Source: Hydractinia symbiolongicarpus (taxonomy: Eukaryota; Cnidaria; Hydrozoa; Anthoathecata; Hydractiniidae). From it: a stretch of 64,000 nucleotides of DNA. Below the pieces are notes generated by a model that searched no databases, was not told the origin of the DNA, and saw nothing but the letters and a program-made list of their open reading frames with translations. This document shows, one piece after another, positions 1 through 64,000 of the stretch. The stretch spans positions 9,035,001 through 9,099,000 of the forward strand of contig NC_079888.1 of NCBI RefSeq assembly GCF_029227915.1, in the 5' to 3' direction. The position numbers and the translations under genes were made by a program. Each line of letters begins with the position of its first letter. Within the stretch, counting starts at the first letter, position 1.

Positions 1-99
1 CCCTAGAATTTCAAGGTAAGTAAACGCAAGGAAATGAGAGCACTGTTAGTTATACCGTAGCCTTTTTTATCGCACATTTTTTTACCTTTGTAGCGAAAT

Positions 100-597
100 A
101 TGGTAGATTTAACAGTATCCGTTAGCCCGATAACAACCAATATGACAGTGGGTGCAAAGGATTATAATGCCTCTTCTACCATCGCTTTGGCAGATCAACT
201 GAAATTGGATATCGTAGGTTTGTCTTTAGAGTATTGCAAAAAAATAGCTGAAGACGCGCTTAACAGTGAAAAAAATGAAGAAATAACGTACAACTTTTGC
301 TGCAGACAAAACTTCGCTATGCTTTACTATTTTGAGATCACCACCAGCACAAAGGCATATAACAAAGTCAATGTCACATGGAAAGCAGTTGAAGCATCGG
401 TAACGTTCCCTGCTCAGGGAAAAATCTGTACAACCAAGGAGAAAGTGACACGTTTCTTAGGAATCGTACTTGATGTATCGAGAAGTCAACATAAGCATTT
501 GGAAAACAGGGGGCTGACAACAGAAGAGATCGGGATTATTCAAGCAGAACTAACAAAGCATGCCAAATCTGCTGCCAACAGGAACACAACCAACTGA
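100..597 (+). CDS. unrecognised 165-residue protein, 3' exon of a plus-strand gene
   Basis: I do not recognise this protein. It opens MVDLTVSVSP and ends SAANRNTTN before TGA, with no signal peptide or membrane segment. A Cys pair lies in the middle (NFCCRQNF). The exon has a splice acceptor (TTTACCTTTGTAG) ending at 93. A matching donor (TTTCAAG then GTAAGT) follows base 15, giving a 78-bp intron. The reading frame is in phase 0 at the acceptor, but the upstream 15 bases read in that frame contain TAG. The upstream exon is therefore 5' UTR, or belongs to another transcript, and ATG at 100 is the best start. A poly(A) signal follows 43 bases after the stop. If the gene has further coding exons they lie left of the window. 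Being a real exon is fairly likely; the function is unknown. Confidence 0.6.
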   Translation: MVDLTVSVSPITTNMTVGAKDYNASSTIALADQLKLDIVGLSLEYCKKIAEDALNSEKNEEITYNFCCRQNFAMLYYFEITTSTKAYNKVNVTWKAVEASVTFPAQGKICTTKEKVTRFLGIVLDVSRSQHKHLENRGLTTEEIGIIQAELTKHAKSAANRNTTN

Positions 598-639
598 CTT
601 TAAATGTTTATAAAATATAGATCTTTCCCAACATTCTAT

Positions 640-645
640 AATAAA
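640..645 (+). terminator. AATAAA poly(A) signal of the 165-residue gene
   Basis: AATAAA lies 43 bases after the stop codon, at normal spacing. Another AATAAA near 701-706 belongs to a dispersed repeat and is less likely to be used. Confidence 0.5.
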
Positions 646-696
646 AATTTGTACTCATTCAATTATTCTTAATATGTTTCATAAATATATATGCAT

Positions 697-1092
697 TAGT
701 CAATAAAGCCCATGGAAAAATCCACTGAGGTAGGATAAAAATGGAAAAGAAGCGTCATTTAAATTTTGATGACGTCAACAACCTATCCACAAAAAAATTT
801 AGAACCTTCTTTTCACTTTGCCTCTATCGTGTAGAGTTTAAAGCGCTGATCAAGAAAATGTATATGATCATGTGCTTATGAGATATAAGGGTTTAAAACC
901 TTGCTGACGTCAGCAGAGGCCTGTCAAAACACAAAAAATCTTGTTAAGAAATTTGTATACGTGTTGCCTTCATCCTATAGATCTTAAAATGCTGATCAAG
1001 AAAATGTATAGGATCATGTACCTTTGACAAACTGTTGCAGAGATATTAAGGTTTAAATGCTTTTTGATGACATCATCAACTTTTTCATTCCG
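697..1092. repeat. dispersed non-autonomous repeat, two internal modules
   Basis: The segment starts AGTCAATAAAGCC and contains two copies of a module beginning CTGATCAAGAAAATGTATA (near 846 and 992). The second runs on to GATGACATCATCAAC. The same start (AGTCAATAAAACC) and the same module recur inside an srGAP intron at about 59,615-59,824, so this is an interspersed element. No coding capacity is visible. It carries TGACGTCA-like palindromes near 770 and 903. Confidence 0.6.
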
Positions 1093-1109
1093 AAACGGAT
1101 TCGGTGTTT

Positions 1110-1908
1110 TAAGTGCACTCTTGGAGGAAAGAATACGGAAGGAGAAACAACTTCATTTCTGTACGCTTTAAATGTATTGAATTTTCTATTGTTTTTAATT
1201 TCAAAAGAATCAGTGCGTGAGGTGCTCGACCGAGTCTTTTTCGCAAAAAAATGATCAAATTCCATATTCTCCTTTAATAGGGGCTAACTTTTTTCTATTG
1301 AAATCTGACTGTAACACGCTGCAGGCACGTGATATTTGTATGGAAAGTGTGCCTAATATAAGTCGGTAAACATTGCTGTTAAAAACTTCAACAATACGTT
1401 TGGAAATAAGCGTTTAACCATGATATTAACCTATTTTTGCATGCTTGAGTATGCCACTTTGATCATGAAAAAAAATATAGATAGATATGCGCCGGACGAG
1501 TGCCGACAAAATGTGTGCTGGATTAATGTTTATTCTAACTAAAGAAATAACTTCTTATAACAGAACGTCGTTTTAAAACGAGATATAAACTTTTTCTTTT
1601 TGTTTACAAAAGTGTCGAGCATGTGCTTCTTCGCTAATTATGTTAACATAAGAACAAAAGAAATTTTACCGATTTCAATATGGCTTCTTGTTTTGATAAT
1701 ATTATCAAATTCATCATCAAATTATCTAATTGTTTTTATAACCAATCATAGTTGCGAATTGTTATTTACGAATAATTAAGTCACACAACCGCCAAAATTT
1801 CAAAATAAGTTTCTATACAGACACCTGCTAGAACCTCACGCAGTGTTTCAATAGAATTAAAAGAGTTGTTTCTCCTTCCGTATTCTTTCCTCCAAGGTGC
1901 ACTGTAAT
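1110..1908. repeat. 0.8 kb foldback with perfect 32-bp inverted arms
   Basis: Bases 1121-1152 (TTGGAGGAAAG ... AACAACT) are found as an exact reverse complement at 1864-1895. Homology continues imperfectly further inside each arm, including TGCGTGAGGT near 1213 and its complement near 1838. The 712-bp interior is AT-rich with no credible gene. It could be a non-autonomous DNA transposon with long inverted ends or an inverted duplication. Confidence 0.65.
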
Positions 1909-2815
1909 GGCTTCATTATTTTAGTATACATTCCTTTGACGTTAATATTATTTTAACGTTAAAGTTTGGTAAATTACGGAACAATTTGATGGGAGATGTT
2001 TTAAAGACTTAATCAAAGAAAATATTGAAGAATATAATCCACTTTGCAAAAGTCACAGACAGACAGACAAAAACCAAAAAAATCCCGCAAATTCGGTTTA
2101 TATTACTTATTTTCTGCATATACCACCAGAAATGTTTAACAACTGATTTTAAACGGTCAAATGACAAAACAAACGAGTTTTTACAACTAGAAAATCAATA
2201 TAGAAAGTGTTGCGGAGCGGGGGAAAGGGTTAGGTTCGCAAGCAAAAGTTTAGATACCCCTTTAAGTTGAATTGTATAAAAACCAAGTTCTCGTGTGTTC
2301 CATATTAATCGATCAAATGGTTTTATCTTCGCCATAGCAGAAAAGGTCTAATTTGATGAAATATTCTTCCCGGGCTTTTGGATTAGCAGTACTGGATTGT
2401 TATCTGGATCCAATATGCCATGGACCAGAACCTGATGCAAAGTTATTCAGAAAATGCTAAAAAATGTTAAACAAAACAAGAATGTTTTCTCTTATCAGTC
2501 CTGGTCAAGTTCCAGAAACAGAAAGTACTTATCAGGAAATAATTTGTATATATAATCAGGAAATAATTTTACAATGTAGAAATTTATGACATTTCGAGAT
2601 CTTGAATTTTTTTTTTTTTTTTCTAAACTTGTTCTGATTGAACCCAAAAAAATGTTTGAAGATCGCACGAGAACCACTCCTTAGAAATTAAAAACAATCG
2701 TTAATAGATAATATACACGTTAATGTAGAAAATGTTTCCTGATATAGGAATAAAGAAATAATTTTCGTTTCTGTAACTTTACTCAAACTGGTTTAAAAAG
2801 CGAAAAAAAGCTTTA

Positions 2816-2860
2816 TTGGGGAAGACATGTGTCTGGGAAGCAGACACATGTCTTCCCCAA
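2816..2860. repeat. perfect 20-bp stem, 5-base loop hairpin
   Basis: The left arm 2816-2835 begins TTGGGGAAGACATG. The right arm 2841-2860 is its exact complement, and the loop is GGAAG. The stem ends abruptly on both sides, so it does not look like a longer microRNA precursor. It resembles a template-switch (snap-back) event. Confidence 0.8.
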
Positions 2861-3063
2861 GAGAGCAGTCTGTTCGGGACGCATTAGTCAATGGGTCTAC
2901 ATTTTGTTTACAATCCAACAACCAAAAATTGTAAGTACGTGTTAAAAAAACAAGTCGTCCAGCACACTGTGATGCCCACCCATAGGTGAATCTCTACTCT
3001 CCTCCTGGTGTGGTGTCGGTGGTGATGTGTCCTAATTTCTTAGAAACAAGATATATAGGTAGG

Positions 3064-3085
3064 TAGCTAGCTAGCTAGCTAGCTA
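3064..3085. repeat. (TAGC)n microsatellite
   Basis: Five tandem TAGC units lie here, with further CTAGCTAG motifs scattered to about 3400. It is self-complementary, so both strands read alike. Confidence 0.85.
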
Positions 3086-4982
3086 CCATCAGACACAATA
3101 TGATTCTCCCTTTTCCTCACTGTGCATTACGTGTAGCAGCTAGCTAGCTCCAAAATTTATCTCAAATTCTAATATGATGCTTAGAACAACACAGAATTCT
3201 TTGAGAACTTAATATAGGTATAGTTTTATGCAAGCTAAATCGGTAGTTTTATGCTAGCTAAGTTGCTACTGTTGTGCTAGCTAGCTTTAGTTGCAAGTAA
3301 GGCTAAAAAAGGGTTTCATAACATGTAAAAAATAGTGACAAACCAGTTACAAAACTTTTACTTCTTTTTTGAAATCTCTCATATCGTTTCTAGCTAGCTA
3401 CACTTGGCACCATCTTTAACAAATAACAAAAACTCCATCGCTGTGTTAAAAAACCACATTGTATGGCTTACTAAAAACTGTATCAAAGAATGGCCATATG
3501 AAATTGCTGAATTCCTGTGGTTTTTGATAGAATTTTTGATATTTCGGATGTATAGGGAGGAATTCGTACAGAAATGCTATATACTTTTCACTGTCCTTCC
3601 TTTTCCCTTACATTTGGCTTATTTAATGAGGAAATGGGCTCTGCTACGCTCCGTTCGCTGGCGCTCACTACCCTTTGCTCCGCAATAATTCATAATTTAT
3701 GCAGATATAACAATAAGCAACGGTTACTTCCATAATTTACGCGCGAGATTTCAAGAATTTTTTTTAGAAAATTGAATGATGAAAACAATGCACAAACCTA
3801 CAGATCGGCTAGTTTCAATAGAACACAGCATGATGGAATTAAAGAGTTAGGCATTATAGCACATCACTACTAAAAAAAAATTGATAAGTCAACTAGGCAA
3901 GCTGGCTCGTTTTTTTAACCCGGGACGTCTTGGTTAGGTGGGTTGCCTCAGTTCATATAATATCACTTTGCCAAGCCAGGGTCAGGTTGTAAAAGGAGAG
4001 CATGCACATTGCGATCTAAAACAGAAGAAAAACAATACTGGTGAGTGAAGCAGCAGGCAAGAAGTTTAAATGAACTTCAGAACTTGTGGAGCAGCTTGCA
4101 TTGATTTTCCTATTGGTGTTTCAAACGTTTAAGGAGTTTCATTCGTTTTGTTAAAAAAAATGAGAATGTGTTCTGTATTAGGCGATTTCTTCAAACGAAT
4201 GACAAATACAGAACACCTTGGATTTGAAATAACAAACTATTGGTGATCAAAGTACTTAATGATAATTTTAATTTAATTTCGCTTGTTTGTTTACATTTTA
4301 CATCCGCCATTTAAAAAAAATTACGCTCATTTTTTTCAACCCGGCAGTAGTGTAGGTCTTGACCCAACATCGACCCAACTCGCCTCATATAATCAGGCTA
4401 TGAGATGTATCTTCCTCTCACATTCAACCTCCTCGGCTAAATACACTACGATAAGAAATTACATATAAAGCATACGTGCTTATAATATCCATCCCCTTAT
4501 CATTGACTACACCCCTGACGGCCCCCGAAGGTGTTATAATATCTAGAAAAACCAAGTAAGTCAAAAACACTGTAACATAGCTATGTCTTAGTAAATATAA
4601 GAAAAAAAACAAACGTCAGCAAAAATAAAAATAAAGTTTTTTTACTCAAAAATATTAATTTCAGATTGTTTATTGTAAGTACCGGAAATGTTATCGACCA
4701 CCCTCTTCCCCAGGGCTTTTTGCTTTTAAATATGAGAGGTGACGTCGAAAAATACCCTGGTATCGTTGACCAGATATTGAAGATTAAAATGGCGCATTGA
4801 GTGTGGTCAATTATATTTGTAAAAAACAAAACTTTGTAATAAAGCTAGTTAAATTTATAAAAAACGTTTGGTTTTACTTTGTTAGATTTATATAAATATT
4901 ACTAACTACTTCATGGTGTCGCGTGGTACAGTAAGAAAGAAGATCGCGGCATAAAAAATTAGTGATATAACAAAAACAAGTG

Positions 4983-5011
4983 TATATGTAGTCGGCAGCC
5001 GACTACATATA
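4983..5011. repeat. 14-bp arms palindrome with 1-base centre
   Basis: TATATGTAGTCGGC is followed by one A and then its exact complement. It lies in a non-coding region and is of the same class as the other short perfect foldbacks in this window. Confidence 0.8.
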
Positions 5012-5479
5012 TTCACATTCACAAAAAGAAATCCCAAAAATTCGTGTATTTTTTGGGAGCCTATTTTCAAAAAAATTTAAAAAAAAGAGAATGTATATAA
5101 TTATTAAACTTGGGGAAAATAGGATCTAGTGTCTCTAAGATAATCCCGAATTTCATAACTACTTTAACCGTATTCATTCAGGGGCAGGTAAAATCAACCT
5201 ACCCGCATCTGGCATTTCGTGACTTTTCTTTTCTAGGCATCCTGCAACAAAATTTTACAACTTGATTATGGAAGATATATTTATTGTCTGTCTGTAAGAT
5301 AGTGCATTCAAAAAAATTAGCAAATATGAAACTGGGTTGCACCAATCAAACATAAAACAAATTTTTACTTAGACCCTAACATAACACTAAAACTCTGACA
5401 TATGAAAATTGCTCTCAATATTTTGTGCACATGTACCTATGTCAAAATTGATATACTGTCAAAATAAGAAAATATTTTA

Positions 5480-7235
5480 ATGTTGCTGCTACTGATAAAT
5501 GGGAGCAGAGGTTTTAGATTAACAATACCTTACATGTCCCGGAATTGTTTAGTTTTTATGTTGCTTATTATGTGTGGAGATGTGGAAACTTGTCCTGGAC
5601 CCGATGCTATGGCAGAATTTAGTAACATGAATTGTACTTCAAAATATCTACGCTGCTTTAAGCATGAGTGATCATGATCTTATTGGTTGTATACGAAAAC
5701 TAAATCACAATCGTTTCAGCCCTAGAACCATAATATGCAGAAATTATAGACTGCATGATCCAAATGCACTAAAAGCAGATCTTTCGTCATGCGATTTCAA
5801 ACCTTTGTATCAAACGAAAGATGTAAACAACGCTTGGAAATATCTGAGAACCATTTTGACAACGTTATTCAACAAACACGCACCCATTATAACAAAGCGA
5901 GTCAAGGGTTTTTTATGCCCCTGGTTGTCAGCTGATATTAAAAAGAATATAAAAGTACGTGATCAACTTCTTCGTAAATGGGAGTTCATTTGATTTTTGG
6001 GATTCTTTGGGACCCTAACAAACAGCTAAGAAACACTTGTACATACCAAATACGAAAAGCGAGAAATGATTACCATCAAAATTTTTTAACTGAAAACAGG
6101 AACAACCCACAGAAATTTTGGAAAAGCATCGAAAAAATTTTTCCGAGAAAGAGTACCTGTATAACTGATTCATCTATTCCTTTTATGATATGAGAACACG
6201 TCAAAGAAAATACTACTTCTAACTAAAGTTTTTTGCCACAGTAGCAGCCAAACTAAAGAAAATCGCGTTTCCGCTGAAAGAATTTTTATGGGGTGTTCTG
6301 CGTCCCAGTAATATTAAAACAAAAACTGGTTTTGCCTTTGGGTATGTTTCGAATTTATTTGTACAGAAAGAGCTAAAAAAACCTAAAACGTAAAAAAGCT
6401 ACCGGCATAGATGATTTGCCGAACGGGATGTTAAAGGATTGTAGGAAAGAAATAGCAAAACCTTTAACATACATCATCAACTTTTCCTCAACTGCAATCT
6501 TTGGGTACAGTTGCAACAGCAACTGTACCCAAAGATTGGAAAATGGTGCAAATGACTCCAGTACACAAAAGTAGAATAAACTGATGCAAATAATTATAGA
6601 CCTATATCTATACTCCCCGTTGTTTCTTAAATGCTAGAAAAGGCTGTTCAACACCAACTTATGAACTACCTGGAAGAAAATAACCTCCTTGCAGATAAAC
6701 AGTTTGGTTATAGAAGAAAGCGTTTAACGGAGCTAGCGACTGCTTTATTTATTGACACCATCAGAAAATGACTATTATCAGGTGCTGTTTTAATTGATTT
6801 CTCCAAGGTGTTTGATACGTTGGGTCATGACAACTTATTATGGAAATTAGAAAATCATATAGGACTTGCTCTAAAATGGTTTGCTAACTGCTTGTTTGAA
6901 CGTCATCAAGTAGTAAAATTTCACAATGAAATATCAGACCAGTAGCCACTGTTATGCGGCGTTCCGCAAGGATCAATACTGGGACCAATTTTATTCCTTA
7001 TATTTTTTAATGAGTTGAAGACTGCCTGATCAATTTGCTGACGATACTGTAGGGTTTGTTTCTGCAAAAACGACAGAAGAAGTGCAGAAATTGTTAAACA
7101 AAGATCTAGAAGGAATTCGTACTTCCCATTAAACAAATTAGTTATAAATTTAAAAAAGAATAAAACAGAATGCATGCTCCTTGGAACTGCAAAACGTATC
7201 GCTAGTGGGCCTAAGAAACTTGATATTTTTTTTTA
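5480..7235 (+). mobile_element. decayed CR1/L2-like non-LTR retrotransposon (LINE) fragment
   Basis: Several frame-shifted plus-strand pieces read as a LINE ORF2. A hydrophobic N-terminal segment ends in the 2A-like motif GDVETCPGP (near 5574-5600). The end of an endonuclease domain (SDHDLIG, 5667 on) and a reverse transcriptase follow. Recognisable RT blocks are VPKDWK (6525 on), FDT.GHD (near 6811-6831), GVPQGSILGPILF (near 6959) and the catalytic FADD (7034-7045). Stops and frameshifts break the frame many times, so it is a dead copy. The endonuclease body that normally separates the N-terminal segment from SDH is almost all missing, which points to an internal deletion. Family assignment at the CR1/L2 level comes from motif order; the exact clade is uncertain. 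Confidence 0.85.
6495..6538. repeat. perfect 20-bp stem, 4-base loop inside the LINE
   Basis: The right arm 6519-6538 lies in the reverse-transcriptase reading frame (TVPKDW region). The left arm 6495-6514 is its exact reverse complement and does not fit the protein. The left arm is therefore the inserted inverted copy. The loop is AACA. Confidence 0.85.
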
Positions 7236-8391
7236 GGTAGGTAGGTTCAACCAGCCCTTAGTTAAGATGGAGAAAGAAGCTGTTATTGTTGTGCTATCTT
7301 TGAGCTTTCAAAATTTTGCAAGCAAAAATGAAGGAAAGAAGAATCTTTTTAAAATTCAAAAATCAACAATTTTAAGATGACTTGAAAGGACGCTATGTTT
7401 TTGTGTTTCAATACGTAATGTTTCTTTTTTCTCTGTAGACTTTCTTCAAGCTAGCTAGAATTTATAGAGTTTTTGCAGGAAAATATTTGATGTGTATAGA
7501 GCTAGCTGTGTAGTTAAGAATCGTAGCTAAGAATTTACTTGCGGATAATTTTTTGTGTTTTAACCGGATAATGTTATAATTAGCATAAAGTTTTAATTTT
7601 TTTAAAAAAATATCTGTTCATGAAAGTTTCTAATGGAAAATTTTATCTAACTTTTGATGCCAATTAAACAATGCAGCTTTTCTAAATTATAAAAATATCG
7701 AAACATTTATTGTGATTTTAACAACTAAGCTTTCTTCTTCGAGTTGATAAAATGAGCTTAGACGCGAACAAATGACTCAACGGAAACCCCGAGTTTAAAT
7801 TGAACAATGTGACTAATCGCTACGGAGGCCATTTCAATTTATCTGTGAGTTGTTTACCAAGCTTGGCCAAATTTGACTCTGGTAAAAACTTTGTAGAATG
7901 CTAATGTTCGTTTGGGTGAGTGCAACTACTCGCTGGAGTATTCGGGATGAAAAGGGCTTTCCCCGATAATAATCACGTGAGCAGAGAACAATAGAATTAG
8001 CTAATCAATTAACCAGATTTTAACCGCAGAAATTCCTGGTGGTAAGAAAAATTACGCTGGATCTTCTGGCGAACTATGGGGGCCACTTATTAACCGAATT
8101 TTATATATGTGATTTTACTATATTTTTAATTTGATTTATCGTTTGTGGAGACCTAATTGAATTTGTGATTTAGCACAACTAAAAAAGTGCATCTGACAGC
8201 ACAATGAAGATATTAAAAGAAAATTTAATTTGATTATGACTCCAAAATAAATTTTTTTAAAACTTTTTTTATGTTTACATGTAAATATGAAGCTTACCTA
8301 CGTGGCCACTCTCTGTTTTGTAGCTTGGGTAACATTTTTAACTTAATACTAGCACTAGTTAACTAAAGTAAAAGTTTTCTATACGTATAAA
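7236..8391. other. non-coding stretch
   Basis: AT-rich sequence with no supported gene. A few CTAGCTAG motifs occur near 7450-7505. Confidence 0.45.
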
Positions 8392-8659
8392 CAGGGGCGG
8401 CGGCACTAGGGGGTCTGGCCCCCCAAATTTTTTCCTAAGTATTAATTTTTTATTTTTTGCCAATAAACAAAGCTTTTCTGAAGTCCAATGTATAGCCGTT
8501 TTACGTGTTGAGGACTCTAAGAATGCGTTGACTTCCAAGGCATCGCCCTGGACCTCAGCTGTATCGGCAACTCGCTTCGCTCGTTGATTGCCAATAAAGT
8601 CTCAAAATCGCCCACTATGCCTACACCATCCCACGTTGGAAATTGTGGTGCCGCCCCTG
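8392..8659. mobile_element. MITE with CAGGGGCGG inverted ends, copy 1
   Basis: The left end CAGGGGCGGCGGCAC is matched by the inverted right end GTGCCGCCCCTG. The interior shares the segment around ACGTGTTGAGGACTCTAAG with the element at 45,252-45,691, in the opposite orientation. There is no transposase, so it is non-autonomous. The superfamily is not assigned from sequence alone. Confidence 0.75.
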
Positions 8660-9275
8660 ACAAATACACGAGTTCACAGTTTCAGTTAAACATTCTTTAA
8701 ATAAACCTTTCTTTTGTTACAACACTCTTATTGAGAATTAGGAAAAGAAAGTAGCCTGTTATGATTTGGGGCTCCGACCATAAAAGAAAAGTGAATTCTT
8801 CACATATGTTTTAAGTAGGGTTTATGCCATTAACATACTAAATTTTCATGCCGTGAGACTAATCATTTCTTTAGCAAACGCGAAATATTCTTAATGCCCA
8901 TGGCGATAGCCTTTTTGTTTACTTCCTTTTTTTATTACAGAAAATGAGCGAAGGACTGAATTGCAGGAGTGTATTAAAGTTCGCCTCCAACCTTATAACA
9001 AGTTAATCTTAATCGAAAGGGATCATTAAAAGATTACAGAGAAATGTATTATTTAACGTGCAACTTATAAAATAAAAGCACAAAAACGATTTATTTATTC
9101 TATGTTTTCATCAAATCTTCAGCTTTAATCGCCATTATAGCAGCATTAAAGACACGCTTCAAAAACTTATATAAAACATCATGATGCCTCATGACGTCAC
9201 AAGAGCCAAAGGTACAGACCGCAGTCTTGCAGCATGAAACTGTGAAGAGTACGGAAGCCCATATCTGCCATTTAA
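8660..9275. other. non-coding stretch
   Basis: No supported gene or clear repeat is seen before the palindrome array begins. Confidence 0.4.
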
Positions 9276-9700
9276 TGTTGAGCAGTAGAATTTGATTTCT
9301 ACTGCGCAGTAAAACTCTTTTTATTGCGCAGTAAGCATCTAGGAACAATAGAATAGTTTACTGCGCAGTAATGAAAAACACCACTGCGCAGCAGAAAATG
9401 TTCTACTGCGCAGTAGTGGTATTTTTATTGTGCGGTAGAAATATGTCTATTGCACAGTAGAACACGTGCTATTGCGCAGTAAAACATTTTTACTGCGCAG
9501 TAGAATCGCGACAACTGCGCAGTAGACAAATTTTTTCTGCGCAGTACACATATTTCTACCGCGCATTAATCAAAGTTCTACTGAGCACTAGTCAAAGTTC
9601 TACTGCGCAGTAGCACATGTTCTAATGCTCTGTAGAATTCGGTCCACTGCGCAGTAGGACATTGACTACTGCGTAGTGGAACTTCAACTATTGCGCAGTA
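9276..9700. repeat. 22-bp tandem array of palindromes (TACTGCGCAGTA core)
   Basis: Nineteen recognisable copies of a 12-bp palindrome, TACTGCGCAGTA, start at 9276, 9300, 9322, 9359, 9382, 9404 and then almost exactly every 22 bp to 9689. The 10-bp linkers vary, but many approach a second palindrome, GAACATGTTC (gcacatgttc, gaaaatgttc, gaacacgtgc), so the ideal unit is two palindromes head to tail. Seven copies of the core are exact and the rest differ by one to four bases, mostly in the outer positions. The array ends cleanly at 9700. No cas gene or leader is present and the organism is eukaryotic, so it is not CRISPR. The spacing is close to two helical turns. Confidence 0.9.
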
Positions 9701-12700
9701 TAATATGGGGCTTTAAATTATGTTTTTAGACAATTTTTCTGGCATTCTATAATGATTGACAAGATTTTTAAAACGCGACTGTACATCCAGAAGAATATAA
9801 AAATATTTGAAATCGAAAGTTTGAAATCTGATCTTTATGATTGACAACACCTTTTTTTTTTAGTTATCTAAAAAATATATTTTTGAATAACTTTATAATC
9901 AGCATAGACAAATATAAAGTTGTGTACATATCACTAACGTACACGCCTTGTAGCTTATCTATATTGACTCTTGTTTATGACAGTTAAAAGACTTGTGGTC
10001 ATTTGACTGCAACTGGCGTATTTACACCACGACGTAGTGATAAGATTAAGCCTTAGTTCTTCTTTTTTTTCGACGCTATCACTGTGGTATATTACCCACG
10101 ATGAATTAGATAAATCCCCGCTCCTTTTTAAGTCAAACTGATTCCGACTCATCCGAAGAAGACATAATTATTGCACCAGTATTTAATAAATTTGTTGGTT
10201 TTGAACGAAAATATATTGTGGTCGTGTATTTCGTGTTGAATTATAAACGCGCGCTGCCTATTTTTTGGCAATAACACGTATTCTTTTTTTAAAGTAAATT
10301 ATGTCAGTACAAGTAGCTCAATTGGTAGATCGGGAGAAATCTCCGATGCAGGTTTGAATCCTACCTGGTTCACATATACCGCATTAAAATGAAACGCTCC
10401 TAATATTATATAATCAAGAAACGTAACAGAGGCGAAATTGGTTGCTCTAAACAAGTTACTTACTGATTCCGTGGTTCAAACCTGGTAACAAAAAACATAT
10501 TCTAATCTCCATCGAGTGTCCGTATCTGCAATTTTAAAGTTTATAACTATGCGAGTATGATCGAGGACTAGAAAGTGCCGAATTCTGTTGTCTCTAGGTC
10601 TCTGCAATCCCTTACACATCACACAACAACGCAAAAGAGAGAAAAGTAGGGAAATCTTATGCAGTGATCATCACACTCATTTTATTCGTATAGCAGAAAG
10701 AATAATTTTTCTAACACATTTTGAATTTTTATAGTGTCATCATTTTTATTGAATTTGTTAAAAAACCTCGCACTCATTTAAAACCTACCTAGCCTACCTA
10801 TACCTTCAACTTTACCGCTGTATATTTACTTAAAACTTTTAATGGCCTCGGCTAGCGTATTCTGGCAAAGTCCATGATACCATGGCTCGCATCTCCTCCA
10901 ATCCCCAAAACATCCTAAGCCATGGCTAAAGGTGACGCTTCTTGACGCGCTCGCCACCTTAGCCATTTCAAAAGTATTCATAACCAGTCTTAAGTTAACA
11001 TTGTTCTTGGTAAACAGAACGTTTTTTGCTATGTCAGAAGTATCAGCTTAAGCAAAGAAAAACACGTTCAAAGTGACGCTTTTTTTTAATGGTACTCGAG
11101 AACTTACTTTTCCGTCATGATAGATATTATTTTACATAACCAAATTTTAAATTATGATTGGTAACAGATCTTTTTGTTTTGTGGCTAGCTTATTTCAACA
11201 TTCAAAAAAATGATTTAAAAATGATAAAAAGCAAGCATAAAAAAACATCTAGTTACAAGGCACATAGATCTTGTTTGTTGTTATAGAAGACTAGTTGTTG
11301 GACTGCAAAAAAAACACGGGATATTTCCTGCATCCTTAGCATAAAGTATTTTCTAATCTTCGGGCGTTACCGAATATTAACAATTTGTATGCCTGGAAAG
11401 TTCTTAATAAATATTTCGGATGAAAAAAATATTTAGACGTGCCAGCTCGCACTTTTCGCATTTCTTTATCTTGCTTCAGCTTCTATAAAAAACATAATAC
11501 TTTACTATTTGGCAGTTCCCAAAGGAATGAATCTACCTTTGCTAATAGCTCCGCATCTAGAAAAGCTGGTTTCTATTCGAGTCAGTTGCGGCCGATTAAA
11601 ATGGCGTTATATTTTGTAATAGAACTCTGCAACCACAGTGCAATCTGTCAAACGAACACCAGTGGTGAAAAAAATGTGTCCGCTTTATATTCCTAAAAAA
11701 GTGAGCTAGTTGTATTGGGTCTTTTACACTTTCTTCCTAAATGCATTATCTAAACAAATAGTCAATAGTACACAAAAAAGTCATACGTACCATAAACTTT
11801 CAAAATACACATAAAAATATAAAGACCGACGTGAAACTTCCAAACTCGATGCTTCATTACCTGTACAGGGCACATTAGACAAGCCAAAAACAAAACCAAA
11901 GCTAAAGCAGCTAAATTTGAAACGAAATTAACTTTAATATGCTGCGCCCAGCCGCGACACCATCTTTCGCCAGTTGAAGCACGCGTAGATGGATTAAAAT
12001 CTTCTTAAAATAAGATTGCGGTATGGACATTTGCATTAGTAAGAAATCATTGAATCCACTACACTCGGTTAAATAACCTTTTTTAAGTTAACTTGCTGTG
12101 CTTCTATCGTCTTTTTGCATGCGAACACAATGAATCTGTTTTCAAAGAGGAAATTGTCACAAAATGCCATATGTATTTTGACTAGCTTTCGGAGGATTCA
12201 AGTTCCTACGCCCCCACATACAAGGTATAAAGATCAGGTTCTTCTTAAAAAATTTGATCCATAATGGATGACGAGTTAACATGACTAGCCTTGGTGGTTT
12301 TTCCGGTGAGATATACCGAAGTGTTTGCACGCTTTAACTTTGAGATGGTTTTCGAGCGGGTGCCATAATATCTAGTATCGTTTTTAGAACACGTAAAATT
12401 TGTAAATGATCAAAATATCGCGCGTAAGTTATTGGAAAAATATTAGAAAATGCAAAAAGCAATAAAAAAAGCGATTTTAAGTTTTTCCACTTTAATGTTA
12501 ACCGCTTGTTCCAGTCAATACAAATTCCGAAAAAAAGCCGTACGAAAGACAGTAACCTAAAAGTTATGTTTAGAAAGTTTTCAGTAGAAAAGTAAAAAAT
12601 TATAAAAAAATTGGATAATCTGCATGGGCGCTGATGACAGAAAACAACGGTACGCCTGTTCAGCTATTATTCTTTATATCATTTTATAACTATTATATAG

Positions 12701-12906
12701 TTAAAAAACATGTAACAATCTTTCAATTCAATTTCTGTACTAAAAATATAATTATATCTCTCCTATCACAGCTTTGGTTTAAATCGTTTAAAATGTTTTT
12801 ACCGAAAAAAATTTCAAGTTTAAGGATAAGTTGTAAAACGCGAAGCGTTTTTAATTGATTGCTACTTGATTTTAGAAGAATCATTATCCATGCTGCTACG
12901 TCAAAA
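9701..12906. other. non-coding stretch
   Basis: No gene is supported. It holds a tRNA-like segment (10,307-10,371). The frame around 11,439-11,696 lacks splice context or family resemblance. Confidence 0.45.
10307..10371 (+). other. tRNA-like sequence with pol III A and B boxes
   Basis: TAGCTCAATTGG matches the internal A box and GGTTTGAATCC matches the B box (one T for C). The flanking 7-base ends pair at 5 of 7 positions. The whole is only 65 bases, and the anticodon arm is replaced by a near-palindrome (TCGG(G)AGAAATCTCCGA) with no proper 7-base loop. It is therefore a tRNA pseudogene or the head of a tRNA-derived SINE, not a working tRNA. Confidence 0.4.
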
Positions 12907-13472
12907 TAGTGGTACAACCTTACTATAGAGGACACCATTGGGACCCCGCAAAAGTATCCGCTGTATAGAGGTGTTCCCTACATAGAGGATCGTCCCGAAT
13001 TCGCTTATATTGCTTCAAAAGCCTACTCTTGAGTGTTGGGATATAATAAAGAATAAATGTGCAAAGAGGATGGGTTTAGGAGAAAAGATACCCAAAGAAA
13101 CTAAGTCTTGTAAATATTCCATTCAAAAAATTAAGAACAAAATCAGACTTCTTAAAACAGTACTGCTTTATCTTGTTGCAGACAATTTAATATTGTGTTA
13201 TATTATTTTAATATACTGTTTTGAGTAAAATACAAACAGGCTTCTTACAAGAACTATTTTACATGATCCATTGTTAGACATGTCCGCCAAAAAGAGGTAA
13301 GTTTTGGTGGTAAAGCAAGTTTTGACGTTGAAATGACATCCAATATAACCCGTCCACTAATAGAGGTTTGGTTATAAGAATTTGCCCATCATTTCATCCG
13401 TTCCTGAGAAAAGCTTTCCTTGTGGAGAGGTGTCCGCTATATAGGATGTCCGCTATAGGGAGGTTTTACTGC
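12907..13472. mobile_element. pogo/Tigger-like MITE
   Basis: The left end reads ACAACCTTACTATAGAGGAC. The inverted right end reads AAAACCTCCCTATAGCGGAC. The pattern of CTATAGAGG/TGTCCGCTATA steps near both ends is like that of widespread pogo-type (Tc1/mariner) elements. No transposase motif is seen. A 72-residue frame inside (13,010-13,228) is probably not a gene. Confidence 0.6.
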
Positions 13473-13578
13473 ATTTAAGATGCACATTTATAAAAATTGA
13501 CTGTTAATTTTACAGAAATGTATTAGGCGCTATAAAAGACTGTTATAATGGGTGACGATAGTACAGCATTGAAGTATT

Positions 13579-14328
13579 TTACTTCATACCCTTAAACAAC
13601 CATTCGTAATCCGGTGTTATATCAGAAGTTACTATTCCTTCTCCATTTGTAAAATTCTTCCACGATGCATTCCAGTGATCTCTAAGACTTATCGAATGAC
13701 TAGTCAAGTCAACAAGTTTTGTCTTGTTCACTCCTACTTTCACAAGTGGATCTAAATGAGGACCGATGGCACGGTTTACTCTTGCGTAACCAGGGCGTAC
13801 ATTTGCCATGGCGCTATTCATGTATTTCAACAAACGCTTGAGATTCTTCGCCACGACTGTGTCTGATGCCCCTTTGTTTTGAAGTATCTTCTTTAAGCTA
13901 TCACGAACCTTATTTTTGTTGCGGTTGTTGGTGTTGTTGAAGACGGTAAAAGCAGTTCGATCATCTTTTAAGTGACTGTAGAGAAACCAACCTTTGTCAA
14001 TCATGTGTAGATCTTCCGATAGCTTCATCATCTGCTTATCCCATTTGGCTACATTATCGTCATACGATGGGTTTCGTATCTTTGGGTAGTCATCGCAAAC
14101 TAATCTTCGTATGGTCGTAAGCGAAAGCACCTGTGCGGGTGCGAATCTACTACCTATGGGTCGTTCTAACGAAATCCCGACGACCTTTAAAGCGCATTGT
14201 GTGTCCGATGTAAATTGTATTTGAGCATTGCACGCTTCTGTTATCTCTTTCTTTAAATCTCCAGAAGTTGGAGAAACCAGCACACTGAATAGGACAGAAA
14301 TGAGCAATACTTCACACTTTATGTTCAT
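13579..14328 (-). CDS. secreted 249-residue protein, paralogue of the protein at 46,072-46,821
   Basis: A hydrophobic signal peptide (residues 1-23, ending SPTSG) precedes a 226-residue mature region without membrane segments. It has an EACN motif at 31-34, a second conserved Cys in RRLVCDD (78), and a block NSAMANVRPGY...N..IGPHLDP (171-194). It ends with GEGIVTSDITPD (229-240). These blocks, their order and the total length match the other 249-residue protein. That relative has AHIVP where this one has AQVLS (65-69). A splice acceptor (TTTTTACAG) directly precedes the ATG, so the 5' UTR is spliced and the whole coding region is one exon. I do not recognise the family. The AHIVP/N-rich pairing vaguely recalls His-Me (HNH) nucleases, but this copy lacks the His and any such activity is unproven. 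Confidence 0.8.
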   Translation of the reverse strand: MNIKCEVLLISVLFSVLVSPTSGDLKKEITEACNAQIQFTSDTQCALKVVGISLERPIGSRFAPAQVLSLTTIRRLVCDDYPKIRNPSYDDNVAKWDKQMMKLSEDLHMIDKGWFLYSHLKDDRTAFTVFNNTNNRNKNKVRDSLKKILQNKGASDTVVAKNLKRLLKYMNSAMANVRPGYARVNRAIGPHLDPLVKVGVNKTKLVDLTSHSISLRDHWNASWKNFTNGEGIVTSDITPDYEWLFKGMK

Positions 14329-14862
14329 CTGTAAAAATTAATAGAAATAATATAATGAATTGCATAACAGAGGTATCGTAGTTTCGTATTCGTTTGAAAT
14401 GTGACAGGTAATAGATGCGAAAAAGGTGTCCAAGTGGTAAGGAAGTTTGACTTGTAGTCATAAAGATGATAGATATGTCCACATTTTGAGTTTTTATCTT
14501 TTGCATAGTCAGAAGTTGATCAATACTTTCTTCGAAAATTAAAATTGGCAAAGCCAGCATATATTTGGTTTATATATTGAAAACGCACTAATCGTGTAGA
14601 AAGCAGTTAATGGAAAAATCTAAAAATAAAAAAATTTGGTGGATTTGGCGGTTTTGAAAACAAGTCATATTAAATTCCCGTCAAAATTTAGATTTTTCTC
14701 AACCCGCTTAATTAAATTCCCCAAAAAATTAAATAACTTCCGCTCTTTTTAGTTTTAAAAATTTAATTAGTGAAAAACTTGATTTTGGATTATGTGAATA
14801 AAAAAAAAGTTAAGTTTAGTATTTGATGATCAAGGTTTTTTTTTAATACTCAATTCTTAAAG

Positions 14863-14924
14863 CATGTTTTAATGTGGTTTAAAACCACTTTAAAACATGT
14901 TTTAACCACATTAAAACCATGTTT
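14863..14924. repeat. three-arm AT-rich inverted repeat
   Basis: CATGTTTTAATGTGGTTT is followed by its near-complement (AAAACCACTTTAAAACATG) and then by a third related arm (GTTTTAACCACATTAAAAC). The arms differ by one or two bases. Confidence 0.7.
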
Positions 14925-15605
14925 TATATATACCCGCTCATACCACAGTAAAACCTGCTTTAATGAAGCCAGTTTTAATAAACCTAGTTCTAATAAAACA
15001 ACCTGTCAAGGTTGTTGTTTTGTGTTTTATCGACAACCATGTTTAAACATAACAAAAATGGCGGCGTGCTCGTACAGCACGAGAAAGTTGTTCACAACAT
15101 TAGAAGATAAATGAAGCAAAATATAAAGAATTAAATGTAGTTGAACTCATATTCGAATTAAGTTTTTATTCAGAAGAAAACCTTTTGGTGTATTTTACGC
15201 TGGTGTAAAGTAGCTGTTTACACATTCATAATGAAAAAGAATTCCAATATATCCAGTTGACATGACGCTGTATATCTGGTGTAAGAACCGAGTTTTAATG
15301 AAAATCAGTTTAAGGTTACTGTAAAGGAAACAAATTTTTTTTTTAGGTTTTTTTTTTTAAAAAAATTCATGACATATAGAAAAAAAAATTCTCTTTCGAA
15401 TGACATATTTTATATTCCATGAAAATATTTGGAACATCCCTTTTTTCTGGAAAAAGCCTTTTCAGAGGTGTTATATCCTTCACACCTTCGAGAAAATATG
15501 TGCAAAATGAGTTGAGCATATTTTTTGTAAACATTATGCATGATATGAAACTACCGTATAAATATATGCATAATAATATTTTTTAGATAGTTTAATTTCA
15601 CCATC

Positions 15606-15631
15606 GATATATATATATATATATATATATA
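15606..15631. repeat. (AT)n microsatellite
   Basis: An uninterrupted AT dinucleotide run of about 25 bases. Confidence 0.9.
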
Positions 15632-16997
15632 AATGTTGTCGTATAAAAAATCATTAAAAAAAAAATCAAAGTTAAGGAGTATGCATATAAGCTTTTTCTT
15701 GTAACCCTGACTTCTGTCTGTTAATAATTCTAAACGCGTGCACGCATATTCAGCATAAAGAAAAAGTTCATACTTCCATCTTCTTTCTACATACTCAGTT
15801 CACACATTTTCATAACACCTACGAAAATCTTTAAAAACAAATATCTCGTTAGTAAATTTTCGCATACATGCTTTTACGTTTGTGGTCTCTTTTTCCGAAA
15901 GCTTCCTATTGGCTCATTAAAATTTTCGGTAATGGAAAGCTGAATAAACTATGCACAAAAGGTTCCCGGATTTTTTTGTATAAATTACTGATTAGCGAAT
16001 TATGACGACAGAAATAAAAAAATATGCATTTTTTTGAATGATTATATATAATTACCAATAATATCATAACGACGTTGTTACAAAAAAAAAGCCGGGAACC
16101 TTTTTGAATTTAATTTATGCTGAATATAATAGTGCAAAAACGAGAAGTTTGCGAACACGCGTTCGGAAAAAGAAGCCATTTTAAAACGTACGGTGAGAAA
16201 AAAATGGTGTCTGTTTAATTCATTATATTTTCTTTTTGGAAAATTAACATCTCACGAAAATAACACTATCAAAAAAGTCTTTCATCAAACATTCAGAAAC
16301 AAAAAAAAAATATAATTTTAAGAAAAAATATAAAAGTATTGATAAATTATAATGGTTTTTTTGAGACTACTCATCAAGTGAGTTTTTTCTTTTACAGTAA
16401 TCTTAAGTAAAACCAGTTTAATTTAAACCAGCTCTGTTAGGTTTGAATGGGGTATAAGTTTATGATTGTTATTGTAAAAAAGCTATGCTGTTTACTTTAA
16501 TGGTTAAATAGAAAAATATAAATTAAAAATTTATTAAAAAATACACTCTGTATTGTGTAATAAATACTACAAAACACACCAGCGTTAGAGAATAATAAAA
16601 ATTAAAAAAATAATAAAATCAAAAAAAACAACTTGCCTTTTTTTAAGATTATAACTGACTTGGTTTCTCTATTGCTAGAATAATATAATTAATTTTTTCA
16701 CAGTGAATTGAAGCATTTAAACAGATTCTAAACAAAAATTAACTTTTGTAAACAAAATCAAATTAATATTGTCGGTACAATTCGGTTAGATCTGAAACCA
16801 AACATTGAGCATGGTCCAGATTTTTTTTAAACAGGATTTCGCTTTTCTTCCGTAAAAAGAAAGTTAATTTCTTGTCTTTTCTTGTCTGTTTTTTTTATTT
16901 GAACCTTATATTATTGGTGGCGCAACTTCATTTTCAATGAAATTGATTGATAGAACAGGATAGTACAAATATTGTTCAACTGGTAAGGATATTGAAC

Positions 16998-17089
16998 AAC
17001 CTCGTCCCCAGGGTATCTTATATCTTTTCTGACATCGGAACGCTGTTCCGATTATAGAAAAAAGACAACAGCTGCTGGGAACGAGGTTG
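16998..17089. mobile_element. short MITE with CAACCTCGTCCCCAGGG ends
   Basis: CAACCTCGTCCCCAGGG at the left is mirrored by CTGGGAACGAGGTTG at the right, 92 bp overall. Related ends occur at 43,672-43,772, near 47,655-47,672, and inside every unit of the large array. It is non-coding. Confidence 0.7.
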
Positions 17090-17149
17090 GATGAAGACGG
17101 TACAGTGACAGAAGAAGGGAAAACGTTTATTTTAAAAGAAGCTATCATG

Positions 17150-18170
17150 TATATTTCGCGGGCAGAAACTTTCGCGTAAAAAAAAAAATGGAATTTATGA
17201 ATTAAACTTTTAAACACAAATTTCGGGGGAAAAAACTTTCGCGAGTAAGAAAAATTTTTTTTTTTTCGCGTGAAAAAACTTTTGTGAATGAGCAAAAAAT
17301 TTTCTTGCTTTGTTGAAAGTAAAAAAAATAGACAAAAAACATTGTGATAGATTGATAGACCAAAAAAAGGGAAAGATTGTATGCGTACAATGGAATCTCT
17401 CTAAAGCGGACATGGCCTATATAACGAACACTATTCCTTGGAACGGAATGACTTTAGGTCAATCTCTATATAAGGCGGACAGTTATAAGGCGGACACTTT
17501 ATGAAACTTTTTTTCACACCAAATGACATTTTCCCTTGGGAAAGGTCTGTGTAAAGCGGACACATAAAAAAAACACTTGTTAAATTTTCATATTCATCTT
17601 TATTTCCTACATTTTTTAACTTTTTTTATTTACAATCTCTAAAATCTTTTTAATTTTTTTTCAGCCTAATTAACGCCTTTATCGACACCTATAAACTCGT
17701 ATAGAACTGGAAATTTGCCATTGCAAATTCGTCTCCAATATCCGGCCACCATGTGTTCATGTAGGTATGGTATCCTCGAACAAATAAATTAAAGGCAAGT
17801 CTTTTTTATGTTATAAGAATCCTGCTCAGGATTTCTCAGTAAAAATTTTTATGAGCTTTGAGCCTTTCATTTTAATTCGATGGTAAATTTGATTTTATGT
17901 TTTCGGCAAAATTTTGCCGTGAAAGTGATTTTTGGATACAATCTCTATAAAGCGGACACTTCTATAAGACGGACACTTTTTTTGCAGCAATGGTTTCCGC
18001 TTTAGAGAGATTTCACTGTATTAACATGTGTCGTTGATTTTTTTGATAACAACAAATTTCAAGAAGGGGCCATGAACTTTCTTGAAAAAAAAAGATTTTT
18101 CGCGTGAAAAACTTTCGCGTTTAGCTCTTACGAAATTACCAAAGGCAAAAACTTTCGCGAAAAAGGGCCA
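17150..18170. repeat. AAACTTTCGCG motif field split by a MITE
   Basis: AAACTTTCGCG or its variants occur at about 17,167, 17,234, 17,264, 18,097, 18,110 and 18,146, on both sides of the pogo-like element at 17,386-18,020. The symmetry suggests one older repeat rich in TTTCGCG that was interrupted by the later insertion. Confidence 0.5.
17386..18020. mobile_element. pogo-like MITE with TA target duplication
   Basis: The left end TACAATGGAATCTCTCTAAA matches the inverted right end TACAGTGAAATCTCTCTAAA, both continuing GCGGA. TA at each outer edge fits a Tc1/mariner-type target duplication. Several internal AAGCGGACA steps repeat near the ends. There is no transposase. Related GCGGACA-rich sequence is present in each unit of the coiled-coil array. 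Confidence 0.7.
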
Positions 18171-19587
18171 AAAAACGCAAAAAATACGAAAGCTTATGCC
18201 CTTAAAGTAGCTTCCGAGCAAGGTGGAAAGTATTATCCCTTGTGATTGATGTTTACAAAATTTTTTTTTTTTTATGTTCTAATTAAAAAACAGACGGCTA
18301 AATAAATGATTGATGAGGTGGAATGCGAGTGCTCACAACTTGTCTCGTTTCAGAAAAAGACCTCGTTTTCATTAAAGACAAAATAGGCATGGAAAAAGTT
18401 ATATTGTTTGTATAAACGATAATCAGAAGAACTAACTAATAAATCGTTTCCCTTGGGTAATATTTCAAATTATTAGAATTTAACTCACAATCTTATTCCT
18501 ACTTTCGCCCTGTTTCTTAAAGACCAAGAATTTTCAACGATTTGAAAGTTTCGCGTTTCTGTATAGTGCAGACAGGTCTGCCATTATGAATTGGTATACA
18601 CGAAATTGACACCTGTACAAAACACCGTGAGTGCGTGAAAAAAATACCCTGGATAGTTGTATCAGAAAAGGCTAGAATATTTTTAACATGAAGTATATTT
18701 CGAAACTTTTACTATGAAGCTTTTTTGTTGCTTTTGAGTATATTTATTTAGAGGATTTGTTCTTCTTTTTTTAATTCTCGTCAACGTTGTTCCCGGGGCT
18801 TCGTTTCAGTGTTGTGACTTGAGATATTGCCCATGACCATAATACGGTTTGAGTGGCAACATGGTTTATATTTTTCTGTTACCTGTGTCATTATCAAAAG
18901 AATAAATCACAGGCACATGACTATGCCTGAATTTTTATTTAAACGGTAGTTGAAAGAAATAAAGAGGATATCACGCTTGAAAAGGGACACCGTTTTAAGA
19001 ACTCTGCACAATTAAGCGACATGGTACTGAGCCCTCATCCATGTGTAACTCAAGATTAATTCTTACACTTTCACAGTGAACTCATATTCCGTAATGTAAA
19101 AATGCTAGCCAATTGTTTTTGCTATAGTGTGGTAACCCAGGCTGTAAGCTGCATTTATTTTTCAACAGGGAATTATTTAAAAATATATATTCATTACACC
19201 TGAAACGCTGTGTCGGTGTAAGCCCTTCACTGGATTTGTGAAGTTCTTTTCATGAGCACTAAAGCGCTCTATCTGGATGTGCAGCACATTGTACGAACAA
19301 CCTGACAGTCAATTTTGGGTCATCTAGCTAGTCGTATTTTGTCTGTCTGGCTACTCCATAGCTTTATTTCTAACTCCTGTCTGAGTATTTTCATTACTTC
19401 GTTTTATCAAGCGGACAAAATGCACGACATGTCGATTCGGAAAATATGTACGACAGTTGAAAATCTGAGGGACGGCGAACCCGACTAATGACGTCTATAT
19501 TTTAATAGCTACTCTAATAATATTGTAGAAGAACTACTTTGTTCATCACTAACATACTGTTCTGGGGGCAGCGGATCGATTCCTTGT
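18171..19587. other. non-coding stretch before the array
   Basis: No gene, splice-supported frame or clear repeat was found. Confidence 0.4.
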
Positions 19588-20389
19588 TTAGTAGATTACC
19601 GGAACTCACCAGAACAGAGCTTTGTTTACAATCTCGCTTGTTAAGCTTGTTATATTTGGACGGCCTAAAAATATGAAATCCTAACAAGTACTAGGACGAG
19701 GTTGCCTTTGTTTTGCATCTGCCACAATACAAATGAGAAGCCTTGGGAACGAGACTAAAAAACTAAATCTAGCATATCAAATATATTACATCTGTTGTGA
19801 TATGCATATCAGCATATCAAAATAATTCTTAGATTATCAGGAAAGTCATTAAAATGTCGTGATAAATGTGTTATTAGAATATATTTACAAAACATAAATT
19901 ACAAAAAATAGTAGACGTGTACCCCAACCTACCTTTATAACGAAAGACCTCACAAAACCTAATTGATAAAATGAGAATTAAAGACTAGAATTATTGAAAA
20001 CAAAATAAGACGTCGCCGGGTATTTGCCGCCTTTCCACGACGACATCTTATGGTTGCCTTCATATGAATTCAAGTTCTTTTTAAGAAAAAAGTGGCCGGT
20101 AAAACCTCACAAAAAACAAAACAAGATTTAAAAGCAAAGAATAAATAGAAGGGCTGCATTTTTAGCACAAGTATTCTCTCAGGACTCGACTTTAGCTTAG
20201 CATGATAACTCAAACTTCTGCGGCCGCCAATTCACAGATAACCTTAAAGTTATCACACTAGGAAATAAAGGGTGTCTATCTAAAATACTTGTTAAAAGTA
20301 TTTATTGCCCTGGTCATTTGTGCCTGACCATAGCGTAGTCAATCACTTTTGTGAAAATGATTGGCTAAAAAAAATCGCTAGAGATTCAG

Positions 20390-20512
20390 AAAAGAAATCA
20401 GAAAAAATTCAGAAAGAAATCCAGAAAGAAGAACTCCAAAAAATGTCAGAGAAAAATAGGAAAAAAATTTAAAAAAATTAAAAAAAGTTCAGAAAAAATG
20501 AATAAAGGTAGG
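20390..20512. repeat. purine-rich tract downstream of each array gene (unit 1 example)
   Basis: Irregular repeats of CAGAAAGAAATCCAGAAAG and poly-A lie just past the gene stop. On the transcribed strand this is pyrimidine-rich, and it falls in the likely 3' UTR or transcription-end region. It is long in units 2-5, about 53 bp shorter in units 7-10 and mostly deleted in unit 6, so it accounts for most of the unit length differences. Confidence 0.7.
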
Positions 20513-20526
20513 ACGGGGTAAGGAAA

Positions 20527-21415
20527 TTAGAATTTTTGCATTTCTGCAGCATGCAACTGAAGTAGTTCCTCAACTTCCTCAATCGCAGCCACAACTTTCA
20601 GCTTCTTCTTGGAAACCTTCCTTGGAAAGATTTTGCAAATAAAATTGCTACGCAAAATATTTGTAATTCCAGCACACTTGTTGCGAAGCATTGTGGCGAA
20701 GCTTCTTGTTTGCTCTGTACATTGGATGTTCTTCATATCCATCTCAGCAACTTTTCTTTTTAGGTCTTCAATTGCATCTTGTTGATACGCGTTGGTTACT
20801 TCTAATTCCTTCATTTTGCATTCCATGTTAAAAGCAGAGCGATTCAAGCCATCATTTTTCTTTTTCAAAGCATCGCGTTCACCTTCCACCTTTTCTAACA
20901 CCCTTTCAACTTCCATTCTCTTTACCTTTTCTTTTTCGCATCCTTCAGCAGCTTCTGCAGCCAGCTTTACCACGGGTTTCATTGCTTCTTCAATTATCTC
21001 CGGTATGGCATTAACTTTAGCGCTTAACCGATCCAATTCTTTGTCACATTCCTTTATGTTACCATTAAGGATTTCTTGCAGATGTTTTATCTTCGTTAGA
21101 TGCGTTTTACTGATCTCTTCGCTGTGTTGTCGAAGTTTCTTTTCATCCGCAACAGCTTGAGATATGGATGTCAACTTATCTTCGTAAGCTTCCTTTATCT
21201 CCTGAAAAAATAAGAGTGGATATATCTTTACAGATTGTGGCCAGACACAAAAAACTCTGGGCTCTCTATTAGTTTATATTATGGTAAGTATAGCAAGAAC
21301 TGACGAAAAGGTCAGAGGAAGCGTAGTGACAGAAATAGTTATAACTTTTGTTGAACTGCTTTACCTTTTTCACAGAATCCATACCAACAATATCGTTACT
21401 ATTTTGCCTTTCCAT
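20527..21415 (-). CDS. array copy 1: 241-residue coiled-coil protein, two exons
   Basis: Exon 1 is 21365-21415 (17 codons, MERQNSNDIVGMDSVKK) and ends AAG before a GTAAAG donor. The intron is 163 bp and ends TTATTTTTTCAG. Exon 2 is 20527-21201, opens EIKEAYEDKLTSISQ and ends at TAA. Both junctions are phase 0. An in-frame TAA lies 21 bases before the ATG, so the start is secure. The protein is almost wholly charged helix: a long coiled coil (about residues 45-190), six cysteines (69, 105, 145, 178, 193, 206), a basic patch PRKVSKKKLK near 210-219, and an acidic-leucine end. There is no signal peptide or membrane segment. I do not recognise the family. Copy 1 is the most diverged: Lys130, Met147, Thr153 and Arg183 replace Ile, Ile, Ile and Lys. 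About half of the roughly eight exon changes are synonymous. Confidence 0.8.
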
Positions 21416-21448
21416 TTTAGCGAGTTCCTTTCGTTACTGAGTGTTTGC

Positions 21449-21505
21449 TCAAAGTATAATACGGACAAATTTGACGTCAAATTTGTGTGCACTGTCTTGA
21501 CGTCA
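21449..21505 (-). promoter_or_regulatory. paired CRE palindromes upstream of array copy 1
   Basis: TGACGTCA occurs at 21472-21479 and 21498-21505, 57 and 83 bases upstream of the ATG. Their centres are 26 bp apart, and the nearer one lies inside an 18-bp perfect palindrome (AAATTTGACGTCAAATTT). A TATA-like TATTATACTT lies between them and the ATG. TGACGTCA is the full consensus for CREB/ATF bZIP factors. The same pair lies at the same offset (945 and 971 bases above the stop) in all ten units. Confidence 0.6.
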
Positions 21506-23015
21506 TAGTTAAAAATGGCTACTAAAAGCTTACAGAGGAGTTTGCCAGCTAAATGTACTTAAGGCACCCTTCTACAGAGAGAAGCTAAAGGCGAAATACA
21601 CCTTGGCATGCGAAATGTTTATTAAATATTTAAATGGTAAAAAAACACTTTCCGTTTTCACGTTTGTCAATTGAGAAGCGTGCAAGGGACCCCACAATAA
21701 TATAAAAAAGGAGGTTTTTTATTGTTTGTTTTACTGCCTTGCCAGCTAACGCAGAACAATGCATTGTAGGAACCTTCTCAGACATCCTTGACATGGTACA
21801 CCTTTTTAGGACGGACAAAAAAGGCTATCCCTTAACCTATCTAAAACTGACATTTAAAAGCGGACACTTACAATAAGTAAATCCTCTTTAAGTCGGACAC
21901 TTCTCTAAAGCGGACAAAATCTCTGGTCCTGTAAGTGTTTGCTTTAACGAATTCTCTCCGTATTATATTTCATTACGAATATTCCGCAAAATAGCAGATT
22001 ACCAGAAAGTTATTTTATTGATTTAGTAGATTACCGAAACTCATCAGGAAGAGAGCTTTGTTTACAATCTCGCTAAAGAACTTGTTAAGCTTGTTATATT
22101 TGGACGGCCTAAAAATATAAAATCCAACAAGTACTAGGACGAGGTTGCCTTTGTTTTGCATCTGTCACAATACAAATGAGAAGGCTTGGGAACGAGGTTG
22201 GAGAACTAAATCTAGCATATCAAATATATTACATATGTTGTGATATGCATATCATCAGCATATCAAAATAATTCTTAGATTATCAGGAAAGTCATTAAAA
22301 CGACGTGATAAATGTATTATTAGAATATATTTACAAAACATAAATTACAAAAAATAGTAGACGTGTACCCCACCCTACCTTTATCACGAAAAGACTTCAC
22401 AAAAACCCAATTGATAAAATGAGAATTAAAGACTAGAATTATTGAAAACAACATAAGACGTCACCGGGTATTTGCCGCCTTTCCACGACGACATCTTATG
22501 GCTGTCTACATATAAATTCAAGTTCTTTTAAGAAAAAAATGGCCGGTAAAACCTCACAAAAAACAAAAGAAGATTTAAAAACAAAGAAGAAATAGAAGGG
22601 CTGCATTTTTAGGACAAGTATTCTCTCAGGACTTAACTTTAGCTTAGCATGATAACTCAAACTTCTGTGGCCGCCAATTCACAGATAACCTAAAGTTATC
22701 ACACTAGGAAATAAAGGGTGTCTATCTAAAATACTTGTTAAAAGTATTTATTGCCCTGGTCATTTGTGCCTGACCATAGCGTAGTCAATCACTTTTGTGA
22801 AAGTGATTGGCTAAAAAAAGAATCAGTAGAGATTCAAAAAAAAAATCAGAAAAAATTCAGAAACAAATCCAGAAAGAAAAACTCCAAAAAAATTCAGAAA
22901 GAAATCCAGAAAGAAGAACTCCAAAGAAAATCAGAAAAAAAAAATAGGAAAAAAAATTTAAAAAAGTTAAAAAAAGTTCAGAAAAAATGAATAAAGGTAG
23001 GACGGGGTAAGGAAA

Positions 23016-23904
23016 TTAGAATTTTTGCATTTCTGCAGCATGCAACTGAAGTAGCTCTTCAACTTCCTCAATCGCAGCCACAACTTTCAGTTTCTTCTTG
23101 GAAACCTTCCTTGGAAAGATTTTGCAAATAAAATTGCTACGCAAAATATTTGTAATTCCAGCACACTTGTTGCGAAGCATTGTGGCGAAGCTTTTTGTTT
23201 GCTCTGTACATTGGATGTTCTTCATATCCATCTCAGCAACTTTTCTTTTTAGGTCTTCAATTGCATCTTGTTGATACGCGTTGATTACTTCTAATTCTTT
23301 GATTTTGCATTCCATGTTAAAAGCAGAGCGATTCAAGCCATCATTTTTCTTTATCAAAGCATCGCGTTCACCTTCCACCTTTTCTAACACCCTTTCAACT
23401 TCCATTCTCTTTACCTTTTCTTTTTCGCATCCTTCAGCAGCTTCTGCAGCCAGCTTTACCACGGGTTTCATTGCTTCTTCAATTATCTCCGGTATGGCAT
23501 TAACTTTAGCGCTTAACCGATCCAATTCTTTGTCACATTCCTTTATGTTACCATTAAGGATTTCTTGCAGATGTTTTATCTTCGTTAGATGCGTTTTACT
23601 GATCTCTTCGCTGTGTTGTCGAAGTTTCTTTTCATCCGCAACAGCTTGAGATATGGATGTCAACTTATCTTCGTAAGCTTCCTTTATCTCCTGAAAAAAT
23701 AAGAGTGGATATATCTTTACAGATTGTGGCCAGACACAAAAAACTCTGGGCTCTCTATTAGTTTATATTATGGTAAGTATAGCAAGAACTGACGAAAAGG
23801 TCAGAGGAAGCGTAGTGACAGAAATAGTTATAACTTTTGTTGAACTGCTTTACCTTTTTCACAGAATCCATACCAACAATATCGTTACTATTTTGCCTTT
23901 CCAT
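23016..23904 (-). CDS. array copy 2: 241-residue coiled-coil protein
   Basis: Exons are 23854-23904 and 23016-23690, with the same splice sites and phase as copy 1. This is the consensus protein (Ile130, Ile147, Ile153, Lys183) shared exactly with copies 3, 4, 6, 8, 9 and 10. It is followed downstream by the long form of the purine-rich tract. Confidence 0.8.
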
Positions 23905-25505
23905 TTTAGCGAGTTCCTTTCGTTACTGAGTGTTTGCTCAAAGTATAATACGGACAAATTTGACGTCAAATTTGTGTGCACTGTCTTGACGTCATAGTTA
24001 AAAATGGCTACTAAAAGCTTACAGAGGAGTTTGCCAGCTAAATGTACTTAAGGCACCCTTCTACAGAGAGAAGCTAAAGGCGAAATACACCTTGGCATGC
24101 GAAATGTTTATTAAATATTTAAATGGTAAAAAAACACTTTCCGTTTTCACGTTTGTCAATTGAGAAGCGTGCAAGGGACCCCACAATAATATAAAAAAGG
24201 AGGTTCTTTATTGTTTGTTTTACTGCCTTGCCAGCTAACGCAGAACAATGCATTGTAGGAACCTTCTCGGACATCCTTGACATGGTACACCTTTTTAGGA
24301 CGGACAAAAAAGGCTATCCCTTAACCTATCTAAAACTGACATTTAAAAGCGGACACTTACAATAAGTAAATCCTCTTTAAGTCGGACACTTCTCTAAAGC
24401 GGACAAAATCTCTGGTCCTGTAAGTGTTTGCTTTAACGAATTCTCTCCGTATTATATTTCATTACGAATATTCCGCAAAATAGCAGATTACCAGAAAGTT
24501 ATTTTATTGATTTAGTAGATTACCGGAACTCATCAGGAAGAGAGCTTTGTTTACAATCTCGCTAAAGAACTTGTTAAGCTTGTTATATTTGGACGGCCTA
24601 AAAATATAAAATCCAACAAGTACTAGGACGAGGTTGCCTTTGTTTTGCATCTGTCACAATACAAATGAGAAGGCTTGGGAACGAGGTTGGAGAACTAAAT
24701 CTAGCATATCAAATATATTACATATGTTGTGATATGCATATCATCAGCATATCAAAATAATTCTTAGATTATCAGGAAAGTCATTAAAACGACGTGATAA
24801 ATGTATTATTAGAATATATTTACAAAACATAAATTACAAAAAATAGTAGACGTGTACCCCACCCTACCTTTATCACGAAAAGACTTTACAAAAACCCAAT
24901 TGATAAAATGAGAATTAAAGACTAGAATTATTGAAAACAACATAAGACGTCACCGGGTATTTGCCGCCTTTCCACGACGACATCTTATGGCTGTCTACAT
25001 ATAAATTCAAGTTCTTTTAAGAAAAAAATGGCCGGTAAAACCTCACAAAAAACAAAAGAAGATTTAAAAACAAAGAATAAATAGAAGGGCTGCATTTTTA
25101 GGACAAGTATTCTCTCAGGACTTAACTTTAGCTTAGCATGATAACTCAAACTTCTGTGGCCGCCAATTCACAGATAACCTAAAGTTATCACACTAGGAAA
25201 TAAAGGGTGTCTATCTAAAATACTTGTTAAAAGTATTTATTGCCCTGGTCATTTGTGCCTGACCATAGCGTAGTCAATCACTTTTGTGAAAGTGATTGGC
25301 TAAAATAAGAATTAGTAGAGATTCAGAAAAAAAATCAGAAAAAATTCAGAAACAAATCCAGAAAGAAAAACTCCAAAAAAAATTCAGAAAGAAATCCAGA
25401 AAGAAGAACTCCAAAGAAAATCAGAAAAAAAAAATAGGAAAAAAAATTTAAAAAAGTTAAAAAAAGTTCAGAAAAAATGAATAAAGGTAGGACGGGGTAA
25501 GGAAA

Positions 25506-26394
25506 TTAGAATTTTTGCATTTCTGCAGCATGCAACTGAAGTAGCTCTTCAACTTCCTCAATCGCAGCCACAACTTTCAGTTTCTTCTTGGAAACCTTCC
25601 TTGGAAAGATTTTGCAAATAAAATTGCTACGCAAAATATTTGTAATTCCAGCACACTTGTTGCGAAGCATTGTGGCGAAGCTTTTTGTTTGCTCTGTACA
25701 TTGGATGTTCTTCATATCCATCTCAGCAACTTTTCTTTTTAGGTCTTCAATTGCATCTTGTTGATACGCGTTGATTACTTCTAATTCTTTGATTTTGCAT
25801 TCCATGTTAAAAGCAGAGCGATTCAAGCCATCATTTTTCTTTATCAAAGCATCGCGTTCACCTTCCACCTTTTCTAACACCCTTTCAACTTCCATTCTCT
25901 TTACCTTTTCTTTTTCGCATCCTTCAGCAGCTTCTGCAGCCAGCTTTACCACGGGTTTCATTGCTTCTTCAATTATCTCCGGTATGGCATTAACTTTAGC
26001 GCTTAACCGATCCAATTCTTTGTCACATTCCTTTATGTTACCATTAAGGATTTCTTGCAGATGTTTTATCTTCGTTAGATGCGTTTTACTGATCTCTTCG
26101 CTGTGTTGTCGAAGTTTCTTTTCATCCGCAACAGCTTGAGATATGGATGTCAACTTATCTTCGTAAGCTTCCTTTATCTCCTGAAAAAATAAGAGTGGAT
26201 ATATCTTTACAGATTGTGGCCAGACACAAAAAACTCTGGGCTCTCTATTAGTTTATATTATGGTAAGTATAGCAAGAACTGACGAAAAGGTCAGAGGAAG
26301 CGTAGTGACAGAAATAGTTATAACTTTTGTTGAACTGCTTTACCTTTTTCACAGAATCCATACCAACAATATCGTTACTATTTTGCCTTTCCAT
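25506..26394 (-). CDS. array copy 3: 241-residue coiled-coil protein
   Basis: Exons are 26344-26394 and 25506-26180. The protein is identical to copy 2. The unit differs from unit 2 by only a handful of bases outside the gene. Confidence 0.8.
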
Positions 26395-27995
26395 TTTAGC
26401 GAGTTCCTTTCGTTACTGAGTGTTTGCTCAAAGTATAATACGGACAAATTTGACGTCAAATTTGTGTGCACTGTCTTGACGTCATAGTTAAAAATGGCTA
26501 CTAAAAGCTTACAGAGGAGTTTGCCAGCTAAATGTACTTAAGGCACCCTTCTACAGAGAGAAGCTAAAGGCGAAATACACCTTGGCATGCGAAATGTTTA
26601 TTAAATATTTAAATGGTAAAAAAACACTTTCCGTTTTCACGTTTGTCAATTGAGAAGCGTGCAAGGGACCCCACAATAATATAAAAAAGGAGGTTCTTTA
26701 TTGTTTGTTTTACTGCCTTGCCAGCTAACGCAGAACAATGCATTGTAGGAACCTTCTCGGACATCCTTGACATGGTACACCTTTTTAGGACGGACAAAAA
26801 AGGCTATCCCTTAACCTATCTAAAACTGACATTTAAAAGCGGACACTTACAATAAGTAAATCCTCTTTAAGTCGGACACTTCTCTAAAGCGGACAAAATC
26901 TCTGGTCCTGTAAGTGTTTGCTTTAACGAATTCTCTCCGTATTATATTTCATTACGAATATTCCGCAAAATAGCAGATTACCAGAAAGTTATTTTATTGA
27001 TTTAGTAGATTACCGGAACTCATCAGGAAGAGAGCTTTGTTTACAATCTCGCTAAAGAACTTGTTAAGCTTGTTATATTTGGACGGCCTAAAAATATAAA
27101 ATCCAACAAGTACTAGGACGAGGTTGCCTTTGTTTTGCATCTGTCACAATACAAATGAGAAGGCTTGGGAACGAGGTTGGAGAACTAAATCTAGCATATC
27201 AAATATATTACATATGTTGTGATATGCATATCATCAGCATATCAAAATAATTCTTAGATTATCAGGAAAGTCATTAAAACGACGTGATAAATGTATTATT
27301 AGAATATATTTACAAAACATAAATTACAAAAAATAGTAGACGTGTACCCCACCCTACCTTTATCACGAAAAGACTTTACAAAAACCCAATTGATAAAATG
27401 AGAATTAAAGACTAGAATTATTGAAAACAACATAAGACGTCACCGGGTATTTGCCGCCTTTCCACGACGACATCTTATGGCTGTCTACATATAAATTCAA
27501 GTTCTTTTAAGAAAAAAATGGCCGGTAAAACCTCACAAAAAACAAAAGAAGATTTAAAAACAAAGAATAAATAGAAGGGCTGCATTTTTAGGACAAGTAT
27601 TCTCTCAGGACTTAACTTTAGCTTAGCATGATAACTCAAACTTCTGTGGCCGCCAATTCACAGATAACCTAAAGTTATCACACTAGGAAATAAAGGGTGT
27701 CTATCTAAAATACTTGTTAAAAGTATTTATTGCCCTGGTCATTTGTGCCTGACCATAGCGTAGTCAATCACTTTTGTGAAAGTGATTGGCTAAAATAAGA
27801 ATTAGTAGAGATTCAGAAAAAAAATCAGAAAAAATTCAGAAACAAATCCAGAAAGAAAAACTCCAAAAAAAATTCAGAAAGAAATCCAGAAAGAAGAACT
27901 CCAAAGAAAATCAGAAAAAAAAAATAGGAAAAAAAATTTAAAAAAGTTAAAAAAAGTTCAGAAAAAATGAATAAAGGTAGGACGGGGTAAGGAAA

Positions 27996-28884
27996 TTAGA
28001 ATTTTTGCATTTCTGCAGCATGCAACTGAAGTAGCTCTTCAACTTCCTCAATCGCAGCCACAACTTTCAGTTTCTTCTTGGAAACCTTCCTTGGAAAGAT
28101 TTTGCAAATAAAATTGCTACGCAAAATATTTGTAATTCCAGCACACTTGTTGCGAAGCATTGTGGCGAAGCTTTTTGTTTGCTCTGTACATTGGATGTTC
28201 TTCATATCCATCTCAGCAACTTTTCTTTTTAGGTCTTCAATTGCATCTTGTTGATACGCGTTGATTACTTCTAATTCTTTGATTTTGCATTCCATGTTAA
28301 AAGCAGAGCGATTCAAGCCATCATTTTTCTTTATCAAAGCATCGCGTTCACCTTCCACCTTTTCTAACACCCTTTCAACTTCCATTCTCTTTACCTTTTC
28401 TTTTTCGCATCCTTCAGCAGCTTCTGCAGCCAGCTTTACCACGGGTTTCATTGCTTCTTCAATTATCTCCGGTATGGCATTAACTTTAGCGCTTAACCGA
28501 TCCAATTCTTTGTCACATTCCTTTATGTTACCATTAAGGATTTCTTGCAGATGTTTTATCTTCGTTAGATGCGTTTTACTGATCTCTTCGCTGTGTTGTC
28601 GAAGTTTCTTTTCATCCGCAACAGCTTGAGATATGGATGTCAACTTATCTTCGTAAGCTTCCTTTATCTCCTGAAAAAATAAGAGTGGATATATCTTTAC
28701 AGATTGTGGCCAAACACAAAAAACTCTGGGCTCTCTATTAGTTTATATTATGGTAAGTATAGCAAGAACTGACGAAAAGGTCAGAGGAAGCGTAGTGACA
28801 GAAATAGTTATAACTTTTGTTGAACTGCTTTACCTTTTTCACAGAATCCATACCAACAATATCGTTACTATTTTGCCTTTCCAT
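27996..28884 (-). CDS. array copy 4: 241-residue coiled-coil protein
   Basis: Exons are 28834-28884 and 27996-28670. The protein is identical to copy 2. One intron base differs (GGCCAAACAC for GGCCAGACAC on the plus strand near 28,712). Confidence 0.8.
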
Positions 28885-30485
28885 TTTAGCGAGTTCCTTT
28901 CGTTACTGAGTGTTTGCTCAAAGTATAATACGGACAAATTTGACGTCAAATTTGTGTGCACTGTCTTGACGTCATAGTTAAAAATGGCTACTAAAAGCTT
29001 ACAGAGGAGTTTGCCAGCTAAATGTACTTAAGGCACCCTTCTACAGAGAGAAGCTAAAGGCGAAATACACCTTGGCATGCGAAATGTTTATTAAATATTT
29101 AAATGGTAAAAAAACACTTTCCGTTTTCACGTTTGTCAATTGAGAAGCGTGCAAGGGACCCCACAATAATATAAAAAAGGAGGTTCTTTATTGTTTGTTT
29201 TACTGCCTTGCCAGCTAACGCAGAACAATGCATTGTAGGAACCTTCTCGGACATCCTTGACATGGTACACCTTTTTAGGACGGACAAAAAAGGCTATCCC
29301 TTAACCTATCTAAAACTGACATTTAAAAGCGGACACTTACAATAAGTAAATCCTCTTTAAGTCGGACACTTCTCTAAAGCGGACAAAATCTCTGGTCCTG
29401 TAAGTGTTTGCTTTAACGAATTCTCTCCGTATTATATTTCATTACGAATATTCCGCAAAATAGCAGATTACCAGAAAGTTATTTTATTGATTTAGTAGAT
29501 TACCGGAACTCATCAGGAAGAGAGCTTTGTTTACAATCTCGCTAAAGAACTTGTTAAGCTTGTTATATTTGGACGGCCTAAAAATATAAAATCCAACAAG
29601 TACTAGGACGAGGTTGCCTTTGTTTTGCATCTGTCACAATACAAATGAGAAGGCTTGGGAACGAGGTTGGAGAACTAAATCTAGCATATCAAATATATTA
29701 CATATGTTGTGATATGCATATCATCAGCATATCAAAATAATTCTTAGATTATCAGGAAAGTCATTAAAACGACGTGATAAATGTATTATTAGAATATATT
29801 TACAAAACATAAATTACAAAAAATAGTAGACGTGTACCCCACCCTACCTTTATCACGAAAAGACTTTACAAAAACCCAATTGATAAAATGAGAATTAAAG
29901 ACTAGAATTATTGAAAACAACATAAGACGTCACCGGGTATTTGCCGCCTTTCCACGACGACATCTTATGGCTGTCTACATATAAATTCAAGTTCTTTTAA
30001 GAAAAAAATGGCCGGTAAAACCTCACAAAAAACAAAAGAAGATTTAAAAACAAAGAATAAATAGAAGGGCTGCATTTTTAGGACAAGTATTCTCTCAGGA
30101 CTTAACTTTAGCTTAGCATGATAACTCAAACTTCTGTGGCCGCCAATTCACAGATAACCTAAAGTTATCACACTAGGAAATAAAGGGTGTCTATCTAAAA
30201 TACTTGTTAAAAGTATTTATTGCCCTGGTCATTTGTGCCTGACCATAGCGTAGTCAATCACTTTTGTGAAAGTGATTGGCTAAAATAAGAATTAGTAGAG
30301 ATTCAGAAAAAAAATCAGAAAAAATTCAGAAACAAATCCAGAAAGAAAAACTCCAAAAAAAATTCAGAAAGAAATCCAGAAAGAAGAACTCCAAAGAAAA
30401 TCAGAAAAAAAAAATAGGAAAAAAAATTTAAAAAAGTTAAAAAAAGTTCAGAAAAAATGAATAAAGGTAGGACGGGGTAAGGAAA

Positions 30486-31374
30486 TTAGAATTTTTGCAT
30501 TTCTGCAGCATGCAACTGAAGTAGCTCTTCAACTTCCTCAATCGCAGTCACAACTTTCAGTTTCTTCTTGGAAACCTTCCTTGGAAAGATTTTGCAAATA
30601 AAATTGCTACGCAAAATATTTGTAATTCCAGCACACTTGTTGCGAAGCATTGTGGCGAAGCTTTTTGTTTGCTCTGTACATTGGATGTTCTTCATATCCA
30701 TCTCAGCAACTTTTCTTTTTAGGTCTTCAATTGCATCTTGTTGATACGCGTTGATTACTTTTAATTCTTTGATTTTGCATTCCATGTTAAAAGCAGAGCG
30801 ATTCAAGCCATCATTTTTCTTTATCAAAGCATCGCGTTCACCTTCCACCTTTTCTAACACCCTTTCAACTTCCATTCTCTTTACCTTTTCTTTTTCGCAT
30901 CCTTCAGCAGCTTCTGCAGCCAGCTTTACCACGGGTTTCATTGCTTCTTCAATTATCTCCGGTATGGCATTAACTTTAGCGCTTAACCGATCCAATTCTT
31001 TGTCACATTCCTTTATGTTACCATTAAGGATTTCTTGCAGATGTTTTATCTTCGTTAGATGCGTTTTACTGATCTCTTCGCTGTGTTGTCGAAGTTTCTT
31101 TTCATCCGCAACAGCTTGAGATATGGATGTCAACTTATCTTCGTAAGCTTCCTTTATCTCCTGAAAAAATAAGAGTGGATATATCTTTACAGATTGTGGC
31201 CAGACACAAAAAACTCTGGGCTCTCTATTAGTTTATATTATGGTAAGTATAGCAAGAACTGACGAAAAGGTCAGAGGAAGCGTAGTGACAGAAATAGTTA
31301 TAACTTTTGTTGAACTGCTTTACCTTTTTCACAGAATCCATACCAACAATATCGTTACTATTTTGCCTTTCCAT
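30486..31374 (-). CDS. array copy 5: 241-residue coiled-coil protein, two substitutions
   Basis: Exons are 31324-31374 and 30486-31160. Two replacements are private to this copy: Glu151Lys inside the coiled coil and Ala222Thr near the C-terminus. A base between the two CREs also differs (31,453). Its upstream flank carries right-half markers while its gene and 3' flank are of the left-half type, so it sits at the boundary between the two unit types. Confidence 0.8.
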
Positions 31375-32467
31375 TTTAGCGAGTTCCTTTCGTTACTGAG
31401 TGTTTGCTCAAAGTATAATACGGACAAATTTGACGTCAAATTTGTGTGCACTTTCTTGACGTCATAGTTAAAAATGGCTACTAAAAGCTTACAGAGGAGT
31501 TTGCCAGCTAAATGTACTTAAGGCACCCTTCTACAGAGAGAAGCTAAAGGCGAAATACACCTTGGCATGCGAAATGTTTATTAAATATTTAAATGGTAAA
31601 AAAACACTTTCCGTTTTCACGTTTGTCAATTGAGAAGCGTGCAAGGGACCCCACAATAATATAAAAAAGGAGGTTCTTTATTGTTTGCTTTACTGCCTTG
31701 CCAGCTAACGCAGAACAATGCATTGTAGGAACCTTCTCGGACATCCTTGACATGGTACACCTTTTTAGGACGGACAAAAAAGGCTATCCCTTAACCTATC
31801 TAAAACTGACATTTAAAAGCGGACACTTACAATAAGTAAATCCTCTTTAAGTCGGACACTTCTCTAAAGCGGACAAAATCTCTGTTCCTGTAAGTGTTTG
31901 CTTTAACGAATTCTCTCCGTATTATATTTCATTACGAATATTCCGCAAAATAGCAGATTACCAGAAAGTTATTTTATTGATTTTGTAGATTACCGGAACT
32001 CATCAGGAAGAGAGCTTTGTTTACAATCTCGCTAAAGAACTTGTTAAGCTTGTTATATTTGGACGGCCTAAAAATATAAAATCCAACAAGTACTAGGACG
32101 AGGTTGCCTTTGTTTTGCATCTGTCACAATACAAATGAGAAGGCTTGGGAACGAGGTTGGAGAACTAAATCTAGCATATCAAATATATTACATATGTTGT
32201 GATATGCATATCATCAGCATATCAAAATAATTCTTAGATTATCAGGAAAGTCATTAAAACGACGTGATAAATGTATTATTAGAATATATTTACAAAACAT
32301 AAATTACAAAAAATAGTAGACGTGTACCCCACCCTACCTTTATCACGAAAAGACTTCACAAAAACCCAATTGATAAAATGAGAATTAAAGACTAGAATTA
32401 TTGAAAACAACATAAGAATTAAGAAAAAGTTCTGAAAAATGGATAAAGGTAGGACGGGGTAAGGAAA

Positions 32468-33356
32468 TTAGAATTTTTGCATTTCTGCAGCATGCAACTG
32501 AAGTAGCTCTTCAACTTCCTCAATCGCAGCCACAACTTTCAGTTTCTTCTTGGAAACCTTCCTTGGAAAGATTTTGCAAATAAAATTGCTACGCAAAATA
32601 TTTGTAATTCCAGCACACTTGTTGCGAAGCATTGTGGCGAAGCTTTTTGTTTGCTCTGTACATTGGATGTTCTTCATATCCATCTCAGCAACTTTTCTTT
32701 TTAGGTCTTCAATTGCATCTTGTTGATACGCGTTGATTACTTCTAATTCTTTGATTTTGCATTCCATGTTAAAAGCAGAGCGATTCAAGCCATCATTTTT
32801 CTTTATCAAAGCATCGCGTTCACCTTCCACCTTTTCTAACACCCTTTCAACTTCCATTCTCTTTACCTTTTCTTTTTCGCATCCTTCAGCAGCTTCTGCA
32901 GCCAGCTTTACCACGGGTTTCATTGCTTCTTCAATTATCTCCGGTATGGCATTAACTTTAGCGCTTAACCGATCCAATTCTTTGTCACATTCCTTTATGT
33001 TACCATTAAGGATTTCTTGCAGATGTTTTATCTTCGTTAGATGCGTTTTACTGATCTCTTCGCTGTGTTGTCGAAGTTTCTTTTCATCCGCAACAGCTTG
33101 AGATATGGATGTCAACTTATCTTCGTAAGCTTCCTTTATCTCCTGAAAAAATAAGAGTGGATATATCTTTACAGATTGTGGCCAGACACAAAAAACTCTG
33201 GGCTCTCTATTAGTTTATATTATGGTAAGTATAGCAAGAACTGACGAAAAGGTCAGAGGAAGCGTAGTGACAGAAATAGTTATAACTTTTGTTGAACTGC
33301 TTTACCTTTTTCACAGAATCCATACCAACAATATCGTTACTATTTTGCCTTTCCAT
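32468..33356 (-). CDS. array copy 6: 241-residue coiled-coil protein with truncated 3' flank
   Basis: Exons are 33306-33356 and 32468-33142, and the protein is the consensus. Downstream of the stop, about 455 bp present in the neighbouring 2437-bp units is missing. The join near 32,417 reads CATAAGAATTAAG, with a shared AGA at both break points. The deletion removes the usual purine-rich tract and the TTTATT (AATAAA on the gene strand) found about 230 bp downstream of other copies, so its transcript end may differ. Confidence 0.8.
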
Positions 33357-34904
33357 TTTAGCGAGTTCCTTTCGTTACTGAGTGTTTGCTCAAAGTATAA
33401 TACGGACAAATTTGACGTCAAATTTGTGTGCACTGTCTTGACGTCATAGTTAAAAATGGCTACTAAAAGCTTACAGAGGAGTTTGCCAGCTAAATGTACT
33501 TAAGGCACCCTTCTACAGAGAGAAGCTAAAGGCGAAATACACCTTGGCATGCGAAATGTTTATTAAATATTTAAATGGTAAAAAAACACTTTCCGTTTTC
33601 ACGTTTGTCAATTGAGAAGCGTGCAAGGGACCCCACAATAATATAAAAAAGGAGGTGCTTTATTGTTTGTTTTACTGCCTGACGAGCTAACGCAGAACAA
33701 TGCATTGTAGGAACCTTCTCGGACATCCTTGACATGGTACACCTTTTTAGGACGGACAAAAAAGGCTATCCCTTAACCTATCTAAAACTGACATTTAAAA
33801 GCGGACACTTACAATAAGTAAATCCTCTTTAAGTCGGACACTTCTCTAAAGCGGACAAAATCTCTGTTCCTGTAAGTGTTTGCTTTAACGAATTCTCTCC
33901 GTATTATATTTCATTACGAATATTCCGCAAAATAGCAGATTACCAGAAAGTTATTTTATTGATTTTGTAGATTACCGGAACTCATCAGGAAGAGAGCTTT
34001 GTTTACAATCTCGCTAAAGAACTTGTTAAGCTTGTTATATTTGGACGGCCTAAAAATATAAAATCCAACAAGTACTAGGACGAGGTTGCCTTTGTTTTGC
34101 ATCTGTCACAATACAAATGAGAAGGCTTGGGAACGAGGTTGGAGAACTAAATCTAGCATATCAAATATATTACATATGTTGTGATATGCATATCATCAGC
34201 ATATCAAAATAATTCTTAGATTATCAGGAAAGTCATTAAAACGACGTGATAAATGTATTATTAGAATATATTTACAAAACATAAATTACAAAAAATAGTA
34301 GACGTGTACCCCACCCTACCTTTATCACGAAAAGACTTCACAAAAACCCAATTGATAAAATGAGAATTAAAGACTAGAATTATTGAAAACAACATAAGAC
34401 GTCACCGGGTATTTGCCGCCTTTCCACGACGACATCTTATGGCTGTCTACATATAAATTCAAGTTCTTTTAAGAAAAAAATGGCCGGTAAAACCTCACAA
34501 AAAACAAAAGAAGATTTAAAAACAAAGAATAAATAGAAGGGCTGCATTTTTAGGACAAGTATTCTCTCAGGACTTAACTTTAGCTTAGCATGATAACTCA
34601 AACTTCTGTGGCCGCCAATTCACAGATAACCTAAAGTTATCACACTAGGAAATAAAGGGTGTCTATCTAAAATACTTGTTAAAAGTATTTATTGCCCTGG
34701 TCATTTGTGCCTGAACATAGCGTAGTCAATCACTTTTGTGAAAGTGATTGGCTAAAAAAAGAATCAGTAGAGATTCAAAAAAAAATCAGAAAAAATTCAG
34801 AAAGAAATCCAGAAAGAAAAACTCCAAAAAAATTCAGAAAGAAATCCAGAAAGAATTAAGAAAAAGTTCTGAAAAATGGATAAAGGTAGGACGGGGTAAG
34901 GAAA

Positions 34905-35793
34905 TTAGAATTTTTGCATTTCTGCAGCATGCAACTGAAGTAGCTCTTCAACTTCCTCAATCGCAGCCACAACTTTCAGTTTCTTCTTGGAAACCTTCCT
35001 TGGAAAGATTTTGCAAATAAAATTGCTACGCAAAATATTTGTAATTCCAGCACACTTGTTGCGAAGCATTGTGGCGAAGCTTTTTGTTTGCTCTGTACAT
35101 TGGATGTTCTGCATATCCATCTCAGCAACTTTTCTTTTTAGGTCTTCAATTGCATCTTGTTGATACGCGTTGATTACTTCTAATTCTTTGATTTTGCATT
35201 CCATGTTAAAAGCAGAGCGATTCAAGCCATCATTTTTCTTTATCAAAGCATCGCGTTCACCTTCCACCTTTTCTAACACCCTTTCAACTTCCATTCTCTT
35301 TACCTTTTCTTTTTCGCATCCTTCAGCAGCTTCTGCAGCCAGCTTTACCACGGGTTTCATTGCTTCTTCAATTATCTCCGGTATGGCATTAACTTTAGCG
35401 CTTAACCGATCCAATTCTTTGTCACATTCCTTTATGTTACCATTAAGGATTTCTTGCAGATGTTTTATCTTCGTTAGATGCGTTTTACTGATCTCTTCGC
35501 TGTGTTGTCGAAGTTTCTTTTCATCCGCAACAGCTTGAGATATGGATGTCAACTTATCTTCGTAAGCTTCCTTTATCTCCTGAAAAAATAAGAGTGGATA
35601 TATCTTTACAGATTGTGGCCAGACACAAAAAACTCTGGGCTCTCTATTAGTTTATATTATGGTAAGTATAGCAAGAACTGACGAAAAGGTCAGAGGAAGC
35701 GTAGTGACAGAAATAGTTATAACTTTTGTTGAACTGCTTTACCTTTTTCACAGAATCCATACCAACAATATCGTTACTATTTTGCCTTTCCAT
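34905..35793 (-). CDS. array copy 7: 241-residue coiled-coil protein, Lys174Gln
   Basis: Exons are 35743-35793 and 34905-35579. One private replacement, Lys174Gln, is present. The unit is mosaic: its 3' flank is the short right-half type, while the region upstream of its promoter up to about 36,304 is the left-half type. Confidence 0.8.
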
Positions 35794-37341
35794 TTTAGCG
35801 AGTTCCTTTCGTTACTGAGTGTTTGCTCAAAGTATAATACGGACAAATTTGACGTCAAATTTGTGTGCACTGTCTTGACGTCATAGTTAAAAATGGCTAC
35901 TAAAAGCTTACAGAGGAGTTTGCCAGCTAAATGTACTTAAGGCACCCTTCTACAGAGAGAAGCTAAAGGCGAAATACACCTTGGCATGCGAAATGTTTAT
36001 TAAATATTTAAATGGTAAAAAAACACTTTCCGTTTTCACGTTTGTCAATTGAGAAGCGTGCAAGGGACCCCACAATAATATAAAAAAGGAGGTTCTTTAT
36101 TGTTTGTTTTACTGCCTTGCCAGCTAACGCAGAACAATGCATTGTAGGAACCTTCTCGGACATCCTTGACATGGTACACCTTTTTAGGACGGACAAAAAA
36201 GGCTATCCCTTAACCTATCTAAAACTGACATTTAAAAGCGGACACTTACAATAAGTAAATCCTCTTTAAGTCGGACACTTCTCTAAAGCGGACAAAATCT
36301 CTGGTCCTGTAAGTGTTTGCTTTAACGAATTCTCTCCGTATTATATTTCATTACGAATATTCCGCAAAATAGCAGATTACCAGAAAGTTATTTTATTGAT
36401 TTTGTAGATTACCGGAACTCATCAGGAAGAGAGCTTTGTTTACAATCTCGCTAAAGAACTTGTTAAGCTTGTTATATTTGGACGGCCTAAAAATATAAAA
36501 TCCAACAAGTACTAGGACGAGGTTGCCTTTGTTTTGCATCTGTCACAATACAAATGAGAAGGCTTGGGAACGAGGTTGGAGAACTAAATCTAGCATATCA
36601 AATATATTACATATGTTGTGATATGCATATCATCAGCATATCAAAATAATTCTTAGATTATCAGGAAAGTCATTAAAACGACGTGATAAATGTATTATTA
36701 GAATATATTTACAAAACATAAATTACAAAAAATAGTAGACGTGTACCCCACCCTACCTTTATCACGAAAAGACTTCACAAAAACCCAATTGATAAAATGA
36801 GAATTAAAGACTAGAATTATTGAAAACAACATAAGACGTCACCGGGTATTTGCCGCCTTTCCACGACGACATCTTATGGCTGTCTACATATAAATTCAAG
36901 TTCTTTTCAGAAAAAAATGGCCGGTAAAACCTCACAAAAAACAAAAGAAGATTTAAAAACAAAGAATAAATAGAAGGGCTGCATTTTTAGGACAAGTATT
37001 CTCTCAGGACTTAACTTTAGCTTAGCATGATAACTCAAACTTCTGTGGCCGCCAATTCACAGATAACCTAAAGTTATCACACTAGGAAATAAAGGGTGTC
37101 TATCTAAAATACTTGTTAAAAGTATTTATTGCCCTGGTCATTTGTGCCTGAACATAGCGTAGTCAATCACTTTTGTGAAAGTGATTGGCTAAAAAAAGAA
37201 TCAGTAGAGATTCAAAAAAAAATCAGAAAAAATTCAGAAAGAAATCCAGAAAGAAAAACTCCAAAAAAATTCAGAAAGAAATCCAGAAAGAATTAAGAAA
37301 AAGTTCTGAAAAATGGATAAAGGTAGGACGGGGTAAGGAAA

Positions 37342-38230
37342 TTAGAATTTTTGCATTTCTGCAGCATGCAACTGAAGTAGCTCTTCAACTTCCTCAATCG
37401 CAGCCACAACTTTCAGTTTCTTCTTGGAAACCTTCCTTGGAAAGATTTTGCAAATAAAATTGCTACGCAAAATATTTGTAATTCCAGCACACTTGTTGCG
37501 AAGCATTGTGGCGAAGCTTTTTGTTTGCTCTGTACATTGGATGTTCTTCATATCCATCTCAGCAACTTTTCTTTTTAGGTCTTCAATTGCATCTTGTTGA
37601 TACGCGTTGATTACTTCTAATTCTTTGATTTTGCATTCCATGTTAAAAGCAGAGCGATTCAAGCCATCATTTTTCTTTATCAAAGCATCGCGTTCACCTT
37701 CCACCTTTTCTAACACCCTTTCAACTTCCATTCTCTTTACCTTTTCTTTTTCGCATCCTTCAGCAGCTTCTGCAGCCAGCTTTACCACGGGTTTCATTGC
37801 TTCTTCAATTATCTCCGGTATGGCATTAACTTTAGCGCTTAACCGATCCAATTCTTTGTCACATTCCTTTATGTTACCATTAAGGATTTCTTGCAGATGT
37901 TTTATCTTCGTTAGATGCGTTTTACTGATCTCTTCGCTGTGTTGTCGAAGTTTCTTTTCATCCGCAACAGCTTGAGATATGGATGTCAACTTATCTTCGT
38001 AAGCTTCCTTTATCTCCTGAAAAAATAAGAGTGGATATATCTTTACAGATTGTGGCCAGACACAAAAAACTCTGGGCTCTCTATTAGTTTATATTATGGT
38101 AAGTATAGCAAGAACTGACGAAAAGGTCAGAGGAAGCGTAGTGACAGAAATAGTTATAACTTTTGTTGAACTGCTTTACCTTTTTCACAGAATCCATACC
38201 AACAATATCGTTACTATTTTGCCTTTCCAT
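37342..38230 (-). CDS. array copy 8: 241-residue coiled-coil protein
   Basis: Exons are 38180-38230 and 37342-38016. The protein is the consensus and the unit is wholly right-half type. Confidence 0.8.
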
Positions 38231-39778
38231 TTTAGCGAGTTCCTTTCGTTACTGAGTGTTTGCTCAAAGTATAATACGGACAAATTTGACGTCAAATTTG
38301 TGTGCACTGTCTTGACGTCATAGTTAAAAATGGCTACTAAAAGCTTACAGAGGAGTTTGCCAGCTAAATGTACTTAAGGCACCCTTCTACAGAGAGAAGC
38401 TAAAGGCGAAATACACCTTGGCATGCGAAATGTTTATTAAATATTTAAATGGTAAAAAAACACTTTCCGTTTTCACGTTTGTCAATTGAGAAGCGTGCAA
38501 GGGACCCCACAATAATATAAAAAAGGAGGTGCTTTATTGTTTGTTTTACTGCCTGACGAGCTAACGCAGAACAATGCATTGTAGGAACCTTCTCGGACAT
38601 CCTTGACATGGTACACCTTTTTAGGACGGACAAAAAAGGCTATCCCTTAACCTATCTAAAACTGACATTTAAAAGCGGACACTTACAATAAGTAAATCCT
38701 CTTTAAGTCGGACACTTCTCTAAAGCGGACAAAATCTCTGTTCCTGTAAGTGTTTGCTTTAACGAATTCTCTCCGTATTATATTTCATTACGAATATTCC
38801 GCAAAATAGCAGATTACCAGAAAGTTATTTTATTGATTTTGTAGATTACCGGAACTCATCAGGAAGAGAGCTTTGTTTACAATCTCGCTAAAGAACTTGT
38901 TAAGCTTGTTATATTTGGACGGCCTAAAAATATAAAATCCAACAAGTACTAGGACGAGGTTGCCTTTGTTTTGCATCTGTCACAATACAAATGAGAAGGC
39001 TTGGGAACGAGGTTGGAGAACTAAATCTAGCATATCAAATATATTACATATGTTGTGATATGCATATCATCAGCATATCAAAATAATTCTTAGATTATCA
39101 GGAAAGTCATTAAAACGACGTGATAAATGTATTATTAGAATATATTTACAAAACATAAATTACAAAAAATAGTAGACGTGTACCCCACCCTACCTTTATC
39201 ACGAAAAGACTTCACAAAAACCCAATTGATAAAATGAGAATTAAAGACTAGAATTATTGAAAACAACATAAGACGTCACCGGGTATTTGCCGCCTTTCCA
39301 CGACGACATCTTATGGCTGTCTACATATAAATTCAAGTTCTTTTCAGAAAAAAATGGCCAGTAAAACCTCACAAAAAACAAAAGAAGATTTAAAAACAAA
39401 GAATAAATAGAAGGGCTGCATTTTTAGGACAAGTATTCTCTCAGGACTTAACTTTAGCTTAGCATGATAACTCAAACTTCTGTGGCCGCCAATTCACAGA
39501 TAACCTAAAGTTATCACACTAGGAAATAAAGGGTGTCTATCTAAAATACTTGTTAAAAGTATTTATTGCCCTGGTCATTTGTGCCTGAACATAGCGTAGT
39601 CAATCACTTTTGTGAAAGTGATTGGCTAAAAAAAGAATCAGTAGAGATTCAAAAAAAAATCAGAAAAAATTCAGAAAGAAATCCAGAAAGAAAAACTCCA
39701 AAAAAATTCAGAAAGAAATCCAGAAAGAATTAAGAAAAAGTTCTGAAAAATGGATAAAGGTAGGACGGGGTAAGGAAA

Positions 39779-40667
39779 TTAGAATTTTTGCATTTCTGCA
39801 GCATGCAACTGAAGTAGCTCTTCAACTTCCTCAATCGCAGCCACAACTTTCAGTTTCTTCTTGGAAACCTTCCTTGGAAAGATTTTGCAAATAAAATTGC
39901 TACGCAAAATATTTGTAATTCCAGCACACTTGTTGCGAAGCATTGTGGCGAAGCTTTTTGTTTGCTCTGTACATTGGATGTTCTTCATATCCATCTCAGC
40001 AACTTTTCTTTTTAGGTCTTCAATTGCATCTTGTTGATACGCGTTGATTACTTCTAATTCTTTGATTTTGCATTCCATGTTAAAAGCAGAGCGATTCAAG
40101 CCATCATTTTTCTTTATCAAAGCATCGCGTTCACCTTCCACCTTTTCTAACACCCTTTCAACTTCCATTCTCTTTACCTTTTCTTTTTCGCATCCTTCAG
40201 CAGCTTCTGCAGCCAGCTTTACCACGGGTTTCATTGCTTCTTCAATTATCTCCGGTATGGCATTAACTTTAGCGCTTAACCGATCCAATTCTTTGTCACA
40301 TTCCTTTATGTTACCATTAAGGATTTCTTGCAGATGTTTTATCTTCGTTAGATGCGTTTTACTGATCTCTTCGCTGTGTTGTCGAAGTTTCTTTTCATCC
40401 GCAACAGCTTGAGATATGGATGTCAACTTATCTTCGTAAGCTTCCTTTATCTCCTGAAAAAATAAGAGTGGATATATCTTTACAGATTGTGGCCAGACAC
40501 AAAAAACTCTGGGCTCTCTATTAGTTTATATTATGGTAAGTATAGCAAGAACTGACGAAAAGGTCAGAGGAAGCGTAGTGACAGAAATAGTTATAACTTT
40601 TGTTGAACTGCTTTACCTTTTTCACAGAATCCATACCAACAATATCGTTACTATTTTGCCTTTCCAT
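39779..40667 (-). CDS. array copy 9: 241-residue coiled-coil protein
   Basis: Exons are 40617-40667 and 39779-40453. The protein is the consensus. The 3' flank has GGCCAG for GGCCGG near 39,355 on the plus strand. Confidence 0.8.
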
Positions 40668-42215
40668 TTTAGCGAGTTCCTTTCGTTACTGAGTGTTTGC
40701 TCAAAGTATAATACGGACAAATTTGACGTCAAATTTGTGTGCACTGTCTTGACGTCATAGTTAAAAATGGCTACTAAAAGCTTACAGAGGAGTTTGCCAG
40801 CTAAATGTACTTAAGGCACCCTTCTACAGAGAGAAGCTAAAGGCGAAATACACCTTGGCATGCGAAATGTTTATTAAATATTTAAATGGTAAAAAAACAC
40901 TTTCCGTTTTCACGTTTGTCAATTGAGAAGCGTGCAAGGGACCCCACAATAATATAAAAAAGGAGGTGCTTTATTGTTTGTTTTACTGCCTGACGAGCTA
41001 ACGCAGAACAATGCATTGTAGGAACCTTCTCGGACATCCTTGACATGGTACACCTTTTTAGGACGGACAAAAAAGGCTATCCCTTAACCTATCTAAAACT
41101 GACATTTAAAAGCGGACACTTACAATAAGTAAATCCTCTTTAAGTCGGACACTTCTCTAAAGCGGACAAAATCTCTGTTCCTGTAAGTGTTTGCTTTAAC
41201 GAATTCTCTCCGTATTATATTTCATTACGAATATTCCGCAAAATAGCAGATTACCAGAAAGTTATTTTATTGATTTTGTAGATTACCGGAACTCATCAGG
41301 AAGAGAGCTTTGTTTACAATCTCGCTAAAGAACTTGTTAAGCTTGTTATATTTGGACGGCCTAAAAATATAAAATCCAACAAGTACTAGGACGAGGTTGC
41401 CTTTGTTTTGCATCTGTCACAATACAAATGAGAAGGCTTGGGAACGAGGTTGGAGAACTAAATCTAGCATATCAAATATATTACATATGTTGTGATATGC
41501 ATATCATCAGCATATCAAAATAATTCTTAGATTATCAGGAAAGTCATTAAAACGACGTGATAAATGTATTATTAGAATATATTTACAAAACATAAATTAC
41601 AAAAAATAGTAGACGTGTACCCCACCCTACCTTTATCACGAAAAGACTTCACAAAAACCCAATTGATAAAATGAGAATTAAAGACTAGAATTATTGAAAA
41701 CAACATAAGACGTCACCGGGTATTTGCCGCCTTTCCACGACGACATCTTATGGCTGTCTACATATAAATTCAAGTTCTTTTAAGAAAAAAATGGCCGGTA
41801 AAACCTCACAAAAAACAAAAGAAGATTTAAAAACAAAGAATAAATAGAAGGGCTGCATTTTTAGGACAAGTATTCTCTCAGGACTTAACTTTAGCTTAGC
41901 ATGATAACTCAAACTTCTGTGGCCGCCAATTCACAGATAACCTAAAGTTATCACACTAGGAAATAAAGGGTGTCTATCTAAAATACTTGTTAAAAGTATT
42001 TATTGCCCTGGTCATTTGTGCCTGAACATAGCGTAGTCAATCACTTTTGTGAAAGTGATTGGCTAAAAAAAGAATCAGTAGAGATTCAAAAAAAAATCAG
42101 AAAAAATTCAGAAAGAAATCCAGAAAGAAAAACTCCAAAAAAATTCAGAAAGAAATCCAGAAAGAATTAAGAAAAAGTTCTGAAAAATGGATAAAGGTAG
42201 GACGGGGTAAGGAAA

Positions 42216-43104
42216 TTAGAATTTTTGCATTTCTGCAGCATGCAACTGAAGTAGCTCTTCAACTTCCTCAATCGCAGCCACAACTTTCAGTTTCTTCTTG
42301 GAAACCTTCCTTGGAAAGATTTTGCAAATAAAATTGCTACGCAAAATATTTGTAATTCCAGCACACTTGTTGCGAAGCATTGTGGCGAAGCTTTTTGTTT
42401 GCTCTGTACATTGGATGTTCTTCATATCCATCTCAGCAACTTTTCTTTTTAGGTCTTCAATTGCATCTTGTTGATACGCGTTGATTACTTCTAATTCTTT
42501 GATTTTGCATTCCATGTTAAAAGCAGAGCGATTCAAGCCATCATTTTTCTTTATCAAAGCATCGCGTTCACCTTCCACCTTTTCTAACACCCTTTCAACT
42601 TCCATTCTCTTTACCTTTTCTTTTTCGCATCCTTCAGCAGCTTCTGCAGCCAGCTTTACCACGGGTTTCATTGCTTCTTCAATTATCTCCGGTATGGCAT
42701 TAACTTTAGCGCTTAACCGATCCAATTCTTTGTCACATTCCTTTATGTTACCATTAAGGATTTCTTGCAGATGTTTTATCTTCGTTAGATGCGTTTTACT
42801 GATCTCTTCGCTGTGTTGTCGAAGTTTCTTTTCATCCGCAACAGCTTGAGATATGGATGTCAACTTATCTTCGTAAGCTTCCTTTATCTCCTGAAAAAAT
42901 AAGAGTGGATATATCTTTACAGATTGTGGCCAGACACAAAAAACTCTGGGCTCTCTATTAGTTTATATTATGGTAAGTATAGCAAGAACTGACGAAAAGG
43001 TCAGAGGAAGCGTAGTGACAGAAATAGTTATAACTTTTGTTGAACTGCTTTACCTTTTTCACAGAATCCATACCAACAATATCGTTACTATTTTGCCTTT
43101 CCAT
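42216..43104 (-). CDS. array copy 10: 241-residue coiled-coil protein at the array edge
   Basis: Exons are 43054-43104 and 42216-42890, with the consensus protein. Its promoter keeps both CREs but has one change beside the TATA-like stretch (ATAATGCGG for ATAATACGG at 43,146-43,154). The unit breaks off 334 bp upstream of its ATG, so this is the outermost copy and all sequence needed for the other nine promoters must lie within that distance if it is active. Confidence 0.8.
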
Positions 43105-43438
43105 TTTAGCGAGTTCCTTTCGTTACTGAGTGTTTGCTCAAAGTATAATGCGGACAAATTTGACGTCAAATTTGTGTGCACTGTCTTGACGTCATAGTTA
43201 AAAATGGCTACTAAAAGCTTACAGAGGAGTTTGCCAGCTAAATGTACTTAAGGCACCCTTCTACAGAGAGAAGCTAAAGGCGAAATACACCTTGGCATGC
43301 GAAATGTTTATTAAATATTTAAATGGTAAAAAAACACTTTCCGTTTTCACGTTTGTCAATTGAGAAGCGTGCAAGGGACCCCACAATAATATAAAAAAGG
43401 AGGTGCTTTATTGTTTGTTTTACTGCCTGACGAGCTAA

Positions 43439-43665
43439 GCTCGGACATCCTTAAAATGGAACACCTTTTTAAGACGGACAAAATATGTTATCCCTCAGCC
43501 TACCCAAAAACTGACAGTCCACAGCGGACACCGTTTGCCAAGATAAGCAAATCCTCTCCAAAGCGGACATTTCTTTAATCTGGAAAAAATATTTGGTGTC
43601 TTAAGGATCCACTTTTAAGTACTCTCTCTGTATTAAACTTTATTACGATTATTTGCGCAGGTTAT
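43439..43665. repeat. diverged right edge of the array unit
   Basis: Homology to the unit continues after an internal gap (CTCGGACATCCTT, then GCGGACA steps, then CTCTCTGTATTA). Identity is much lower than between units, so this is an old, unhomogenised edge. Confidence 0.7.
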
Positions 43666-43671
43666 AAACTT

Positions 43672-43772
43672 CAACCTCGTCCCCAGGGTCTTGGCCTAAG
43701 CCGTTATTATGGGGTGGCCAACAACCCCTACAAACTTCATTAACAAGGCAAAATGCCCTGGGAACGAGGTTG
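43672..43772. mobile_element. short MITE with CAACCTCGTCCCCAGGG ends
   Basis: The left end CAACCTCGTCCCCAGGG is inverted at the right as CCCTGGGAACGAGGTTG, 101 bp in all. It is the same family as 16,998-17,089 and abuts the diverged array edge. Confidence 0.75.
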
Positions 43773-45251
43773 TCGCCAGTACAGTTCTTGTTAGTACTGT
43801 CATCGATAAGAGTTCTGCAGAGAGACTCAACATTTAAGTTTTTTAGGCGGTGTAAGCAAAGCAATCAAAATAGACAACCACAATCATTTTTTTTTATGTT
43901 AGACGCTATAATATATAGATTAACATGATTATAGTCTTTAGTATGACTTGACGGGAGAGGTATCCTGACGATCCTTTACATCGATGGTAAAGGCTCCACC
44001 CTGATGTTATTGTGACGCTGTCCCAGTAATAACAGTCACACTACATTTCCAAGTTTGCAGAATAAGTTATAGTAAAAGTTCAAAAATTAAACTGCAACTT
44101 CGTTTTTAGTAAAAACACAGGGTTTTCTGCAGAGTGATATGGCGCTTACAACGATGCAGTATTTCGAGTGTAAAGACTAAAAACAACAGGCTACAACCTG
44201 TTGTTACCTTGTCGTAGCAAAGTCATTTACCCAGCATCCTCATAAAGTGAGTAAATAAAAGAAAAAAAAGACGAACAACGTGCTTTCGGAACTCGTGTAA
44301 AAAGTGACTAAAACGGAAGTTTAATTTCAATTAGCGCTTTAGCCTAGGAAGAGAGCAAACACGTGAATTTAGCATAGCCTAGTAGAAAATTCACAATAAA
44401 CAAGTACGCGATAGTTGAGCCTGTAAGACTTACGAAACGTTGTTGTTGCTTGTAAAAAATCGTGTATGCTTAAAGGCTGAGATCCCTTAACTTTATCCAT
44501 GGGACGTTTTCTTTCTTTCCCAGGTTGCCAGAAGGTGAGCAAAGACCTGGGGAAAAACTTGGCTGCCAAAAAAACCCTTGAGCAGTAAAGTAATGAACAT
44601 GCCTGGTCTCTGAATTTTCCAAAAAAAATAAGGTTTCCTCAAATAAATAATTTTTTTTTATAAATTAAAGACTTCAAAAATATAATGCTATTTTAATTAT
44701 AATCTACACCAGTAAATCTGCAGGTTAACCATAAGAGAACGCTCGACCAAATTATTCTTTGGATAGCTATTAGTTCTTAACCCTGTTCGTGGTATAAGAA
44801 AGAGGAGTCATGGCAGCCATATATTTGAGTTGAGTGGATTACAACACTTGACTTAGAACCCATCCTTTTTAAAAAAATTGGCGGGAAAAAGGCGGCATTT
44901 CAGCTTTGGTTTTAATCGACATTGTGTAGACAAAATTAAAAGTAGTTACAAAGTAGGCGGCAAAACAAGTGGATATTAGTGTAAAGAAATTCCATCCAAA
45001 TATACAAATCTTTCACGAATCACAACTTTAGCGCAATTTTTTTCATTTACATTTCTGAAGCTTTGATAATTTCATTATGTTTTATGTTCAACAAATAGAG
45101 AGGGGCGATAAAAGCCCCACCCCTGATCATTGAGGGGTCCCCTGATCCGTCATACATTAAAAGATACACCTTACTCATGTACGATGATAAGAATAATCTT
45201 ACCAGAAATTAGCCAATCAAAACTCTGGAAAATGTAAACAAAGAGTCGTAC
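43773..45251. other. non-coding stretch
   Basis: No supported gene. A small hairpin, AACAACAGG to CCTGTTGTT, lies near 44,185-44,210. Confidence 0.4.
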
Positions 45252-45691
45252 CAGGGGCGGCGCCACAATTTCCAATGGGGGGAAGGATTTTTGGATTGTG
45301 GTTTCAATCAACGAGCGAAGCGACTTTCCGAAATAGCTGGAAGCCAACGCATTTTTAGAGTCCTAAAACACGTAAAACGGCTATACCTTGGACTTCAGAA
45401 AGCCTTGTTTTTCTCCTCTTTCAACTGCGGCATAGTCTCTTTTCACGCTTAAAAGAACTTGAGGTTATTTCCTGTTTTCAAAAAAAAATAAATGGGCCAG
45501 AAAAAAATTTAATTTAAAAGGCTCTAGATCGTCGGAAGGCGCTACGTTTTTGGTTCTCTGGTTGGATAACATCAATTTTCATGCAGTGATAGAAATACTT
45601 CTTGGCAGAAAATAAAAAATTATTACTTAGCAAAAAAAGTGGGGGGGGGGGGGGCTGAAGCCCTCCAGTCCCGCTAGTGGCACCGCCCCTG
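45252..45691. mobile_element. MITE with CAGGGGCGG inverted ends, copy 2
   Basis: The ends CAGGGGCGGCGCCAC and GTGGCACCGCCCCTG are inverted. The interior matches copy 1 (8392-8659) in reverse orientation, with an added segment that includes a run of 14 G at 45,641-45,654. Confidence 0.75.
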
Positions 45692-45994
45692 CGTAGTAGA
45701 GAAATGTGAAAATACTGTTTGAATTTAACTTTATCCTCATAATAAAATTGATTGACTAATAAAACATACAATATAGCTGACTCGTTAAAATTGGTTACAA
45801 AATTCAATCCATCTTGATTTGTTGATATTCCGCTCTGTCTTGCTTCAACAAATATCAACTTTGTTTAAAAAGAAATCCTCGCCATATTTGATAACTTTAA
45901 TAAACAATTTCTTTATGGTGGCCTTGCTTTGATAAGAAAAAAAAAGAGATCACGGGCTTTTCTAAATTATAGATTACTTTTTTTTCTTATAATT

Positions 45995-46000
45995 TTTATT
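45995..46000 (-). terminator. AATAAA poly(A) signal of the 46 kb secreted gene
   Basis: TTTATT on the plus strand gives AATAAA on the gene strand, 72 bases past the stop. Confidence 0.5.
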
Positions 46001-46071
46001 TTAGAATTTATACGAAACTTGTTAAAAAAATTTTTGGAGTTACAATAATTTTCTGGGTATGATAAAAACGT

Positions 46072-46821
46072 TCACATTGAGTTGGTTTGACCACGGAATG
46101 GTTGATCCGAGGTCATGATTCCACCATCGTTATATGTTTTGTATTGTAAACCATATTTTTCTCCATAAGCTTTTTGGTATTTTCTTGATTTTGTTGTCAA
46201 ATCCGAGACTGTGACTATTTTTGTGTCATTTACTGAATACTTCAAAAGCGGATCCAAATCGTCTGATATTACATTATTTGTGGAGGTGTATCCAACTCTT
46301 AAATTTGCTGGCGCGCTGTTGACGCACTGAAATAAGTTAGACAAGTCCTTTGCTATCATCTCTTCTGATCGCTTATCTCCGTCCGTGAAATTACTAAGCA
46401 TCCTTCTGCACCATCTTTCGTTATCTTTATTTTCTTCCTCAAAATCAGGCCAAGAGTTATCCTTTTTCAACGTCGAAACGTCCTTCCATTCTGGATCAAT
46501 AGTATGAAGTTCTGTAATCAACTTTCCAACTTCTTTTTTCCACTCGCCGATTTGACCAGATGCGTTAAAGCTGCTGAAATGACCACAAATCATTGTCCGC
46601 ATCATGTCGGCAGGTACTATATGTGCCTTGCTATACACTGTCCTATCGCCTACTTCTGGCATCCCCAAAGCCTCACCGAGAAAGTTCACAACATTGATCG
46701 TGCTTTGGTAAAATTTTGGTCTTTGATTACAAGCTTTTTCTGCTTCTACTTGCATGTCACTGCGCACATGACTAACAGAGACAACCAACAAGACAAATGC
46801 AATCGTGTTTGAGGTGATCAT
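46072..46821 (-). CDS. secreted 249-residue protein, paralogue of the protein at 13,579-14,328
   Basis: The signal peptide (1-21, ending SHVRS) is followed by a soluble mature region. Conserved blocks with the other copy are EKACN (28-32), MICG (77-80), ELHTIDPEW (104-112), NSAPANLRVGYTSTN (168-182), ISDDLDPLLKYSVNDTKIV (185-203) and GGIMTSD (233-239). Four cysteines (31, 79, 138, 166) could form two disulphides; only 31 and 79 are shared with the paralogue. AHIVP at 66-70 puts a His where the paralogue has Gln. A His followed by an Asn-rich block recalls HNH/His-Me nucleases, but the spacing is unusual and this is only a suggestion. The frame is a single uninterrupted exon from ATG to TGA. 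A possible acceptor (AATTTAG) lies seven bases before the ATG. It lies on the same strand as the paralogue, 32 kb away, across the array. Confidence 0.8.
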   Translation of the reverse strand: MITSNTIAFVLLVVSVSHVRSDMQVEAEKACNQRPKFYQSTINVVNFLGEALGMPEVGDRTVYSKAHIVPADMMRTMICGHFSSFNASGQIGEWKKEVGKLITELHTIDPEWKDVSTLKKDNSWPDFEEENKDNERWCRRMLSNFTDGDKRSEEMIAKDLSNLFQCVNSAPANLRVGYTSTNNVISDDLDPLLKYSVNDTKIVTVSDLTTKSRKYQKAYGEKYGLQYKTYNDGGIMTSDQPFRGQTNSM

Positions 46822-49800
46822 GTTTTACCTAAATTGGCGCATAAGCTGTGTAAGAATGTGCAAAAAATATATATACTAGCGAATTGCATCAATTTTTTTG
46901 AGGATTTAATGAAAGGTTTGTAGACAAATAACTTAGAGTCACAAAACATAGCATTAAGTCGAATCTCCACTGGACGATATTCGCGTCGATTATTGTGAGG
47001 AAAAGTAGAAAACCGGTTCAAATTTTCGTCATGACGAAAATCGCGACCAATCAAATTCGAGAATTGATGACGATCGTCGTAAAAATCGTCCCGTAGAGAT
47101 TCGCTTTTACGATCTATTATCATCATTTTTAGGAAAAATTTTTTCTTCTCTCACGTATTTAGTATAATTTAGCACTGACAACACAAGCTAATATGCGAAA
47201 GAAATACTTCGCAGCATGAATTTCTTAAATTTGCCATAAAGAAGTTGTTTCATGTCCCTGTGATTTTATGGTACCGCGTACAGTTCGAGTTTTTAGTAAC
47301 ATATGACTTTTTAATCCTTTTTGCTATTTAAAAATTGATAGATTTTTTTTGATACAAAAATACAAAACTTAGCAAAAATTAAGCATGTTACCTTCATTTG
47401 CAATCTTGGTTTTTGAGATTTGTTGTCTTTGTTGTGAATTGAAGCATTAGAACGTTTTTTAGAGCGGTCAAAATTATTTACAAACTTTTTTTAGCAAAAC
47501 CAAATATTCAGTGCGCATAATTATTCTGGCAGCAACCAACGTACTATCGCTTTATAGGAGATAAAAGAGCCTGGGAATGAGTTTGCACAAGTGCCTTTCT
47601 CGTGCCTAGAGCAGTTTCGTACCGATTTCATCGTCATATCAAAAAATGGTACAGACCCTGGGAACGAGGTTGAAAACAACGTGTATTTCACGTACATTTT
47701 ACCTTATTTTATGCACTTCTTACACCGTTCTTGAGATAAGCCAAGCCCCTAACCACTCGTTCACCTGATTATAAAAAGATGGTCAAGGCAACCAAAAGGA
47801 GATGGAGATGAGACGTGTGTTTAAGAACTAACCTCTCTGTTTTATTATTGAGTTAATTTGTGCTCCTGTTTTCCTGGACACGGAGTAAATTTTATCGTTA
47901 GTTTACCGCTTTTTAAAGTTACGGTGAAAAAAGCGCAGGTATTTAATACGTTATCGTCTACAAGCTAAGCCCAATCACTCGATCATCTGATTATTAAAAG
48001 ATGGACTTTTAAAAGATGGCTTTTGGTTTTCAAGTTTAGTAACTCACGCAAAAGTCGAAATGATACCAATAAAAAATGAAAACAGTAATAACGTAAAATC
48101 CACTTAACTATCATATTAAACATAAAAATAAATTAGAATGACAAAAATAAACTTGTATTTGGTATCCATAAACACATCCCCTTTTAAGTCTTTTGTACGA
48201 AAGAAAAGCATTTTGGACCTAAAATCAGAAAGAAAAAAATTAAGCAAAACGGCAGTTTTCAAAGATTGGAAACACCATTAACTCGCCCAATACTCCGCAG
48301 CTACTCCACGTTCTACAGTGCAACTCCTGTGTAAGCGTAGGCATGCCAATCTAACTTCCTAACGTGCCATAGTAACGGAATATCGAAAAAGTTGGTCATA
48401 CTGAGACAAACCAACTGAGAATAAGCACAGCCTAAGAGTTTAGATTTAATCAAATAACCAAGTCCAGGTGCCCTGTGAAGTGAAGATTGACAAGTTCATT
48501 TTGTGCAAATTTGATTTAGAAATAGCTGAGATAACTACTTGGAGAACGGACTTCACAATTTGCGGTTATGTGACACTACTGATTGTAGCCAGCTAGCAAC
48601 ATTCCCTTGTTAATATATTAGAAATCAGAAAAGATAAAAATAGCTTAAAAGTTCATACGATTCCTAACAATGGCACAGCTGACACCAGTGAGATTTTTTT
48701 CAAGCACTTGAGGGGGCACCTGAGGATAAATGCATTCTCGTCCCCAAAGCTTTTTGAGATAAACCTTCAAGTTTTATCTTAAAGAGCTCTGGGGACGATA
48801 ATAGTATAAATAAGAAAATTTACATACCCACAAACCTTACATAGTCGAAGATAGATTTCTCAGGTGGACCAACACTATTCTGCTTACAAAAAAAAGGGTT
48901 TTGGAATAATAACGAATTTTAAATTATGGATCCCACTTTAGCTACACAAAACTGTCACCGGTATATTTTACATATATGGTGCGGAAAAAAATTACTTGGA
49001 CACACCGAGCTTAAATTTTTTAAAATTCCGAAACATCCCGGGATTTAAGACATTTCTCTGACAACTTTAGTCACGTGTCTGACCAGCTTACCTCAAGCTT
49101 CTGATGACGTCACAAGTTAAGGCAGGAATAAAATGACGCTATAAGTTAATACAAAGTTGATACCTTTCTACACAAATACAAAAAAATTAGATATTATGTA
49201 TATATAAGAACTAGTTTACAAATCGTTCACATAAGAAATTTTCGTGTATTTTCTATCACGAACACAAATTTATAAAAATACTAATTTCATTGCCAAGCGT
49301 CCAATGCCAACAAGTAGATACTACGCCTAACATGAGATAGTCGCAGAGTGTCTTAAAAACAAGGCTTGAATACACTAACTGTAAATTATTTTTTAAAAAT
49401 TCGACATTAAACATGTGACCCTGATAATGATTAAGTACCGATTACATAACAGGGGGAAATAAACAATCTTTACATATTTTAGAGCGAAATTTGTGTTTTA
49501 ATGGCGTCCTTAAAAAACTGTAAATCAAGTTGGTCAAATTGTTAAAAAATTCTTTATCGTTGTGACTAATAATAACATTTAATAACATGTTAATGTTATA
49601 TGATTATCTTTTTTAAATAAACACTGGTGTGGGGGAGAACTCCCGTAAATCACGCGTTATCATCTGTGTTAACTAGAATATATCAACCTCTGTCCCACTC
49701 CTCTTCTTACTTGGAATTAACTTATTATATACACCATAATATTTCAAGTGATTAAATTTAATCATAAGTCGTGACGTCACTTAAGTAAACCGTAACTGTA

Positions 49801-49841
49801 ACCATAGCAACATTAAATCATAGTGCCTCGAGGCAATAATC
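46822..49841. other. non-coding stretch between the secreted gene and srGAP
   Basis: AT-rich with no supported gene. It holds a GAACGAGGTTG element end (47,655-47,672) and a hairpin MITE (48,734-48,802). The srGAP 3' UTR occupies the right end, with a candidate ATTAAA on the minus strand at 49,757-49,762. Confidence 0.45.
48734..48802. mobile_element. 69-bp hairpin MITE with TCGTCCCC ends
   Basis: Arms of about 30 bp (ATTCTCGTCCCCAAAGC ... and its near-complement ending GGGGACGATAAT) enclose an 8-base loop. The ends resemble the CTCGTCCCC family but the body is a simple foldback. Confidence 0.6.
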
Positions 49842-50902
49842 TCACAGATGAGTGATATCCTTTGTCTCGGTTTGTTTCTTGGCGGCAGCCGCAGCATGCA
49901 GCGTAGCCGCCAGATCGACCGCTTCCTTCTTTTTGACGGCCGGTTTCGGTTTCGAAGCAGTGGGCGGTGGCGGTGGCTTAAAACTAGGAATGTGATCAGG
50001 CTTGTTAGGCGATTCTATTTGTATTTGTCCTTGCAATGGGCGTGCAAGGGCGGACATTGGTCGCTCCTTGATAGGCGCGTGAAACATTTTACTTTTATCT
50101 TTTACACTACCACCTCTTCCAAAAGAGGTCATCTCAGTGCTAGCTTCAACCTTTTCACCGATCAAACTATGTTTACTTGCGTTGTGTATATCAGGCTGCG
50201 ATACATGGTGTAACAATTTAGCAGCGCCACCCGCCGGTAACGGTGGTAGTAACGGTTGCTTAGTTGCCGAAAATGTCGATATTGGGGAAGGAGCGGTAGT
50301 AGATTGTTCATTAGTAGTTTCAGCATCCTCATTTAGCGGTAACGTAGGGTTTCGAGTTTGATATTTTCGGGACCCACCCATGCTTTTATCGCTTAGCGAA
50401 CGATTGGGAATATTTTTACGTACTCCACATGCACCAGTACGGTCACTACCCGATCGTCGTACGGTAGCAGGTGAAGCTGTAGTGTTCACTGTTGGATCGA
50501 TAGCAGCAAAAACGTTGCCCACGTGTTCGCTAGTTGACATGTCACTCACCGACGCGGACTTCAATTTAAATTCTTCCTTCGAATCTGCAGGGCGTGGTGA
50601 AGGTGGCGGTGTTTCAGGCTCACTCGACTTTCGTAATTTCGATTCATCAGAACCCTGAGTGGCATCAGCTACATCTCGACTTCGACGTTGCTCCGACGAG
50701 CTCTCAGACACTGACATTGGCCTGTCGAGAATCTTTATATACGGCACAGGTGCAAACCCGAACCGTCCATTCACTCTGGCGTCCCACCAGTCGCTATTCG
50801 TCCTGGAGAAGATGGTAAGTATGTCTCCTTTGTTAAAGGATACTTCTTTCTGAGTTCTGGCGGTGTAGTTGTGCAAGGCAATCGCTTCGACGGTTTCGTT
50901 TT
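49842..50902 (-). other. srGAP: srGAP last exon: SH3 domain and proline-rich tail
   Basis: The 1,061-base exon starts with an SH3 domain: ALHNYTARTQKEVSF, then KGDILTI, then the peptide-binding SDWWDARV and GFAPVPYIKIL. About 290 residues of low-complexity tail follow, with Ser-rich stretches, a PPPPPTASKPKP motif and an Ala run. The protein ends KDITHL. Thr at -2 and Leu at 0 fit a class I PDZ-binding C-terminus. Confidence 0.92.
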
Positions 50903-53900
50903 CTAAAACAAGCACGTGTCATGACGTCATTTCTATTCACGCGCTAATTCTACAGCCGTTGTCACTCAAAATAAAATACAGTAAGTTTAAATATGTTAGT
51001 CTGACATTCTCTATTCAGAAGTACCTTGGTTTTTTTGTTCTAATTTTGATCTCGTGAAATTCATACTACAGTTTATAATCTTATTGTGACGCAAACACAC
51101 ACAAAAACTGTTACGAGATTTTACGAAAAACCGTCACGATCTCTTTGTTTTGTAACTGTCGTAGTTCTTAGAAGAATAGACGAAAGAGTGAGCACGTAAT
51201 GTCGTAATTTTTTGTGGAACTTGTCGTAAAAAGTAAAACGTCAAGGAAGCGTTAATAACAAAAATGAAAAGCTGCATTAAGATGTTAACAAAGATTAAAT
51301 TATTAAATTATATTTTACTGTGCAGTGAAAATAACCAAAAAAAAGAGGTCAGAACAACATCAAAATGTCTATGTCGTCAAAACCAGTATTTCAGCTTGTT
51401 AAGTGTTGTGATTATAAGAAAAAATTATTTTTATTTTTAAAGACCATCTATAGGTTGAAAATCAGATTATCCAGATGGATTAACTTAATACTGCATTTAG
51501 CTTTGACGGCTTAACTCCTCAGTCCGTTCTTTTCTTATAAGCAGTTACTTAGGTTTTGACCCATCTTCAGCGTCCACCCTTAGCAACTTCCGCCCTTAGC
51601 AACTCCGCCTATAAATTATACCCATCTTTAACGCCTTTAAACTAAAAAGGTGTAAGAAATAAAATGTCAGTCAAATGTGCAACGTATAAAAAAATATTAG
51701 TGCATGTTATATTTTCTCGTTCTTGTTGCTGTGCACATGTAGCGTTGGTTCGCTCGAGTGTCACCGAGAAGGTCTAATGGACAAAAAAAAAAGTTGTGGT
51801 CAAACTACCCTACCTTGACGAGTGGTTAAACTTACCACAATAATTATTGCAATTTAGTGCGAGGCGATAATATGTACTTATTCCAACCCCTACTTAAACA
51901 GGCAATTATTCAAAAATTTTAGAGAACTCAGATCCACAGTGATAATTAAAGAAGCTTTTTATAGAGTCAAAATTGTAATAACTCATGTATAACCGGACAC
52001 TAAAATTATAATAACCGAACACTAAAATTACGGTAAACGAACACTGAAAATACGGTAACCGAACACTTAAATTACGGTAAATGAACACTGAAATGCGCTT
52101 ACCGTCCTCACTGTCAATCTCATCTTCTGTTCGCTCTCCTTCGTCACCCTCATCTGATAAGCCATCTGTTTTGTCCTCGTAATTACTTTCCATAGGTTCG
52201 TCAGGAAAGATCTTATAAAACTCGCTGATTAAAGTATCAACAAACACATTAATTTGGCCTTGATTAGTCAACAAATTATCGTTATCTGGTACACGGAACA
52301 ATGTTGGTCCAAAGACAACTGCTAAGTTATGTGACGTCATCTTGTTTTGGTCAGAGTATTGTGCTATTCTGAAAAGTAAAAACAAAAGGGTTGCAAAAAT
52401 AACGAAGCAAATTATTAAGTTAAATAAAATTTGGAACATTAAAGAGGGGAATACATCTTCAACATGACGAGTGCGTAAAATATTTACAATGAAGATAGAG
52501 TTTTATTTAATTTTAAGATTCCAAAGGGGATTGTGTGTGGAGGAGGGGAGGGGGGAGTAGCAGAGCAGTACTTACAAGTTTAAGAATTTGAGCATGTATT
52601 TGATTACGTGAAGATTCCAGGCTGGTATTTTCTGAAGAATAGTTTTGTTTTCTGCTATCTGCTCGTCAGTCCGCGTGATACCTAGTGCGAAAATCGATTG
52701 AACCACTACAGTTAAATTAAAAAAACGAACGAACAAAAACGGGTGAAAACGAACGAATGATCGTACGAAAATGTAGGAGAGAACGAACGAACGAGCGAAC
52801 GATTGAACGAAAACGAACGAACGAATAAAAGCAACAAAAGGAAAGAAAATACGGATGAAAGACTATAAAAATATAGAAGGAAGCAACCATAGTATATTTT
52901 TTGGCACTTACAACTTGCTCTTAAGTAATCTTGATTTAGTTCGTACGGAAATAAAGGCTCAGCCATTTCACGAAAGTACACTCGAAACACTCCTGCAACT
53001 GCATTGATGTCCTTCCAATGATTCAGTCCAGACAGCGGATCTCGACCTAACGTTTAAAAAAAAATTCATGGTAAACTATAGAGTATAAATTGATTTAATT
53101 TTGTTTTTTAGTCAGTCAATGCTCCTAGGCTTGCCATGGCTTAAAGCTAGCGTGGCTTGAATTATTCACTGTATCTCCACTTATTCTACCTGGCTCGTTA
53201 GGAAAAACCTTCATATACAAGTACATTGAACTCCACTAACTTGTTTATTAGCATGAAATAGGGCAAAGGTTTTACTCACATTCTTCAAACGCCTTTTTCA
53301 TATCAGCTATTTCTTGTGATGCACCAGGCACACGAAAAATACCTTGATGTTTTAAACCTAAAAAACAGTATCGAGAATGGCGTGATCATTGAGGCCATAT
53401 AATATCAATGAATCTACCGCAAAATCTGACTTTCGTAGGAGAGGTAAATGAGGGGGGAGGAGGAGATGGTTAACCTGTAACCGTCATACGAACTTGAAAA
53501 ATTACAATGACAGAAAAGCAAGTTTTCACACGTACCATACTTTGCGATATATTTGACACAACTCTCCACAATTTCCGGAATTTCTTGGCCAGTATCGTCA
53601 AGCTGACTCTTTAAACTCGTTCCAAACAGCTTGACAGTTCTTTTTCGCCCGTTTGATGAGTTCATACTAAAGATAACAAACGTAGAATATAGATTATAAA
53701 GTGAAGAATAAAATATTGTTTGAAGGTTAAGATAGACTAGTTGCAAACAACATGCCGCGTTAAAAAAATTTTCGCGCAAAATAATATTCCCGAAATTAAT
53801 GAGTATTAAGACAATAGGAAGGTTTATGTTTTGTTGAAATAGACTTTCACCAAAATATATTCAAAAACAAATTCTAACTTTGGTACACAGGGAGAGAAAA

Positions 53901-56900
53901 AAATCGAATAAAAGGGGTGCTTGAATTATAAGGAGTTGAATTTAATTCAAGGGGACAAACTTTCACAGATACATCTCTAAAATTTGCTAAATCTGCAGAT
54001 GTATTACTAAATTCTGGTTTTAACTTCTGTATCTTAGCAAAAATGAGAAGTAAGGGAATTAACCTTATGGTAATGATCAGAAAGTAAAATAAACCAATAA
54101 ATAAATTCCAAAAAAATAGAAAAAAAATAGTTGGAAAACATACCTTCTTGACAGATCCGAAGTAATCTCACCTAGAAACCAAATAAGAAAAAAAAACAAA
54201 TTACTTTTCCTGAAGTGCCACTCCCTTTTCAAAAGAAAAACAACACCTAACATGGCCACACTTACCAATAGCTTTAGTTAATACATCATACTTCGCTTGC
54301 GCTCGTATGTGTGTACTTTGCATCATTATATGTTCTTTGAATTTCTGAGAAAGAAATTAGACAAGACAATGAGAGATCTGACCTGTATCAAAGTGTATTC
54401 GAATTAACCTACTGTTAGACTTCTTACAAAGATCAGCTTGTAAGGCTGTTTCTATTATCTAACAAACTGAAGAACTTACTGTCAGTAAACCGGTTTCCCA
54501 TTCCTCCTTATCAACTTTCAGCTGTTGTGGAGGACTGGAAACTAACGTGCTGTTGGGTGATGTTGTTGGACCAGAAACAGGAGTCATGTCAATATGATAA
54601 AAACCATTCATTTCGGAGTCGTACTTTTTGTATGTGGCCTCCAAACCTTTCTTGCGTTTTTCCATTGAAATTTGAAGCTACAAGGAATAGACAGGTATTC
54701 TGTTGAAATTAATGGAGAATGGAGTGTACACGTTTCTCCGTCCTTGCCCCAGTCTAAGAATAGTCTTTCATTTAGACGAAGCAGACATTATGACCCTGTT
54801 GTATTCTTTTGGTTTTCACATTTAAAGAAAAGATCTTTTTCTTTACAAATACTATGTAATCACTAAATACTGCTTTAATAACTTCTCTGGCATAGAAAGC
54901 TAACACCACTGTCTGTTCTGAAGATAATATTTGTGCAATTCAAACAAAATAAAACCATATGATATATGGTTCAAAAATTGACGTGCTTTCGGTTATGGTC
55001 AGATATGAATGGGTTGCAAGAAATCTAGCTGTTAAATCTGCCTGATTCACAATATTTACATTCTAATCTGTAACAATAAAATCTGTTAATTTTCACAAGC
55101 AACTCACGATAGGTCATAATCAGTTCGTAATACATTTTAAGCCCAGAACAATTTCTACACTAACATGAAGTGTGCTTTGACACTGTTACATCTGGTTAAC
55201 ACAAAAAACATAAGCCGAAATATAAGCTTTATGAACTTACATCTGACAATTCAACTTGCAAAGACTTCAGTGTATCAAATAGTTTTCGATGCTCCAGTTT
55301 AAGCTCTTTCTCAATGTTCTCTTCAGCAGTAATAGTACGCACCTAGAAAAAATATATCTGAAATGTTTGCTTCCTCGAAATAGTCCGATCAGTATAGATG
55401 ATAGAAAAGCATTCTCCTTCTCAAATCAAATTACTTCATTCAATGTGAAGAAAAAAATCAAGAACCCGAGGGAAAGAATAAAAATATGACGTATTTTGAA
55501 TTTTAAAACAGTTATTTTTACATACTCATTTGTTCAACCTTTTAAACAAAGAACAGTTCTCTTAATATTACACACACATAAAACTTTTTCCGAAATTTTA
55601 ACTTTAATAATATGAAGGTTAGACTTAAAATAATTCGAACAAAAAAGATACAGGGGAAGGGGATGTTGAAGAAAATTTAATTGCAATGATAAAACGTTGT
55701 TTCTATTTCAGGTTTTTTTTCAATGCATAAATCTTTTTTTTTCTTATAGATCTGTCAAAATGAGAGCTTCGAAATATGTGTTACAAAATAAAAAAGAACT
55801 TCACTACATTGAGGTATATATATACTTAAAAAAGTTTTTTCTAGTTTCCTTCTTTACCTTTAAAATCAAAAAATACATAGAAAATTTATATTTTCCAAGT
55901 TTTCCCTGTTTGCATGAACTCTGTACACTATAGAGGGAATGTAGACAACCAAGCAATGTTATAAGCTTTATATAATGTACCTCATCTTCAGCATGTGGTA
56001 CAAAACTAAGTTTAATAAAGGGAAGAAATGTTTGATGATTGTCTTCTAGAAACATTTTGTTATCATTCTGCGGGTCCATCACAGACACAGTGTGCGCCAG
56101 TGAGTTTGCTGACTGTATTTGCGTATTTGCCATACGAATCTCAGCTCCTATGAATGCTTGCAGCGTTGAAGAGAAGGAATTATGAAAATTGTGGTCAAAT
56201 TTCTAAAGTAAAAAATGAAAATATGAAATAAGTAAGTCAGACAGTAACAGTCAATTTATAGTTATAGATAATAAAAAGCATCAAGTGGAAATTTGCTTTC
56301 TTTTGTTTTAACATGTGGATGTGGATAGTTTTAAAGAATAAAATAATGCGTAAACAATGGTTCTCGAGTGTTCTGAATGACCATATAATAATTCTATCAC
56401 ATGGTTCACATAATCAAAGTTTGAAGAAATTATAAATGAATTGCTTCATAAGGCTTCAGTAGTATCTCTATATCTTACAATGCCACAAGGCAAGCAGTAC
56501 AAAACCACCTAGACATTCGTGTCTTACATTACTAACATTAAGGACATCATTTTGAACACCAATATCATTTTGTTTTATCAGTAAAATTATATATCACATT
56601 AAAATTTTAACTTACCGTTACAAGTTCGCTTAAGTCGTGATTATAATATTTTGATAATACCGCAGAAACAGCATCCACTGTTAATATGTACTCGTTTCTT
56701 GATCGCATGGCTTTTAATTTTGAATCAACAAATCTATGTCGTCTCTAAACAAAAATAAAAGCTTGAAAATTTGTGAGCTCTGCCCATGCTTTTGTTAATT
56801 TATAAAAAAACAATAAAAAATCTTTAAATTAAGCAAAACATTTGGTATTGACATTTCAAACCTAAAGTTGTGGCAAAAACTTTATTAATTATCCTGCTTC

Positions 56901-59900
56901 TCAAGTTTTGTGTATTCAACTTTCTGGCTTCTAAGACTAATAACTTTTTAAATCTTTAAAAATATTATGACATCAGCAAAAAATGTGTACTACTTTTTCA
57001 GAAAGCTTTGTTAATATTAATAGCCCAAATAAATCCATGTCTAAATGGAACGAAATGAGACTGGTAAGGGAATTATTCTGCTTAGTGTTCAGCATGAGAG
57101 TACGATTGACATCTTAGGCGGTTGTCTAGTTGAGTGTTGTCCTGGCATGGCTTTCGTAGCTCAAATGGGAACTTTAAGTGCACTAGAGACTTTTAACAGG
57201 ATCTTCATTTATAGCAGTACCGATAGGAACTGAAGAGGCTATCCTGGGTAAATAATTTTAATAATAATAACGTCATAGCATTTTCTTTTTAGACCAGGAG
57301 TAGTCAGATAATAAAAAGAATATTGAGTGAGTAACAAAAGCAAAAGCTTGGTCTGCACTTTCGACTAAAGGCTTTGTATTCGTGTCATTTGTATTCACAA
57401 AGACATTTTTACTTTCCATCATATGCTAGTCTTAAAAACTAATTCAAACAGTACAATTTCTATAGCAACAGACACAAAAATTTTCAACCTTGTCCATGTT
57501 CTTCTCTAGATTTTTTAGTCTCTTTTCATTTCCTTTCTTTAAGGGAGACTCCTCTGCTTTTTTAATATCGTTCTCACAGGCTCGAAACTTTCCTTCAGAT
57601 ATTATAAATTCTGCATGTTTGGAGTAATAAGTCTTCATTTGCTGAAAAGAAATTTTTTTTACAAAAATAACACTGATAAGCATATATTCAGTCTGAGGAA
57701 GAGGAATTTTTTATTTTTGAAGCATTAAGCATATTGTTCAGCCTTACTAAATTCTTCTGATGTCTTATTTTGTGTATCACAGGTATTTTAATTAGACAAA
57801 GTTCACTTCCTTGTATGTTTCGTGAAATATGTTAAACTCTATTTTTGCAAGTGATTTCTTTTTATCATAAATACAATGCTAATATGAAAACTTTTATGAA
57901 GAAATCAATGTTATTTTCTTTCAATGTGTTTGTCTTGTAACATTGAATTTTTTATTTGTTTCTTCAATCAGTAGACTATAGCATATCACTATGATTATGG
58001 TTGAAGGCATGAAAATGTAAACACCATGGCCTGATACCTTATAAGGGAACAAATTATTTGTAAAAATTATTCTTACAGATAGGGCCGAATCCTGAAAGGT
58101 TCTAAAAATCAGTCATCCATACGACATTTCTTTCACAAAATTATCCAATTTCTTGTATCTGCAGCCATTTTTACTGCAAATATTTTTATTTCTTTGTGCT
58201 AAGATCTCTTAGATTTCTTAGATTTACTTAGACTTCAGAAATAAATGCAATTTTGAAAATTGCATTTATTTCTAAAGGTTTTGTTTAGCTTTTACTGTTG
58301 ATTTTTCACTCTGATTGGTCAAATCAAGTGTGAAAAGCTTATTAATTTAATTTGATTACTTAAACTATCAAAACACTTGTATATATTTGGTTTAAGCATC
58401 CTTAACCTGCATAAGAATTTAAAATATAGAACTAGTGCTATATATACATCACTTTATTGAAACAAGATCATTGTCTAACTTTTGATAAATTCTCAAACAG
58501 GCAAATTTTAGCATTTACAATTTAGAAACATTACTTGATATCAGTAAAAAAATTTTTTAGTATACTTACATTCTGTAACTGTTGTATTTGATTAGATATT
58601 TCCTGTTGTAATGTGTGTTGGGTATCTTTGACCTATCATAGACAAATATTGAATTACCCTTTCTAGTTAGAATTCAACTTTCACTCTACATCAAAAACAA
58701 AAGAGGCTTATCAGAACAAATCAGGTTTAAAATGACATGTTTAAAAGACTGTGTTTGTGCCAGAGTGCAATGGGTCTATATAATTAAATTTCACTGTCAC
58801 ATAATTTTTTTCAAATACTTTTTTTTCAGGTATGCCAAGCTAGGATTTCAAGTAAGCAAATAACAATTGATTGAATAATAAGCTTTGTCAGGTGTCACAT
58901 GAAGATGGGGAAGAGAGGGGGGAGGGAAGGCAAAACATTTTTTTATTTCCAAAATATTCACATTTCCACTGCATCCCACATTTATATAAAGTTATAAAAT
59001 GACCATACACAAAATTTTAAACAGGGTGTCTAACCAATGTTTGAAGCTCTTTTCAGAGTTTTACTCTTGAAGAGTCTATAATGAAACCACTATCATAACT
59101 TAAGTGAAATATTTATGAAATATCCTAAAGGTACAAACAGTCAATTTCAATAAAATTGACAATCTTGTCATTACAAAGTTTTCCAGGGTTTTTAAAAATT
59201 CAACCTAAATTTCTGGGTTTTTAAATCCACTTATACAAATTCAAGGTTTTCAGGGTTGGGGTTGCTAGACACCCTGTCAAATGTTAAATACACAAGGTTC
59301 TTCTCTTTATCAAGTCTTTTACTTGACACAGACTTCTCTTCATTCATAAAGTGTACATTTTCCTTGCTAAGTTTACAAAATAAGACATACTTACATTTCT
59401 AGAAATTCTTTGTATATCTTCCCCTATTTCAGTCAATCTTGTGCAAATGTTTTTTGAGTATATATCACTAAGTGTATTTGCTGCTTTGGCTTTAAACTTG
59501 GCATCTATTATTAACTTTGACCACAGATTTGCAAACGATGCTCTATCTTTTCTGCAAGAATAAAAAATAAAAATATTTATAGTTTAAAATTGGGAATGAT
59601 CTCTATGTAGAAACTAGTCAATAAAACCTGTGAAAAATTAAATAAGGCAGAATAACAATGGAAATGTCAAAAATGATCCAATCATATTCAAAATTCAGAA
59701 GTTTGTTCACCCTCACTGACCAAGCACTGACCAAGAAAATGTATAGGACTATGTTTTTTTGACAAACGGTTGAGGGTATATTGGGGTTCAAGTTTCTTGA
59801 AGATGTCATCAACCCATCCCCCCAAAAAAGATGGGTTCATCACCATCATTCTCGGCTTAACATCCATTTTCCATGCTAGCATGGGTTGGATAGGGTATAT

Positions 59901-60566
59901 TAATGACCCTCTTCCAATCTGATCTAGACTGTGTTACATCTAAACTCAACTTCCTCTGTATCAGGTCTGTCCTTATAACCTCCTGCCAAGTTTTTCTCGG
60001 TCTGCCCCTGGGCTTTGCCCCAGGAACTATCAAGTCTCTACACTACAATTATCCCCCTCCATTCTTTCCAAGTACCCCAGCCAATTCAATCTTCTTACCT
60101 GGATAACATCTTTAATTCTACGGATACTTAGCTTGCCTGGGTTGACCCAGCTTTAGAAAATTTCTTAGGTAGCCCTAAGTTGCACATACAGCAGATGCTT
60201 TCAGTTATTTTCCACCTGTTTCCCAATTATATAGCCTCAAATTTAAAAGTGCATTGCAATGATTTCAATAATATTTAATATTTCAATACTAATATATTTA
60301 TTTTAATGACGTCAGTCTAAATGCATTGCTACTGAACTAAAAACAACAACAACAACAGTACACTCACTTAGGTAGTCCATAATTTGCTCGTTGTTTTTGG
60401 AACCTTTCTGAAAATCTCTCACATAAACGGTCCAAATTTTTGCCATACTCAAAATCCAGTTCTGAGCGACGTTTAAAGAATTCTTGCAAATCATTCACCA
60501 GAAGAATTTTGTTTTCTGTTCTTAGATCTAGCAACCTTTGTTGTTCTGTAAACTGTTTCCCAAACT
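49842..60566 (-). CDS. srGAP: SLIT-ROBO Rho GTPase-activating protein (srGAP), lacking only its first exon
   Basis: Sixteen exons join in frame on the minus strand: 60368-60566, 59395-59551, 58570-58632, 57489-57641, 56616-56744, 55981-56202, 55241-55342, 54480-54677, 54266-54344, 54144-54171, 53536-53666, 53280-53357, 52912-53046, 52576-52681, 52103-52368 and 49842-50902. Their sum is 3,107 bases, about 1,034 residues, the usual srGAP size. The order is F-BAR plus coiled coil, RhoGAP, SH3 and a Pro/Ser-rich tail. In known srGAPs the F-BAR domain bends membrane, the GAP domain stimulates GTP hydrolysis by Rac/Cdc42-type GTPases, and the SH3 domain binds the Robo tail or actin regulators. All introns are GT-AG; the donor after 57489 (AAG, GTTGAA) is weak. 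Exon 60566 starts in phase 1, so an upstream exon of roughly 20 codons with the ATG must exist. I could not find it in 60,567-64,000. Confidence 0.93.
51995..52096. repeat. 22-bp tandem repeat beside an srGAP splice donor
   Basis: Five copies with GAACAC (GGACAC in the first) start at 51995, 52017, 52039, 52061 and 52083, exactly 22 bp apart. The consensus is near GAACACTAAAATTACGGTAA. It lies in the intron and ends seven bases from the exon boundary at 52,103, touching the donor region. Confidence 0.85.
52103..53666 (-). other. srGAP: srGAP RhoGAP domain exons
   Basis: Five exons encode the domain. KLFGTSLKSQL and IPEIVESCVKYI open it. GLKHQGIFRVPGA carries the catalytic arginine finger (the Arg in GIFR). 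VYFREMAEPLFP and MTSHNLAVVFGPTLFR supply the other conserved GAP blocks, including the Asn of HNLAVVFGP. All key residues are present, so the GAP should be active. An acidic linker (DEGDEGERTEDEIDSEDG) follows. Confidence 0.93.
52716..52830. repeat. (AACG)n degenerate microsatellite in an srGAP intron
   Basis: Interrupted runs of ACGAACGA are spread across about 115 bp between two RhoGAP exons. Confidence 0.8.
58237..58273. repeat. 18-bp arms palindrome with 1-base centre in an srGAP intron
   Basis: AGAAATAAATGCAATTTT, then G, then its exact complement. It lies between exons 57489-57641 and 58570-58632. Confidence 0.85.
59615..59824. repeat. dispersed non-autonomous repeat, second copy, in srGAP intron
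   Basis: It begins AGTCAATAAAACC and contains CTGACCAAGAAAATGTATA and GATGTCATCAACC, parallel to 697-1092. Inserted in the intron next to exon 59395-59551. Confidence 0.65.
59830..60110. repeat. interspersed repeat with a CCATGCTAGCATGG hairpin
   Basis: Near 59,870-59,890 the sequence TTTTCCATGCTAGCATGGGTTGGA contains a 14-bp perfect palindrome. A moderately GC-rich segment follows (CTGCCCCTGGGCTTTGCCCC) that stands out from the AT-rich intron. Similar sequence is common in invertebrate genomes as I recall, but the family is not assigned here. Confidence 0.45.
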
Positions 60567-61150
60567 CTATAACAACAAATAAATACAATCAGCTTAAGGC
60601 ATTCTTAACAATTAAGAATAAAACTGATCATAGAATGCACTGTTAAAATGCACACACACACATGCACATTTTCTTGCTGTTGAAAAAAATTATATTTAAC
60701 AAAACATTATAAATGTCCAGTGTAGTTGTATATGTTGTCATAGTTGTTCACAAAACACTAACAAATAACATTATCCAAAATGTTTTGCCAACAAGACATT
60801 TAGGATTTTTATGTTAAATTTTTGAAGATTCTTATTTGTAATTTTTTCTTTCTTCTTTTTAACGTTAAAGCTAACCTTCTGCGAAAAAAAATTGACTATA
60901 TGAAAGTGCTTGAAAAATTGTCTATGATTCTTTTTGTCATTATAAAAATAATTTATTGGTTCTTAAAAAATGTTATTTTGATAAGGCAATACATAAATAT
61001 GTCAAAATAAACATTTTAAAATCACTAAAAATCTTTATACTTAATCTGGTCTGTAAACATCTTCAATTTCAAAAAAATTTGCAGGGTCACGTGAAGTCGA
61101 GAGAACTAGGTCCAAATAAATGAGCATACGTCACATCGTGCAGAAAGTCT

Positions 61151-61384
61151 GTGAGCTCAGCAGCACACCTTCTCCTTGTTTACTTACTGTTTACATTGTT
61201 TGTTGATAAGACGTCTTGTAATAATGAAGAAGATTATAACTTAGAAAACTTAGAATCGGATAATTCTCTTCATGAAAAAGACTTTACAACGACGACTTCG
61301 AACCTTTTGTGTCTCACAAGGGAGAAATTAATAATGATGCAAAGTGGCGAAGTGTCTTTTACTGACTCAAAGCAACATTCTTAG
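61151..61384 (+). CDS. possible exon of a short secreted acidic protein
   Basis: The frame reads a strongly hydrophobic stretch (HLLLVYLLFTLFVDKTSC) followed by an acidic, Ser/Thr-rich tail and stops with TAG. An AATAAA follows about 20 bases later. There is no in-frame ATG: a TGA sits 30 bases upstream of the first open codon, and the only support for a 5' join is a possible acceptor (GTGAGCTCAG) at the start. It could be the signal-peptide exon of a small secreted protein or chance. I do not recognise it. Confidence 0.25.
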   Translation: MSSAAHLLLVYLLFTLFVDKTSCNNEEDYNLENLESDNSLHEKDFTTTTSNLLCLTREKLIMMQSGEVSFTDSKQHS

Positions 61385-64000
61385 CAAAATATTTTCTTTT
61401 TAAAGAAATAAAAAAGTTCAGGAATATCTTTTCTCCGCATATGCTTTTTTGTGCACAAATGCAAACAAATTTTATGTAACATTGAAATTTTCTCCATGAT
61501 GGAGGACCATTGAAATGTGTGATCAAAAGATCAAATAATGTTCGGGTCGTGATAAGTTGGTAAAACAGGGGTATTAATATTGTATAAACAAAAATCATTC
61601 TTTGATTATGGTAGGTCATAAATGCATTGCAAAAGCTACTGACTTATAAGTGGTTGTTTTGACAAAGCTGTTTTAGAAACTGCATTAACAGCATTACATG
61701 CAGCCTTAAACAGTAACAAAGATTGAAGAAAATAGGCACATTTAACCCCCGAAAATATTCGGCAGGTCCTTCAATCACCATTTTTTTAAAGATTTAAACG
61801 TAAATTACATAAAAAAAGCGATTTAAATGTAAGCTATAGGTCTTTAAATAAGGAAAACAAGCGAAGAAGTTTTTTTTTTGTTTTAAGAGTTTATAAAGGT
61901 ATGTGGTGAAGTAAATATATTTTCAGTTTGACATCTTGAACACATCTACAAGATTATTATTACTTAGTTACCCTGATTATCTAATTGGCCAAACATTTTA
62001 TTAAACTACATTGGAAATCAATAAAGATTTTTAAACAAATAAAAAGATTCTAGACAACTTTAGTGGGGGTAAGCTTTAACTTTAAACTTAGCGAAATAAT
62101 TATTTTATTTACAGGAATGTTCACATGTAATATCTAGTGCCAAAGTTTCACTTCTGATGTCTGATATATAATCATTATTAGATCATTAATAAAACTTTCC
62201 ACACAGATGAATCACAAGACTGCTAGTAATAACAGATTAGAAAAACTAACAAAAAAGCCCAAATATGTTTTTTTAATAACAATATATTTTTTATCACAAA
62301 GCAACATGGCATAATAATTAAACATTTTTGCCTTTTTCGCCAACAAAACTATTCATTTTGCTAACCTGGTTTATAAATTTTGCTGATATGAGATGTCACA
62401 TTGGCAGCACAATAAACTTTGGTAGGTCCATTGTTGTGATTCAAAAAAAGTATAATGCAAATATTATAATGTATATATTTTTTAAATTCAAAGGAACCAT
62501 AAATTAAACCATTTTTCCTTCAAAACAAATTTGAATAACAACAAAATAGACGTTGAATGTATTTTTATGTTATATATGGAAACTTATTTCTGTTTTGTTT
62601 TGTTTTTAATTCATTTTTTATCCAGTGTTGTTTGTTGACATCTGCACCAATTTAATATGGTCACATGTTATTGACAATGTCATGAGAGTCATGGTACCCT
62701 GTTCTGACCTTATTATATCTCAATTTGCTAAGCCCAAATAGGTAAAAAAATATTAAGAGAGTACACGGTTTATATTCACACTTTATTAAACAATTCAAGC
62801 CCAACTAGTTATTTGGTACTGTAGTTCTCCTTTAATTAATGAATTGATCCAAAAAGCATGCTTTAATTTTGTTAGGAGAGGCGAGGGCAATACAACAGCA
62901 CAAGTTTTATTTTTAAAAAGTATATACAGAAACTGATATATAAACCAAAAATGTTTTCTACCCAAAGTAGCCAACGAAATGATTATGATTATGAGACCCT
63001 TTGAAATGAAAACTGAAATGAGCTATCATCCACATAATGTTTAAACATAATAAATATTTCAAAAGCCAACTAAATTGATGTCTTATATATATATATAAAT
63101 CAAAAATTGATTTTATAAGAAAATAAATTTTTGATGAAATTAGGTCTGTAAATATCAAATGAGCAGCCACGCTAAACATTTAAAATATTCACAATAAATC
63201 ATGCTTTATATGGTAAACAAATTATTCTAGAACAAATTATTCTGGAAAATTTGCATTAATATTTTACTATTTTGTTGTTGTTGTAAAAACTGATTTGACA
63301 AAGAGAACTATAAAAATTTAAAAATACATGAAAGCATATAACCCCCTTTTACAGCAGGTGCAAAACTTCCAGTGGAACTATTCTGACAAATATAGCAATT
63401 GCAGGAACTTGCGTTTAGTAATATTCTATGGCTGTCATTAAGCTAAATAAGCATAGTTGCAAGGATGAGTATTGCAAATAATTGATTCCGTCAGTTGATC
63501 ACTAAAAATAGGGTCATCCTTATATCATACATATCCTTTAATATCTGCCAATAAAAACTGTTCTTTGATGATAACTTTAGTGCCTTGTATTAAGGGAATT
63601 TCAAGCTCCATTTTTAACTATTTCATTCATTCAGTGTCATTTCACTCTTATGAAAAGATAAATTAGGCTTGGCCTACTTTACTTCATATTTTGCTTTTGC
63701 ATTAAGAACAATGCAAACAGACTGCACAAATAGTTTCTTGTTTTTCCTTTCTGGTCAGGAAATAATTTTTGAATAGAGTAAGAAAAAAAATTCTTAATAG
63801 GGAACATTTTCCTGATATGGAAATAATAGTTGTTTAGTCTCCTTGTGTATGTCAGATTGTAGACAGAAAATATAGATGAATTTCCTTTGTTTACACTTTC
63901 AGCAGTAAGCTATTTCGGCTTCGCAATTGCGTGACAGGAAATAAAAGGGGTGCTAGGTGAAGTAAAGTAATTATCAGTCCATTCTTGGATTTCAAATGAA
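61385..64000. other. non-coding stretch upstream of the visible srGAP exons
   Basis: AT-rich with no supported exon on either strand. The missing first srGAP exon and promoter may lie here or beyond the window. I see no N-terminal F-BAR sequence in it. Confidence 0.4.

Follow-up and report, generated by a model that had tools for sequence, protein, structure and literature searches.

A ten-copy tandem array of a two-exon, putatively coiled-coil protein gene in Hydractinia symbiolongicarpus and its single-copy counterpart

The window analysed here is a 64,000-nt stretch of contig C14 of the Hydractinia symbiolongicarpus genome, which contains an array of ten head-to-tail units with their genes on the minus strand. 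Each unit carries a gene composed of a 51-nt exon, a 163-bp GT-AG intron (GTAAAG...TTTCAG) and a 675-nt exon, and encodes a protein of 241 residues. A preliminary description of this DNA had claimed a ten-copy tandem array of a gene with 17 codons, a 163-bp intron, and 224 codons and a stop, open in every copy and with only seven amino-acid differences in total, and all of this was borne out: ten units were counted, the frame is open in 10/10 copies, the seven differences fall in copies 1 (four), 5 (two) and 7 (one), and seven of the ten proteins are identical. About half of the changes in the oldest copy were said to be synonymous, and in copy 1 this holds for 4/8 coding changes. The array and its genes are as follows.

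19588..43653 (end approximate), minus strand: tandem array, with units starting at 19588, 22022, 24511, 27001, 29491, 31981, 33963, 36400, 38837 and 41274
20527..21415, minus strand: copy 1 (exon 1 21415-21365, intron 21364-21202, exon 2 21201-20527), 241 aa, the most diverged, with 8 coding changes
23016..23904, minus strand: copy 2, 241 aa, identical to the consensus
25506..26394, minus strand: copy 3, 241 aa, identical to the consensus; the reference unit
27996..28884, minus strand: copy 4, 241 aa, coding sequence identical to the consensus, one intron change
30486..31374, minus strand: copy 5, 241 aa, two amino-acid changes
32468..33356, minus strand: copy 6, 241 aa, identical to the consensus; a deletion in the unit takes out most of the conserved 3' stretch (see below)
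34905..35793, minus strand: copy 7, 241 aa, one amino-acid change
37342..38230, minus strand: copy 8, 241 aa, identical to the consensus
39779..40667, minus strand: copy 9, 241 aa, identical to the consensus
42216..43104, minus strand: copy 10, 241 aa, identical to the consensus

The spacings from ATG to ATG along the array are 2489, 2490, 2490, 2490, 1982, 2437, 2437, 2437 and 2437 bp; thus the unit length of 2.44-2.49 kb given previously fits eight of the nine spacings (2437-2490) but not unit 6, which measures only 1,982 bp because roughly 455-510 bp were deleted at about 32418. Likewise, the start of the array at 19588 stood, but not its end at 43438, as unit homology continues to about 43653 at 81-85%. 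Gene plus spacer is repeated head to tail, in two unit types (units 2-5 and units 6-10). Units 2-9 each carry 7-14 substitutions, unit 1 carries 53, and unit 10 carries 87, a figure that takes in about 57 nominal bases past the homology limit. Copies within an array are far closer to each other than copies at different loci are, and the edge units are diverged, a pattern of concerted evolution. It might be argued that the ten copies were misassembled from fewer, since the HiFi read N50 of 13.2 kb (PMC10411563) is shorter than the 24-kb array, so that the copy number is not certain, and since some adjacent units are separated by very few base differences. We consider such an artefact very improbable: the window contains no N bases and the array no gaps, the two unit types, the deletion specific to one unit and the diverged edge units are all against it, and tandem arrays of RNA genes are also present in the separately made H. 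echinata assembly, according to PMC11067881.

The splice model is supported by comparison with other family members. For a copy on contig C12 (L006), the two-exon model matches an NCBI protein at 241/241 residues, and another protein, P0002, crosses the exon junction without an intron and is identical at 214/230 residues to the protein of a second array on contig C7; P0002 could originate from a processed copy. A plus-strand frame near 25034, considered as a second small gene, was rejected, as neither its ATG nor the frame itself is conserved.

The protein, of 240-241 residues in the family, is probably alpha-helical and for the most part a coiled-coil rod, in agreement with the earlier designation of the gene as coiled-coil. 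Its hydrophobic residues recur with a period of 3.54 (P = 0.003 against 1000 shuffles), and the predicted structure is nearly all-helical with a long helix, at moderate confidence (mean pLDDT 71.6, pTM 0.28). The family also shares a conserved basic C-terminal segment, FICKIFPRKxSKKKL; from the rod and this tail one might guess at a cytoskeletal or nuclear structural role. Solved structures gave no convincing match by sequence or by fold, with none matching the predicted model at E <= 0.001, and no homologues beyond the family, which has so far been named only from Hydractinia, were among the matches of the protein searches. The gene had been called undescribed, and searches of the literature by term indeed found no paper on it, but one paralogue already bears an NCBI name, golgin subfamily A member 6-like protein 25. 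Sequence homology to golgins was not seen: 21 Pfam families are hit at E <= 0.1 by one or more of 11 family members, none of them a golgin family, in a scan that gives no curated cut-offs for the members other than the array protein. Matches of the array protein itself, such as those to SlyX, KIF21A and Baculo_PEP_C, fall short of the curated cut-offs wherever such values are shown.

Outside the coding sequence, two conserved regions of the unit, together with an inverted repeat in one of them, are given here for copy 3.

26395..26505, minus strand: short conserved segment that precedes the ATG, with two TGACGTCA motifs, which we take to be CRE-like, one GCCATTTT, presumably YY1-like, and a TATA-like motif
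24770..25309, minus strand: conserved noncoding stretch of ~540 bp, about 200-740 bp downstream of the stop
24944..24986, minus strand: inverted repeat inside this stretch, with a 12-bp stem and a few compensatory changes

The upstream region would act as the promoter of copy 3, and the ~540-bp stretch may be read as a long 3' UTR. The 40 matches reported for the stretch all fall within loci of the family; at one of these, L022, the part examined shows no coding match. The limits of the conserved core are similar in most of 11 aligned loci. Between older loci, divergence of the 3' stretch is below dS, as in several is that of the intron (0.23-0.61 vs dS 0.31-1.5), and for young copies on C12 the stretch, at 0.03-0.17, is not clearly under dS (0.14-0.16); the way dS was estimated, or the alignment, may therefore account for part of the contrast. 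The mean terminal branch of the 3' stretch is 0.086 for the nine intact copies and 0.174 for the six decayed ones; for exon 2 the corresponding values are 0.068 and 0.240. At four of the six decayed loci the stretch has changed less than the dead exon 2, and at the other two (L014 and L016) it has the longer branch; in a midpoint-rooted tree the decayed copies are no longer from root to tip than the intact ones. As for the stem, 92.1% of cells pair, against 70.0% at best when it is slid, and its covariation score exceeds 499/500 shuffles. On the other hand, only 2/12 pairs have changed on both sides, a number reached by 270/500 shuffles, and the RNAalifold covariation term is -0.71 kcal/mol; because the sequences are related, these data are suggestive only. 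A known RNA gene was rejected: no Rfam family reaches its gathering score in the window, and the only permissive match of the unit scores 20.1 bits, with an lncRNA model whose cut-off is 60. That the stretch is itself the selected part, as a structured RNA or a regulatory element, and that what the arrays multiply is a coding-plus-noncoding unit, perhaps serving the germline or embryo, seems to us improbable.

The array is not unique. Genome searches revealed family matches on 13 contigs, many of them partial or decayed; they include eight single copies in which exon 2 is open, as well as the second array, on C7. The latter has 16 copies with a period of 2277 bp, retains both exons intact in 15/16 and belongs to a different subfamily. 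The two arrays probably arose independently; their differing spacers are no proof of this, because the spacers of loci so distant are saturated anyway. In mouse, the testis ampliconic coiled-coil genes Slx/Sly and Speer are multi-copy and lineage-restricted, as are the coiled-coil proteins of the C14 family, and Slx/Sly are sex-linked. Such sex linkage, expected of a germline-conflict amplicon, was not found for the C14 family, since no match on C1 or C2 is among those reported by the genome searches. In this assembly scaffold numbers follow length, and chromosome 1 is the most likely sex chromosome (PMC10411563); C1 is assumed to be this chromosome from the falling lengths of C3-C14; on these matches, sex-chromosome drive is therefore disfavoured.

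The origin of the array can be approached through a single copy on C4 (L001), which shares with it the unit and both flanks. The features at the edges of the array are the following.

19270..19526, no strand: left flank, with a homologue on the left side of the C4 single copy
43672..43773, no strand: dispersed repeat of about 100 bp at the right edge, found by genome search
43782..44267, no strand: right flank, whose best genome match elsewhere adjoins the C4 single copy

In comparisons against family loci, the left flank scores 105.5 with the C4 locus (shuffled maximum 19) and the right flank 221 (shuffled maximum 20). The right flank was also submitted to a genome search, in which its best match after itself is C4:23718631-23719131, 177 bp beyond the C4 family match. 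The C4 locus is thus an un-amplified counterpart with the same flanks. The array is therefore not a mobile insertion, and growth in place is the simplest account of it, although the opposite direction, contraction of an array on C4, may also apply. The matches on 13 contigs, many decayed, and the similar core limits might otherwise suggest a transposon-like selfish unit whose spread was driven by its coded protein or its ends. We regard a mobile or viral element as most unlikely. Besides the shared flanks, tract ends differ among three young C12 copies, the core limits are those of a transcription unit, the spacers being saturated except between the closest loci, and the confinement of the 3' stretch to family loci is also against it. 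Furthermore, neither a transposase nor a polymerase domain occurs in the 241-aa protein, the unit's remaining frames are short, no relatives were found in viral contigs, and fixed termini with insertion lacking shared flanks, which mark a transposable element, were not seen.

The reading we prefer, with a probability of about 0.6, is that of a taxon-restricted family of two-exon coiled-coil genes whose C14 array has grown in place in complete gene units, raising the dose. The array would have expanded via unequal crossing-over and gene conversion; as each unit would comprise a whole gene, from a short promoter to a long conserved 3' UTR, the arrays would raise the dose of one protein, and dose may be the property selected. 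Calculated between paralogues, dN/dS is 0.15-0.39 in 44/45 pairs of ten family members, and the family is therefore, by this measure, constrained. Retained frames, taken earlier as an argument for function, do not show selection on each copy inside the arrays, where the coding changes, 7 N : 4 S on C14 and 4 N : 0 S on C7, together 11 N : 4 S, look neutral against an expected nonsynonymous share of about 81%.

With no purifying selection seen within the arrays, the extra copies may simply be passengers, in a genome that abounds in tandem repeats: the family would be functional, the arrays by-products of unequal exchange, and most array copies redundant. TRF-defined tandem repeats make up 15.7% of this assembly, and ncRNA arrays with kilobase spacers occur in Hydractinia (both from PMC11067881), which also makes the supposed rarity of such arrays outside histones or rRNA-like loci a poor yardstick. 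Unit 6 and L005, moreover, retain just 183 and 217 of the 546 bases of the 3' stretch. Against neutral passengers, exon 2 is full-length and open in 25/26 array copies and two subfamilies are arrayed, either of which could be chance in young arrays. On balance we hold this explanation to be unlikely, though the strongest competitor to amplification for dose. The single copy on C4 and the two arrays on C14 and C7 provide a natural comparison within one family and one tractable animal, in which one can ask whether a taxon-restricted gene is amplified for dose or because the genome makes arrays.

Tandem arrays have previously been reported in Hydractinia for RNAs and for histones, and an intron-bearing orphan protein gene is now added to them. 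Unlike the ncRNA arrays, the C14 array has a protein-coding unit. The canonical histone array of H. echinata, with a 5,998-bp unit in about 700 copies per haplotype, resembles it in that, within one genus, protein-coding genes are repeated in units arranged head to tail; the histone genes, however, are single-exon genes of a universal family, in a unit shared with 5S, U1, U2 and tRNA genes (PMC5011920), whereas the C14 array holds ten copies of one intron-bearing gene of no known family. The yeast CUP1 arrays likewise represent the passage from a single-copy gene to a tandem array, and differ in that CUP1 encodes a copper-binding metallothionein and its use is therefore established (PMC4232551).

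The array is genuine: an orphan coiled-coil gene under constraint has been amplified in tandem, most simply in place, and its family forms one further array in the genome. Self-comparison of the window shows head-to-tail repetition of a 2.5-kb piece, and in every copy a 163-bp intron (GTAAAG...TTTCAG) separates a 51-nt exon 1 from a 675-nt exon 2. As the preliminary description had it, the two-exon frame of 241 residues is open in all ten copies; all of them lie on the minus strand. The seven amino-acid differences were likewise recovered, being the nonsynonymous changes among 11 coding differences from the consensus (the other four are synonymous), eight of which are held by copy 1.

Gene copies and associated features
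21415-20527, minus strand, gene copy 1
23904-23016, minus strand, gene copy 2
26394-25506, minus strand, gene copy 3
28884-27996, minus strand, gene copy 4
31374-30486, minus strand, gene copy 5
33356-32468, minus strand, gene copy 6
35793-34905, minus strand, gene copy 7
38230-37342, minus strand, gene copy 8
40667-39779, minus strand, gene copy 9
43104-42216, minus strand, gene copy 10
43672-43773, right array edge, dispersed short repeat of ~100 bp found at many genome sites
C7:9123339-9158964, second array of the family, on contig C7 (exon-2 protein search)

From one ATG to the next the distance is 2489 bp once, 2490 bp three times, 1982 bp once and 2437 bp four times, so the proposed unit length of 2.44-2.49 kb holds for the spacings of 2437-2490 bp and fails for the single one of 1982 bp. 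Two unit types can be distinguished, i.e. units 2-5 and units 6-10, and unit 6 has a deletion. The greatest divergence is found in the edge units, as expected if exchange homogenises the middle of an array. The window contains no N bases, and ten is the number of copies as assembled; the published assembly was built from PacBio HiFi reads (read N50 13.2 kb) and Hi-C (PMC10411563). Two stretches of the unit spacer, 26845-26946 and 27056-27129, both match many other genome sites, and are apparently small dispersed repeats.

A search of the same genome with the exon-2 protein gave 66 matches (82 of 82 candidates scored), 33 of which are stop-free over residues 1-224, 2-224 or 1-223: ten in the window array, fifteen in the second array and eight that stand singly, of which C14 and C12 have three each and C3 and C4 one each. 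The remaining 33 comprise 32 that are partial or contain stops, and an edge copy of the C7 array that is open from residue 23 only. The C7 array has 16 copies with a period of 2277 bp, 15 of them with exon 1 and the full exon 2, and its unit aligns with the window unit over 24774-26581, plus an outlying piece of 84 columns. In the single C4 copy (L001) exon 2 is open, but a reading of exon 1 from its first ATG does not stay in frame. The DNA search gave at least 58 matches, and because 39 of its 90 candidates were scored, the family counts are lower bounds. No match on C1 or C2 is among those listed from the DNA search (39 of 90 scored) or the protein search (82 of 82); published work describes an XY sex system (PMC9926710), with chromosome 1 as the most likely sex chromosome (PMC10411563). 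A paralogue among the protein-search hits carries the name golgin subfamily A member 6-like protein 25 (Hydractinia symbiolongicarpus).

Judging from the dN/dS ratios among ten family members (Nei-Gojobori), which are 0.15-0.39 in 44 of 45 pairs, the family gene is functional; the sole outlier pair has a ratio of 0.71 at a dS of 0.022. Synonymous change is also low across the last 60 codons. Within the arrays, the 7:4 ratio of nonsynonymous to synonymous changes on C14 is accompanied by 4:0 in 15 copies on C7, the broken edge copy being omitted. When both arrays are pooled, 73% of the changes are nonsynonymous versus 81% expected without selection, and comparison with the neutral expectation gives P = 0.14 for the C14 array and 0.048 when unit 1 is taken by itself. 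That the single array copies have stayed open may therefore be due mostly to their youth; taken earlier as an argument for function, these frames give no evidence of selection acting on each copy. We infer that dosage is the best mechanism for the array, with a passenger reading as a serious rival.

The array protein (27.6 kDa, pI 7.6, 14% Lys, 14% Glu) has a hydrophobic period of 3.54 (P = 0.003), and its predicted model contains three helices (3-81, 83-206 and 215-240; mean pLDDT 71.6, pTM 0.28). No Pfam family reached the cut-off in a scan of this protein, and a PDB fold search with the predicted model gave no match at E <= 0.001. Among 5.8 billion proteins searched, the matches were P0002, P0003 and P0001 (the window's own fragment) and no others, the same set as that given by an alignment query (7,996 candidates scored); the search requires shared 5-residue words and may miss distant relatives. 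P0003, an NCBI protein, matches the two-exon model of a C12 copy (L006), with identity at 241 of 241 residues. P0002 shares 214 of 230 residues with the C7 protein and derives from a 1,715-nt contig with the source tag 'lgn', which we read as Logan. In it exon 1 continues directly into exon 2 with no intron between them, as would be expected of a spliced transcript, though a processed copy could also have given such a product.

Among 11 aligned loci, good conservation is limited to window 24770-26505, the spacers being saturated except versus L001 and among the C12 copies. Upstream of the ATG, raw counts over nine intact loci (L001 included, L005 excluded) gave one to three motifs per locus in 9/9 that we take to be CRE-like, a presumably TATA-like motif in 8/9 and GCCATTTT in 7/9; the first is retained in 4/6 decayed loci (raw counts). 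Downstream of the stop, a conserved stretch may be read as a long 3' UTR. Five pieces of it (24790-25309) show 0.06-0.30 substitutions per site versus L001-L004 (dS 0.31-0.40), and 0.15-0.42 versus C7, L006 and L008 (dS 0.89-1.5). How strongly the 3' stretch is constrained is uncertain, since several of these comparisons put the intron below dS as well, and between the young C12 copies the stretch itself is not clearly below dS. A genome search with this stretch gave 40 matches (40 of 50 candidates scored), all at family loci, including L022, where no coding match lies within the fetched stretch. It contains an inverted repeat, in which a few of the changes are compensatory, and a UGUAnAUW motif, presumably Pumilio-like, in 9/9 intact and 4/6 decayed loci (raw counts). 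Unit 6 and L005 retain 183 and 217 of its 546 bases, respectively, with the coding sequence open in both.

The C4 copy and the window array have the unit and both outer flanks in common. Compared against the family loci, the left flank (19270-19526) scores 105.5 with L001 (shuffled maximum 19) and the right flank (43775-44383) scores 221 (shuffled maximum 20). The right flank was also searched genome-wide, where the best match of 43782-44267 after itself is C4:23718631-23719131, adjoining the L001 unit (40 of 727 candidates scored); a piece within it has weak matches at other C14 sites too (again 40 of 727), and parts of it match weakly beside the decayed family copies L017 and L025. The dS between the C4 and C14 copies is 0.40 across exon 2. 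On the simplest account the locus was duplicated between C4 and C14, after which the unit would have multiplied in place on C14; alternatively, an array once on C4 could later have contracted to a single copy. A mobile element is disfavoured because the flanks are shared with C4, whichever the direction of change, and because the tract ends vary among the three young C12 copies.

Literature searches by term listed no paper on the array gene family. Tandem repeats make up 15.7% of the assembly (PMC11067881), a figure that does not say how many arrays are coding. The histone genes of Hydractinia echinata form 5,998-bp units in about 700 copies per haplotype (PMC5011920), and the Prisilkin-like genes, a tandem cluster named in a cell atlas, are another case (PMC11876637).

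The array is flanked by two paralogous minus-strand genes with signal-peptide-like starts (13579-14337 and 46072-46824; 31% identity over 223 columns), neither of which exceeded the cut-off in a Pfam scan; the latter, searched against the genome, has 26 matches, and C14 holds 18 of these. At 49842-52502 (minus strand), adjacent frames in which SH3 and RhoGAP domains exceed the cut-off are probably exons of a single RhoGAP-type gene. A degenerate 22-bp tandem repeat with the core ACTGCGCAGTAG occupies 9383-9700.
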